Shown here: positions 1 to 64,000 of the stretch, piece after piece
Layout of the letters: every line of letters starts with the position of its first letter
Position numbering within the stretch: position 1 is the first letter of the stretch
Assembly (NCBI GenBank): GCA_963669155.1
Contig: OZ022591.1
Coordinates: forward strand, 17,571,153 to 17,635,152
Direction: 5' to 3'
Source of the DNA: Arbacia lixula
Taxonomy: Eukaryota > Echinodermata > Echinoidea > Arbacioida > Arbaciidae
DNA: 64,000 nt
Program-made: the position numbers and the translations under genes
The notes under the pieces: generated by a model
What the model saw: only the letters and a program-made list of their open reading frames with translations
What the model was told of the DNA's origin: nothing
Database searches by the model: none

Positions 1-740
1 TTTTTATTACTGTAAATAATATGTATTCGTTCGCTCATTCATTCTGGAGCATAAACTATCGGCAATAAAGAAGTGTTGCAAAGAGCTATTTGGAAGAGGC
101 AGATGTTAAATGCTGTGCTGACTTTAAAACGACACCGTAGAAATGATAAGGAAGGGATCTCTCCAGAAGCTGTTACTTGAAAGACTAATAAGAAGGGAGG
201 ATAATAAGAGAAAGACAAGGAATAACAATGTTAAATAACATCTAACAGTGAATAGGACTTTACTACGCAGAGTTCAGAACAATAACATAAGATAGAATAA
301 GGTGTAAGTGTCAGCGGCTCGTTATAAGTTGAAGCTAGCTATTGTTATCGCCCAACAGAGCGCACCTATTAGCGACCCTTGGACTGGTCGGTCACCGCAA
401 TTACCGGCCAGTGGCGTTGTCCCTTTTGTCCATTGTCGTTAAACTTGTTACCGCCGGACAATGGGAGCCGCATCAGCGGTCTATTATTGGTTAAGTATCC
501 GGATATGCCGGCCATTAGTATTGGACCATTTATGAGCAGGTTTTCGGTTAGTGCGCGGCACTGACCATAGGGTATTTAAACCCCTAATCACTACAATTTT
601 GTATCACACCTGACGAAGCGTTGCAGCGGCGCACGAAAGTTCGTGATCTTTTTCTATTCCGCTTACCATACATTGCGAGACAAACGATTATCACTAGCCA
701 ATTATCCGCAATGAGTAACATATTTAGTATTTAGTAATAA

Positions 741-802
<62 letters not shown>

Positions 803-956
803 TTACTACGCGAAGCAGCAACAGAAACTGGACGCATTCGGAATAGCATAAGAAATGGTAATGGCACTATTAGTAATAAAGTAGTAATCCTGAAAGGAGT
901 AGGAAGACAGATGAATTGTAATATCTTTCTTTGTTTCTTTGTTCGATTTTCTTCAG
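1..956. other. Non-coding 5' flank / intron of the WAP-antistasin gene
   Basis: I find no supportable exon here. The first recognisable coding exon begins at 957 in phase 1, so this stretch is probably intron of the modular inhibitor gene. The part from about 300 to 720 is more GC-rich than its surroundings, has short hairpins (for example around 435-470), and reads like the remnant of a mobile element. A trinucleotide microsatellite follows at 740-802. Confidence 0.5.
740..802 (+). repeat. (AGT)n microsatellite
   Basis: About 20 near-perfect copies of the trinucleotide AGT. Open frames across it are repeat artefacts. A second AGT array lies at about 25903-25990. Confidence 0.95.
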
Positions 957-1049
957 TGACGTGCCCTGATGTGATGTGCTTCTTGTATTGTGAGCACGGG
1001 TATAAACAAGATAAAGGATGCGATACGTGTGAATGCAATGCCCAAACAG
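957..1049 (+). CDS. Exon 1 (visible): antistasin-like domain
   Basis: The acceptor is TTCTTCAG|TG and the donor CAG|GTATGT, both in phase 1, 93 nt. It encodes [10 protein letters not shown] followed by GCDTCEC, giving all six core cysteines. The loop before GC is one residue shorter (D-K-G-C) than in sister exons (D-x-x-G-C). Confidence 0.85.
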
Positions 1050-2729
1050 GTATGTCATCAGGATGTCCATATTCAAACATTAATCGAAATGAATTATAGT
1101 AGTAGTAATCATCATTTCATTGATTTATTTTTCTCAGCCCCCTGGCAACTATCTTTGCTGACTTTTTGCGTTACCCTTCTTTTAATACTAACCCACGGCC
1201 AATAACGTTGATGTTACATATATTTGTTTCGGTGCGTTACTGCATTTATTTGTTATCATATACAATGCTCTGCAATCCAATCAAAAAGACTACATGTCAA
1301 TAAAAAAATGGCTTTAATCACAGAGAATGAATGATAAATAAGGTGAAAGAATTTCATGTATGCTCAAACTGGTAAAAAAATCATTACGTAAATTTTAGGG
1401 CTAAACTAGACATGAAATCACATCTACACTTCAAACTCTTTTAGAATATTTGAAATATTTGGGGTCATCAGACATTCTGAGAAGCTATTGACGATTGAAG
1501 ATGTTTATTGCAAAGCACACAAAGACGTATTGACGCACGCACATATTTTTAACTTTGACGCACCCGCACGACCTTGTTATTGCATGAACACGGCTCAAAA
1601 TGATATGATCTGATGTATGTAATGTGAGTATAAACAGTAATTCTGTGAAAAAAAACCGGAATCCTGGCGTTGGGTTTTCATTACGCACGGAAAAACGTGC
1701 CAAATTTTGGAAATGCTTGAAATGGCATGAAACAAAAATCAGCTTCTAGTTGATTTTGAGCAAATTTTAAATTTTGCGCACGCGTTAATGCACCAACATT
1801 CTATTACGCACGCTTTTTAAATATTGAAATTTATTGTCTTGTCATTAACTTAATGTCAAATTTCATGAGCTATAATGTAATGACCTGGAAATCTAGGAAT
1901 TAATAGGTTCACATTAATACCCATACTGAACAAAAATTGATAAAACATGGCACATGCATTGTTGAGATATAGATGACACAAAAAAGTGGGGGTCATGGTA
2001 TAGTAATAAACAATTCTAACAAAATTAAGAGGTGATCTGTCAATCATGAGAGACCAATTAATAAAGAAAATTGTAACGAAATTAAGAGGTGATCTGTCAT
2101 TCACGATAGGCCACCTTAATATTGATAAGGGCAAGATACTTATGTCGATGACGATTTAACTCGTTCTTTTTATAGAGATCCACGCCGGAGAGTGCCCGCT
2201 GATTCCAGAGGAGCAGGTCGGCATTTGCATTTCCACCTGTGACCATGATGGCGGCTGTCCAGCCAATCAGAAGTGCTGCTTCAATGGGTGTGGTCGCACC
2301 TGCGTGGAAGCTGTTAGCGCAGGTATGTTCTTCATCTTAATTATCTGCGTTATTTTGTTCGGCCGTGGGTGGCGCGGTTCATCAAACAACATTAAAACAA
2401 AACAAAGGCTTGCGTATATGTACACGTTTTAAAATCGAGTAAATACCTGTGCTTTCGTGTCATTCACAATGTTCAGTTACGTGCAATATATTTCCATGGT
2501 AACCATCAAGCTACAATGAGAAAGTCTAAAATCTACTAACCTTCCGTGAAATAGCCTCGGTTATGGGCAGTGAAGTCTTTTTTTTGTAATGGGAAACATA
2601 CAGATTTGTCTTGCCGACAGGTGACCACATTCAACCGATTGGTTATCAGTAATAGACTAACCTGACTAATATACAAAGATGTAAGAACACTGTGAACATT
2701 AACCTTCTCCTGCCTCTCCCAAGTCCTCT

Positions 2730-2776
<47 letters not shown>

Positions 2777-2779
2777 TCC

Positions 2780-2837
<58 letters not shown>

Positions 2838-5667
2838 ACTCTCTCTCTCTTCGTCTCTCTTTTTCGATCTCGACATTCCGCCCTCCATCCTACTCCTTAT
2901 ACAGTGAATCGGCAGCGCTCGCTCGTTCTATAGAAATCGTGAGCGTTTTATTTTTCGTCTCGCGAAATCTCACGCGCAGATTTTGCTGCACCTAGATTAT
3001 GAAAGAATTCGACATGCTCGCGAGATCTTTTGCTGGTGTCTTCTGTAAGCATACTGATCAGGATTTTTTTAGAATGGGATTGAGATTATATGTTTCTTAA
3101 TAAATATTTTTAGTTCTTTTCGAAATCCGCAAAGGAGTTTTTATGTTATTTGCCTTCAAAAACAGGCCTCATTTTGAAGTATGTAAGCTCTCAGACCTTG
3201 CTGGATCCTGACCCTTCTATGGATTGTACGGCAATGACAGTTACGGCTCTAAAAAGCCAATACTTCAGCGGAGATTCTGATTCCAATATTGTTTGGGCTC
3301 AAAAATAAAACATTTGTGCTATTCGTCTTCAAAGTGACGCGAGATTTCAGAAATCGTACGGACTTCGCAACCGATATATATGTAAGCTCTCAGACTTTGC
3401 TAGATCCTGACCCTTCTACAAATTGGACGGCAGCACCATTTACAGCTCTGGAAAGCCAAGACTCCAGCGGAGAATTTGATACCACTTTTGTTTGGGCTCA
3501 AATATAACACATTTGTGCTGTTCGTCTTCAAAGTGATGCGAATTTTCAGAAATCATACGGACTTCGCAACCGATATTCGTCCGCAGGCAGCAGAAAACAC
3601 GCGATTTTATTTTCAGCTCGGTATTCGTTACCTTCACTTGACCTCTCGAACCGCGAAAAAGGTCTCCCTTTCAAACTGCGATATCTCCATGAATATATCA
3701 TATTTTTGTACACTTTCTTTTGTAACTGTATGTTGGGGGTCGACATTTACCAAGGGTAAAAAAACATTTCATTAAAACATGCAGAAAAATATTGTAAATT
3801 CGAGATAAATATGTGGTTCTAATAAAAATAAGAAAAAATTAAATAAACTCTATAATTATTTCAATGTCAATCGCTTTGAGCCCCTAACATTTAGAGATCA
3901 TCTGAAGCGGAATTTATTGTACTTTATGGAGATACCATTATTTTTCAACCTCCCTCCATAGAAGGGTCAGGATCCAGCAAAACATCAACCATGTTCGAAT
4001 CCAAAATGAGCGAGATATGACGAAGTTGTGAGCGATCCTAACCAGCCAATCATAGTCTGCGACCCATAGATCGCCGGTAGAATGTCGTTTTTATCGTGGA
4101 CTATGATTGGCTGGTTAGGATCGTTCACAACTTTGCCATATCTCGCTCATTTTGGATTTGAACATGGTTGATGTTTTGCTGGATCCTGACCCTTCTATGG
4201 GGGGAGGTTGAAAAATAATGGTATCTCCATAAAGTACAATAAATTCCGCTTCAGATGACTTGTAAATGTTAGGGGCTCAAAAGCGATTGACATTGAAATA
4301 TAGAGTTTATCTTATTTTTTTTTAATTTTATTAGAACCACATATTTATCTCGAATTTGCAATATTTTTCTGCCTGTTTTAATGAAATGTTTTTTCACACT
4401 TGGTAAATGTCGACCTCCAACATACAGTTACAAAAGAAAGCGCACGAAAATATGGTATATTCATGAAGATATCGCAGTTTGAAAAGGAGACGTTTTCCGC
4501 GGTTCGAGAGGTCAAGTGAAGGTCACGACGACCTCGCTGAAAATAAAATAAGCGTATTTTCCGGTGCCTGCCATTTGGCTGTATACCCCCTCCTTCTTCC
4601 CAAACACAGCGGAAATTAAGGATGGCGTCTGCCCACTGGTCGACGCCATGCCAGACAATACGTGGGGGATCTGTTCTGACCTGTGCACGAGTGACCAGGA
4701 CTGTAACGGAACGGCAAAGTGTTGCTCTAACGGCTGCGGCCACGTATGCGTGGCGCCAGATACTGGTAAAATAACTATTCGTATTCTTTTTCTTCTTTAT
4801 CTCATTTTCCTTGTTCCTTTTCCTGTACAATTCCTTAATTTTTCCATGTTTTATATATTTCTTCTACTTCTACTTCTCGACATGGAAACGAACGGCACAA
4901 GATAGATCAAAATGGAAAAAATGATGAGGAGGCTCACATCAGCAGTGGAGAGAAGTGGGCTAGATAGATAAATCGATTTAAATTGTTCTTATTAATTTTA
5001 TCCTTTTTGTTCGACTTATTCTCCTTCATCTTCTGCCTCTTCGACTTCCTCATCTTTTTTTCTTCCATTTCTTATTTCATTCCTTCTTCTTCTTTTTCTT
5101 CTTCTTCTTCTTCCTCCTTCTCCTCCTCCTTGAATCCTTATGATTTTGTACCTTCTGTAGTTATGATCCTCGGACGTTTTTCACGTTCTTTCCGTCTTGT
5201 ATCCTCCTGCAACCACTGCTTGCTCAGATATTTTCATCTTTCCTTCCCTCCTCAGACTCCCCTCATTCCGGCCTTAGCTGTCCCATTGGGACCTTGCCCT
5301 TAGGAGCCTCGGGGATCTGCTCAGAAATGTGCTCCCGAGACAGCGAGTGTGGACAGACTCAGAAGTGCTGCTCGAACGGATGTGGGCACGTGTGTGTCGA
5401 TTCTTTTGACATTCACCGTACGTTACCATGCCATTGTGATGTCATTGTAGGGAGATGGGCGGCTTAAGATAAAAACATATGGATATATAAATGTTTGGAT
5501 AAATAGGTAGACGAATAGATAGCTACATGGTAGACGGATAAATAGGTAGATAAAGATAGATTGATAGGTAAATAGACATACAGATAAGTAGATAGATAGA
5601 TGGAAAGATAAACAGACAGATAGAGAAGTAGCTAAATATATACATAAATTATATAGATGGATGAATG

Positions 5668-5714
<47 letters not shown>

Positions 5715-8700
5715 TACCGCGGTAAGGCGAGTATTGATATGATCTCAGATCTACATGCTACGAAATTTGGGCGACCCGCCCAAACTCAAGCTAAAATGTA
5801 ATAATGTCAGTTACAGTTTTCATATTGTGAGGGAAGGTTTCCGTAATAGTTAGCCTACACAAATTTATTTTTGTGACATGAAAAACGGTTTAAAGTGCCC
5901 TTCTACCATTTTTTATTGACTTAAGTTTTGCCAGGAGAGCTTCAGTCATTTCGAATAGCCGTTAGCAAGAATTCCGTGGTGAATTATATAGTAGATACCG
6001 GATCGTATAACGAGTATCTACGTCGCAATTAAGCCGCAACCTCTCTTCTGCTTTCATTCCCCATCATAACTATGCTGTCCCTGTATAGTTTGGAGGCAAT
6101 TCTTTAACATGACATGTATAAAGATTAGAGTCCTATGAAATCGAAATGGAATGGAACACAAAGCTCCCGAGCCAGATTCTGGGACAACTATTAATACCCT
6201 TTGGCATTAGAGATGACATAATGAAGATGAGTATTGTTTTGCATTTATCTCCTCGTTTTGCATTGTACTCTTTACCAGCTCTCTGCAGTGAAAACGTAGC
6301 CTGTCACCAATTCTGCCCATATGGCCACCAGCTGGACGATTACGGTTGTCCGACGTGCTTGTGCGACACTCCGGCCGGCGTCCATCCTGGAACCTGCCCG
6401 ACGGAGATTCTCCCTGATGGGGTATTAGCCACATGTGCCAATCTGTGTGAAAACGATGATGACTGCGCTGACACGCAGAAGTGTTGTTCCAACGGTTGCG
6501 GACACATATGTGTCGATATGGCAGAGCCAACGGACGCAGGTATTAACTCTCTTCTTCTCATGGGCCCTCTAAATCATACGTCGCAGTTCCCTCCAACTTC
6601 ACCACGACACCTCCACCTCCAAATAACCTATTTATTATTAAAGGGGAAGTTCACCCCGAAATTATTTTGGTTTCAATAAAAATAGACAAATGAAAGAAAC
6701 ATATGAGTGAAGATTTGACGAAAATCGGCCGAAGGAAAAACAAGTTTTGATTTTGTGACGTCACATGCGAGGTGCTCTCCCATATGTTGTGTACATTTTT
6801 TTCGAAAATGTGCATTTTCTCACAAAGATATGCATCCTTTTACTTGTGCATTTGATAAATTGTTAGAAATACGTTTTACACATACCTGTACCATGTTATA
6901 TAACAGTCCATTTGGTTGTCATTCAAATAGTGTATATAAACATGTATATATGATGTAATGTCGATATGACAACATGTAGTGATTATGCGGTATTATGGAT
7001 TGATGATATAACTAAATCATCAGAACACCATACTTCATGAAGTCGTGTTTAAACTTTTTTTTACGAATACATTTCACAGCCTCTTGCCCTGAGATGATGT
7101 GTCTTATATGGTGTGAACACGGCTACAAGACCGATCAGAACGGTTGTGACACGTGTGAATGCAACCAGGAGCCAGGTTCGTGACATAACCTATGTGCATG
7201 GCCGTTTCCATGGGGGGGGGGGGGGGACGGTACCTCCCTCCATAACACTATTTTTTTTTTTCTTTTTTAGAAGGGGAAAAATTATTTTGTTTTGATTTTT
7301 TGTTTGTTTGTCCTTTTTTTTTCTTTTTCTTTTTTCTTTTTCTTTCTTTTTTTTTTTTTTTTTTTTTTTTTGGGGGGGGGGGGGGGGAGGCGGGAGGCGT
7401 CGCCGAGGGGGAGAGGGGGGGGGGGGAGGCGGGTCATAGGTTTATTACATGAAGAAATAAAGAGAAACAGAGAAAGAGGACTATTAAGAACGACAAATGA
7501 AAGAAGAGGGGAAACAGAAAGTCTAAAAAAGGAAACATGACATTTCAACGCGATAATGAATAATTAAAAACAAGTGTCTTATACATTGTACATTTCAGTT
7601 GTTGACTAGTTTGCCTTTGCCCCTATCTATGCCACCAGCAGCACGGCCTGACATTGGAATTGGTAAAATTCCTAGCCTAGTTTGTTACTAAAGTGCATGT
7701 AGTTGAATGCACTTTAGTTAGTAACTAGGCTTAGTAAGGTTTCATGAATATGTCCCAAGTGTTCTAAAATTTTTGACGCTTTTAACAAATGATTAAATGA
7801 GTTAAAGTTGAATCGAGCTAAAATTTCAACAACTTTAAGTCAAAGGATGTTATATTTTTTAAGCACGTTTCGTGACATATCGTCAATCATCATTACCAGG
7901 ATATTAGTCAGTGTTGTCTTCTTATTTAATAATTTGATAACTACAGATGTTACCGTCCAAATTTGCCCAAAGTGAAAATCATATTGAATATACAAAGAAT
8001 CATTACATGAATAACAATTGATGGAATGTCACGAATACTGCTTCTAAAGGAATGACATCCTTTGGGTTTATGATGTGTAAATTTCAAAATGATTCCAATC
8101 GTAATTTTGTTTTCAAGTGTCAACAGTTTCGTCTAATATAATGATATAATCAACCATTTATTGTACCTCGTATCAATGTGTTTATCGGATGTAGCTCTTA
8201 CACCCTGTTCGTCAACAATTCGACCTTCGTGCTGCAAAGAATATTTAAATCTTTATCTAACTCTGAATTATTGGAGAGATTACATAACAAATAAATGTAA
8301 TAAAACGAATAGATAACAAGCATAACACAAGTGACCTCATCATCTGCCATGTAACCATGGTAACTTTGTATTGTCTGATTCGCTCGTTACTGGGTCTGTT
8401 CACACGTTCCTCGGTCTATTCGCACGCTGCTGGATCTGGTCCGTTCACACTTTGCTGTGTCTGCTATTAGCTTCATGTGCCGCAGTTATGTGCAACCGCT
8501 TCTGTCTGTATGGAAACCAGATTGACAAGCGGGGATGTCCGATCTGTGCCTGCCGTGATAAACCGGGTAAGTCCGGATTTGGTCTATCCAACACCGTCTT
8601 AAGAGTATGGATTATCCGACTTGCATCGTTTGGAAAGCTATCAGCGTCATAAATCAATCACAACAATAATCCAATATGACTCGTCAATCATGAGAGATTA

Positions 8701-11700
8701 ACTGATAGATAGATAGGAATAGATTAATAGGAATCGGTACATTCCTAGTACAAAATTTATTCCAATTCCATTTTGTTTATTGCGAAATACTTATTATTTC
8801 CTCTATGAGCAAACAATACACCACATCCCATTTTCAAATACCAATTAAAGTGTCAATAATTTCAGATCCAAATCAACTTTCATTCAATTGGGGATTAAAT
8901 CCGTATTATTGTTTTTCTTAATACTCATACAAAATAAAAAGTACTTCACACATTGTTTTAAACTTTATGTTCTTGATCTCAGTTAATACTTGTAGCATGT
9001 TGGCCTATATCAAACTTGGAATTATCGTTGAGTGGGGAGCATTGGATTTACTAGGAATCACTTGAAGGGGATTTAATTTCTTTTGGAATGGGACTCTGGA
9101 AATGATGTGTTTTCTGTCACCTGCAATGTAAGTGGGTCCTATCATTATCTTTTTGTTATCAATTGATTGCGTAGATTTTTGCGCCAAAGTCACACTCAGC
9201 AGCACGGATTGTCCGAACGGATTTGCAAGGAGCTCCAGCGGCTGTCCCACCACCTGCGTTCCCATTGAAAGAGGTGACTATTCGTGATTAGTCGAAATAA
9301 GTAACTACTCGATACAAGTCAAATGATGCAGACAGAAACGTGGCTATTCGTGACAAGGTGATTACTCGATTGGTCTAGACGGGTGATTAGGATAGATACG
9401 TCTCATCGTTGTCAGGAGGTGACTATATTTTTGATAAGTTCACTAGTCCAGACAGGAGACTTGTTGTGATAAATCAGAAATGTAGACGTCAAGGTTACCT
9501 CGAGATAAGCTGATTCGTCAAGATGGGTGCCTAGTCGAGATAAGCCAAATACTGGTGACTAGTCGAGTCAGGCTAGTCAGGTGCATAGTCGGTATGAATA
9601 ATCTTAAAAAGATAGATTGCCGGATTAGTACGCATACAGGTGACTAGTTGAGACAAGTCGACCAATAAGGGTAGGTGATAAGAAGAGATACTTGGACAGT
9701 CGAGAAGGTGATTAGTTGAGCGTGTTGAATGCATTTATTGAAACAGGTATAGTCATAATAGTTCTCGGAATGACTAGTCAAAATATGTCGAATAAGCGAT
9801 TAGCTATAGGCGACTCGTCGGGTGACGTCGAGTAATTGAGTAAGTGACTTGTTGGGTAGTGAATCTCATCGAGCCCCGATAAATTTACTGATCAATTCAT
9901 ATCAGTCGACTAGTGGCATCAAACAGCAATTCGTAATTTTGACTAATGACGACATAATTGTGACTAATTGGGATTAGTCGATATATCCAGACTAATCGAG
10001 GTGATTAGTACAGGATATCGTATGAACAAAGCTTTTGAGTATGATCTAATACGCCCTGATAAGACATGCTAATATACTCTCTCCTTTGTGTGCACATACA
10101 TAGAAATACGCCCAGGGATATGCCCATCTGTGGTTGTTTCTGACGAAGACGTTGGAACGTGCGCAAATCACTGCGATAATGACAATCAGTGCCCGACCAA
10201 TACGAAGTGCTGTTTTAACGGGTGCGGCTACTCCTGTGTTCCTGATGGCGTACACCGTAAGTCTCCGTCGGCGCCGTCACTGGATAGAAATGCCTTTTGC
10301 AGTAGTCGGATGTGCGACCAGGACCCCGTTGCATAAAACTTACCATTGGTCGTAACTCTGCCATTAATGATAACGGCCAATGAGATTTGAGGTTTGCATA
10401 GAAATTGCTGTTGGTAGCAAAGTTACCATCAATGGTAAGTTTTATGCAACAGGGCCCAAACATATAGGCGTACAAGACAACGCGTGTAAAACACAGATGA
10501 GATCGTGAGAGAGAGAGGGCGAGTGTTTATTTCTGTGTTAGTATGCGAATGCGTGTTTAAACATGTATGTGTTTGTGTGTGTTTGTGTGTGTGTGTTTGT
10601 GTATGTGTGCGTACGAGAGAGAGAGATGGTTAGAGGTGGGAAAGAGTGAAGGAATGATGAACTTAATGGAAAGAGCGAGGCAGGGAGATTTTGCATAAAG
10701 ATATTATTGTTGATAGTTGTCAGTATATTGGAAGACTTAAACATGAAAATCATCACAATCAAGAGAAAGTATGTTGGAAGCAAATGGGAGATGGTTCCAT
10801 CTACCTCTATTGCAGCCTAGGTGCTAGACTGTGAGGTGCGTGAACACAGCCCAGTCTGTTAACAACTATGTCTGGCAACACAGACTATGCCCCAATCCCA
10901 TCCTCAGCTTCAGGAGCTATGACGTCATTAGGGCGTAGTCTGTGTTATCAGGCATAGTTGTGGACAGGTTGTGTCCATGCACCTCACAGCCTAGTACCTA
11001 GGCTACCTCTATTATCGTGTTCCACGCGATCAAGGTTGTACATTTAAGTTCCAATGAAACGTGCTTTCTTCTTCTTTAACTTCCCGATACATTATAGATT
11101 GCCCAGATGTGATGTGCATGCAATACTGCCCTCATGGTTTCAAACGCGACAGGGATGGGTGCTCAATATGCGAATGTAATACGCAATCAGGTAAGCGTCA
11201 AATTATTTTCCCTGTGTGCTCGTTCAAGCATTTTTTTTTTGTTTAAATACTGTGGTAAAGCACTTTAATTCAATTCGTTATTCATTTTACAAACAAAAAT
11301 AAACAATTTTCATGAACGATGAATATGAGGCATCACCAGAAAATCAATGGCTTGTGAGGTGTTATGACCTTTAACATGTGGTTCAATACACATGAAATAT
11401 TATAGTCCATTATTCAAATGATAGACAGCAAGATGAACCAAAGTACACAAATTACATAAAAATACGTACTTAAAAAAAATATATTAAAGAAAAACTTATA
11501 CAAGCAAGCATAAACACAAAACAAAACAAAAAGCAAAAATGATTAGCAGCTAAAACAAAAATCAACAAAGTAAACAATATGTCACTTCAAAGTGTCAAAT
11601 ATAATGGGCCTGTACCTTTATATATGTATACTCCTTCCCACGCCTCGTGGGCAACTCGAATTAAAACAAAATATGTGACTACGCACCATCACCCAAGCAA

Positions 11701-14700
11701 GGTCGGAAAACCTTCGCGCGCTCTAATCATGCCAAGAGTATGAGTGAGTTAACAACTTGGCCTCGAAGGAAAATTACCCTGCGACCTGTCAAAGTTATAG
11801 GCACGATCAAGCTACTTGTTCTTAAGTATGTCGCAGTATCACAGCTATCCACATTCTTGACTTTTCATCATAAAGAGAGTGAGATTGTAAAAATAAATAT
11901 TATTAACTATATTTGTTAAAAACACAACCAAGAAACTTGCTCTTTATAATGAAACACAAAATGTGGCATAGAACACAAACCGCAGGAGAGAGAATATAGC
12001 AGCGAAGTGGTGTTGCCACATGAGCATGTTGTCAAGACAATTGACTCAAACTCACTACAGTGAGAGGCTTAGCGGTCCGATATTGTCTATCGGGCTAGTG
12101 TCGGGCAATCCCTATCGTGGTAATCTAGTGATTATAACCAAGGAAAGTGGTTTGATGATTTCAGGATGCCATTGCCTTATTTCGTAGATGGTTTTGTTTT
12201 ATGATTATGGTATAATCAAAATCAAAGCTGTGCAATGCAAATTCCATCAGTACGACCCTTGGTGGAATGCGACTTGTAAGTGCACACTTATGAATAGATG
12301 AACACATAGATCGTTATAACAAGAATGCATCATTATATCAAGAGAGAAACCTAAAGATAACTAAGTATGAATGTCTGAATTGTTTTTATCGGATAAGTCA
12401 ATTGAAACGGTGCTTTTTCTCCGGGATTTTGAAGCTTGTTTCACAATATATTTTTGACGTTTTTCTAGCCTCTCATTGACAAGATTATTTGTTATTTCAA
12501 ATAACTGGAAAAGCAATTATTGTTAACTTGCATCTTAAACTTGGTTAATTTCATAAGTGAAATAAATCAAAATATTTCGGGAAAAAGAACCTAACATAAT
12601 AAAAAAATGTATATGGTACCTCTTGTGCTGCCCAATAATAGTTATTCACGAGGGGGCGTGTCCTGTGATCGAAGACGGGATGAGCGGGATCTGTGTAGAG
12701 ATGTGCCATCACGATGGCAACTGCTCAGCTAATGAGAAGTGTTGTTCTAACGGCTGTGGGCACGCATGCATTGAAGCTGTCCAGTCAGGTGAGCAGATGT
12801 ATGGATGTTTTGAACAAGATGGTTTATTGTGTAAATTACAAGGTAAAGTTTCACCATGACTCTGTTGTAAGACACTCTATTTAGAAATCAGCAAAATGAT
12901 AATATCTTTTGAAACTATTGACACTAATGGGAGGAAATAAAGTGTGTTTGATTGTAAAGTCTGATCCCATATGTGAATTACGTAATCTTTGTCATGGCAA
13001 TTTTTAAGATTTTCGTTCCTATTTGTCAATCATGTCATGTACAAAATGTAAGCATTTCTTTGTTTTAAATAACGTTTCTTTGTTTACTATCTATGCTGGT
13101 GAAACTTAAAGTAATTAAATTTTCCTTAAAGTTGATATTCATAGAAAATCCAAAAATATAGGGATCCATATATCAATGGAAAGCTGAAAGTGTGTAGAAG
13201 TCAAATTTATTCATCATTTCGCTTATAAAATAACACAAAAGAAATAAAAACAGTTTTTGTAACGCATCTCATAATGCTACGAACCCTGCCGTTTGCCGTC
13301 CGCGAAAAGAGCGATTTATTGTGACGTAAGGTGAATGGGCACGTAAGCCATCTCCAGCCGCTACATTACGTGTTTTATACGTATAGCTCTAGTATATCGT
13401 CCTGACTAAATATACCATTTAAGGATATATTTCACTGTCTTTTAGATTTTTCTTGTTAGTAACATTTGAGTAAGTCTTGCACAAATCTAAGAAAAATAAT
13501 CTCAGCAATAATAAAGTAAGAAAAATGAAAATATTCTGACCTTTATCGGGAGGTTTTACATCGAAATACGAAGTCGAGTCTACTGAATTTAATACGAGCT
13601 GTCGTTCGGAAAAGTTAGTTTTCTTGCACTTGTACGTTTTGTAGAGGTTATGCCATCTAACGACCTTTCAATTAAGGCTTACAGATATCTCAAATAAGGT
13701 TGATAGAAGACTTGAGATAATATAATCTAGATATCAAACACTCTATAGACCCATTTATATTTTTCTCGAAAGATTTGTTGACGTTCAACGTCATACATAC
13801 TGCAATACGATTATGCACGCGCGCGTACGTCATTATAGCCCATGCACATCGCGACTGCATATCGTACGGTATAGCCTTACTGGTGCATTCGCATTCCATG
13901 ATTACAATGCATGCTCGCGATCGCACGCTTACACATGTATGGGTATTGCGCATTTTCCTTTCATCAACTCTCTGCTCATCGTTCGATATTTCTGCTCGCA
14001 AAGGAAAGACAATCAACTGACAACAACTTTTGCATGTATGTACATTGTGAACTATACTTGTGGTCTCTTATTGCGCGAAATATAAACTGGTTTGTCAACA
14101 TGAACGGTATCATAGTACATGTACATGTACATGTCTGCATCGTAGTTTTAATCTTATACAATTTCATCAGGATTGTTGACAGAACAATCGAGTCCTGTTC
14201 TTTTTTCTGTTTCGTCCCGGCCGACCGGTAGCTAGCTCGACTTTAGCGCTACTGCTACGGCTACGCTGAGCTACTGCACGGATCGGGCCCACGGTTATTG
14301 CAAACTCGCGCACTAAGTTTTGGAAAAAAATAAATACCCTCTAAAATCTGGTCTAAATCATTTTAACTACATACCAATTTTCGGTGCTGTTTGGATCAAG
14401 CCTGGCATGATCCTGGTTGCCCCTTGGCCTAGCATCCCCGTAGTTTTCCATTTGTAGATCGAGATCGACATCTTCTTGAAGTTCAGGTTCTGGTTCATGC
14501 CGGTAAGCAATCTCTATAGCGTCTATAACGACACCATTCGTACTCGCAGCTTGAGCCTGAGGAGCGTTTGATTCATCATCAAAATCTCCCACTTCACCTT
14601 CATCGATTTCACTATCTGGTCCACTACTAGAGCTAATACTCTCGTCTTCAAGTTCTTCTTCAAAATTGTCGATTTCAAAATCTAAATCGAGGTCCTACTC

Positions 14701-17700
14701 ATCCATTGTTGAAATCTAAAAAATAGTTCAGTTCGCGAAACGTAATTTGCTGTTCGGTACGTACACGAAAGTTGCACGTGACCGATTGTCAAATTAAATC
14801 GTGGACATTCAGTTACGTCATGCACTGTGGCCTATTTTACGGGACGTAAATTGGGCAGATTTCGAGAGGGAATTTGAGTAGTTTTTGTTTGGATATTTCC
14901 GCGCTCCTGGTTTGATTTAAAGTTTGGAATTAGCGTTATAATGATCATCAAGTCATAAACTTTACAATGATATCAAATTCAACCGTATTTAAAATCAATG
15001 AATATCAACTTTAATACAAATACAAGGTTTTTTAAGATGCGAAGTGATTTATATCTAATCGAATTCATGAGTACTGACACAACACGAGTACAGATAAACT
15101 AGTCACATAGAACAGTATTCCTTCTGCTTCCGGATGAGTTAAAGCGAGTTATCATTTTGTGACAATAGTCGCTCAGAGTGGCGAGTGCCCCATTGGTCTG
15201 CTGCCAGAAGGCGTGTCGGGGGTGTGTCTGGAGGCGTGTCAACGGGACAGTGACTGCTACACCAATCAGAGGTGCTGCTCAAATGGTTGTGGCCACACGT
15301 GCGTCACCATGACCTACGAACCAGCAGGAACGGGTAATTAAAGTTGAATCTATCATGTTCGTTGTGTATTCAAGTTGTATTCACGTCGTACAAACAATAC
15401 GTTGCTAGTGGTAAACCAAGAGCGTGCCCGAGGTTTGTTCGACTAGAAACAACGAATACATTTAAAGTGCTTTCCACCTGTTGAAACGCAATCACGAAAT
15501 ACATGTGAATGTAAAAACACGTTACTAGGCAGTTAGGGGAAAAGTTGCGAATACTTTGTCATGTTTATGGATTTTTGCCAACAACACGACCTACTTTTTG
15601 ATACGCCTATAAACAAAGAGCAATCATGCAGATTGTGTAAATTGCTCCAGAACGTTGCTGATTTTTTTCTCTTGTTTGGTCTTTTTACATAAACGCAGGG
15701 ACCTGCCCTGACATGATGTGTCAGATGTTTTGCGAGTACGGCTTTGCTCAAGATGAAAATGGCTGCAACATGTGTGTCTGTAATGATCAACTGGGTAAGT
15801 ATCGAGTCGTCTTAAGAAATTGGGGATCTGTATGGGTCCGTCCTTCTTCAAACGTTACTTAAAGGGATAGTTCACCCTGAAAATAAGTTGGTTCAGAAAC
15901 ATGAAAGAAACATATGATAATGAATTTTGACGAAAATCCGTCAAAGGATAAAAAAGTTATGATCTTTTGAGATTTCAGTTACGTGACGTCGCGTGCAAGT
16001 TGCTCTCCCATATGTTGTGTACAGAATTACTTGCTCTTTTTCTGTTTTTTACAACGGAAATAGTTCTTTTAATGAAGGTATGTGTGTAAAAAAAACTTTT
16101 TTTTTCTAATTAAGTATCAAATGCAAAAGAAAAAGGATGCATATATGTTTGAGAAAATTAACATCTTCGAAAAGAAATATACACAATCTATGGGAGAGCG
16201 CCTGACGTCACAAAATTATAACATCAAAATCAAATAATCTTTGACCGTTTTTCGTGAACTTTTCACTAATATGTTTACTTAATTTTTCTCCTTTTTATTA
16301 AAACCAACTTTTCTTCAGGGTGAACTATTTCTTTCATTTTTGGCATGCATGTGTTTGGATAGGATTGCTGACGGATTGCTGACTATTTCAATTATGCCCC
16401 CTTTTGAAATCTCAATAATAACCGACATGTTATGTATTTTGTTTTTAAACAGTCGTGCATCCGGGAACCTGCCCAGTCGGTGCATTGCTAGAAGGCGTGT
16501 TGGGGATATGCGCAGATCTCTGCGCAAATGACCGTTCTTGCTCTGCCAACCAGAAATGTTGCTCGAATGGCTGCGGGCATGAGTGCATCGACGTAGCGCG
16601 TGAGTACACTCAATACACAGGATATCACATGTCATCCTTATGATAACCCAAGCACTAGGCTGTAAGGTGCATGGACACAACCCAGTCTGTCAACAACTCT
16701 GTCTGGTAACACAGACTACGCCCTATTGACGTCATAGCTCCTCTGGCTTCTGAGGATAGGATTGCAGCATAGTCTGTGTTACCAGACATAGGTGATAACA
16801 GACTAGGTTGTGTCCATGCACCTCACAGCCTATCACCTAGGCTACACTTTAACCCGAACGTATATAGTTTACCATGAAGTTAACTTTAAAAAAAAAGCAA
16901 AAACATGAAATAAACATATTATTTAAGGTTTGACGCATATCGGTCAAAAGAAAAGAAAGTAATTCAATTTTACAGTTTTGGTTTTGTGACGAGGTGCTCT
17001 TCCATATGTTGTGTACAATGTTTTTCTCAAAAGGAATTTTAGCATTGTACCTGGGCGTTTGATATATCATAAAACTCGTGTTTTTACACACCTATAGCTA
17101 TGAAACGACTGTATTCCTTCATCAAAGAACATAACAAAGTCAATTTATGGGAAAAAGTAGTACACAACATGTGGAAGAGCACCTAGCACGTGACGTCAGA
17201 AAATCAAAATTTTAAAAGATCATACAATTTTTTGTCCTGTGACGGATTTTCATCAAACCACAAATGATACGTTTCTCTCATGTGTTTCCTTTTATCGAAA
17301 CAAAAATAATTTAAGGGTGAGTTATCCCTTTAAATGACTTTCACGCTTACATCCATAACCGTAGCGGATTGCTCAGACCGGGTAACCTGTATGATGTTCT
17401 GCGAGCATGGCTACGTGAAGGACGGTGATGGCTGCGACACCTGTCAGTGCGTGGAGCCAGGTAGGCGTCTAATACTCCACAAAACGGCTGGATAGGAGAC
17501 TGGTTTGGCGAGAGCCTTTTCAGGATTGACGATGACATTGTTATCTTAATTTTGTTGACATTTTTGAAAAGTCATTAGAAATAACTGACAATTCATATCA
17601 AGCTGAAATTGACACAAAAAGCCATAGCATGTCATTTCATTCGAAACAGGTTTCGTGATATTTCATCAATTGTCATCTTTGGAATATTTAATGAGATTTT

Positions 17701-20700
17701 CACTTTTGGACAGATTTGGACGTGTGTATCAGATAATTAATTCAGAACACAAGAATGACCATTGTGTATCACACCTGTCAATCCACTATCACCTGCCATC
17801 ACAATGTCAATAATAATGTATGATGCCTTAGGCAGAAAAGAAGTTAAGGATTGATATGCGTCATGAACGCTGGCTATTTTCGCTGGTCGTTTTCAGACTA
17901 AATTATGTGAAACACACAATTTTTACATTGAAATGTGTCCTAAATTGAAAATCTCATGAAATGTTCACAGGATTATTCTTAGAAAAGTATTTCATGGGAT
18001 ATCACAAAACCTGCTTCGAAAAAATTTACATCCCTGACTTTATGATGTGTCAATGTTAGCTTGATTCGAGTCGGGACTTATTTCTAATTATCTGTCAAGT
18101 GTCAAAAGTTTGTTTTAATACCTAGTAGTGCGAATAAAAACGGTAACATTGTGATAAAATAGACCATTTCGTTATGTATGCAAATGTAATTCACGTGGTT
18201 CAAACAATACGTTAAATGTGATATTCATAGAAAATCCAAAAATATGAAGATATTCGTCTACACAAGGCTTATAAGCCATACAATGAGCTCGGATGACATT
18301 CAAACAATATATCACTTTCCAAAAAGCGAAATTAGGGTGAAAACAGTCACCGTATTCTCGGGGACAAATTTGCCCTACTGTCATCCGAAACGGCCTTTAT
18401 AATAGGTCTGACGTAAGAAAAGGGAGGCGTGATTGTGCATGAAACATGCCAATCCGCAGCTTCTTTTCCGCCAGAAGCATCATGCATTGTTAATGAAACT
18501 GTGATGACATTTGCGAGTGGATTAACAGGTGTGATACACAATGGTCATTGTGAAGCGTATCCCGGCTGTGACGTACACACTAGGCCGCTTTCCCTGAGGC
18601 GATTTCGTAGGTCAGGAAGATTTTACTTTCATTTAACAAAAAACTGAACACTTTCATGACATGTTAGCTGCATAAATTGCTTTAATAACTCATTCAATTA
18701 TAAAATAAACTATATTTATTTGATTTTATTTCCTATGAATATCACCTTTAACAATGGTAGCCCCAAAGCTTGTCCGAGGTTTGTCCGAATGACAACAACT
18801 AATCGATTCACAGCGCGTGCCATCCGTTGAAAATTAATCACAGAATACAGGTGAATATAATCACTAGTCACTTAGGGGGGAAGAACTGGGAATACATTAC
18901 AAAAACGGCCCATTGATGAATGTTTACATTCGTCCGTAGGCAAAGGAAGCATATAGACGTACATTTAATGAACATCTTTTATTTTGCTTATAACGTCTAC
19001 TTAACGGACACTACTCTGGGTTCAGTTTTATAAAGATATTATGTAATTCATCGCAGCTTACCATACGATTAATATCAATTGTGTTATTCTTCACATCAGA
19101 GGTAGGGAATCGGACTTACACATCCATCACAAATCTTTATATAAGAAATTATATATAAGAAATTACATATAAGAAATTATATATAACAAATTATATATAA
19201 GAAATTACATATGATAAATTACATATAACAAATTATATATTAGAAATTACATAAGAAATTATATGTAACAAATTATATATAAGAAATTACAAATAAGAAA
19301 TTATATATAACAAATTATATACAAGAAATTATATATAAGAAATTATATAAATGAAATTATGCATTTATATTTGTATCACTAGGTTCTTGCCCGGAAGTGA
19401 TGTGCCTCATATTTTGCGAGCATGGAACAGTGCGAGACGAGAACGGCTGCAATACGTGTTTATGTAACCCTGCACCAGGTAAAGAACGCATGTATCTGTT
19501 TACCGTGAACCCTTTTTTTATCATTCTCTACCCCAAGTATTTTCACTCTTTCTCTCTCCTTTTCTTATTCCCATCTCGTATTGTCGTACGAATAAGTGTA
19601 TGTGTGTGTATGTGTGTATGTGTGTGTGTGTGTGTATGTGTGGGTGTCTGTGTGTATCTGTGTGTGTGTGATTGTGTGTCTGTGTGTGTGAGTTTATGCA
19701 TGTTGTGTGTGATTATGTATATTACCTTCATAGCACTGTTTTCCCATAAATGTATCTGATTATTGTTGTTTATCATTATACATGACATTTTATATGCAAA
19801 GGGACACTACCGTAAGCAGATTTTCTTCTTAGGGGTTAACAACATTATTTAATGTATGTAAAGCTGTTGTATTTTTATGTTGTTTTCATTATGGTTAAAT
19901 GAATATATGAAATGAACAAAATCCGTTGTGTGCGACATACCTTGCTGGTCTTCGGACTTTGTTTACATTATATCTGTCAAAACGCAACCGTGGCGGATAA
20001 AAGTTTAACTCAATCATCCCCATTCACCACAAGCAGATGGTAAATTTGATATATAGTATTAACCATTTCAAAAGATGCATCAACATAAAAGAGCACATAT
20101 TTTTGTTCAATGTGACCCTATTACTGTCGCTTAAATGTACATGTATCACATAATTATGTAATGGTATTAAAATGCTAATTCAAATACACTCCACTCTCCT
20201 CCCGTTAACCATATTAAACGTGGTTAAACTGTTAAAGGTACTTATCGTTTCTCCGACTCTGTTACGTAACTTGAATATCCTCTCTTTTCTCTTAAGTCAC
20301 GTGCCCACCAATCATGTGTAACATGTTCTGCGAGCATGGATTCAGCACCGACAAACAGGGATGTGATATTTGCCAATGCAACCCCGCACGTAAGTATTTT
20401 TTCATGTATCATTTGTAATGTTATTATAACTTTCATTATGATTTATCGTTATTGCTATTATTTTCATTATAATTATTGTTATTAGTATTATCAATATGAT
20501 CATCATCATGTTTTTGTATTATTATAAGTCTTGTCATTATTATCGTTATCATTGATATAATTTGTTTATTTTATTATCATTTTCATTTTGATTTCGGGCC
20601 CGCCCTTAACGGTGGCCCGAGGGTCATTGGTCACCTAAAACGGCCGTCGGGTCAGTTGAAACTCTTATATCGGTGTAAACCAATTGAAACCATGAGGCAC

Positions 20701-21520
20701 GGAAATATGAATAAACGATGTTTCGTTAGGTTGCAACCATTCATAAAGACTATACGAGCACTCGCATAATTTACATGTCATGCTATTTAAGTCAGGTTTG
20801 ACTAGAAGTAGTTAAGTACTCATTGCTCTAATACGGTAAACCAAATATACATCATACATTAATTCTTTCAGTGTGCTTCCTGTCTTCACTCTGCAGTTAA
20901 ACCTTCCTACGAATTTCCCTGTTTATACAGACCATTCGCGGTTTGCCTGTGATAATGTGTCTGTCTATAAAGACTTCCTGTCCAAAAAAAAATCGGTTTG
21001 AATAAAAAAAAATGATAATTGTACAAATCTTTCCGTGTAACTTTTGCATTTTTGCACCGTTACTACACATATCCCTAAAGGACGGCATTCGGTCTAGCAG
21101 AGAAAGGGTTATGCCTGTCTTAACCCTTTGTGGACCAGACCAACTGCTGCCTTATGGGATTTGTGTGTAATACTTGTAGAAAGTGGCACACATGACATAC
21201 ACAGTGATAATGGAAGAATTGATAATGTTTTATTTTTCTATAATTGCTCTTGCAGCCGTCTGCCAAGAGGTAATGTGCGACATGTACTGTCCTTCTGGTT
21301 TTCTGTTCAACGAACATGGTTGCCAAATCTGTACTTGTTACGAACCACCAGGTAGAAGTTTGGTCATTTTCTTCTCCTTCTTTTTTTGCTGTTTTCTTAT
21401 GTTTTCGTCTCCGTCGTTGTCCCCTTATCTCATTTCTGCTTCTGCCTTTGTTTCTCTTTCTTCTTCATCGTCTTTTTTTTATTACTGTTCGAATTTATTT
21501 CTCCTCCTCGTTCTTCGTCA

Positions 21521-21552
<32 letters not shown>

Positions 21553-24500
21553 TTCATCTTCTCCTTCTTCATCATCTTCTTTCTCTTCTTCATCATCATC
21601 TTCTTCTTCTTCTTCTTCTCTTTCTTCTCTTTTTTCTTATTTTCTTCATCTTCTCTTTCTTCTTTGTTTTCTTCTTATCCCCTTCTCCTTCCTCATCATG
21701 TTCCTTTTATTCCTTTCCCTATTTTTTTCTTCACCATGTTTACTTTCTTCTTTTTCTTCTCCTTCTCTGTCTCCTCGTTTTTTCTTCTTCTTCTCCCGTT
21801 CACCTTCCTCATCATCTTCCTTTTATTCCTCTCCCTATTTTACTTCTTCACCATGTTCAATTTCTTCTTCGTCTTCTCCTTCTTGAATTTGTTTTCATTC
21901 TTTTTCTTCTTCTCCGTCTGCTCATGTGTTTCCACATCCTGCCTCTTCTGCATTCTTATCTTTTCTCTTCTTCCTTTCATATCATGCTTATTCTTTGAGC
22001 ACATTTCTTCGCTCTGACCTTTCTCTGGTAAACTATTACTATGGTTGCACCCCTCATAACTATCTTACCTTCAGTGATTTTTTCTCAAAGATTAGGAAGC
22101 TCTAATCATAGCGACAAATCTAAGCCTCACAGCAATTTTACTTTTCAATCTTACACTTGTTTTACGGGTTTTTTTTCAAAGAACTATAACATTGGACGAA
22201 AAATCGTTAATTGACTTCACGATATATAATGAGAGACAGTGTTACTATGTTAGAATTGATTGAAATCTCAATTTGATCTTTTATTCTCTAATACAGCATC
22301 TAATGGTTATTAAACATGGGAATAAAATGAATCAGAGAACACATGAAAGCAATGTGATGAATGTAAAATTAGAGTGCCCTTTTCTTTCATCTTTTACCTC
22401 ACTGAATTGAGTTTATTTCCGTACAACACTTTATAAGCACAGTGATTGTGTTTTCAGTTTTTTTTTTTTTTTTTTTGATATTACTATCATGGTTATCATT
22501 CGTTATCGATAGTGGTGCATCCGGGCTCTTGCCCAATGAGTCTGGGCGGTATGGGCGTGTGTGTTCAGGACTGCGCTGACGACGGTGACTGTTCAACCAA
22601 TCAGAAGTGCTGTTCTAACGGCTGCGGTCACGTGTGCATGGAAGCCGAACTAGAGTCGCGTGAGTAAAGGATTTATACTTATTTTTTATTTTTATACTGC
22701 TAACGGCGATCGGCCACATGACATTAGTCACGTAGTTAAGAAATCTGGGCCAACATGTACTATATTCGTGTATTAAGCACGGCAGTGTGTGATTATTCTC
22801 ACTTTGTTATCCTAAACAAGTATTCAGAATATAATTTAAAAGTACAACCTTGCTTTTTATGTTAGCTTAATAATAAAAAATACAATTTTTTTTTTTTTTT
22901 AAATTAAAAGGATCTGTGTAAGCAAAGCCGGTATGCTACGTCAAGAACATAGACACACGATCTATTTAGCATCTCAACATATTTTTTTTTTTCAAAATGC
23001 TCATCACAACATGATAAATCCTAAGGCATCAAGCAATGCAAAAAAAATCATGAAACTTATAAAGCTTTGATTCCATCTTTTTTTTAATACACAGCTAAGA
23101 CCGGTGTATGTCCCGCCATGCGCGATGACGTCGTCGGCGTGTGCGCAGAACTGTGCAGAAGCGACAGTCAGTGCGCAGGGGAACAGAAGTGCTGTTCCAA
23201 TGGTTGTGGTTTATCCTGCATGGATCCGGGTGAGTAGTACTGTCGTTTTTAACCACTCGAATGCCCCTGTCATCACTTCCATGTACTAGTTATGCACACA
23301 CCATTTGAAATAGCTCCGAATTGGTTAAATGGTTGTATTGAGCACAAACCGGCCACTCTAACCTGAAGGCTCATGTGCACCTGCAAAATATATAGTCGTA
23401 CGGTGAAGCATTTTTTTCACATTTCTGCTGGTAACTGGTTCTAATTGTAATGATTATATTATCATTAAACTAAAATATACACACGGTTTACTGGTTTTCA
23501 ATCTATGATATGTGTGTCAGTGTTATCATGGAAATTACAAATCACATTCGCATTAATTACAACTATGATATAAACAAAAGTATATACTACGCATGTATTA
23601 AAGGGGAAAAGGTAATATCAATTAAGCGTATGAATAACTTTTTGAACATTTTTTAACAGTTTGTATTATGCTCTCAAGCTGTCCGTCCGTCCATCCGTCC
23701 CTGATCCGTTTTTTTACAATGGAAAGCAAATGAATTGTCCAATTTAAAGTAGAGGTAGGACAGAGAATAGATCACTTTACATCTAGAATTTACGAAAGTG
23801 GCCCAAAATTTTTATTGTTGGCAATGATAACTCAATAGTTCAATTTCAACAAAAAAGTGGTACAAAAATAGATCATTACATGGAAATAGACTGGTGAGAT
23901 GTAACGTAAAATTTATCAGAGTTTACAAGAAATTAAATTTTGCAACAACAAATTCTTATATTTGCAATAATTATTGATTATTTGATTCTCCAATGTCGAT
24001 TTGAACCAGATCGGCGGCTAACACTATGATATATATATATATTCATCGACCGTGTCACATTCGAATTTCCCTAGTTTAGACCATTTTTCTGTCTTATACA
24101 TGTACATGTATATAGACCCCATGCCGAAACCGGGCACATGCCCGAGTGCATCGAGCAAAGATAACGTCGGGATCTGCGTCAACGAATGCGAGGACGATCA
24201 CAGCTGCACGGCCGACTACAAGTGTTGTCATAATGGATGCGGTATGACTTGCGTCTCCCCAGAACCAGGTATGACGCTTACACCTAGCCTATCATTCAGG
24301 CTCTGTGACATTTTTATTTTTATGTTTATTTTTTGTTTTAGATTATGAACAGTTAAATGTCTGTCTTTAGTAGAATATTTTGCGCTCTAGTTTCTCAGCT
24401 CGAGCACGCCCAAAACAGATCCAAAATAGAGTGATATAAGGGGAATTGATTTAGCCTTGTCAGTATCCGAATTTCTTTTATGGCTGATTGAATATGTGGA

Positions 24501-25904
24501 ACAGACTGGAAGCCAGATTACTTTATAATTTTTAGGTAGGTAGAAGAACAGAACACAGAACATTGTGTCGCAAAGGGTTCAAACGGGAATTCATTGATTC
24601 CTTGTGCAGTGACCAAACCTGGAGAGTGCCCGGCCGTCTCATCCAAGACGTTAATTCATTCAACCATTCACTCAATCATTCATTCATTCAATCAATCATT
24701 CATTTATCTATTATTCATTGAATGGTCCCATGTGATCATGCAATCATCCATCCATTCAATTAATCTTACATTCATTCATTCATTATGTCAACCTATCATA
24801 TAATCATTCATTCATTTATTCATTCATCCATTCATTCATTCATTCACGCAATCATTTAGTCGTGTATTAAAACGGGCATTCCTTAATTCCTCGCGCAGTG
24901 ACCAAACCCGGAAAGTGCCCGGCCGTTTCGCCCAAGACGATGGGTCTGTGTGTGGAGGACTGCCGGGGAGATGAGGGATGTCCCAACAACTTTAAATGCT
25001 GCTCCAACGGCTGTGGCCACGTCTGCATCGACCCGACTCATGGTAACTTAAAAGGAGTAGTTCACCCTGGAGATAAGTTGGTTTCAGTCAAAGCAAAGAC
25101 ATACAAGAATGTTGATACAGGTTCGACGAAAATCCGTCAAAGAATAAGAATGTTATGATCTTTTGAAATTTCAATTTTGTGACGTCACATGCGAGGTGCT
25201 CTCCCGTATGTTGTATGCTGTATGTTTCCATAAAATGTTTTTTTTTCTCTCTCTTATTGACAATGGATATTTTTTTCATGGCGGAATGGGGGTAAAAACG
25301 TGTTTCTAACCATGTATCAAATGTATCAAAATTGACATTTTCAAACAAAATTGTACAAAATATAATGGGAGAGCACCGCGCACCCGACGTCACAATATTA
25401 TGATTCTGAAGGATCTTAACTTTCTTATCCTTAGATGGATTTTCATCAAACCTTCACTAATATGTGTCTGCTTTTATTGAAACCAATTTAATTTCTGGGT
25501 AAACTATTCCTTTGACGACATATTTTTCACAGCCATAATCTTGATGATAGTAGTCGACGATAAATTATTACTTAATGCGTTTTAAAGCATATGAAGCACT
25601 TTTTCAGGAGAACGCATACAATGAAATACACTCCTAGAAACAAATTACGATAAAAATGATAATGGTAATGGAAAATGAGAAAGTAGAAGAGGAATAAAAT
25701 AAGTTGATAGGATAGCATTTATTAAGTAGAAGCAGTAACACCCTAACACACTTGTTATCATGTGAAAACTAATTGCATTATCTCCTCATTCATCCTCATG
25801 CCCTGACCTTTTTTGAGAACGCTGAGAATCAAATACAATTCTTTGAAAAGTATTTAAAAAACATAACGATGTAATAGTGTTAGTATTAATGATGACGATG
25901 AAGA

Positions 25905-25967
<63 letters not shown>

Positions 25968-26094
25968 CAGTAGTAGCAGTAGGTAGTAGTCGTAGCAGTG
26001 GCAGTAGTAGAATTGGAAAGTACAAGCAATATGAACATGATAAATAGTAGAAATAGCGTAGAAAACGCACACCTGTCCCCAACCCCCCCCCCTC

Positions 26095-26130
<36 letters not shown>

Positions 26131-26547
26131 TCCCTCTCTCTCTCTCTCTCTCTCTCTCACCCTCTCCCCCTCTCTCTCTCTCTCTCTATATCTCTTTCTC
26201 TCTCTCTCTCTCTCTTGCTCTGTCTGTCTCTATATCTCTCTCTCTTGTCTCTCTTTCTTTTGCTCTGTCTGTCTCTCTCTGTCTCTTTCTCTCTCTATCT
26301 CTCCCTCTCCCTCCCTTCCTCCCTCCCTCACACACACACACACACACACGCGCGCACACACACACGCACACACACACACACACACACACATCTCGCTCTT
26401 CTTTGTTCTTATCACTTCTCCTTTCTTCCATCCTAACAAACAGCTGCAGGAGACTTGGACACCAGGTCCCATGGTCGGATCATCTCTCCCCTTTCGGCCC
26501 TTATCATCCTTCTCACGGCACTGGCTCTCTCCTTAGCACAAGGATGA
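957..26547 (+). CDS. Multi-domain antistasin/WAP protease-inhibitor-like protein, GPI-anchored (5' end missing)
   Basis: This is a 23-exon partial gene whose joined exons (listed separately) give 2975 nt, about 990 residues and a TGA stop. Every internal intron is phase 1 with AG/GT borders, so modules can be shuffled without breaking the frame. Domain order is A, W, W, W, A-W (one exon), A, A, degenerate A, W, A, W, W, A, W, A, A, A, A, W, W, W, W, tail, where A is antistasin-like (C-x4-C-x3-C-x2-G...GC-x2-C-x-C) and W is a WAP four-disulfide core (8 Cys, KCC...NGCG). Both families are known serine-protease inhibitors, and WAP domains can also be antimicrobial. The last exon adds a hydrophobic C-terminus, so surface attachment by GPI is inferred. 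No signal peptide is visible, so the start lies upstream of the window. Inhibitory activity against a particular protease cannot be read from the sequence. Confidence 0.9.
1050..2175 (+). other. Intron: no gene seen
   Basis: AT-rich intron. A 17-nt phrase, AAATTAAGAGGTGATCTGT, occurs twice about 60 bases apart near 2022 and 2079, so there is a small tandem duplication around 2000-2110. No exon, RNA gene or long inverted repeat was recognised. Confidence 0.5.
2176..2322 (+). CDS. Exon 2: WAP domain
   Basis: The acceptor is TTTTTATAG|AG and the donor GCAG|GTATGT, 147 nt, phase 1 at both ends. All eight WAP cysteines are present (GEC, GIC, STC, GGC, KCC, NGC, RTC). This exon is close in length and sequence to exon 11, which also follows an antistasin exon; the pair may be a duplicated cassette. 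Confidence 0.9.
2728..2860 (+). repeat. (TC)n microsatellite with poly-C core
   Basis: Long TC dinucleotide runs flank a C homopolymer at about 2779-2790. Open frames on both strands here are artefacts. Confidence 0.95.
3180..3578 (+). repeat. Two tandem copies of a ~199-bp unit
   Basis: The unit starts GTAAGCTCTCAGAC at about 3182 and again at about 3382, and each copy ends with a shared phrase GGACTTCGCAACCGATAT. The copies differ by scattered substitutions. Each contains GATCCTGACCCTTCTA, a phrase that also occurs in both arms of the foldback element that follows. Confidence 0.85.
3585..4567. mobile_element. Foldback (long inverted repeat) element
   Basis: The left arm (about 3585-4055) and right arm (about 4095-4567) are imperfect reverse complements over roughly 470 bases, with a spacer of only about 40 bases around 4056-4095. 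Matching landmarks include ATGATTGGCTGGTTAGGATC near the centre and AGAACCACATATTTATCTCG further out. There is no coding capacity, so this is probably a non-autonomous element. Its right end lies about 42 bases before the exon 3 acceptor. Confidence 0.85.
4610..4765 (+). CDS. Exon 3: WAP domain
   Basis: The acceptor is CAAACACAG|CG and the donor ACTG|GTAAAA, 156 nt, phase 1. All eight cysteines are present (GVC, GIC, DLC, QDC, KCC, NGC, HVC). The inter-cysteine segment DCNGTAKCC contains an N-G-T glycosylation sequon. The loop between the first two cysteines is longer than in most sister domains. Confidence 0.9.
5256..5417 (+). CDS. Exon 4: WAP domain
   Basis: The acceptor is CCTCCTCAG|AC and the donor CACC|GTACGT, 162 nt, phase 1. 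It encodes a complete WAP core (SCP, GIC, EMC, SEC, KCC, NGC, HVC). It has an unusually long lead of about nine residues before the first cysteine. Confidence 0.85.
5480..5715 (+). repeat. GATA-type microsatellite, degenerate then pure
   Basis: A degenerate GATA/TAGA field runs from about 5480 and becomes a pure (GATA)n array at about 5668-5715, within an intron. Confidence 0.9.
6279..6539 (+). CDS. Exon 5: antistasin and WAP domains in one exon
   Basis: The acceptor is TTTACCAG|CT and the donor GCAG|GTATTA, 261 nt (87 codons), phase 1. An antistasin-like core ([18 protein letters not shown]) is followed, without an intron, by a complete WAP domain (GTC, ATC, NLC, DDC, KCC, NGC, HIC). It is the only visible exon carrying two modules, which suggests loss of one intron or retention of an ancestral cassette. 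The AG at 6288 was rejected as acceptor because it would shift the phase. Confidence 0.9.
6640..6960 (+). mobile_element. TTAAAGGG-type MITE, partial copy
   Basis: It begins TTAAAGGGGAAGTTCACCCC and continues with the family landmarks GACGAAAATCGGCCGAAGGA and TGTGACGTCACATGCGAGG. Only the left half is present. Fuller copies lie at 15860, 16850, 25046 and 42290. Confidence 0.75.
7080..7175 (+). CDS. Exon 6: antistasin-like domain
   Basis: The acceptor is ATTTCACAG|CC and the donor CCAG|GTTCGT, 96 nt, phase 1. Six cysteines lie in the order CPEMMC, IWC, GCDTCEC. The donor GTTCGT is the weakest in this gene. Confidence 0.85.
7203..7436 (+). repeat. Poly-G / poly-T / poly-G low-complexity block
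   Basis: A run of about 14 G at 7204-7217 and long T-rich tracts at 7250-7371 are followed by a second G run of about 16 (7372-7387) and G-rich sequence to about 7436. Homopolymer lengths may be assembly-sensitive. Open frames here are artefacts. Confidence 0.9.
7673..7742. repeat. Short perfect-arm hairpin
   Basis: GTTACTAAAGTGCAT at 7684-7698 faces its near-complement ATGCACTTTAGTTAGTAAC at 7708-7726, with further flanking pairing (CCTAGCCTAG / CTAGGCTTAG). It is probably a tiny MITE. The rest of this intron (7743-8470) shows no exon; part of it resembles the foldback element at 17555. Confidence 0.7.
8471..8566 (+). CDS. Exon 7: antistasin-like domain
   Basis: The acceptor is TGCTATTAG|CT and the donor CCGG|GTAAGT, 96 nt, phase 1. 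The core [17 protein letters not shown] has all six cysteines. Confidence 0.88.
9175..9273 (+). CDS. Exon 8: degenerate antistasin-like exon
   Basis: The acceptor is ATTGCGTAG|AT and the donor GAGAG|GTGACT, 99 nt, phase 1 at both ends and open throughout. It keeps CPNGF and GCPTTCVP but has only four cysteines; the usual second N-terminal cysteine and final C-x-C pattern are missing. It therefore fits the exon grammar but not a standard six-cysteine core. It could be a divergent functional module or a decaying exon. Transcript evidence would decide. Confidence 0.55.
9274..10020 (+). repeat. Degenerate minisatellite, GTGACTAGTCGAGATAAG-like units
   Basis: Irregular variants of GTGACTAGTCGA, GATAAGTCGA and GTGATTAG recur across about 750 bases with variable spacing. 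The field starts at the exon 8 donor itself, whose GTGACT is a unit start, and ends about 80 bases before exon 9. Confidence 0.8.
10104..10256 (+). CDS. Exon 9: WAP domain
   Basis: The acceptor is CATACATAG|AA and the donor CACC|GTAAGT, 153 nt, phase 1. All eight cysteines are present (GIC, GTC, NHC, NQC, KCC, NGC, YSC). Confidence 0.9.
10322..10456. mobile_element. ~135-bp palindromic MITE
   Basis: The left end GTTGCATAAAACTTACCATT is the near reverse complement of the right end AATGGTAAGTTTTATGCAAC, with further pairing inward. There is no coding potential. Confidence 0.85.
10815..11003. mobile_element. ~190-bp palindromic MITE, copy 1
   Basis: The ends GCCTAGGTGCTAGACTGTGA and TCACAGCCTAGTACCTAGGC are inverted repeats, and inner blocks CACAGACTATGCCC / GGGCGTAGTCTGTG pair as well. 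A second copy lies at 16650-16844. Confidence 0.88.
11098..11190 (+). CDS. Exon 10: antistasin-like domain
   Basis: The acceptor is ATACATTATAG|AT and the donor TCAG|GTAAGC, 93 nt, phase 1. The core [17 protein letters not shown] is complete and is the closest relative of exon 1. Confidence 0.88.
11191..12641 (+). other. Intron: no gene seen
   Basis: AT-rich intron of about 1.45 kb with A-rich stretches around 11470-11580. No exon, inverted repeat or RNA gene was recognised. Confidence 0.5.
12642..12788 (+). CDS. Exon 11: WAP domain
   Basis: The acceptor is CCAATAATAG|TT and the donor TCAG|GTGAGC, 147 nt, phase 1. Eight cysteines are present (GAC, GIC, EMC, GNC, KCC, NGC, HAC). The segment [10 protein letters not shown] includes an N-C-S sequon of the rarely used type, with the Asn followed by a framework cysteine. 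Confidence 0.9.
12789..15168 (+). other. Long intron (2.4 kb) with an antisense exon-like segment
   Basis: I see no sense-strand exon here. The 13100-13400 part shares the phrase TTCATAGAAAATCCAAAAATAT with 18222 onwards, so repeats are present. An antisense acidic open segment lies at 14375-14706 and is listed separately. Confidence 0.5.
14375..14706 (-). pseudogene. Acidic first-exon-like segment with an early stop, antisense in an intron
   Basis: On the minus strand an ATG at 14706 is followed three codons later by TAG, after which the frame stays open for over 100 codons and ends at a good donor, TTG|GTATGT, in phase 2. The translation is strongly acidic (for example [26 protein letters not shown]) and ends ...NSTENW. 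It looks like the N-terminal exon of an intron-containing gene whose start was hit by a nonsense change, or a transposon-borne exon. I could not find a matching second exon down to 13500. Family is unknown; a resemblance to P2X7-C-terminal-like proteins common in invertebrates is only a guess. Confidence 0.35.
15169..15333 (+). CDS. Exon 12: WAP domain
   Basis: The acceptor is TGACAATAG|TC and the donor ACGG|GTAATT, 165 nt, phase 1. Eight cysteines are present (GEC, GVC, EAC, SDC, RCC, NGC, HTC), with Arg replacing the usual Lys before CC. It is longer than average because of an eleven-residue tail after the last cysteine. Confidence 0.9.
15365..15580 (+). repeat. Interspersed repeat, copy 1 of 3
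   Basis: The landmarks CCCGAGGTTTGTTCGACTAG, ATACATGTGAATGTAA and CACGTTACTAGGCAGTTAG recur with variation at about 18725-18935 and 37545-37750. Family unknown. Confidence 0.7.
15699..15794 (+). CDS. Exon 13: antistasin-like domain
   Basis: The acceptor is AAACGCAG|GG and the donor CTGG|GTAAGT, 96 nt, phase 1. The core [17 protein letters not shown] is complete. Confidence 0.88.
15860..16331. mobile_element. TTAAAGGG-type MITE, full palindromic copy
   Basis: The left end TTAAAGGGATAGTTCACCCT pairs with the right end CAGGGTGAACTATTTC. Inner landmarks also mirror each other: CTCTCCCATATGTTGTGTAC against CACAATCTATGGGAGAGCG, and ACGTGACGTC against GACGTCAC. There is no coding potential. The TTAA at the outer edge is compatible with a piggyBac-type target preference, which is inference. 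Confidence 0.88.
16453..16599 (+). CDS. Exon 14: WAP domain
   Basis: The acceptor is TTTTTAAACAG|TC and the donor GCGC|GTGAGT, 147 nt, phase 1. Eight cysteines are present (GTC, GIC, DLC, RSC, KCC, NGC, HEC). It begins VHPGTCP, very like the WAP half of exon 5 and exon 19. Confidence 0.9.
16650..16844. mobile_element. ~190-bp palindromic MITE, copy 2
   Basis: It has the same family as 10815-11003: terminal AGGCTGTAAGGTGCATGGAC against GTCCATGCACCTCACAGCCT, with the inner CACAGACTACGCCC paired to its complement. Confidence 0.88.
16850..17335. mobile_element. TTAAAGGG-type MITE, diverged palindromic copy
   Basis: Family landmarks CCATATGTTGTGTAC (left) and ACACAACATGTGGAAGAGC (right) mirror each other. 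The right end GGGTGAGTTATCCCTTTAA keeps the TTAA edge. It ends about 30 bases before the exon 15 acceptor. Confidence 0.82.
17365..17460 (+). CDS. Exon 15: antistasin-like domain
   Basis: The acceptor is TAACCGTAG|CG and the donor CCAG|GTAGGC, 96 nt, phase 1. The core [18 protein letters not shown] is complete, with one extra residue between the first two cysteines. Confidence 0.88.
17555..18115. mobile_element. Foldback element (~560 bp)
   Basis: The left arm phrases GAAACAGGTTTCGTGATAT and CAAGCTGAAATTGACAC are mirrored in the right arm as ATATCACAAAACCTGCTTC and GTGTCAATGTTAGCTTG. The arms are diverged, so the element is old. Related single-arm sequence is at about 7750-7960. Confidence 0.75.
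18725..18935 (+). repeat. Interspersed repeat, copy 2 of 3
   Basis: It is related to 15365-15580: GTCCGAGGTTTGTCCGA, ATACAGGTGAATATAA and GTCACTTAGGGGG are the matching landmarks. The remainder of the 17461-19382 intron has no visible exon. Confidence 0.7.
19137..19360 (+). repeat. AT-rich minisatellite (TATATAAGAAATTA-like, ~14 bp)
   Basis: About 15 units alternate between AAGAAATTATATAT and ACAAATTATATAT forms. It ends about 20 bases before the exon 16 acceptor and replaces any normal polypyrimidine tract there. Confidence 0.92.
19383..19478 (+). CDS. Exon 16: antistasin-like domain
   Basis: The acceptor is TTGTATCACTAG|GT and the donor CCAG|GTAAAG, 96 nt, phase 1. The core [17 protein letters not shown] is complete. 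Confidence 0.88.
19597..19710 (+). repeat. (TG)n-rich microsatellite
   Basis: Imperfect GTGT dinucleotide repeats. Apparent Cys/Val-rich reading frames across it are artefacts. Confidence 0.9.
20297..20389 (+). CDS. Exon 17: antistasin-like domain
   Basis: The acceptor is TTTCTCTTAAG|TC and the donor GCAC|GTAAGT, 93 nt, phase 1. The core [17 protein letters not shown] is complete. Confidence 0.88.
20390..21255 (+). other. Intron: no gene seen
   Basis: An ATTATT-rich low-complexity stretch at about 20410-20590 is followed by ordinary sequence with no recognised feature. Confidence 0.5.
21256..21351 (+). CDS. Exon 18: antistasin-like domain
   Basis: The acceptor is TGCTCTTGCAG|CC and the donor CCAG|GTAGAA, 96 nt, phase 1. 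The core [17 protein letters not shown] is complete. The open frame continues far past the donor only because the intron is pyrimidine-rich and lacks stops. Confidence 0.88.
21360..22010 (+). repeat. 650-bp polypyrimidine (TTC/TCT/CTTCT) tract
   Basis: It is almost purely C and T on the + strand, with TTC-type repeats densest at about 21500-21680. Long open frames in all three + frames (Ser/Phe/Leu-rich) are artefacts of this composition. Confidence 0.92.
22513..22659 (+). CDS. Exon 19: WAP domain
   Basis: The acceptor is TTATCGATAG|TG and the donor TCGC|GTGAGT, 147 nt, phase 1. Eight cysteines are present (GSC, GVC, QDC, GDC, KCC, NGC, HVC). A T homopolymer at about 22459-22476 precedes it. 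Confidence 0.9.
23095..23229 (+). CDS. Exon 20: WAP domain
   Basis: The acceptor is TTAATACACAG|CT and the donor CCGG|GTGAGT, 135 nt, phase 1. It is the shortest WAP exon but keeps all eight cysteines (GVC, GVC, ELC, SQC, KCC, NGC, LSC). The usual GH before the last cysteine region is GL. Confidence 0.9.
23230..24115 (+). other. Intron: no gene seen
   Basis: AT-rich intron with no recognised exon, RNA gene or strong inverted repeat. A short (TA)n run is at about 24029-24041. Confidence 0.5.
24116..24268 (+). CDS. Exon 21: WAP domain
   Basis: The acceptor is ATGTATATAG|AC and the donor CCAG|GTATGA, 153 nt, phase 1. Eight cysteines are present (GTC, GIC, NEC, HSC, KCC, NGC, MTC). His replaces the usual Ser or Phe after KCC. 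Confidence 0.9.
24610..24650 (+). pseudogene. Truncated WAP pseudo-exon
   Basis: After an intact acceptor (CTTGTGCAG|TG) the sequence encodes [13 protein letters not shown], nearly the same as the start of exon 22 ([13 protein letters not shown]), then breaks off into an ATTC microsatellite. The match extends upstream through the acceptor (AACGGGAATTC against AACGGGCATTC). There is no donor and seven of the eight cysteines are missing, so it is a broken duplicate of exon 22. Confidence 0.85.
24651..24850 (+). repeat. (ATTC)n-rich microsatellite
   Basis: Imperfect ATTC, TCATTC and CAATCATT units fill the space between the pseudo-exon and exon 22. Confidence 0.92.
24899..25042 (+). CDS. Exon 22: WAP domain
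   Basis: The acceptor is CCTCGCGCAG|TG and the donor CATG|GTAACT, 144 nt, phase 1. Eight cysteines are present (GKC, GLC, EDC, EGC, KCC, NGC, HVC). It is the last domain before the C-terminal tail exon. Confidence 0.9.
25046..25515. mobile_element. TTAAAGGG-type MITE, full palindromic copy
   Basis: The left end TTAAAAGGAGTAGTTCACCC faces the right end GGGTAAACTATTCCTTTG. Inner blocks GTGACGTCACATGCGAGGTG and GACGTCAC mirror each other. It starts within five bases of the exon 22 donor, so the donor now abuts the element. Confidence 0.88.
25903..25990 (+). repeat. (AGT)n microsatellite
   Basis: About 27 AGT or AGC-variant units. Threonine- and leucine-rich antisense frames are artefacts. Confidence 0.95.
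26051..26442 (+). repeat. TC/CA low-complexity block, source copy of a duplicated segment
   Basis: It begins AAATAGCGTAGAAAACGC, continues through about 230 bases of TC repeats and 60 bases of CA repeats, and ends TCCTAACAAACA directly against the last-exon acceptor. It is nearly identical to 28835-29222, differing by about 4 bases in TC length. Confidence 0.95.
26444..26547 (+). CDS. Exon 23: C-terminal tail with GPI-anchor-type signal
   Basis: The acceptor is CTAACAAACAG|CT, phase 1, with TGA at 26545-26547. It encodes about 34 residues: a polar start ([11 protein letters not shown]) with small residues suited to an omega site, then a hydrophobic stretch, [20 protein letters not shown], running to the stop. 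There are no basic residues after it, which fits GPI attachment better than a transmembrane anchor. This is inference from composition. A second AG at 26448 would break the phase. Confidence 0.8.
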
Positions 26548-28729
26548 TAAAAACACACTTCCACGCTATTATAGTATAAAGACGAGTTGTCAATACCGAT
26601 AACCTCATACTGTTCTCATAATACTTTATTTTAGGTGCTTTAAATACACTTTAAGCATGTCCAAAGGCTTTTGTTCCAACCTCAGAGGTGACGAATGCTA
26701 TTCACAACACTTAATGAGACAGTCCCATTACCAAAATGTCTTGTCATACACACTGGATCAATAGCACTGTGTCAAACGTGTGAAAGAAAGGTATGAGGGT
26801 CTGACGCACGTATCGGAAACTTTCCCAAAACATTAATCTTTATATTTCCCTCACGTAATCCCTGATTGTTTGTCCCAATCAGGCCGCTTTCGAAAATATA
26901 AAAGGGTTTTCGTTTCGTTCGGGTCGTTATTCTTGAAAGGTACCAATATCAACCGTGATCTGTTTATCATGTTTATAGACATGGCACGCCTCTAGTACGC
27001 AAGGAGACGAAGAGAGTTTCCGTGATTTTGTTTCATGAAGTTTGCTGTTTTATGGTATATGCTAACTTAATTATACCAACTTGTATGAGGCTGTCAAACA
27101 TATTTAGTCGCTGAAACCAAAGTACAACATTTATACATACATATGAAGAGAGAGAGAAAAACAAAACAAGTTTATACAAGTTTAAAGGCTTGTTTATAGC
27201 TTCGAAAATATTTGTCATTTTGAATGTACACATTAGTCAATTAACATTATATCTTCAAAAATACTCAAATTATCTCGGTTATATCAATAGCTTTTACGCA
27301 AAAGCATTTACGTATATTTCTAAGTCTTGCTATGCCAAAAGGCTTTCTATCTTAAACAGGTTTTTTTAACATTTCAAAGTCCTGTGGGTAATTTGAATTG
27401 ATTTAGTCATGTTAGTAGTATTGTTTTATCTGTATCCATACTTCAACATGGATCTTTGCATTCTTTTTATCTATTATAAGAATACTTCAGTTGAAGTAAG
27501 ATTTCGTACATTGTATGCTATATGTGACATCATAGTATGTATCTTATTTATGCACATAATCTACCTTAGTAATTGTAACACCAACACTTATCCTATTCCG
27601 AACAAAAACACTTTCATGGATACATAACATAAATTAATTACTACGTTTACCATTATGTGGTCGCTTTAAAGCATGTTCAGTAGAACATTAAAGTCCGAAC
27701 ATTCGACAATTATCACAACTGTATACCTTCTTGATGAGGTGCACATATTCATTTTGTTTTAATACATAGCAATAGGTATCACATAGTTCAAAATTGATTT
27801 ACATACCTCTGTATATCAAGCATATGAAGATCAAACCAAGATTACTGGTGCAGATGTGTTTTCATTAACATATTCTGAATATGATTATTGTCTTCTAAAA
27901 TCGTCTTCAATTCGTCGAAACATAATTAATCAATGTCTATGTCATATTTATTATTTGTCCGTGGTGAAAAACTGAATGAACTCTGGATAAAATCATATTG
28001 CACGGTCTATTTTGGGAAACGTATTCTCCGTTTAATACTGTGTACTCGTAATATCACATGGAATTTGCAGATTTTTTACAAAGATATACATGTACATAAA
28101 TTTCTAATTGAAGATGAAATTAACACGCCGATTGATGAGCGCAACTAACATTAAGCATGAGTTTTTTGTATATATTAGTTCGAAATTGGAAAGTCAAGTC
28201 AATACAACATCATTTCAATATTGCTCTGCAGTCCACGATTTATTGTACATGTGATTGGTTCGTATTTGAGCAAAGCTGTGATAAGCATGATTTCAAAAGA
28301 CCTAAGAATTTCAAGAAACAGCTGTACCCCATTAGCATTGTAAGGGGATTAATATGTCGATCACTTATCATTGTTGAATTTGAGAGGGGGGGAGCAGATG
28401 ACAGAAGAAATAAGAATGGACATGTGGTACGATTCATCTGACCGTAGTATAATGAAATGATGCACATTTACAAAATGAGACCCATTCTGTCATACCTTGA
28501 GGCTTTCAACATGAGCTACATCTCTATTAAACTTTATTGTTTGCATGTTAAAATTGTTTTAATGAAATAAAGAAATCCATGAAGCAATCATGACTTTGTT
28601 AATTTGACTCAAATTAGTGCAAAACTGGTACCTAAATAAAGAGAAAGGGCTAGATATTTCAATTGTGTCAACACCTCATTTTTAGGGTTTAGTCAGAGTC
28701 AGTCGCAAACAACTTCAGATCAAAGGAGG

Positions 28730-28761
<32 letters not shown>

Positions 28762-28793
28762 AGAAGAATAGAGGATGCGATGGCGCTGATTAC
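26548..28793 (+). other. 3' flank of the WAP-antistasin gene: no gene seen
   Basis: AT-rich sequence with no supportable exon. Candidate polyadenylation signals include ATTAAA near 27686 and AATAAA at 28566-28571, so the 3' UTR could be long. A (TA)n run lies at about 28738-28760. Confidence 0.4.
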
Positions 28794-28878
28794 TAGGTGA
28801 AGACAAACAAATTAAATGAAACGCCGGAGAAGAAAAATAGCGTAGAAAACGCACACCTGTCCCCAACCCCCCCCCCTC

Positions 28879-28914
<36 letters not shown>

Positions 28915-29268
28915 TCCCTCTCTCTCTCTCTCTCTCTCTCACCCTCTCCCCCTCTCTCTCTCTCTCTCTATATCTCTTTCTCTCTCTCTCTCTCTTGCTC
29001 TGTCTGTCTCTATATCTCTCTCTCTTGTCTCTCTTTCTTTTGCTCTGTCTGTCTCTCTCTGTCTCTTTCTCTCTCTATCTCTCCCTCTCCCTCCCTTCCT
29101 CCCTCCCTCACACACACACACACACACACGCGCGCACACACACACGCACACACACACACACACACACACATCTCGCTCTTCTTTGTTCTTATCACTTCTC
29201 CTTTCTTCCATCCTAACAAACAAATTTTTCTTCTCCGGCGTTTCATTTAATTTGTTTGTCTTCACCTA
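28794..29268. mobile_element. Inverted-repeat-flanked copy of the WAP-gene intron segment
   Basis: Perfect terminal inverted repeats of 43-45 bp (left 28794-28838, right 29224-29268; outer tip TAGGTGAAGACAAACAAA) enclose a near-identical copy of 26051-26442. TA occurs at both edges, and (TA)n followed by GAAGAATA lies on both sides. The enclosed copy stops exactly where the original meets the splice acceptor. It could be a Tc1/mariner-like MITE that captured host DNA, or an assembly artefact around a palindrome. Confidence 0.8.
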
Positions 29269-30969
29269 TATATATATATATATATATATGAGAAGAATAT
29301 GAAAATTAAATGGTCAAGATAAAGAACATGAGAGCATGTGGAGAGCAAGGATGAATGTGCAACCTTTTGTCAAGGGGGACAAAAAGAGTGACATAAAGAA
29401 AAGAGAGTGGTTGGAAAATATGAGAAAGAAAAAAAGTGACGGAAAGAGTAACAAGAGACATTAAAATGTTGAACCTCGGACGCAGCAACTGGATCTGTAA
29501 AAGGGTAGAAGTGGAAAGGATTACAAAACCATTATCGTGGTAGAATCATTCTGCCGTTCCTGGGTCCGGATCCCATTTAAATTTCAACGATTCCAACAGA
29601 AAGAAACGCTCAAAGGACTATTCTCAGAGTCTTGACCCCCGCTATACCGCGGGATGTCTCGTCTTATTTATTACCGAGCTTGTCACATTACTGGTGACGC
29701 ACGAAGACTAAGTATGAATAATTACAGCATCGGTTGAAGACAAATATAGGAGAATGCCCTCAGAGCATTTCACGATACAAGATGAGATATCGATCAACAG
29801 ACAGGTAATCATTGAGCAGAAGAGAGGAAGCTTTGAATGCATCTTATTGAATTTTGTTCTCTCCGCCGACTTAAACCCTCTTGTAAGAATTATTCTTCTT
29901 TGAAGAGCACCAACCGTGGTGTCGATGAAGCCGACAGTTACAAAGACATGAGCCGGGAGATCGATAGTTCGGCCCACAAAGAAACGAGGTCAATAAGCTA
30001 TCGTCTTTTCATGTCTTTGTAATCGAGTTCCTTTATTTCTCCACGGTTGGTGTTATGGGTATGATCAGTGTGTCCGTAGTTGGAGGGCACATGATAGACA
30101 AATACTCATTGCCTCAGGGTATGTATCTAACTATCCCTATGTTGACGTCAACGACGTCTGTAGGCAATCGGTATATACCTTCTGTCTTTCCGAATGGTGG
30201 TATAGACGATTTATAATTGTGTAATGTTTTATGTACACGGTATACATATACTCATTGCCGCGGGGTATGCATTCACCCAGACATATGCTGACGCCACAAA
30301 CATCAGTTGGCAATCGGTTTATTCTTCGTTTCCAGATGACAGGAGGTCACGCCTTTCCGAAATGACGATAAACAATTCTTTCCATTTCATAATGTTCAGA
30401 GCTATAACTCCTCCGAGAAAAGAAAAAAATGGTTTGATGGTGTCTTACCATCAGACTAGACCTACTAAGGAAACGACTTTTTTTCTTCGAGATGATTTCT
30501 TGGTAAAGTTCCAGACAGTGAAAAACATTCACTATCCCATTTCCGGACATACCTGTTATGTTTGCGTACAATATAACAACTTCAAAACAGTGTTCTGTGC
30601 GTTATCTTAAAAAAAACACTCATCATATCATATAAAGAAGACTACCAGGATTTCTTTCATGACATCATAAAAAACTGAAAATAAATCATTTTTTAATAAT
30701 GAGATCACGAAATGCACAAAGATATAGAAGAGATATCCAGAAATACAAGTACAGTCTATCCATGATACCAGCCATTCATTGACATAATTTTTTTTATATA
30801 TTCTTATTCTTAACATCAACAGATTCCCAACCATTTGAATTTTCTTATCAGTAGGTAAAATCAACCCAGTCATTTCTTTGGATCACATTCTTTACAAACC
30901 ACAAGGGGCGTTTCCCTGTCAGTCTAGTTTGAGTTTTGATGATTAGCATCACCGGGATCTCCGATGATT

Positions 30970-31290
30970 TGTCGATTCCAAACTTCATGTACAAGTATGA
31001 CGATATGATTGCGTGCGTAACAACCATTTTTCAAGCACATTTTCTTATGCGTATTTCTTATGATTCACGTGTTCAAAAAAATATTTGACACGTTTGAAAA
31101 ATCAAGACAAGAATGTTACAGCTTATATCAAGCTGAGATTTCGAACTTCATGTACAAATATGGCGATAATTCACGTGCGTAACAACACATTACAAACACA
31201 TTTTCACCGCATACTTCTTATGATTCACGTGTTCAAAATAACATTTGACACGTTTGGAAAATTATGAGAAGAATGTTACGACATATATTG
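30970..31290 (+). repeat. Two tandem copies of a ~165-bp unit
   Basis: AACTTCATGTACAA, TGCGTAACAAC, TCTTATGATTCACGTGTTCA and TTTGACACGTTTG each recur about 165 bases apart. Confidence 0.85.
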
Positions 31291-31764
31291 TTGTGAAATT
31301 TTAGGATCATATATTCAAAGGATTTAAAATATCTTCCTACTTTACGATCGGTTTATCTAAGCTTGAATTGAGATGTAAGTTGATTGCTGCTTTTTTATGA
31401 TTGTGAAATGTTCTTTGTAACACCTAGTTCCGGCATTGTTTCAAATTAATCGGGTAGGAAAGTACCTAATATCACAACACCCATGTATCTGCCCAAAATA
31501 ATATGCAAGTAGTACTTGCACATTATCCATTGATTCATATTTGTCTTTGTGGCTGTAACAACTCTTCACTTATTCGAAATTGAAAAAATAAAATCGAAAT
31601 ACATATCAGACATATTTTCACTTTGCCTAATCTTACGGGCATGACGGGGACACTTATGTACAAACCATTACCATGATTATCGAACACAGGCACTATGTAT
31701 ATATATATATATATATGAAAGTTTAATCACATGCATGGTTGTTTCAAATATGTATACAAATCAG

Positions 31765-31945
31765 GAAGCACTCGTTATTCCGAAGGTTTGTTATTCCGAA
31801 CGTTACGCGACAAATGCTTGGTTTAACAAACCCTTTTTCGTTTCCGGACTAACGAGTATCGAGGTATAGGCAATTTACGTGTTTCGGAATTACGAACATT
31901 CGGAATAACGAACCTTCGGAATAAACGAACCTTCTGAATAGTGAT
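31765..31945 (+). repeat. TTCGGAATAACGAA-type minisatellite, array 1
   Basis: Variants such as TTATTCCGAAGG, TTCGGAATAACGAACCTTCG and CGGACTAACGAG occur in both orientations. A second array of the same unit is at 48955-49100. Confidence 0.85.
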
Positions 31946-32221
31946 CACACAAAATAATGGATTCATATTTTCTAATCATTTGTTGAATGAATTAACTTCG
32001 CAGAACAAGTAAAGGGATCACTTTTGATCTGAGATTATTCTTGAGCGTAATTTTGTGCATCTTAGAAATTTCAACTGCGCGGATAACTGCATTGCACGAC
32101 CATTAAACCACTTCAAACCCTTCTGTGACGGAAAAAAAATGCTGCCTCTATATGGCATTTCTGCACATGGTTTATAGTAGGATGGTAAGATTCATGATTC
32201 ATGGCATGAAGAGATTCTTTA

Positions 32222-32986
32222 TCATTCAAGGAGGGGATCTGGGTCTGGGAACAGGTCAGTCTTTGTATTCTGAGTATGGAAGATGCCTCTGGATGTCTTT
32301 TTGAGCTTCATCCCTTTTTCCTGCTCCTTCCTCTCGACGATCCGATTCCGCAGTTTGTGCAGGACGCGGATCGCTCTAGACTTGTGGATGATCGACTGGA
32401 ACTTCTCCGTGTTTGTAATCGTAAGTCTCTCAGACAACGGGAGATGGTTCGCCGCCAATATCTGGTCCGTGCCCAATGTCCTATCGATAACGATATCGCT
32501 CTGCTTTCGCGAGATTTCAAGGAGCTTTCTCGTCCTGTCTTTGTCTCTTTGTTGAATCTTCCTATCTAGCTCGCGTATCGCTTCCGTCAAACGCGACTGC
32601 GTGCGTCCACTGTAGCGCCCAAGCGGACGCGCCGCTGCGTCTTCGATGCCCGCAGCCGCCGTCCGGGATTTGCGGGGCGCCTGGCTCGCGGGCCTCGTCA
32701 AGTCTTCCTCCGAGCGCGAGGACAGTTTATCGCTGTCGTGGAGGGCGCGTCTGTAGAGTTCGTGGTCGCGTAGGTTCCCACGTAACCGTTTCTTGATGGT
32801 CTCATACTGTGCCTGCTTGAGGCCTTCGGAGTACTCGAGCTGCCTTGTTCGTCTGTCCAGCTCGCGTTCCTCCATGCTGTTTAGGATGCCTGCGCGGTTG
32901 AGGATCCTGTTGCTCACCTGCTGGAGGGACAGGTAGCGTTCTTGACCGCTTGGGAAGTCACTCGTGAATCGTCGTGAAGAAGCCAT
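32222..32986 (-). CDS. Intronless gene for a basic, helix-rich 254-residue protein (unknown)
   Basis: The frame runs uninterrupted from ATG at 32986 to a stop at 32222. I chose this ATG because it has A at -3 and G at +4; the frame extends 17 codons further upstream but only to a GTG. The protein begins MASSRRFTSDFPSGQ and is rich in Arg, Lys, Glu and Gln. It has charged, probably coiled-coil segments at about residues 35-95 and 130-165 (for example EAIRELDRKIQQRDKDRTRK), a low-complexity Ala/Arg/Ser middle and a charged C-terminus (RNRIVERKEQEKGMKLKK). There is no signal peptide, membrane segment or known domain. The region is markedly richer in GC and CpG than its surroundings, which supports real coding. 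I do not recognise the family; a structural, ciliary or testis role would be a guess. Confidence 0.7.
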   Translation of the reverse strand: MASSRRFTSDFPSGQERYLSLQQVSNRILNRAGILNSMEERELDRRTRQLEYSEGLKQAQYETIKKRLRGNLRDHELYRRALHDSDKLSSRSEEDLTRPASQAPRKSRTAAAGIEDAAARPLGRYSGRTQSRLTEAIRELDRKIQQRDKDRTRKLLEISRKQSDIVIDRTLGTDQILAANHLPLSERLTITNTEKFQSIIHKSRAIRVLHKLRNRIVERKEQEKGMKLKKTSRGIFHTQNTKTDLFPDPDPLLE

Positions 32987-35900
32987 GCTTGTATTTGCTC
33001 TATTTTGTCTGCAATGGGCGTGGATTCCGCGCAACACATTTAACAGCTGTGATACTTGTTCACTCCATCGTCAAAGATTTCGCAGCTTTCCAAGGCGAAT
33101 TAGAGTGGAAAGTGGCGCTAATTCAAACGTTTCCTTGCGTTCCTGGAGTACTATCTGTCCACCGATATTCATTCACTATTAGAAGAAGATGAAGAGAAAG
33201 AACAAATGAGAAACGGAAAGCAGAAAATTTGATACATGCATACATACATTTAAATAACGAGCAATAGTGGTATGATTGAAACCAACATAAGGACCGTTCT
33301 ACAATAATCACCATTATTATTTATTTTGTTACAAGTATTACAAGCATATAAATATATTTTATGTGTTTAATTACTTTTTGTGTTCGGGATACATTTTCAT
33401 ACACAAATCAAACTATGATTGATTTAGGGATCATGTAAATCAACTGAAACTGATAAAGAGGTCTAGTTAGTCGTTATTTAAAATCTCGTGTATATTTCAA
33501 CGAGACCTATGGACACACAGAACCGTCCTGCTTCAGTTCGAAGTATTGTAACTTTATCACCATTATAGCCTCTATTTGCTTTACGTTCAACATATTCTTT
33601 ATATATCGTACATACAAATGCGCCACTGGATTCAATCCATTATTGAATATTTTCATTTTGTAACATTGATTACGTCGCCAATTAGGATTTGGACAAAACA
33701 GGGGCAGCCCTCGAAAATACTGCAGTTATGATGATCATTTACACCCGCCCGTGTTACTATGCAAAATCAAACAAAACTGCAGCTGCATTTTGTACAATTA
33801 GCAAGCTTTTAAATAATTTACAATTATCAAAACTCGTAGTACACTAGTTCATGTCTCCATAATTTGCCCTGTCTTTTTGGAGACTGGTCAATATTTACAT
33901 TTGCTATTAACGCTAACCATGCAATGAGTCAATATCTGCAACACACATGTATAATTTTAATTTCAAAAGAGCTTCATACCATACTACAAAACTGAATGTC
34001 CTGCCATGCCTGGAATAAACGTTTATGACATGTTTTTTGGACTATTTTTCTTTAACCATTTGAAAGGTATTTTGTCTCGGGTACATGATACTGTTTGAAC
34101 AATTGATTTACACACGTAGGATAAATGCTAAAGGCAAATACCAACCTAAGATTTCCTTCGCCCATGCTTCATCTAGGTTCTCAAGCCATCCAGGCCGTCA
34201 CAGCGAAGCAGCTTCAGATGATATTCACAAGGGTGACGGCTTGAAACTCAACTTGAAGCAAAAATGTTATCACCATAGAGCGTCCTCTTACTAGTGGTTG
34301 GAAAATTCACAACGTTTCTCCGCAAAACGTTTGCAGTTATTTGTAGCAGAGTGCACACTCTTTAAAAACGCGGCGTGTTATTTCATTTTCGATGAACACG
34401 TGTAGACGGAGGTGCTTCCGTGGTGTTATAATTCACTGCCACGACAGCATAGCCGTTCAGTACCCAGGGTAGCCGACTTAATGTGCAAAGTTTTTATCTT
34501 ATACGACCCATGAACTATGGACTAAAGTTTGATATGGCTGAGGGTCTGTACTGACCGAGCTCATGAATATAACTGAGAGATGATTGTCGAACAGCATTGG
34601 CAGGGTGATCGTTATCCACGCAGAACGCTGTATTCACTTCATACCGATTCATAGATCGATACTGGAGAACTTGACAAATGTTTTTCTTCTCCCGAGGGGT
34701 ATTCGAATGTTTCCTATCGATTGGTTCGATCGGCAAGCGAGCCGAAATGCCGAATGGCCAAAATTGTTGTTCAGTATGCAAAATGTCCTAGACGTACATT
34801 TCAAAGATAAGAGTATGGACGCTTTATTTTCATGACTGTAAGGTCGGGAGTCTAAACAATCGCGTAGCTCAAAGAGTGTAAAAATGTTACGAAAACTGTT
34901 ACTACCCCCCAAACGAGTCTGCGGCTGGTGAAAATTGCCTGATTAAAAGAGGTGGATATTTAGGTTCGCCGAAACCCTGTTAGGTTGATCGATGGGGGAG
35001 AGGGAGGGAGGGTGGGAGCTCGCACATCCTTCATTTGTGTTCAAGACCGGAAACCTGCAGGGACTGATGGGGTGTTCTTTTGGAAAAGCTCTAAAAACAC
35101 TGTTACCCTTTCTCGCTTTTTCATGTAACCATAAAGTTTTACTTCATGTAACTTTCAAAAGTATAGCCTGCTCTAACAGTCTAGTCTCGTCTACCCCTAT
35201 ACTGAAATTGAAATGAATATAATTCACCTCAAATTTGGCTAAACCAAGCTATTCAATATGAAGGGGTCTGGCTGTAGTAGATTTTGTTTAGAAGTATTTA
35301 TTAAGCAATTCACAATTTATGTGTCATGATTGACATATATTAACAAGTTGAAATCATGCTAACAAAAGTATGAATTCAATTTATCAATGGAGATGGAACA
35401 AAGATATAAACGGGATCATTACCCCCCCCCCCCCCCAAAATAAAAAAAAAAAAAAAAAATGAGAGACGCAAGTATGGTCTTTTTGATAGGTCTAGGAACG
35501 AATACATGTCTCGTTATTTAACTGGAATTGAGTCTTCTTAAAAGCAACGGTGCGCTATGTTTTTTATCGCGTCCAGTTAGCTAATAACTAAAATAGCTAA
35601 AACGATGATAACATTGGAGTGGTGGTGTTATTAATCATAAATTCATTAATCAAATATTATCAATGTAAAATAATTAGATGAACTAATTTGAAATGTTCTC
35701 GTATAATGATTCCAAACATACTTCTTCATCTGCAACCAAACGATTTTGTATCTTTTTAAGTCTCAACCACATAGATCTTTGAAAAAGTCAATGACATATT
35801 CACAATTATAAAATAGACATAATAAAGTCGGTATAGATATGTCAGAAAGATTACAGTGAGGTGAGTCTTTAATTATTAATATCTGTCATTACTTTTTTTT

Positions 35901-38589
35901 GGTAATTTTATCCGAATCTTTCAAAAGCACTGTGATTAAAACTCAATTCGATCGTATGAAAAAAAAATTCTTTAAAATCGATACGTAAATATTGGGATAT
36001 TATTGTGAAATTTGCACCAAGAAAGCGTCAATAAGTAAGCCTTAGCAATGATTATTGCTGTTCCCTGAGACTAGGTCACTTGATTTATTAATTTCTTTGT
36101 TTTGTTCTTGTCTCATTTATCGGACTTTTTTCATATGTTTGTGAATTCGCACGAAATTTTGTTTCATTTAGATTTTAGGAATTCCCAGAGTTAAATAGGT
36201 GGTAATTGCTTATGTTCTATCATTTCCATCACACATTACGGAAGCCAATATTTTATTTTATTACGGATGTCATTAAACTTTGTGATACTAAAAATAATCT
36301 AGCTTATTAGATCTCCAAACATCAACCACTGATAGATCATTACACAGTACATAAAAACTTTCACACATTTCGGGTGAATTTGGGCACAGTTTGGGAATAT
36401 TTCTGCATTTCTGTACATATTTTTGAGGTGATGGGGGGGGGGGGGGGCACTACTTGTATAGTACTCAAGTCACCTCTGTATAATCATGTGTAGCTCCTCT
36501 CCGTGTTCAATTCATAATTAATGTTGATCTGTAAACACGGTATCGTTATTTGACCATAAATATTTAGTTTTATAACTAATAGTAGTATGTGGCGTTTCTC
36601 GTCTTTGGCAGTGCATATTATTTCAAAAGTAGCTAAAGGTCTTAAAAAATACATACTCCGGCTAGAAATAATCCCATATCCCCATTTTGTATTTTGTCTA
36701 CATTTCTTGTAACAGTGCTGAAGAGAAATTGGTTTTCAATTTAAAAACACACCGTCTCTTAAACAATTTTCTCTTAAACAAGTCCCATTGCACGAAAGGA
36801 GCAGACCCGTTACATCAATTGATTTTTCCATTCTTCAACTTACATCTTAAGATCAAATTGAAAATTGCTAAGCAAGAGAAAAAAAAACAAATGTCTACAC
36901 GGTACTTAAAAGAAAAAAAGTTGAAACATATTATGTTTTGAGTTTTTGGCTTAGACTTACAAGCAAAAAATTCGAAATTTCAATACTTGTATATACCACA
37001 TTAACGAAAACAATAAACGCTAATAAATGGTATTTATATATCATGTTCGTGAAGGCGAAAGGGAACGTATTAACCTTCGGTAATACTTTGACTAACAGGG
37101 GCACTATATTCCTATGGTTGCTGTGTTTCCTCATATCACTATAATACGGCTATGAAACAAAACAAAAATATAGCTGTGCACTGTTTCGTGCATCTCAAGT
37201 GAGAAGGAAGCTTAGATCAATATGTGAATTCAATGAGTATTTGATATGTTCAGATCTGATTAACTATACGTTTGTTCATATCACAGAAATATGAGTAAAT
37301 GAAACTTAGTCAGCTCTATATATACGCATTTCAAGCACCTCATAAAAAGAAGCACCTTTTAAAGGGTTACTAAATTAGAAAAATAAGTTCCCACTAATCT
37401 ATGTAAAATAATCCACTAAAAACGAATTTCACATTCGTTTGCCGCAATAAAGTCTCATTTTGACGAAAATTTGACAAAACACAAGACTCTTGTGACGTAT
37501 GAGAATTCAAAATGCCATAAATGCCAACCGCGTAAAGAAAATGTTTTATTCACGCCATTCAAAGAATACGTTACCAATGGGAATCCTAAAGCTTATCCGA
37601 GGTTTGTCTAAGTAGCAACAACTAATAGATTCAAAGTGTATTCCATCCATTGAATCTGAATGACAATATACACGTGAATGCAATAACGCGTCACTACGCA
37701 GTTAGAGGGAAAGTTGTGAATACATTACGAAAATGGTTTATTGTTGACTTCCGTACAATTGGAATTTTAACTTCCCATACGTCACTGGAGGAGTGCATTT
37801 TTTTCAAATTTTCGTCAAAATGAGACTTTATTGCGGCAAACGAATGTGAAATTCGTTTTTAGTGGATAATTTTACATAGACAAGTGGGAACTTATCTTTC
37901 TAATTTAGTAACCCTTTAAGAAGAATATGTGAATTCTGATCGCGACAGTGGAATACGCGTATTATAGCCAGCTCAATGTTTCTTCGAGCACCTCAAAAAG
38001 ATGAGGTAACTGTAGCGACAAGTATATTCAATGGGTACGTAATTATTGATTAGTACATTAACTGCTTCAAGTAAATAGAAGGCACGGCGTCACGAAAACA
38101 TTATAATGTTAAAATAATTTTGATAATTATCATGATTACATTATAATTAACATATATTATAAGTCGTGTAAGCTGACCTCTAGTTTGAAACATGTGGTGT
38201 TTACTCCAACGATCATTACTATGTATGGTCAAAATGATTACAAAATGGTAATATATATCAACATTCTGACGCTAACGATGACTCGAACCGGTTATGAACA
38301 AGATGAATTGCCTCTCACTGAGTTAATATCAGCTGAAGTGCTACCGTACTGATAGTTCGAATATTGTAGGATTTGTTTTAAGATCTATAATATAGTTAGA
38401 TAAGACCTTGAACGTGCAAATTATATGGATTAAAATAAAACCAGAAAATGTTGGGGAAAAGTTGTTGAGTAAATCAGACGAATATCAGGAAATGGTGTAA
38501 AATTCGTGGAGATGATGGCAATAAATTATAGAAAGTTGTAGTTTCGTGGAACAAATGAGGGTTGCGTTTCGCTCGGAGAGCACGCATCC
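32987..38589. other. Intergenic: no gene seen
   Basis: Mostly AT-rich. Apart from poly-C/poly-A at about 35421-35459, poly-G at about 36432-36448 and the foldback element at 37358-37921, I recognise nothing. The first few hundred bases presumably contain the promoter of the minus-strand gene ending at 32986, but no clear TATA box was identified. Confidence 0.5.
37358..37921. mobile_element. Foldback MITE with ~110-bp arms and TTAA edges
   Basis: The left edge TTAAAGGGTTACTAAATTAG mirrors the right edge CTAATTTAGTAACCCTTTAA. The arms also share ACGAATTTCACATTCGTTTG / CAAACGAATGTGAAATTCGT and TCATTTTGACGAAAATTTG. The interior (about 37545-37750) is copy 3 of the interspersed repeat seen at 15365 and 18725, so one repeat is nested in, or carried by, the other. 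Confidence 0.9.
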
Positions 38590-38759
38590 TCAGACATTAT
38601 TCTTTTCTTTTAGGTTGGGATCTCCGGGTCTTCGGGAGCATGATGAACGAGGTCTGATGATGAGGGAGAGGGTCAAGACTAGAGCGGCAGCCAGGACTGC
38701 CACACCCGCCAGGATTCGGAATACCACCTTGAACGACCCCGTCGTGTCGTACATTGATC
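38590..38759 (-). CDS. MCT-like exon 4 (last): TM12 and C-terminus
   Basis: The acceptor on the minus strand is TCGTTCTCAG|GA, phase 1, 170 nt to TGA. It encodes the last helix and a short basic tail (RPRSSCSRRPGDPNLKEKNNV). Confidence 0.85.
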
Positions 38760-41700
38760 CTGAGAACGAATAATCAAAAAGACTGTGAACTCATATCGGC
38801 CAAACCCTATTTGGTTTGATTGATGCTATGTTGTACACATGATGCAAGGAAACGAATGGGTACCCAGGAAGACTATATACATGATATATAAAAAAAAAAG
38901 AAATAGGTGTTAAGCGTGTTCATTTCTCTCTGAAAACCTACAGTGGTGAACAACCATAACATATTATTAAAGACATGGCATAATTCTGTCCTACAATGCT
39001 CTTAATGGAGTATATCAATCTACACGATGTATGATCCATCAAGCTTCTATACAGGCGGTGTCGTAGATAAAAAAAAAAAAGTGCAACATATAGAAACCCA
39101 TTTGCAGAAAATCCATACAACTTATACCAACAAAAAAGGAATAAGAAAGAATATGGTCGGACATCCAAAACCTAGTATTTGACTGATATGTATTTAGGAA
39201 CATAGAATAAAGAGTTACCTGACGTATAAGAAGTTGATATACCGCTTATTCCTTTAAAGAAATAGCAGATGGAAACAGCTGAAGGGAACGCCTTGGCCGT
39301 CAGTACGATTGACATGTTTGATTCTGTGAGTGTGATGGCGCCGTACAAGCAGCAGCCTAATATGACGGAACATGCCATGAGATACGCATATGACTCCGAC
39401 AAGACGAGGAGGTTCAGGAACGCCGCGGCTGTCAGGGCGAGAAGTACGAAGTACCGAAGACCCCAGGTAGGATGGAAACGGAGGACGATCGTCGTAATCA
39501 CTCGGATGACGAGCCCGCCAAGACTACCTGCAGTGGCGATGAATACCGCTCGCGTCTCGTCGATGCCAATGGACACAGCGTAGGGTATGATAAAGATCAT
39601 CCAGCTGATGTTCACGAAGGTAATCATAAAATCAGTGGGAAGTAGGAACGCCAAAAAGAGTTTCGAATCACTTAAAAACGTCTTCAAGGACTCCCGTAGA
39701 TGTCGCGTTTGCTGCAATTCTATATTTTGCGTTGCTGCTCTACATTTAAGACTTATTTCATCACATTCTGTATACGTTTTTAGTGAGGAGTCCTGAATAT
39801 GCATGGTCAGCTCATCAACAAGCTCGCCATCGTTTGGTACACTTCTATATTCTGCAGACTGGTTAGGTGTCAAATCATTTGATGCGTTCGACTCAATCAA
39901 GTATCCACATACTACATCATTAGAACCGTGTTCTATTTCTAACAATTCTTTCTCATTACTCGCTGTTACAATTTTTGAAATCCGTTTCCGGTCTGGTGCC
40001 TTGTAAGCTAGTCCTATCGGAACATAGTTAAAGCAGATGGCGCCCAATATCAAGAGAGTACTGATAGGTCCATAGTGTTCTCTGATTTCTTCTGTCGCGA
40101 CAGGCATGACCATGATGCCGACGAGCGATCCGATAAACACCACAGCGCAGGCGAAAGGAAACTGATTACCAAAGTGTAGATGGAGGGTGATCAGGGCAGG
40201 TATTACAATCATACTCTGGCCGAGACCTGAGGTGTAGAGAAGATAAAGGAGAACACAATAGAGGGGGGGGGGGGGGGGGGGGGGTAAAATAATATTGAAA
40301 AGAAGGATCACTCTTGTTATTCTTAACTTTTGCCTCAGTCATAATTGAAATTCACCAGGACCAAAATCAGAATAGATATTGTGAGATAATAAAAAAATTA
40401 AAAAAAAAAACATTCCAAATCATAACAATGAAACACGTTACAGATCAAAAGAAAACAACGCAAAAGAAATGTATATTATAAAGAATACTTTATTGTATTT
40501 ATGATTAAATGTTGAGTCTAAACTATTCACTATCTTAAACTCTGATACATTCGAAAGGACACGTTAAACAGGGGTCTCCGCTGTTGACATTGACACATAC
40601 GGGCACCGCGCAACAGCGCGTAAGTACCCCGGGCCAGTTGGGTCAGCCAGCCGTGCAACAAACTTGCATTGACTTTGCATCATAGCACGAATGTTATGAA
40701 TCTTATGACAACTTGCATGTTACATCAGGGAGGTGTTGGGAAGAAGAAGAAACTCGAGCATAATACATTCAAACATCTGTATAGTTCTAAAGCGTGCTCA
40801 TGAATGTTAATGTTCCATGTGCCGGGCCGACATTTAGCTGTTGTGAACTTGAAAAAGAAATATCTTTAATTTCCCATTTGTCTCTAGAAGCTTTTTTTTT
40901 GACAAACTTGTATGCAAATTATAAAGACGTTAAGTACAGATTATGACAGATCCTTTACTCTCCTTTTGTTTCGAAAAGTAATGAGGAATCATTAAAAAAA
41001 ACCGGACATATAAGATATTTGTATTACTTACAAAATTACCAATTTCATCACTTTCCGACATCTTGTGCATTTTTGGGATTTAACCATTCTGAAAATGATA
41101 TATTAAGCTGTGTATTATCGTTAACGGTGTTTGTGTGCGTTTGCGTGCAGCTGAGATATTTTACTTAAAAATATTGTTTATTTGTGTTTGCTGATACCTG
41201 TTATGCTCATGGAAGTAGTAGTTCCACTAACAGAACGGAAGAAGCGAAATGAGACTGTGCATTTCTTTTGTTCTCTCTGAGAAGCCGTTGCCACACAATC
41301 ATGTTCATAATTGTTCAAACACCTGAACAGCACCTGTTGAGAACACCATAACTTTTCAGCGGCTTGGTACATGGGTTCAAAGAGAGAAAGATGTTTCATA
41401 TCCTTCCATAACACATCCCTGGTTACATCATGTATTCTCTCCTCCCAGTCACATAGATGATGATGTGTTGTAATTGAAATGAGGTTGTGACTAAGACTAA
41501 GAGAGTAAATCACGAGAAAAAAAATCTTAATTGTTGTATGTGAACGTGTTCAACAGAATGTGAGTTAAATCAAGATCGATTTGAATGTGTATGAATGATA
41601 TTAGTCACTAAGCCTTGGGTATTTTTCTATGATTATCACTACTAACTCATTGGCAAATTGGGATATGTTATGAAGGACATATTTATGAGGCTCATGTCTA

Positions 41701-43832
41701 CAATTTCACATTTTCTGTTGCAATTAGTGAAGGTCAATATTTTTTATGCTAGATTGACTGCACTAATAAACGAATAACTCTGCGATAATGCATTAACACT
41801 GCATTTTCTCTCATTATTTTTTAAACATAATTCGTGTAAGTGTTTGTCGTGGGGTGTATGTGTTGGAATGGGGCTGGAGTTGCCAGTTGTATGTGTCACT
41901 ACATCTGTACAAGAAATATTCTACCTTCAAAAATTTGTTTCGTTCCGTGCAACGGTGAGGCACCATTTCATTTCCCTCTTTCTCTCAACCGATTTTGTGT
42001 CCGACTTTGACCCCTTCCTTCATCTCTCTCTCTCTCTCTCTCTGAAGGGAATGGACAACATGTACATAATATGTCATTTTATGTATTCATGTTCATTTTT
42101 CTTTCTCCAAGTTCATTTCTGTTTGATATATTATATCACACTGTTTGAATATACAACAAGTTTATCATGTCAAACAAAAATGTGATGTCCTGTAACTGTA
42201 TCATATTCATAATGGAAATGGGTGGTTTGAACTAACCTTTGCATAAACACTATCTACGTCACACCAAATCTTTCCCTGTGTATGGTTTGTTTTAACGGGA
42301 TAGTTCACCATGGAATTAGGATTGTTTCAATAAAATCAGACATATGAAAGAAACATAGTGAAGGTCTATGAAGGTTTGACGAAAACCGGTCGAAGGAAAA
42401 GAAAGCTGCTAGATTATATATTTTTATTTTGTGACGTCACGTGCGTCGAACTCTCCCATTATGTTGTGTACAAAATAATTCCATAAGTTGCTCTTTTTCT
42501 GTTTTTTTACAACAGGATGATTTTTTTTCGTACAAGTGTATGTGTGTGTGTGTGCGCGCGTGTGTGCGCGTGTGTGTGTGTGTGTGTGTGTGCAAAACCT
42601 ATTTCTAATGATGTATCAAATGCAAAAGTAGAACGATGCATATCTCTAAGAGAAATCCACATTTCCACAAAAAATGTACACAGCATAGGGAAGAGCATCT
42701 CGCACGTGACGTCACGAAATCAAAACTTTACATGATCATAACTTTCTTATTGACGGAATTTCCTCAAAACATGCAGTAAATATGTTTCTTCCATGTGCCT
42801 CTTTTTATTGAAATCAAAATCAATGGGGAAGGAAGGGTTAATGTACACTTACCCACACAGACGAAGAGTGCACCGATGATGTGAACGTTCCGCACACATC
42901 CTGCAGCCGTCATGGCAATACCCGCGACTAACCCACCCGCCGTGGCTAACTGCCGTGTACTAACTCGCTTCAGGGCCAACTTCATCACAATACCTGTACC
43001 CATCATGGAATGAAGGAGAGAGGGAGTGAGGTGTCGAAAAGGGGGGGGGGGGAATTAGTGCGAACGAGAGATATAACATGGTATGAAAGTGGTTGAGAGA
43101 GGAGAGAGAAAGAAATAGAGATAAAGGGGAGGAGAGGAAAAAGAGAAAAGAGACAGAGACAGGCGAACAGGCACAGCGTGAAGGAAAATGGGGCAAGATA
43201 AAGAGAAGATGCAGTGAAAGGAGAGAAAACGAAAGTGTCTTTTGAAGTAATGAAATATCGTCAGAAAAAAAAAGGTGAATAGGGGGTGGGGGGGGGGGCG
43301 CATGTCAGAACGAAATCTCGAGGGGAAAAAATGTCGTAGAAAGAAGTGTTGTACATACGGTACCTCGGGTAGATGTCATTATGCGATTATCATGGGTCGG
43401 TGGGTCCTGAATCATTAGCAAGTGTTATTTATTCATACTGTCAGTTCTAACATTTCGGTCAATGCATTTCACAAATCAGTGGAATGAATGAATACCGTTG
43501 GATGTGTATTGCTTCCCCTTCGGCGTACACATAATATACAATGAGCATTGTATTATATTTGACTCATTATCAACGTTTAATTTCCTTAGAAAGCCGAACT
43601 TACTCGCCAGGTACTCTACACTCCACGGCAAGGCGGCCACGACTCCCATGGTAGCATACGTGGTGTCCAACTGAAACACTAAGGAAGGCATAAGAATTCC
43701 CAAGGACTTAAAGATGCCACCTTCGATGACGAAGAAGATGAAGGTGGCCGCTAGAACCACGTGTCGCCACGGGTCCATCGCGTGGCCGGACTCCGTTGCC
43801 ATGGTAACAGAAGCATCGAATTGACGGTTCAT
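38590..43832 (-). CDS. Monocarboxylate-transporter-like protein (SLC16 / MFS family), four exons
   Basis: Joining 43832-43604, 42993-42853, 40226-39219 and 38759-38590 gives 1548 nt, about 515 residues, with all three introns in phase 1 and GT-AG borders. The product is a plasma-membrane MFS carrier; SLC16 members move monocarboxylates or similar small solutes, sometimes with protons, but the substrate is not readable here. TM1 is at about residues 24-45, and about six helices precede a polar cytoplasmic loop at about 205-308 (many Asn, Ser, Glu). Six more follow, the last (VAVLAAALVLTLSLIIR) in exon 4. The hydrophobicity pattern, length and loop position are standard for the family. The usual aromatic GGWGW motif before TM1 is replaced by MDPWRHVV, while the KSLGI motif in TM1 is kept. 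The start could instead be the internal ATG at 43802, which has a near-perfect ACCATGG context. Confidence 0.9.
39219..40226 (-). CDS. MCT-like exon 3: TM4 to TM11 and central loop
   Basis: The acceptor is CTACACCTCAG|GT and the donor GTCAG|GTAACT, 1008 nt, phase 1 at both ends. It starts GLGQSMIVIPALITL, typical of the fourth helix region. A 23-base C homopolymer (minus strand) lies about 35 bases before the acceptor and forms part of the polypyrimidine tract. Confidence 0.9.
40261..40284 (+). repeat. Poly-G tract (poly-C in the MCT acceptor region)
   Basis: A run of more than 20 G on the + strand within intron 2 of the transporter, near its acceptor. The exact length is likely unstable or assembly-dependent. 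Confidence 0.9.
40727..41421 (+). mobile_element. hAT-like non-autonomous element, copy A
   Basis: The ends AGGGAGGTGTT and AACACATCCCTG are inverted, and the 8-base GTTACATC occurs on both sides as a target-site duplication. It is about 695 bp with no intact transposase. It lies in intron 2 of the transporter gene. A conserved open stretch near the right end (VLWKDM...CTVSF) is shared by other copies but matches nothing I know. Confidence 0.9.
42290..42838. mobile_element. TTAAAGGG-type MITE, diverged copy with (GT)n insertion
   Basis: It begins AACGGGATAGTTCACCATGG and contains TGTGACGTCACGTGCGTCG, CCACATTTCCACAAAAAATG and GTGACGTCAC in mirrored order. A (GT)n microsatellite interrupts the middle at about 42537-42592. 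It ends about 14 bases from the donor of MCT exon 2. Confidence 0.8.
42853..42993 (-). CDS. MCT-like exon 2: TM2-TM3
   Basis: The acceptor is TGGGTACAG|GT and the donor GTGG|GTAAGT, 141 nt, phase 1. It encodes KLALKRVSTRQLATAGG followed by hydrophobic LVAGIAMTAAGC, the typical cytoplasmic turn and helix of SLC16 carriers. Confidence 0.9.
43604..43832 (-). CDS. MCT-like exon 1 (first coding): N-terminus and TM1
   Basis: ATG at 43832, with a second strong ATG at 43802; the donor is GCGA|GTAAGT, phase 1, 229 nt. It encodes HVVLAATFIFFVIEGGIFKS, the first membrane helix. Any 5' UTR exon further right was not identified. Confidence 0.85.
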
Positions 43833-43860
43833 AACGTCGGAGGATTGAGGTATGCCACAA

Positions 43861-44263
43861 TTCTCGTCAAAACTCTGTCTTCAGTCTAGATCGATTCTCC
43901 TATGAAGGAAAAATAAAGGAAGAGGTCACAGCCGCATCTAACAACCCTTTCATGCTGCTTCCACCGGGGAACCATCGGTAAATTTGTCGGTGAATTAAAC
44001 GGATAATCACCGAGGAAATATTCTTTCACGCTCTCCAAGCAGAAATATTAGTAAGCTAGCTATCTAGCTAAGCCCGCGTTGATTCGATATTATGAACAAA
44101 GGATACATACGTAGTCATAATTAGCGCAATCGTCATTGATTTTATAACTAAATCACATCTGTGACTGCATTTGCCTTGCCTTGCTCGACACACCAGCCAT
44201 GATGATGATTAAAATGATATAACGAAGTAACTTACAAACTGAAGACCAGTGTACAGTTGTATC
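43861..44263. other. Upstream flank of the transporter gene
   Basis: It presumably holds the 5' UTR and promoter of the minus-strand transporter. I recognised no TATA box, initiator or CpG island by eye. Confidence 0.3.
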
Positions 44264-44989
44264 AGGGAGGTGTTATAGGAAGGAGTAGAAACTCGAGCAT
44301 AATACATTCACACATCTGTATGGGTTCTAAAGCGTGCTCATGAATGTCAAAAGAATTCCATAATCATGACAATGCTTTCATGTTCCATGTGCCGAGCCGA
44401 CATTTAGCTGCTGTCAACTTGAAAAGAAATTTCTTTAATTTCCCATTTGTCTGTAGACGTTTTGTTTTTGACAAATTCGTTTGCAAACTATAAGGAAGTT
44501 AACGGCAGATAATGACAGATCTTAATACTCTGCTTTTGTTTCGAAAAGTATTGAGGAATCATTAAAAATCGGACATATAAGCTATTTGTATTGCTTACAA
44601 AATTGACCAATTTCTTCACTTTCCGACATCTTGTGCATTTGGGGGATTCAATCACTCTAAAAATGATATATTAAGCTGTGTATTATCATTAACGGCGTTT
44701 GTGTGTGTTTGCGTGAAGCAGAGATATTTTACTTGAAAAACTTGTTTATCTGTGTTTGCTGATACCTGTTGTCCTCATGGAAGTATTAATTCCATTAACA
44801 GAACGGGACAAGCCAAATGAGACTGTACATTTCTTTTGTTCTCTCTGAGAAGCCGTTGCCACACAATCATGTTCATAATTGTTCAAACACCTGAACAGCA
44901 CCTGTTGAGAACACCATAACTTTTCAGCGGCTTGGCACATGGGTTCAAAGAAAGAAAGTTGATTCATATCCTTCCATAACACGTCCCTG
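44264..44989 (+). mobile_element. hAT-like non-autonomous element, copy B
   Basis: It has the same termini as copy A, flanked by an exact 8-base duplication GTTGTATC. It is about 726 bp. Confidence 0.9.
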
Positions 44990-45467
44990 GTTGTATCAAA
45001 GAATAAGCCAGTTCGTAATTACAATTTGCGCATGAGCAGATGAAGGTCATAGTGACCAAACCAGCTTGTTGATTTTTAAATCACTGAGATAAGCATCATC
45101 ATTAATAAGTTATTTTAGAATATGCTTGTTATCCAATTTATAAAAGAACACCAATGTGTTCAATCATGGGGTATTTGACAACAGGCCAAACGACAACAAT
45201 TAGTTTACAATAAACAATGTAATAGAAGCTTTCCCCAGACCGTAGCCTACTATTCTTGTCACCTGTTTTGAGATGGTTCCTTTATTAGAGGTTGAATGTC
45301 GCAAATTTCTATGTCGGGTAAGCACATTACGTAACATCTCCTTTTGAAGTGATATATTAATCAACTGCTTATCCTAATGAAAAAGGGAAAGGTCATAGTG
45401 ACCAAACTTGCTCCAGAGCTAACTACGAACTGGTGTATTGATAGTGTTTGCGAAGGCGTGTTTTGAC

Positions 45468-46188
45468 CAGGGATGTGTTATGGAAGGATATGAAGCAACT
45501 TTCTTCCTTTGAACCCATGTACCAAGCCGCTAGTAAAGTTATGTGTTCTCAACAGGTGCTGTTCAGGTGTTTGAACAATTATGAACATGATTGTGTGGCA
45601 ACGGCTTCTCAGAGAGAACAAAAGAAATGTACAGTATCATTTCGCTTGTCCCGTTCTGTCATGGCATTTATACTTCTATGAGCATAACAGGTATCAGGAA
45701 ACATAAATAAACAAGTTTTCAAGTGAAATATCTCTGTTTCACGCAAACACACACAAACGCCGTTAATGATAATACACAGCTTAATATATGATTTTGAGAG
45801 TGGTTGAATCCCCCAAACGCACAAGTTGTCGGAAAGTGAAGAAATTGGTCAATTTTGTAAGTAATACAAATAGCTTATATGTCCGATATTTAATGATTCC
45901 TCAATACTTTTCGAAACAAAAGCAGAGTAAAGGATCTGTCATTATCTGCCGTTAACTTCCCTAAAGTTTGCAAACAAATTTGTCAAAAACAAAACGTCTA
46001 CAGACAAATGGGAAATTAAAGAAATTTCTTTTCAAGTTGACATCAGCTAAATGTCGGCCCGGCACATGGAACATCAAAGCATTGTTATGATTATGGAATG
46101 CTTTTGACTTTCATGAGCACGCTTTAGAACCCATACAGATGTTTCAATATATTATGCTCGAGTTTCTACTCCTTCGTAACACCTCCCT
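45468..46188 (-). mobile_element. hAT-like non-autonomous element, copy C (inverted)
   Basis: It is in the opposite orientation to copy B, beginning CAGGGATGTGTT and ending AACACCTCCCT, flanked by the 8-base duplication GTTTTGAC. With copy B it forms a 0.7-kb inverted repeat around a 480-base spacer. Confidence 0.9.
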
Positions 46189-48162
46189 GTTTTGACAATT
46201 AAGAAAGATTGCTATAACGGAAACGTACGCAAGCAGTGCAGCACGTAGGAATGGCATAGAACCGCGCGGACCGTGCATGGTCACTGAAAAAAAAAACATG
46301 ACCTTCGATCTGTAATCTGCACTTTATCCGGTGTCATGATATGACATATTTCTGATGTTATTTCTGTTGAATGTAATATTTAGCTTATTTTAGCATACTT
46401 GAACACAGACTAACTTCACTGTACATACACTTGACCTGAGACTAACTTGTACGCTAACTGTACTTGATAAGATAAGATAAGATCGTACTTGACCGTTCAT
46501 CAACTTCAAGGTTGATCATTACTTCTTCATTTTTCACAAAGTAAATGAAGGTATGTACCAACTTAAACGTTATTTAATGTAGTTTAATCGAGGGAGGATG
46601 TCTGATATGCAGGACCTTGCATTTTCCTCATTTCCAGTGTTTTAAGTGTCGGGTTGACCTTCAATTCGGTCGTCAATCAAAACTAACGTGTTGTATATAT
46701 GTGCCACTGTAAGTTGATGGAAAAGTTCGCTCACGATGCTGGTTTCAGGCATAGTTCAAACCTGTAGTGTTTGTTTATCTTAACCAAAGGAGTTAAAAAG
46801 TCCTTCTGGAAATAATTCCTTAATATTGTACATTGTAAGGGAAAACATTTAGTAAAGTGAACTGTTGCATTATGTTTGTTCAAATTGAGTTCACACAAGA
46901 ACTGATTTTCTATGCATAAAGTTTAAAGTTGAAGCTTAGGCTAAAGGTTATTGATTGTACCATGCCTGAAAGTCACTGTGCTTAGGGGCAATTTTCATCC
47001 AGTTTCAGAAATAAGTCCAGATTTGGTTTTGTTTGAAGACAGTATTGTTTAATCCCAAAATATCCATGTTTATCAGAAATATGATGGTTCAGAGAGTTTG
47101 CTATAGATTTGCTTGTTTTATACAAGCCCATTTTCACAAATTTAATGAAAGAGAAGGCATTGTAAACATACAAAGGAAAGTCAGCTTCATGTTTTACAAT
47201 CTTTGGAATGCCAGATGATGTATTTGAGAAGGAAATGTTACAGTGCATTGACATGGACAAGATTTATTCAGATAATCGCAGCAAAGATTATTTAGCGCTT
47301 ATCATCGCTGTGACTTGAAAAGACTTGTACATCTTAGGATTAAGATTTGCTTTATAGATAGTTGCATTATATTATACTGGTATACAACAAGAAATGCAAT
47401 ATATAGCTAACGGTTATAAATGGGTATGAAACAGTAATTCATAAAGTGACCCAGGAATAGTTGTTGTTACAGACAAGAATTATAGGTTGAAAACTCTAGT
47501 TGATCGAGTGATTGTTTATATTTACACCTCACCTTTGATCTGAGAACTTAAAGGCTGGTTATCATATTTCACAGATTTAAATACTGAAAAGTATCTGTAC
47601 TTTAATTGAGTTAGTCATCTATCTATATGATGAGAGTAATTTGATAGAAGGGTTTATTTTTCTCTCATGTTTGTTCTTTATTGTAGGAAACCAACACAAT
47701 TGTTGAATACAGTTTATTCTACACCACTACTGAAGTACTTGATATCCAAGATTGGACCAAGACTAAGGGACATTAAAGGAAGCTAAATCGCAGTTAAACG
47801 CCTCCTTCAAACAATGTGGTAGATGCGACACGGTCTGGTACGGTGAAACACTGCGATTCCCTGGATCTCACCTGGGGAAACACCCACGTGTTTACCCAGG
47901 ATGAGTGGAGGGTAACGTTTTTCGAAAATTTAACCGGATCGAGGTTGCCCGGGAGTTCACCCAAGGTCCCTTTCATACTGATCGAGAGATTCCCCGAGTG
48001 TACCCGGGTGCACCCGGATAAAATCTCGCCAGTGTGAAAAGGGTACTAGTACAACAGGAGACCCCGAGGCGCATGATGATAGTCCGAACATAATACGAAC
48101 ATGGATCATGAATACGAGCTTGCGATCAACTAAGGTGACACGGAGAATACTGAGCAGAACCG

Positions 48163-48790
48163 GTCACTGAGCAATTTAAAGGGGTAGTGAACCCTAAATT
48201 TTTTTTGGTTTTGATAACAGATATATGGAGAAGTGATATCGTGATGATATTGATAGAAATGTCACTAATGTATCCACAACCTATACCGTGCAACAGTCAA
48301 CTTACGAATGATTTTAAGCTACTGACGACTGAACAAAGACAAATTAGATCAACACTATGGCTTGCTAGTAAACAGCGATCTTGCCAAGCAAAGGTCACTG
48401 AGCAATTTAAAGGGGTAGTGAACCCTAAAGTTTTGTTGGTTTTGATAACAGCAGAAAGATAATGGAAACAGCTTAGCAAAAGTTTAGCGAAGATTTTAAG
48501 TTCTGATTTTGTGACGTCACGTACAAGGTGCCCTCCCATTATGTCTTTAACTACTTTTTCCATCAATTGCTTTTTTCTTGTTTGATGAAAAATTATTTTG
48601 TTATCGATATATTTGTCAAAACATGTGTCTAATGCTATATCAAACGCACAATGTGAATTAATGGTAAAAATCCTTTTGAGAAAATTGACATTAAAACAAA
48701 ATTGTACACAGCATATGGGAGAGCGCTGTCACAAAATCCAAACTATAAAATCTAATAACTTTCTTTTCCTGTGACCGATTTTCCCCTATC
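48163..48790. mobile_element. TTAAAGGG-type MITE with a duplicated left end
   Basis: TCACTGAGCAATTTAAAGGG followed by GTAGTGAACCCTAAA occurs at about 48165 and again at about 48392. The second copy continues with GTGACGTCACGTACAAGGTG and the mirrored CATATGGGAGAGCGC. Confidence 0.8.
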
Positions 48791-48954
48791 GACGGCTCCA
48801 AGCTGATTTTGTGGTCAAATGGTCCACGCGCCTTTTTGACTCATGCTTTGGCCACAAAATACACATGTATCATCCTCAACGGAGATTATTATTGCATACT
48901 ATCCTATTATGTTTTCATTACAACACTGTTTTTGTTACTAAAATAAGTTTATTT

Positions 48955-49100
48955 CATTTTCGGAAAAAAACAATCATTTTCGGACTAACGAAACTTCGGA
49001 ATAACAAACCCTATTTCGTTTTCGGACTAACGAGCCTTCGGAAAAACGAACCTTATTTCGTTTTCTGACCAACGAACCTTCGGAATAACGAATGTTGCCG
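48955..49100 (+). repeat. TTCGGAATAACGAA-type minisatellite, array 2
   Basis: Four units of the form TTTCGTTTTCGGACTAACGA plus GCCTTCGGAATAACGAACC. It is the same family as 31765-31945. Confidence 0.85.
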
Positions 49101-51412
49101 TTATTTCTTATCTGTCTTCCACAGGTTTTCTTACGACATGATTGGAAGAAAATGGAAAATAATACGTAATATGCATACATTTTTGTTGAACACTCAGTTG
49201 TAAATAGGAATATTGTAAAAGCAAGTGATTTTTGTACAATACTAATTTGACTGGTTTGTACACTTTTCATTTGCATCCTTTTAACATGATTAAGGGGAAT
49301 GAAATGCTAGTTGAGTGAGAATTACTGTATCACTGTAAGGAATACATTCTGTAAACATGTTTTCTTGAAGATGATTATACATACATGCCAGGGGCAGATC
49401 CAGGATTTGTGAAAAGGGAGGGGAGGGGGGGGGGGGGCTGATGACCAGCTTCCCTTTCTGTTGAGGGTGGAGTGTGTAAAAAAAAAATCGGCCCGCGGGC
49501 CGATTTCGGGTGGACAGATTCGTGGAGTCGCGCAATCAATTCGTGGAGTCGCGCAATCAGTGGTCTGGCGCGGGGTGCGTACTATGTGAATCAGTGGCGT
49601 AATGTGTGTGGGAGAATAAGCGGACGATAAAATACGGTCAGTATCTGGACTATTGTCGTGACTGCATAATCTTAGGTTAGCCGGCGAGGTAATGCATGTA
49701 ATGTCTTCATTACAGTTATGAGATTGACTGTAAAAAGGGGAACACAATACATGTACATGTATAACGAAATACGACATTGCAATATAAAAGACACATCTCA
49801 ATACATACATTCCACTGCCTTCACTGCCAAACCGGTTGATGGACTGTGCGGTCGATGTACAACGGCAAAGCCCTGCTGTTTTGAAAAAGTATTCAGTACC
49901 TGTGATGATTGTATGATCAGGTCAAATATTTACAATGCAACCAGTTAAAGTGCTTGGGTCATTTGGGTAGCGAGGGGGTGTTAACGGTACTCAAAAACTC
50001 CTATTTTCGATAGCAAAATGGTTATTGCTGGTGTTTAAGAAGCAGGAGCCCATTTTTATTCCTGTTATTTCTGTTTTGTGTTTCGTCTTGGTGAAATAAT
50101 GTTTTTTTTTGCTATTTTATTCACACAGTATATTGTAATTAAAAAAATGGAAAATATCAATGTTGTGGTGTCATGATAAATTGGAAAGCTGCTCTTCAAT
50201 AGGAGAATGATGTCCAGCAATGCGGTAAAATACAGTAAACAATACAATTCAATTCAATTCTTTTATAATGTACATTGAACGCGGCACAGGGAAGTTTGAT
50301 TCGATGTATTGGCATCATCACCGTGATTAATGATATTTTGTCACAGCCTACCAAACTATTATGATACAATTTATTGAAAACCAACTCTCAAAAGATTATA
50401 TTTTTTATCATTATATGCATTTATAAACACGTATTACTCATCTGTACAAACGTACGAACTTTGACTATCGATAAATATAGTGCTTTATTAATACCTCACA
50501 TCTCACATATTCATCGACAGTCAATCAATGACTTGAGAGAATACAATAGCACAAATAAGTGCACTAACTAAGCAAACATCTGATTGATTGAAAGAGTTCT
50601 ATGAAGAATAGAGTCTCAGAGATTATAATAACACAAATATTTACCTCGCATAACCAAGCAAATGTATATTTCATCGAAATAGTTCGGTGTAGAAATGAGT
50701 CTGAGGAGAATAAAGAATAACTTTCTTGTTTTCAAAGGAAACGATTAGGGTCATAATCGGCGATATGGATTAATCAAACTTACTCGACTTAAGATGTTCA
50801 CCACGAACTCTCAAACTGGTTTGCGGTACGGAGATTTCTGCAGCAAGGCTGTTCAGCATAGCAGTGGAGTCGATTCACTCACCACAGCTCTACCATTATA
50901 TACGGGAGGAAACCAACAATGGCAATGCTACCTTCTTTATTGTTCGCATGAGAAGAATTTAGGATCACGGTCGTCACGTATCAAACTTCCTTGAGCCTTC
51001 AGTGTGTCCGTCCGTTTGTGTTACACGATCTACGGAACTGGGATGGAGTTACAACATTTTATTTTTCCTTGGTGTTTGACGACATTGAATATTAAGATCA
51101 GATAGAATAAACAAAAGTAAGTGTAGTTTCCCATACTGCACCTACCCCCTTCCTGTAATAATCATTATCTTTCAGCGGACTCTGTTATCTTGGGTGACAA
51201 CAAATCTAAAACTCCTAAATGTAAAACCTTTTAAAAATAATCTTGTCGCAAACATAATTTCCTTTGCACTTTTAAGTGTAGCCATTAACCTTGTATTTCA
51301 ATCAGGCACAAAATAACGTCAGCTCGGCCTATAGTTGGCCAAAACCAGTGATATTGTTTCTATGATAAGTCTCGATCTAACGTATACCCTCGCAGAAAAC
51401 ATACTTCGAGCA

Positions 51413-53481
51413 GGGAGGAGTTAGGAAGGAGAAGAAACTCGAGGATAATATATTCAAACATCTGTATGGGTTATAAGGCGTGTTTATGAATGTCAAAAGC
51501 ATTCCATAATCATGATAATGATTTGATGGTCCATGTGCCGGGTCGACTTAACTGTTGTCAATTTGAAAAGCAATTTCTTTAATTGCCCATTTGTCACTAG
51601 AAGCTTTGTTTTTGACAAATTTGTTTGCAAACTATAGAAGGGAGTTAAGGGCAGATTATGACAGATACTTTACCCTGCTTTTGTTTTGAAAAGTAATGAA
51701 GAATCATTAAAGAAAATTGGACACATAAGATATTTGTATTACTTACAAAATTTACTAATTTCTTCACTTTCCGACATCTTGTGCATTTGTGGGATTCAAC
51801 CATTCTCAAAATGATATATTAAACTGTGTATTATCATTAACGGTGTTTGTGTGCATTTGCGTGCGGTGGAGACATTTTACTTGAAAACTTGTTTATTTGT
51901 GCTTGCTGATACCTGTTAAGCTAGTGGAAGTATTAATGCCATTAACAGAACGGTACAAGCAAGATGAGACATGGGGTAATACCGGACGGACCTGATTTAG
52001 GACTATCGCGATAGATGTCGTTCTGACTCTATCCCGCGGCTGAGATGCTCTGCACGTGACAAGTCAGGTTCCAAAAAGTGTCTTTATTTCCGTCATTTAA
52101 TGATAAGTTATTGGACAAAATGTTATTTCTACTCTCCAAAATGTGTTTATAGATTTCAATTGATCGATTCATTGCTATCGGGGGGTTAGATTTACAGCAA
52201 TTTTTGCGACAAAGTTTTATTCAGTGTGATCTATTGTGTAACATGAACGCAGTGTTAATTGTTATGAATCCGTGGTTTAGACTGTATAAGGGTATCATGG
52301 GTCAAAGGTCAACGTGGAATAATAGCGGACGGGTGTCCGTTCTTGCCCCATGTTGCCAGGTATTACCGGTAATATTATAATTTTTACTCTTATATAACGA
52401 GGAATCTAAAATAACAGGGTGAATATCATTGTCCCCCAAAACCCGTTACACAAAGCAAACTCCACTGTGTATAATAATGATTGCAGGCGTCGTATTTTAC
52501 AGAACCTGCAGCCATAAAATAAAACACTAAAGAACGACTTGAACCATGGATGACATAAGGGGAAGATGATTTTGACTTACCATCTAATTTTGTCTTAAAA
52601 TCCATGTTGTTGATTAATTTTCACATCTCTCACAACTGAGTTCCAGTGCTCTTCCCATTTAAGCACAATGACTCAAACGGTAATTCATTAACGGTCTGAA
52701 GGACTGGCAAGTTCCTTTCAAATAAAGAATAAATCGTGTTCTGCACACCTTTGCGTTTTGTATTATGGCTTGTGTTAGGTTTTAGCGAAAAAAAAAGGTC
52801 TAAGCTGAATTTTTAGTTATTCAAATCAGTCCGATATCTTCTCATTAACGAATGACATTACATGCGGCTTAGCTTAACTTGTACAAATGGATCGATAATA
52901 TCCTGATCAAATAATAAACCTATTGAATATAATCAGTTCGCTTCTCAATGCATAGGTTTGGACTAAGAAACTTCACTGAAGTCAAGATAAGAGAACTATT
53001 TACGGAATAGTAAGTGTCTGCTCCGATTGCTTTTAAAGCGTCGGGAGGGGATAGCTTAATTAGGCAAGGCTTGAAATGTTCAGTTAACCTTATCCTCCGT
53101 CCATATTTACCTGTCCGTAATTCCCCACTTTTAGTTGGAGAATAACGGACATCTATGACAGTACTTTTTTAAAGATAACTTTAAAAAAAAATTAACGTTG
53201 TTTGCCTTTATCTATGCCATAATACCGCATAGGTTCATTACACGATGTCCGTTAATATTTGATAATGGGACTACTCGTTGTGCTAATACAGAAGTTTGAA
53301 ATTTTATGTCCGTATTTAACCCGCTCTCCCCTACATTTCTTTTGCTCTTTCTGAGAAGCCGTTGCCATACAATCATGTTCATAATTGTTCAAGCACCTGA
53401 ACAGCGCCTGTTGAGAACACATAACTTTTCAGCGGCGTGGCACACGGGCTCAAAGAAAGAAAGTTGCTTAATTTCCTCCTG
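51413..53481 (+). mobile_element. hAT-like element, copy D, split by a nested insertion
   Basis: The left end AGGGAGGAGTTAGGAAGGAG follows CTTCGAGC, and the same 8 bases CTTCGAGC follow the eroded right end at 53482-53489, so the two halves are one insertion. Family sequence runs to GAGAC at 51970 and resumes with TACATTTCTTTTG at 53332. The intervening 1.36 kb is foreign. Confidence 0.88.
51971..53330 (+). mobile_element. Nested ~1.36-kb insertion inside copy D
   Basis: It is bounded by GGGGTAATACCGGACGG on the left and GTCCGTATTTAACCCGCTCT plus CCCC on the right, which are roughly inverted. Internal phrases (for example GCCAGGTATTACCGG near 52355) echo the ends. It has no open frame of note and the class is unknown. 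Confidence 0.65.
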
Positions 53482-55104
53482 CTTCGAGCAAATGTTTTGG
53501 AAACTTACAATGTGCAAGTATTAACCATTCTAGTTTCGAGTTGTTTTAACAGGAAATAACCAGTTTCCATTATGTTGTTTAAATATCATTACATCAATTG
53601 CTGTTTTTTTCTGTTTTGATAACGGAATGTTTTTTTTTTTCATAGGGTAGACTATACCTTGTGTGCAAAAACGTATTCTGATTATGTATCAAATGCACTG
53701 GTATACTTGGTGAGAAAATGCAAATTTCCCGGAAATTCTGAGAAAAAAAATTATGGAAGAGCACGTCGCTTGTGATGTCACAAAATAAAAACATCAAAAG
53801 ATCATACTCCTTTTTTATTTTGTCGGATTTTTTATCAAACCTTAACTAATCTATTTCTATCATGTGTCTGCTTTTATTGAAATAAAAGTATTTTCAGGGT
53901 GAACTATATGAGAGGTAAGAGGTAACGTTACACAAATAGGCCATCTAAAACTTGATTAATTGTATGTAGGCCTACCTGTTAGAATACAACATAGTGGACA
54001 TTGGTGATACAAATAATTGGAAGTTGGATGATTTCATTTTTGTTTAGATCTGTCTATAATGAATGTCATCAAAGATTCATAGGCCTATATGAAAATGTGG
54101 TTCTAACTTGTCCAAGGCTTTGCGCTTTTTTCATGGTTGCTGTCTACCTGTGCTTGATATGTCAAGGACCGACACGTACGTGTTAACGTGGGATTGCTCA
54201 TAGCTTGAATATCATGATTTGTAATTAACAACTCAGCAAATACAATACAACACGACAAACATACATCAAATAAAAACATGAAATTGCGTACAAGCCCTAA
54301 TGATAATGACAATGCCGAGTCTGTGGAGGAGTCCAAAAAAGCAGAGCTCGTTAGCTGGACCCCTTTGAATATTTTTTTAAACAAAAGTTATTGATCAATT
54401 TTAAACCAAATACACGAACAAGTGCGTAACTACATTGATGAATAAAAAAAAAATAATAATTAGAAATATGGCAAGAGGGGGGGGGGGGGGGGGGGGGTGA
54501 TCGAGCGGAGTTTTCGTGCGAGATGCAATAATTTATTGTAGGCCTACATGACATACAACGTAATTTTGTAGGCCTATGTGTATTGATCTGAGGACGCAGG
54601 AGGATATATGTTTTATTATTATACAAGACCGATAAGAATGTTGGGTACAATTTTTGGTGAACATTTTATTTTCTGAAACAATGTAGGCCTATAGTAAAAT
54701 CAAACCAAGTTTCCACATATGATCGATTAAAAAGTATGCAACTTTAGTACGGTAATCGATTAGCACAGTTCATCGGCAATTTGCGGAATTGCCTTTGTGC
54801 ATTATACGCTGGATGTGTGTCAAGTGTAAATTTACATTCTTAATGATGTCCAATCTTTGTGTTGCCAAGGTACCTACATAGTCGCATGGTAAGTATGTTT
54901 GATCGTTATAGCACTGCACAGACCTATTTTTCATACAAGAGCGTAAAAACGTAGATGCTCGTAATATTTATGTGTGCCCCACATATTAAATTTGATGTTG
55001 GCGTATATCTGTTAGACCATGGCCCCATTGGGGTTGGTACAGCTGAGGCAGCACACATCTGTCAAATTTACACAGCTGGCGTTTATTAAAACAGTATTAT
55101 TATT

Positions 55105-56037
55105 AGATTAGGAAAGAGTTCCATATGCACCCCCCCCCCCCCCCCCATATTTTTTTTTTCTGGAATAGCCTACTGTCTAAAAGAGGGCGATTCTTTTGAT
55201 GGGGGATGAGTAAAAGATGGGGCGAGGTATTTTTTGGGGGTTAAAAGTGTAAAATCATTTTTTTTTTTATTAAAAAAAAATAAAAATTTTATTATTTGGG
55301 AGTTATCTCTCTCTCTCTCTTTCTCTCTCTCTCCCTCTCTCCACCTCTCTCTCCCTCCACTGTTAACATTTCACACGATATTCCGTTTATACTCATTTAT
55401 GAATCATTACATGGATATTTCCTTACCTTGCAAAAGTCAGTTGTGAGTGAGCCTTGATCCTCGATCGTCGAGGTTATCAGTCCATTAGCTTCTCCACTAT
55501 ACCACGTAGACGAGTTGAGATCGAAAGGTGTTGTAAGCTATTAGGCATTTATTGTATGTATTAATTCTTTAGTGTCGTAGAGGGCGTTATCATGATCACT
55601 CAGACGGTCGGCCTCGGTAAGTAAAATGCTTTGGCACATTATGAATTTGAACTCTAAACCTAACCCTGACCCTAACCCTAACCCTAAACCTAAACCTAAC
55701 CCTGACCCTAACCCTAACCCTAACCCTAACCCTAGACAATTCCTTAGCCGTTAAATTCGTCCAAAAATGTGATTTCTAGGTCTGCATTAGCACCTGTCAT
55801 TAGCTAGGCCCTCGCCCCGAGCCGAGCCGGCCTAGCCCCGGGAGTCTATGCGGCTAGCTACCCGTGATGTTTAACCCTAAACCTAACCCTAAAACTAACC
55901 CTAAACCTAATTTTTGTCACTTCCCCCTCCTAATTATGCTATATTATGATGATATATATCAAATTATGTAGATCTATAAATTTTTTTTTTAATTTTTATA
56001 GGGGGGGGGGGGTGCATATGGAACTCTTGCCTTAGAT
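55105..56037. mobile_element. Inverted-repeat element carrying CCCTAA telomere-like repeats
   Basis: The left end AGATTAGGAAAGAGTTCCAT then ATGCAC plus a 17-base poly-C mirrors the right end: a 12-base poly-G, then GTGCATATGGAACTCTTGCC. Between them are two CCCTAA-type arrays (55654-55735 and 55872-55910) separated by a GC-rich stretch. Confidence 0.8.
55654..55735 (+). repeat. Interstitial telomere-like array (CCCTAA)n with CCTGAC/CCTAAA variants
   Basis: About 13 hexamer units, mixed with AAACCT and CCTGAC variants. A shorter array follows at 55872-55910. The variants and the single-copy flanks argue against a chromosome end. Confidence 0.95.
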
Positions 56038-56510
56038 TATCACGAGTTCAGTTTCTCGCAGGAAAGTTGATTTTTTTCAGAAGAAAATTTGGCAATAATC
56101 GACAACAGACAAAATCACGAAAGACAGCTACATTTGCTCCAAGTCCAAAAAAGTATTTTTTTGATGGGAATGATAATGGTCGGCTGACAACACTACAGTC
56201 ATGACAGTCAACAGATCACCCATCCCATTACCTGCTGCCGCACCGCAGTCCCTCAGCTCGAAACAAGCAAATTTCGCTGTAGCCGAAACCTAGAATACAT
56301 GGGGGTCTATGGAAGAAAAATTGGGACACAAGAAATGTCCTCGTAATAAGCTGGTTCTCGCTATAGATACCCGTGCTCGTTGTAATAGGGTTTGCCAATT
56401 GCCTGGACTGAAATTCATATTAGTATAAACATGAGCATGTACATGTACGTTTGAATATGGACTGTTACATGTATATACAATATGAAACTTATGGTTTTAT
56501 TCTTTTACAG

Positions 56511-57008
56511 GTATGTGTGGCCTAGCTACCATGCACTTCAAAAAATGAAGCCTAGTATTAATTCTGACTAGATTATGCCACCGACGTATGACTGTAAGGT
56601 ACCGAGAAATGGAGGCAGATAACAAACCATCACAGATTGGCCAGGGAAACATACCAGCAGGAAGTGCAGAAGCAAGGACTGATGAACGAATCGAAGAAGA
56701 CACTAGTAAAGCAGATGGAGGTGCGGAAAAAAACGATGCAGCAAAGTTTATTGTGAATGAGCAAGGAAGTGAGGCTGTAGCATTGCCTTCATCCACTGTC
56801 ACGATAAAAGAAGAGCCTCTTGACCCAGGTGAAGAAGATGAGCAGGAAGAATCGCCGGATAAGGAGAAACAGGTTGAGGAGCACCAAGCGAAGCGATGGA
56901 ATACAGCCACCGTCCCCAGAAGCAAGGATGGGGTCCCTGATGTCATCGCGGGCAGTGTGGAGAAATCAACAGTTGTCAACGTAAAGCAGGAATGCCCGTT
57001 ACCAGAAG
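56511..57008 (+). CDS. ZNF exon 1: 5' UTR part and acidic N-terminus with SUMO motifs
   Basis: A probable acceptor TTCTTTTACAG precedes 56511, so a non-coding exon may lie further left. A short upstream frame (ATG at 56513, 11 codons) could dampen translation. Coding starts at 56588 and ends at AGAAG|GTGAGA, phase 1. Residues 1-140 are rich in Glu, Asp, Lys and Ser. Confidence 0.75.
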
Positions 57009-60000
57009 GTGAGAGCTACATGTAGTAATCTGTACTGAATATATACACTTTAATGTGCGGTTTCACAGGGGAAAATCAAATATTTGGTTAGTTGTAAGTT
57101 TAACTCAGCATGTCACTTGCATCGAGTCATCCATCCATCATCAAGTTCTGTTAAACCCCTTATGTGGCAGATTAAATTCTGCTCTGGAATTTATGTGCAG
57201 TTCATAAATGTGCAGAAAGGCACAAGTGCGGCATAGAGAGTTAACCTGTCAAGACCACCCAAGGAAACAAAATAGCAGTTGTAATGGACAGGGATTTGTT
57301 ATCCAAGCGCAATTACATGTACCATTAAACTGCTTCGATAGGAGCAGTCTTTACAGACAGTGGAATTAGTGTACAGGGGGTATTTCATTGACCTGGAGAC
57401 TACTGGTAGTTGGCAACCTGGCAAAGTAAATATCTTTGTCTGATTTATGAATTGTGAGAGGTACGATTTTGGATAGATTTTTTTGTACAATTGATAGTTC
57501 TTCCCACATTTTTGGTTTTCAATTTAACATCTATAGTTTGTTTTCTTTGACTTTTTGTATGTTCTTTTGTTAGAAAAACACATTCCTGAAAACTTGGAAC
57601 AAAAGGAACGATATTGGTAAATGGGTCTGTCTACAGTAAAGGGATATTTTTTGGCACAACTGAATCATTTCAAATTATGACCATGTTGCACCACCATAAT
57701 ATTGAATATTGAGTGTTGAATTTCCTCCAAAATATCTTCAGCTAAAATCGTGCTCTGAATGTTCATTATTATATCTAAGCCTGTATTTTTTTGCAATATC
57801 ACAGTGGTAACAGGACAGACAAGTGTATTTCAAACTCGTCTGTCCCATTACCAACGTGCTGTTGCAAATTTGTACCGGGCAAATTTTCTGAAGCGTACAA
57901 AACCTTGTTAAGTGCAAATCAATACATTTCTTTGATATTTTACTATTATTGGCTGTTTTTTTTAAGAGACAAAAAAAAATGGAATTTAAGAGATTTATGC
58001 AAATGTTACGGTACATAAAAACAGAAATGTACCCATTACTCTGGATAGGCCCAAATACATTGTGAACACAACTTTTAATTTGTAATATTCTGCATTACAA
58101 CACAGGAATAATGATCGCTAGCATCAGTCATAAACTCTCCTGTATCCAATACAACTTCAGAAGTATTTAATCAACAACAGTTGCCAGGTGACTTGCTATT
58201 CTTGTGTGTTCTTTTTTTCTTACATGTACTTTTTAAAAAGAAAAAAGCACCATCCCCTGCGTTAACAATCTTCTTACCATTGGTCTTAAATTCATGTGTT
58301 GTTCATTTTAGAAAGTTGCTGAAAGTTATTTGCCCTCAAATGATCTATGTTTGGAGTAAGTAGTGATTAAATCACAAATCCTCAAGATGTTCGGGCCTAA
58401 CACTTTGAGGATTTGTGATTTAATCACTAATCTCTCTGTGGATCATTTGATGCAAGTTTCTAAAATTGACAATACATGCATTTAAGACCATTGGCAAGAA
58501 AATTGTTCAGAGTCACCCTTTTGAATGCTTTTTGTCTTCCCAGGACAGTATTCCTTTAAACTGATGGGTTTTGGGGTGATGATCCGGTTAGGCTGCAATT
58601 TGCGGCGTTCTGGTTTGGGTTTGGGCTGGATCTGGTCACTGTGCTCAATGTTATCCTTGGTGCTTTTCTTCTTCCCCATCAGTGGGATACTGCTTCAGGG
58701 TGTGTCATCTCTCTTGTCTAAAATCCAAAGTAGTAGAATGTACCGTTATTCTGTTCTTTCCCTTCAGATTACACATTCTACCCCATGGACTTTGGGATGA
58801 CAGTAGAGGAAGAGGAGGAACTCCGCCCTGTCTACAAGACCATGCAGAGGCTGAGAGAAGGTTTGCATATATTTGCTGTTTACAATGTGTGTGTGTGTGT
58901 GTGGGGGTGGGGGGGGGTGGGGGGGGGTTATGAGCAAGTCCAGTGTCACAGAGGTCACCATCCGCTCTTCTTGATGCTTTTAGGAATCAACTTGATACAC
59001 ATGTAGGAATTTTAAGGTTTTTAGGGGGGGGGGGGGGTTGTAAAGATTATGTTACCTCTTTAGAAGCGTTCTGCCATCATGAAGGGTTGCAGTCCATTTT
59101 AACCCTAATCAGGCCGGGGTATTTAGAGTTTTTCAAATACTGTGGAAAATGGATGTCAGAAGAATGCGACTTCCATCTTGCATGTAGACCTGTACAGTAT
59201 AGAGCACATGTCAACCCATCACTTGTTAACTCCAGAAACAAAAAGATGTCTCTGACTCTTACAGTAATTAATGTTGTCCCAACTTTCCCCCATTATATGT
59301 ATAGGTCAGCTGAAGCAGGGATCCTCGTCTCATTTAGGGGAGATGGCAGGTAGCGGAGATAGCAACTCAGAGATTGATGATGATGAGGACGAGGAGGAGG
59401 ACGACGAAGAGGATTATAGCGACGGTGAAGATGAGGAGAATTATGTTCATAGTGATGATGAGCGGATTGAGGACAACCCTGCAGAAGACAAGGTTCATGC
59501 TTATAGCGAGAACGACAAGGCTGATGCCTACAATCAAGAACAAAACACCAACCTTTATAATCACTACAACAAGGGTGATGCTTATAGTGCCCAAGATGAG
59601 GCTGGTGTCATTATATACGATGGAAAAGACAATGTCAATGATTACAATGAAGATCAAGTCAACCTTTACAATGAACATGAAGAGGCTGGTGTGTACACTG
59701 ATGAAGACAAGGACAACCTCTACAGAGAAGGAGATGTCTACAGCGGGGACACAAGTGGTATGATTTATTTATCTCAAAATTGAGCTTTATTATTAATTAT
59801 TAATTGTTGTCTTTGTCAATGAATGCATGCAGTACCCACAGTATTTATTACTTGCTTACATGTAGTCCATAGATGGATGCAAAAATTCTTCAAGGTGTGA
59901 TGCACAGTTTAAGCACCAAACTTTAAATTGAAAGATTCCCAAATTGGAATTAGTCTTTACGCAAGATGAAGTATTGACGCGCAACATGTAATAGTTGTTG

Positions 60001-63000
60001 TCCCGTAGGTCATGTTTCAAATGATTTAGTTGTACTCACCTCAGATAGTTATTGCCCAAAGAACAATCCAGTCATATGAAGAAAAAAACGTCTTGGAATG
60101 TTTCATAAGCCATTTTTACACAAAAATGATGCAAAATTTTAATTAAGATTAAAAGTATTAAAATGACTTATTCAGACTTTGTTATTTACTAATCAGTAGA
60201 AATGTTGATAGGAATGTTGGTGTGAATTTCCTTTATGTGAAATACTTGCAGTCTTAGTCTAGTAGAATCTTCACGTGTAAAGTCCGCAATAGGCAACACC
60301 TTTCCATGTGTTTTACACTGCGACTCAGTGTCAAGTCTGAGTTGTGACACTGCTCAAAAAAGTCTTAAATCCAGACCTTACCCGTTAAATTCATCACTGC
60401 TGTGCTGGTAATGATGAATTTTCTCCCTTTTTTTCAATGTACACAGGTGATGACATGATGCCTGCAAGTGAGTCGGAGGACATTGCGGCAAAGAAGATGG
60501 TAGTGAACTCTTACGAGTGTCCTCTATGCACTAAGCAATGTGGTGGCAGAACAAACTACATGATGCACCTTCGGATCAAGCACCCAGACGAACTCCGCTA
60601 CAAGTGTGACATCTGCTCGGCCGAGTTTCTCACGGAGGTCGAATTAGAGACACACACGGGTGCCCACGATGAGAACCTAGCCTTCGTGTGTGACATTTGC
60701 CACAAGGGCTTCCGGACCTGCCCACTCCTGCAGATGCACATGCTGGCCCATGATGAGTTCTCACGATTCCTGTGCGAGATCTGCCAGCGGTCGTTTGGGA
60801 GTCAGCATGATCTGTACCAGCACTATGCGTATCATAATAACACTGGCAGACCCTTTGAGTGCTCCGAGTGCAAAGCCAAGTTCCCGGTTGTTCACCTCCT
60901 GGAGCAGCATAGAGTGATGCACAGGGAGAACACTTTCACCTGCTTCATATGCTCCAGTGACTTCCCTACCATGATGAGCTACATGGGTCATCATCAGAAG
61001 GCGCATGCCTTACCGAGGAGATACAAATGCAACATCTGTTCCAAGGGCTTCACCACCAAGAAGAAGCTGCAGATCCATGAGCAGGTGCACTCTGGGAAGC
61101 GGCCCTTCGTCTGCGACGTGTGCGGGCTGGGCTACCTCGCCGAACACTACCTGATGAAGCACCGGAAGATGAGCGGGCACGTCAAGTCCTGCACGTGCTA
61201 CGTCTGCGGGAAAGAGTTCTCCGACGAGGGCGAGCTCATGCGCCACCAAGCCGATCACGAAGGTGAGCAGAAGCTGCCCTACTCATGCAGCGTGTGTGGG
61301 CTGGGATTCATCAAGGAGGGGGAACTCTCAGAACACACCAAGACCCACTACATCATCAGAAGCCAGGTGCCTGTCTGCAACATATGCGACATGCAGTTTG
61401 AGTCCAAGTGGCAGCTGCGGAGGCATATACAAAAAGAACAACATTACATTCACCCGGCACGTTCGCACCCAAAAAAACGTTATTCGTCTCCAAGGGCAAA
61501 GAAGAAGGGGAAGCGTTTTAAGTGCACCATTTGCAGTCAGTTCTTCCTGAAGAAGCGTCACCTCTCCAATCACAAGAAGGTCCATATGATCAACAAGAAG
61601 TACACTTGTTTCGTCTGTTGTCAGGAGTTTGGACGAAGCAGTCATCTAAAGAGGCACAACGAGACGCACCACCAAACCACAAAGAAGAAGGAGTCCTTTG
61701 TCTGTGACATCTGCACTCTATCCTGTGTTAACGCGTTGCACCTTGAAAACCACCGCAAGGTTTGACCGTTTCCTTACCTTTGCATGTACAAAGATATATC
61801 CACATGATATTTACAACTACCAGCATATATATGTATACTATAGATTTAGATAACATGAAGTGATTATCAGCTAAAGGTTCTATAGAATAAGAAGCATCGT
61901 GTGAGTTGAGTTGGACTCTTAAGATTCCCTCAAATTGTAAGAATCGATCTATAACAAAGGACATTCACTACAGCTACTAGGGCCCTTGTCAATGCTGGTT
62001 TCATGTTGTATGAAAACCATGTGCAAACCTATTTGCTAGAAGCATACACTTCTAAACACCCCTCTTTGTACCAATATACCACCTTCAAAAGTGTGAAAAT
62101 TTGTGAAACAAATAAACAGTGGAACCTGATTGTTAAAGTAACTGCCTGTATGGAAAAGCCACATTTATGTGTTTATTGAAGTGTTGAACAGTTTCACACT
62201 GATCCCTCTATTTTAGTAACCTACAGTATGCATGGAGACTGGCTTAATTCAGTAGCACATGTTGTAAACACCACCTGCCTATAAAGGCCATTTTTTTTTG
62301 TCTTGGGCAATGTTTTTTTGTTGAAAGCTGTATTAAGGTAACCTTTACATAAACACCACGTGCTCGTAAAAAGCACGTTCTTCCTCTACCTTAAGTAGTC
62401 TTACCTGTTTCACTGTATTTGAGTTGTCTCTGTACACGTTTTGCTTTTACTTGTTCAACAGTTTTTCAGAAGGAACACAAAATGTTGCATTTATAAACAG
62501 GAGGTCATTTCAGGGTGTTTCACTGTATTCAGGTTTTGCTGGACTTTTGAACTAACCACTTTTCAGGTGGAACACAAAATGTCTTTATGAGCAGGCGGTC
62601 TTTGTTTTAAGACATTTCACTGTATATGAGCTGTCTCTATATTCAGGTTTGGCTGTATACTGGTGTTGTGACTTCCCTTGTTTGTCTATATATGTTATGT
62701 AGGTACACTCTGGCTGCAGGCTGCATATATGCAACCTCTGCGGCGTGGCCTTCAACTCCAGCTACAACCTGGTACAGCACAGGGACGTCACACACGCCCT
62801 CTACCGCTGCAAGGTCTGCGACAAGCGCTTCATGTCCACCAAGGAGGTGGAGGTGCACTACAAGGAGCGGCACCTGGACTGCCACTTTATCTGCAGCACC
62901 TGCGGCCTGTCCTGCGTCAGCGAGGACCACCTGAGGAACCACCGGGAGATCCACACGGGCACCAAGAGCATCTTCCCCTGCAACTTCTGCGGGAAGGTGT

Positions 63001-63170
63001 TTGTGAAGCGCTACAGCCTCATCGAGCATATGGAGACCCATACGGGGAGGAAGCCGCACCAGTGCGCCACCTGCCACGAGGGCTTTGACTATAGTCACCA
63101 GTTGCTGGCACACATGCAGACTGTGCACACTGAGCACCCTGGCCTGGTGGTTGGGGAAGCCTGCATGTGA
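56588..63170 (+). CDS. Poly-C2H2 zinc-finger protein, 19 fingers, five coding exons
   Basis: Joining 56588-57008, 58768-58860, 59305-59757, 60447-61759 and 62703-63170 gives 2748 nt, 915 residues. Intron phases are 1, 1, 1 and 0. The N-terminal half is acidic and disordered with two SUMO-type motifs (TIKEEPLD, NVKQEC). Exon 3 carries an Asp/Glu run followed by degenerate Tyr-Asn-Glu repeats. From about residue 345 on there are 19 C2H2 fingers, 14 in exon 4 and 5 in exon 5, mostly without the TGEKP linkers of KRAB-type proteins. A nuclear DNA-binding regulator is likely; target and family name are unknown. The ATG at 56588 is the first in frame; the one at 56609 (A at -3, G at +4) is equally plausible and would shorten the protein by 7 residues. 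No KRAB, BTB or ZAD domain is seen. Confidence 0.88.
58361..58429. repeat. 25-bp perfect hairpin in ZNF intron 1
   Basis: TAGTGATTAAATCACAAATC at 58361 continues to 58385 and is exactly reverse-complemented at 58405-58429, with a 19-base loop. It could be a tiny MITE or a small-RNA-type hairpin. The rest of intron 1 (57009-58767) holds a diverged hairpin at about 57806-57853 and no exon. Confidence 0.85.
58768..58860 (+). CDS. ZNF exon 2: short acidic exon
   Basis: The acceptor is TTCCCTTCAG|AT and the donor GAAG|GTTTGC, 93 nt, phase 1. It encodes MTVEEEEELRPVYKTMQR, a conserved-looking helix. The donor is weak. Confidence 0.75.
59305..59757 (+). CDS. ZNF exon 3: acidic Tyr/Asn/Glu repeat region
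   Basis: The acceptor is ATATGTATAG|GT and the donor AAGTG|GTATGA, 453 nt, phase 1. An Asp/Glu run (EIDDDEDEEEDDEEDYSD) leads into 7-8 degenerate units such as DAYNQEQNT, NLYNHYNKG, NDYNEDQV and NLYNEHEEAG. No known domain. Confidence 0.85.
60447..61759 (+). CDS. ZNF exon 4: fingers 1-14
   Basis: The acceptor is ATGTACACAG|GT, phase 1; the donor is CGCAAG|GTTTGA, phase 0. There are fourteen C-x2-C...H-x3-5-H fingers. The second zinc histidine of finger 14 is the second codon of exon 5, which confirms the splice. If the weak donor is skipped, the frame stops at TGA 61763-61765, giving a protein that ends within finger 14. Confidence 0.9.
61760..62702 (+). other. ZNF intron 4: no gene seen
   Basis: Ordinary AT-rich intron with a directly repeated phrase (CACAAAATGT with TTTCACTGTAT) near 62470 and 62575. 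No exon was recognised. Confidence 0.5.
62703..63170 (+). CDS. ZNF exon 5 (last): fingers 15-19
   Basis: The acceptor is GTTATGTAG|GT, phase 0, with stop TGA at 63168-63170. It opens VHSG, completing finger 14, then encodes fingers 15-19, ending with CATCHEGFDYSHQLLAHMQ. It is much richer in GC than exon 4, mainly at third positions. Confidence 0.9.
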   Translation, partial: VHSGCRLHICNLCGVAFNSSYNLVQHRDVTHALYRCKVCDKRFMSTKEVEVHYKERHLDCHFICSTCGLSCVSEDHLRNHREIHTGTKSIFPCNFCGKVFVKRYSLIEHMETHTGRKPHQCATCHEGFDYSHQLLAHMQTVHTEHPGLVVGEACM

Positions 63171-63210
63171 GACTTAAAGGGGAAGTCAATCCATGTAATA
63201 AGTTCACTGG

Positions 63211-63216
63211 AATAAA
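63211..63216 (+). terminator. Candidate polyadenylation signal AATAAA (ZNF gene)
   Basis: AATAAA occurs 41 bases after the stop codon, and again at 63383-63388 in the duplicated tail. The first would give a very short 3' UTR. Confidence 0.5.
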
Positions 63217-63225
63217 AGGAAAGAT

Positions 63226-63400
63226 ATAGCCGCGCCTGTGTGCTACCTGCCACCAGGGCTTTGACTACAGCTACCAGCTGCTGGCGCACATATATGCAGA
63301 CCATACACAGCGAGCACCTTGTCCTGGTGGTTGGGGAAGCCTTCAAGCCTCAAAGGGGAAGTCAATCCATGTAATTAATTAGAATAAAAGGAAAAATTTA
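63226..63400 (+). pseudogene. Diverged tandem duplicate of the ZNF gene tail
   Basis: It repeats 63050-63225: the last half-finger (CATCHQGFDYSYQLLAH), the segment GGTGGTTGGGGAAGCC, then AAAGGGGAAGTCAATCCATG and the AATAAA. The finger-encoding frame stays open to TAG at about 63380, but there is no clear start or link to an upstream half. Confidence 0.8.
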
Positions 63401-64000
63401 CCCTGGCTTCCAGTCTGTTAGACATCTAATCCCAACTGACAAATAGAGTCTAGTACTCTTAGCCTAGTCACTGTATCGGTCTCCTCTTGGCAAGCCGAAG
63501 AAAAAAAATTGGGAATGATTAGTCTACTGCAGCCAGACCTGTTTATTGAATATTGTAGTTTGGATTAAAATTGCCAGACAGTCTGGGAGCTAGGCTAGGA
63601 TAAATATGTCACAAACAAAATTACCGGTTGCAAAAGTTTGAGAAAAATCAGACATGAAGGAATTTTTTTTTTAATCAAATATTCAATATTACTTTATTTC
63701 ACTCAATGCAATACACATAAAAACAAACACCCAGAACAATTGATGTACACATGAACATGAATAGAAGATAATACAACAGAGAAAAACATTTTGCTTGAGA
63801 CGGTAGCAGCCAAGAAGGAGTAACCCTATAAAGGGCTAACCCAAAAATGATATTGATAGTTTGATCACTATCCCTGTATGCTCTCTAAATGAAATGTAGG
63901 CAACTGATACCCTGGTATGTTCTTGTTTACATCATGGTATTCAAGAACAGTTACAGTTTGGAGCAATGCTGCCCTACTCTGACAAAAGGAAGCAACTAAC
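63401..64000. other. Right flank: no gene seen
   Basis: AT-rich sequence. CTAGTACTCTTAGCCTAG and CTGGGAGCTAGGCTAGG near 63450 and 63580 hint at another small inverted element. No exon was recognised. Confidence 0.4.

Follow-up and report, generated by a model that had tools for sequence, protein, structure and literature searches.

A predicted acidic array of WAP and antistasin modules with a GPI-like tail in the genome of Arbacia lixula

Our study analyzed a 64,000-nucleotide stretch of the Arbacia lixula genome (GCA_963669155.1, contig OZ022591.1, positions 17,571,153 to 17,635,152 of the forward strand), referred to here as the window. Its + strand carries, between positions 957 and 25042, 12 WAP and 10 antistasin modules, together with a degenerate antistasin exon at 9175-9273. 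The modules are distributed over 21 phase-1/1 exons, one of which fuses an antistasin with a WAP module, and the degenerate exon comes in addition to these; the exon borders are AG/GT with phase 1 on both sides, and all exons lie on a common strand. They are given below, with WAP modules numbered W1 to W12 and antistasin modules A1 to A10; the residue listed for each antistasin module is its assumed P1, placed directly behind the second cysteine of the module in accordance with the leech inhibitors.

957..1049, +, exon, antistasin A1; assumed P1 F; upstream exon(s) probably outside the window
2176..2322, +, exon, WAP W1; pattern, splice borders, profile
4610..4765, +, exon, WAP W2; pattern, splice borders, profile
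5256..5417, +, exon, WAP W3; pattern, splice borders, profile
6279..6539, +, exon, antistasin A2 and WAP W4 without an intron between them; assumed P1 H; Pfam matches to both families
7080..7175, +, exon, antistasin A3; assumed P1 L; donor GTTCGT
8471..8566, +, exon, antistasin A4; assumed P1 N
9175..9273, +, candidate degenerate antistasin exon; 4 instead of 6 cysteines; phase 1/1
10104..10256, +, exon, WAP W5; pattern, splice borders, profile
11098..11190, +, exon, antistasin A5; assumed P1 M
12642..12788, +, exon, WAP W6; pattern, splice borders, profile
15169..15333, +, exon, WAP W7; pattern, splice borders, profile
15699..15794, +, exon, antistasin A6; assumed P1 Q
16453..16599, +, exon, WAP W8; pattern, splice borders, profile
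17365..17460, +, exon, antistasin A7; assumed P1 M
19383..19478, +, exon, antistasin A8; assumed P1 L
20297..20389, +, exon, antistasin A9; assumed P1 N
21256..21351, +, exon, antistasin A10; assumed P1 D
22513..22659, +, exon, WAP W9; pattern, splice borders, profile
23095..23229, +, exon, WAP W10; pattern, splice borders, profile
24116..24268, +, exon, WAP W11; pattern, splice borders, profile
24899..25042, +, exon, WAP W12; pattern, splice borders, profile
26444..26547, +, terminal exon, GPI-signal-like tail and TGA stop; an alternative in-frame acceptor gives a start at 26450

The pattern search returned 12 WAP and 10 antistasin cores, every one on the + strand between 962 and 25026, and the eight-cysteine WAP pattern is present in all 12 WAP modules. 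On the joined model of 957 amino acids, with stretches counted at E up to 0.1, the Pfam family PF00095 matches 12 stretches (E=9.6e-105 and 343.1 bits for the whole protein) and PF02822 matches 10 (E=7.3e-48 and 161.1 bits for the whole protein), both far above the cut-offs of their families, and the degenerate module by itself reaches 23.5 bits against the PF02822 cut-off of 21.2 despite its 4 cysteines. These results bear out the initial annotation, which had counted at least 22 domains (12 WAP, 10 antistasin plus a degenerate one) and had proposed these two Pfam families for the domain check. The same annotation had described the two module types as alternating; this is not strictly so, since the order found is A W W W A-W A A d W A W W A W A A A A W W W W, where d is the degenerate module and A-W the shared exon. 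In addition, profiles built from the same 22 modules, and hence circular for those 22, were searched against the six frames of the window: the weakest of the 22 modules scores E=5.4e-14 and the best other match E=0.0071, a value reached by the degenerate segment 9132-9284 under the WAP profile, where the antistasin profile gives it 0.013, and by a minus-strand stretch under the antistasin profile. The best score in the shuffled control, one mononucleotide-shuffled window, was E=0.58. With these profiles, the six-frame search found nothing comparable to the 22 modules elsewhere in the window. It is important to note that the Pfam result is independent of the self-built profiles.

Counted per site, the copies differ mainly by synonymous change. 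Comparison of the 12 WAP cores gives pS 0.905 and pN 0.289 (pN/pS 0.32), and that of nine of the 10 antistasin cores (all but A1, which is one residue shorter) gives pS 0.959 and pN 0.336 (pN/pS 0.35). Synonymous sites are thus close to saturation and the protein pattern has been preserved, a picture that fits old duplicates selected at the protein level. In the trees built for the two module types, none of the 9 and none of the 7 inner branches is starred, so that no fork is well supported, and simple duplication of neighbours is one candidate origin of the array.

When the 22 exons are joined, they give 957 residues with no internal stops and a final TGA; with the degenerate exon, the 23 exons give 990 residues and the frame remains open. 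A phase-1 acceptor and a phase-1 donor are both present around 19 of the 22 cores, compared with 6.2% of 5000 random open segments, and the three cores without both signals are A2 and W4, which share an exon, and A3, whose donor is GTTCGT. The segment 6281-6538 matches both Pfam families within one intronless exon. From the continuous frame, we infer that all exons are joined in one mRNA, and the sequence is best read as a single gene with a GPI-like end; the claim of one very large protein thus stands for the frame, the common strand and phase and the A2-W4 exon, and the joining of the remaining exons is its predicted part. We regard as quite improbable that the locus instead comprises several shorter genes or isoforms, with clusters of exons transcribed or spliced separately at the longer introns. 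Such introns do exist (2.3-2.4 kb between W1 and W2 and between W6 and W7, and 1.9 kb between A7 and A8), symmetric phase-1 exons can be skipped with the frame kept, and reading on past 25042 into a retained last intron would end the protein at a stop at 25156-25158. However, all exons share strand and phase, A2 and W4 occupy one exon, and the DNA read through after 25042 is a repeat that occurs elsewhere in the window, so that this tail is not conserved coding DNA and a soluble end made by read-through is disfavored.

Several repeats were observed in and around the gene. The stretches 25043-25513, 15851-16328, 16864-17341, 6638-6885, 42291-42820 and 53745-53907 are similar to one another, occur in both orientations and look like one MITE-like repeat family; the starts of two of the six lie no more than about 60 nt from one of the donor sites in the array gene. 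A 989-nt near-palindrome at 3583-4571 is 89% self-complementary and stops some 38 nt short of exon W2. A short element at 28794-29268 has perfect 45-nt inverted ends, which begin and end in TA, and includes a segment of about 390 nt with 99% identity to 26051-26442 in the last intron of the array gene, a piece that reaches to within one base of the acceptor of the terminal exon; it looks like a small transposon with a captured intron piece, the alternative being an assembly artefact. Elsewhere in the window, the - strand carries a Major facilitator superfamily transporter stretch (PF07690) at 39172-40338 and a second stretch at 43476-43880, which resembles by eye the start of a monocarboxylate-transporter-like gene and has no Pfam match at E up to 0.01, and two long open stretches on the + strand (60389-61765 and 62703-63170) encode C2H2 zinc fingers. 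Rfam gave no match in the whole window at gathering scores and none in 1-27000 at E up to 0.5; a short stretch at about 607-650 that is reminiscent of a hammerhead ribozyme core likewise had no Rfam match at the gathering threshold or at E up to 0.5.

Special attention was given to the two ends of the predicted protein. Within positions 1-956, no ATG frame combines a hydrophobic stretch with a phase-1 donor among the donor types tried, so the start of the gene most likely lies beyond the window, probably upstream of it. An ATG at 911 runs directly into A1 with a short hydrophobic stretch; we consider it less likely as a start, because hydrophobic residues are what the translation of a pyrimidine tract tends to give and because the A1 acceptor lies 5 nt before the first cysteine codon, the same distance as in 8 of the 9 other antistasin modules (2 nt in A5, from the exon coordinates). 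The statement that the protein is built only from the two module types consequently applies to the part within the window, and additional domains are possible upstream of it. At the other end, the terminal exon encodes 12 residues, two of which depend on the choice of acceptor, followed by a hydrophobic end. This tail begins AAGD and contains a small-residue site, a hydrophilic spacer and a C-terminal hydrophobic tail with a peak mean hydropathy of 2.97 over 11 residues. A filter for GPI-like tails, written after the tail had been seen, was passed by this one alone among 852 acceptor candidates with a pyrimidine tract in the window (385 on the + strand and 467 on the - strand), and again by no other among 15 candidates within 25043-28100. 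The proposed GPI-like C-terminal signal is therefore upheld by the features of the tail ending at 26547, with a filter set post hoc, and they suggest that the predicted protein is probably GPI-attached.

The predicted protein has a mass of about 101 kDa, a pI of 4.41 and 16.3% Cys, and its 156 cysteines would form up to 78 disulfides if all of them pair. It contains 44 K+R against 128 D+E, and the net charge is negative in 11 of the 12 WAP modules, the twelfth being neutral, and in nine of the 10 antistasin modules, with A4 at +3. This strong acidity counts against a cationic antimicrobial surface of waprin-like modules, one of the roles suggested initially, which we consider highly improbable despite the similarity of W8 to nawaprin and omwaprin and the antimicrobial role ascribed to some WAP proteins in the literature.

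The spacing of cysteines in the WAP modules bears on their function. The inhibitory loop of elafin is the stretch after its second cysteine, and elafin has 8 residues between its second and third cysteines, whereas all 12 WAP modules of the array have 3, and none shows the elafin/SLPI-type arrangement. The best matches of W8 among solved structures are 1udk (E 9.6e-07), 1zlg (1.5e-05) and 3ngg (0.0033), with elafin at 0.013, and the waprins and the WAP domain of anosmin-1 (1udk, 3ngg, 1zlg) have, in the comparison with W8, the same spacing of 3 residues. Unlike the present array, these proteins have a single such domain or one among others, and the waprins are small and soluble. Based on this spacing, shared with waprins and anosmin and different from that of elafin, the WAP modules may serve as spacers. 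A model of W8, made with an alignment of 11 of the 12 WAP modules (W4 left out), has a pLDDT of 71.7, and a fold search with it ranked omwaprin first, trypsin-bound half-SLPI second and elafin lower, all with E above 0.05; this mixed ranking does not separate waprins from inhibitory WAP domains. The A2-W4 exon modeled by itself gave a poor structure (mean pLDDT 51.2) and was discarded.

In the case of the antistasin modules, the relatives of known structure are antistasin, guamerin, bdellastasin and hirustasin. These leech proteins share the six-cysteine module with the array, and guamerin, with M-I at the assumed P1-P1' positions, is similar to A3 and A8, with L-I; in contrast, the leech domains carry N-terminal cysteines that are missing from the present modules of 30-34 aa. 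The assumed P1 residues from A1 to A10 are F, H, L, N, M, Q, M, L, N and D. None of the 10 is the Lys or Arg of trypsin/factor Xa-type inhibitors, which is a further difference from the leech proteins; five (A1, A3, A5, A7 and A8) are F, L or M, and the other five are polar or acidic (H, N, Q, N, D) and unsuited to canonical inhibition. According to a review (PMC7277884), Y, F, L or M at P1 indicates chymotrypsin-like targets, guamerins inhibit elastases, and the P1 rule is called confirmed for StmAW-SPI, a sea cucumber WAP/antistasin inhibitor. Judging from the assumed P1 residues, about half of the antistasin modules could be inhibitor heads. The earlier idea of a multivalent protease trap is thus possible for the five modules with a hydrophobic P1, and inhibition by all of the approximately 22 domains is weakened by the WAP spacing and by the P1 residues.

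The initial annotation had regarded an array of this size as unusual, which does not agree with previous reports. In the shell matrix of Lottia gigantea, Lotgi1|239125 (about 103 kDa) contains 11 WAP domains in two groups with antistasin domains between them, and Lotgi1|201804 (about 85 kDa) contains 8 WAP domains in three groups separated by antistasin domains (PMC3374290); the former is a major limpet shell-matrix protein, listed with 16% Cys, a pI of 5.62 and 'DS: none' (PMC4094399). As described in the accessible text of these sources, both resemble the present array, in which many modules of the two types lie in one frame and would be joined in one polypeptide, and both differ from it in module order, in their place in the shell matrix and in that no GPI tail is mentioned (PMC3374290, PMC4094399). 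Echinoderm proteins with both module types are also known: the serine protease inhibitors StmAW-SPI of Stichopus monotuberculatus and AW-SPI of a brittle star, the latter raised during wound healing and lowered during regeneration (PMC11310086), for which the consulted descriptions mention no membrane tether, in contrast to the GPI-like tail found here; and Sfp8, a secreted footprint protein of Asterias rubens of 1367 aa with several WAP and antistasin repeats, which also has two FAMeT domains and is expressed in adhesive gland cells (PMC9382459, in part). Those FAMeT domains exemplify the kind of extra domain that might lie upstream of the window. P-vulgata_12, an adhesive protein of a limpet, likewise has WAP and antistasin-like domains (PMC7333891, in part). 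Given the precedents in Lottia, Sfp8 and AW-SPI, neither the module mixture nor its size is new, and the possible GPI tether is the one feature not found described: no account of antistasin-like and WAP domains together with a GPI anchor was found in the literature covered, most subscription journals lying outside its scope. A search of viral contigs with the first 304 of the 957 residues confirmed no relatives.

These precedents give weight to a structural matrix protein, of shell, adhesive, cuticle or egg coat, in which the modules would be disulfide-locked blocks and inhibition incidental or absent. Lotgi1|239125 has 16% Cys and a pI of 5.62, compared with 16.3% and 4.41 predicted here, the footprint protein Sfp8 has both kinds of repeat, the WAP spacing is unlike that of elafin and five of the ten assumed P1 residues do not suit inhibition; the five antistasin modules with a hydrophobic P1 argue against a purely structural protein, and a GPI-like tail would be unexpected in a purely secreted matrix protein. 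We hold this explanation to be a real possibility, though a doubtful one. Our preferred explanation, itself tentative, is an acidic, tethered and disulfide-armoured rod of WAP spacers with a few inhibitor heads. Under this proposal, a single gene would encode a protein of 957 residues or more, secreted and probably GPI-tethered, with 12 WAP and 10 (or 11) short antistasin modules; up to 78 disulfides would stiffen the rod if all the cysteines pair; the WAP modules, with their waprin/anosmin spacing, would be mainly protease-resistant spacers; and A1, A3, A5, A7 and A8 would present substrate-like loops to chymotrypsin-like, perhaps elastase-like, serine proteases. The result would be a robust, acidic coat of the cell surface or matrix that resists proteolysis and inhibits it locally. 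Counted against this explanation is that the related proteins, as far as their sources describe them, sit in shell or adhesive matrices, where any inhibition would be putative. The more specific form, a GPI-anchored, multi-headed trap for proteases of the chymotrypsin/elastase class with antistasin heads on waprin-type spacers, forming a long protease-proof brush on the cell surface, seems to us rather unlikely.

Should the tether prove real, it would bring to the cell membrane an array type that is familiar from shells, glues and inhibitors, and the contrast between antistasin heads that may be competent for inhibition and WAP spacers that may be non-inhibitory would offer a simple and testable division of labour.
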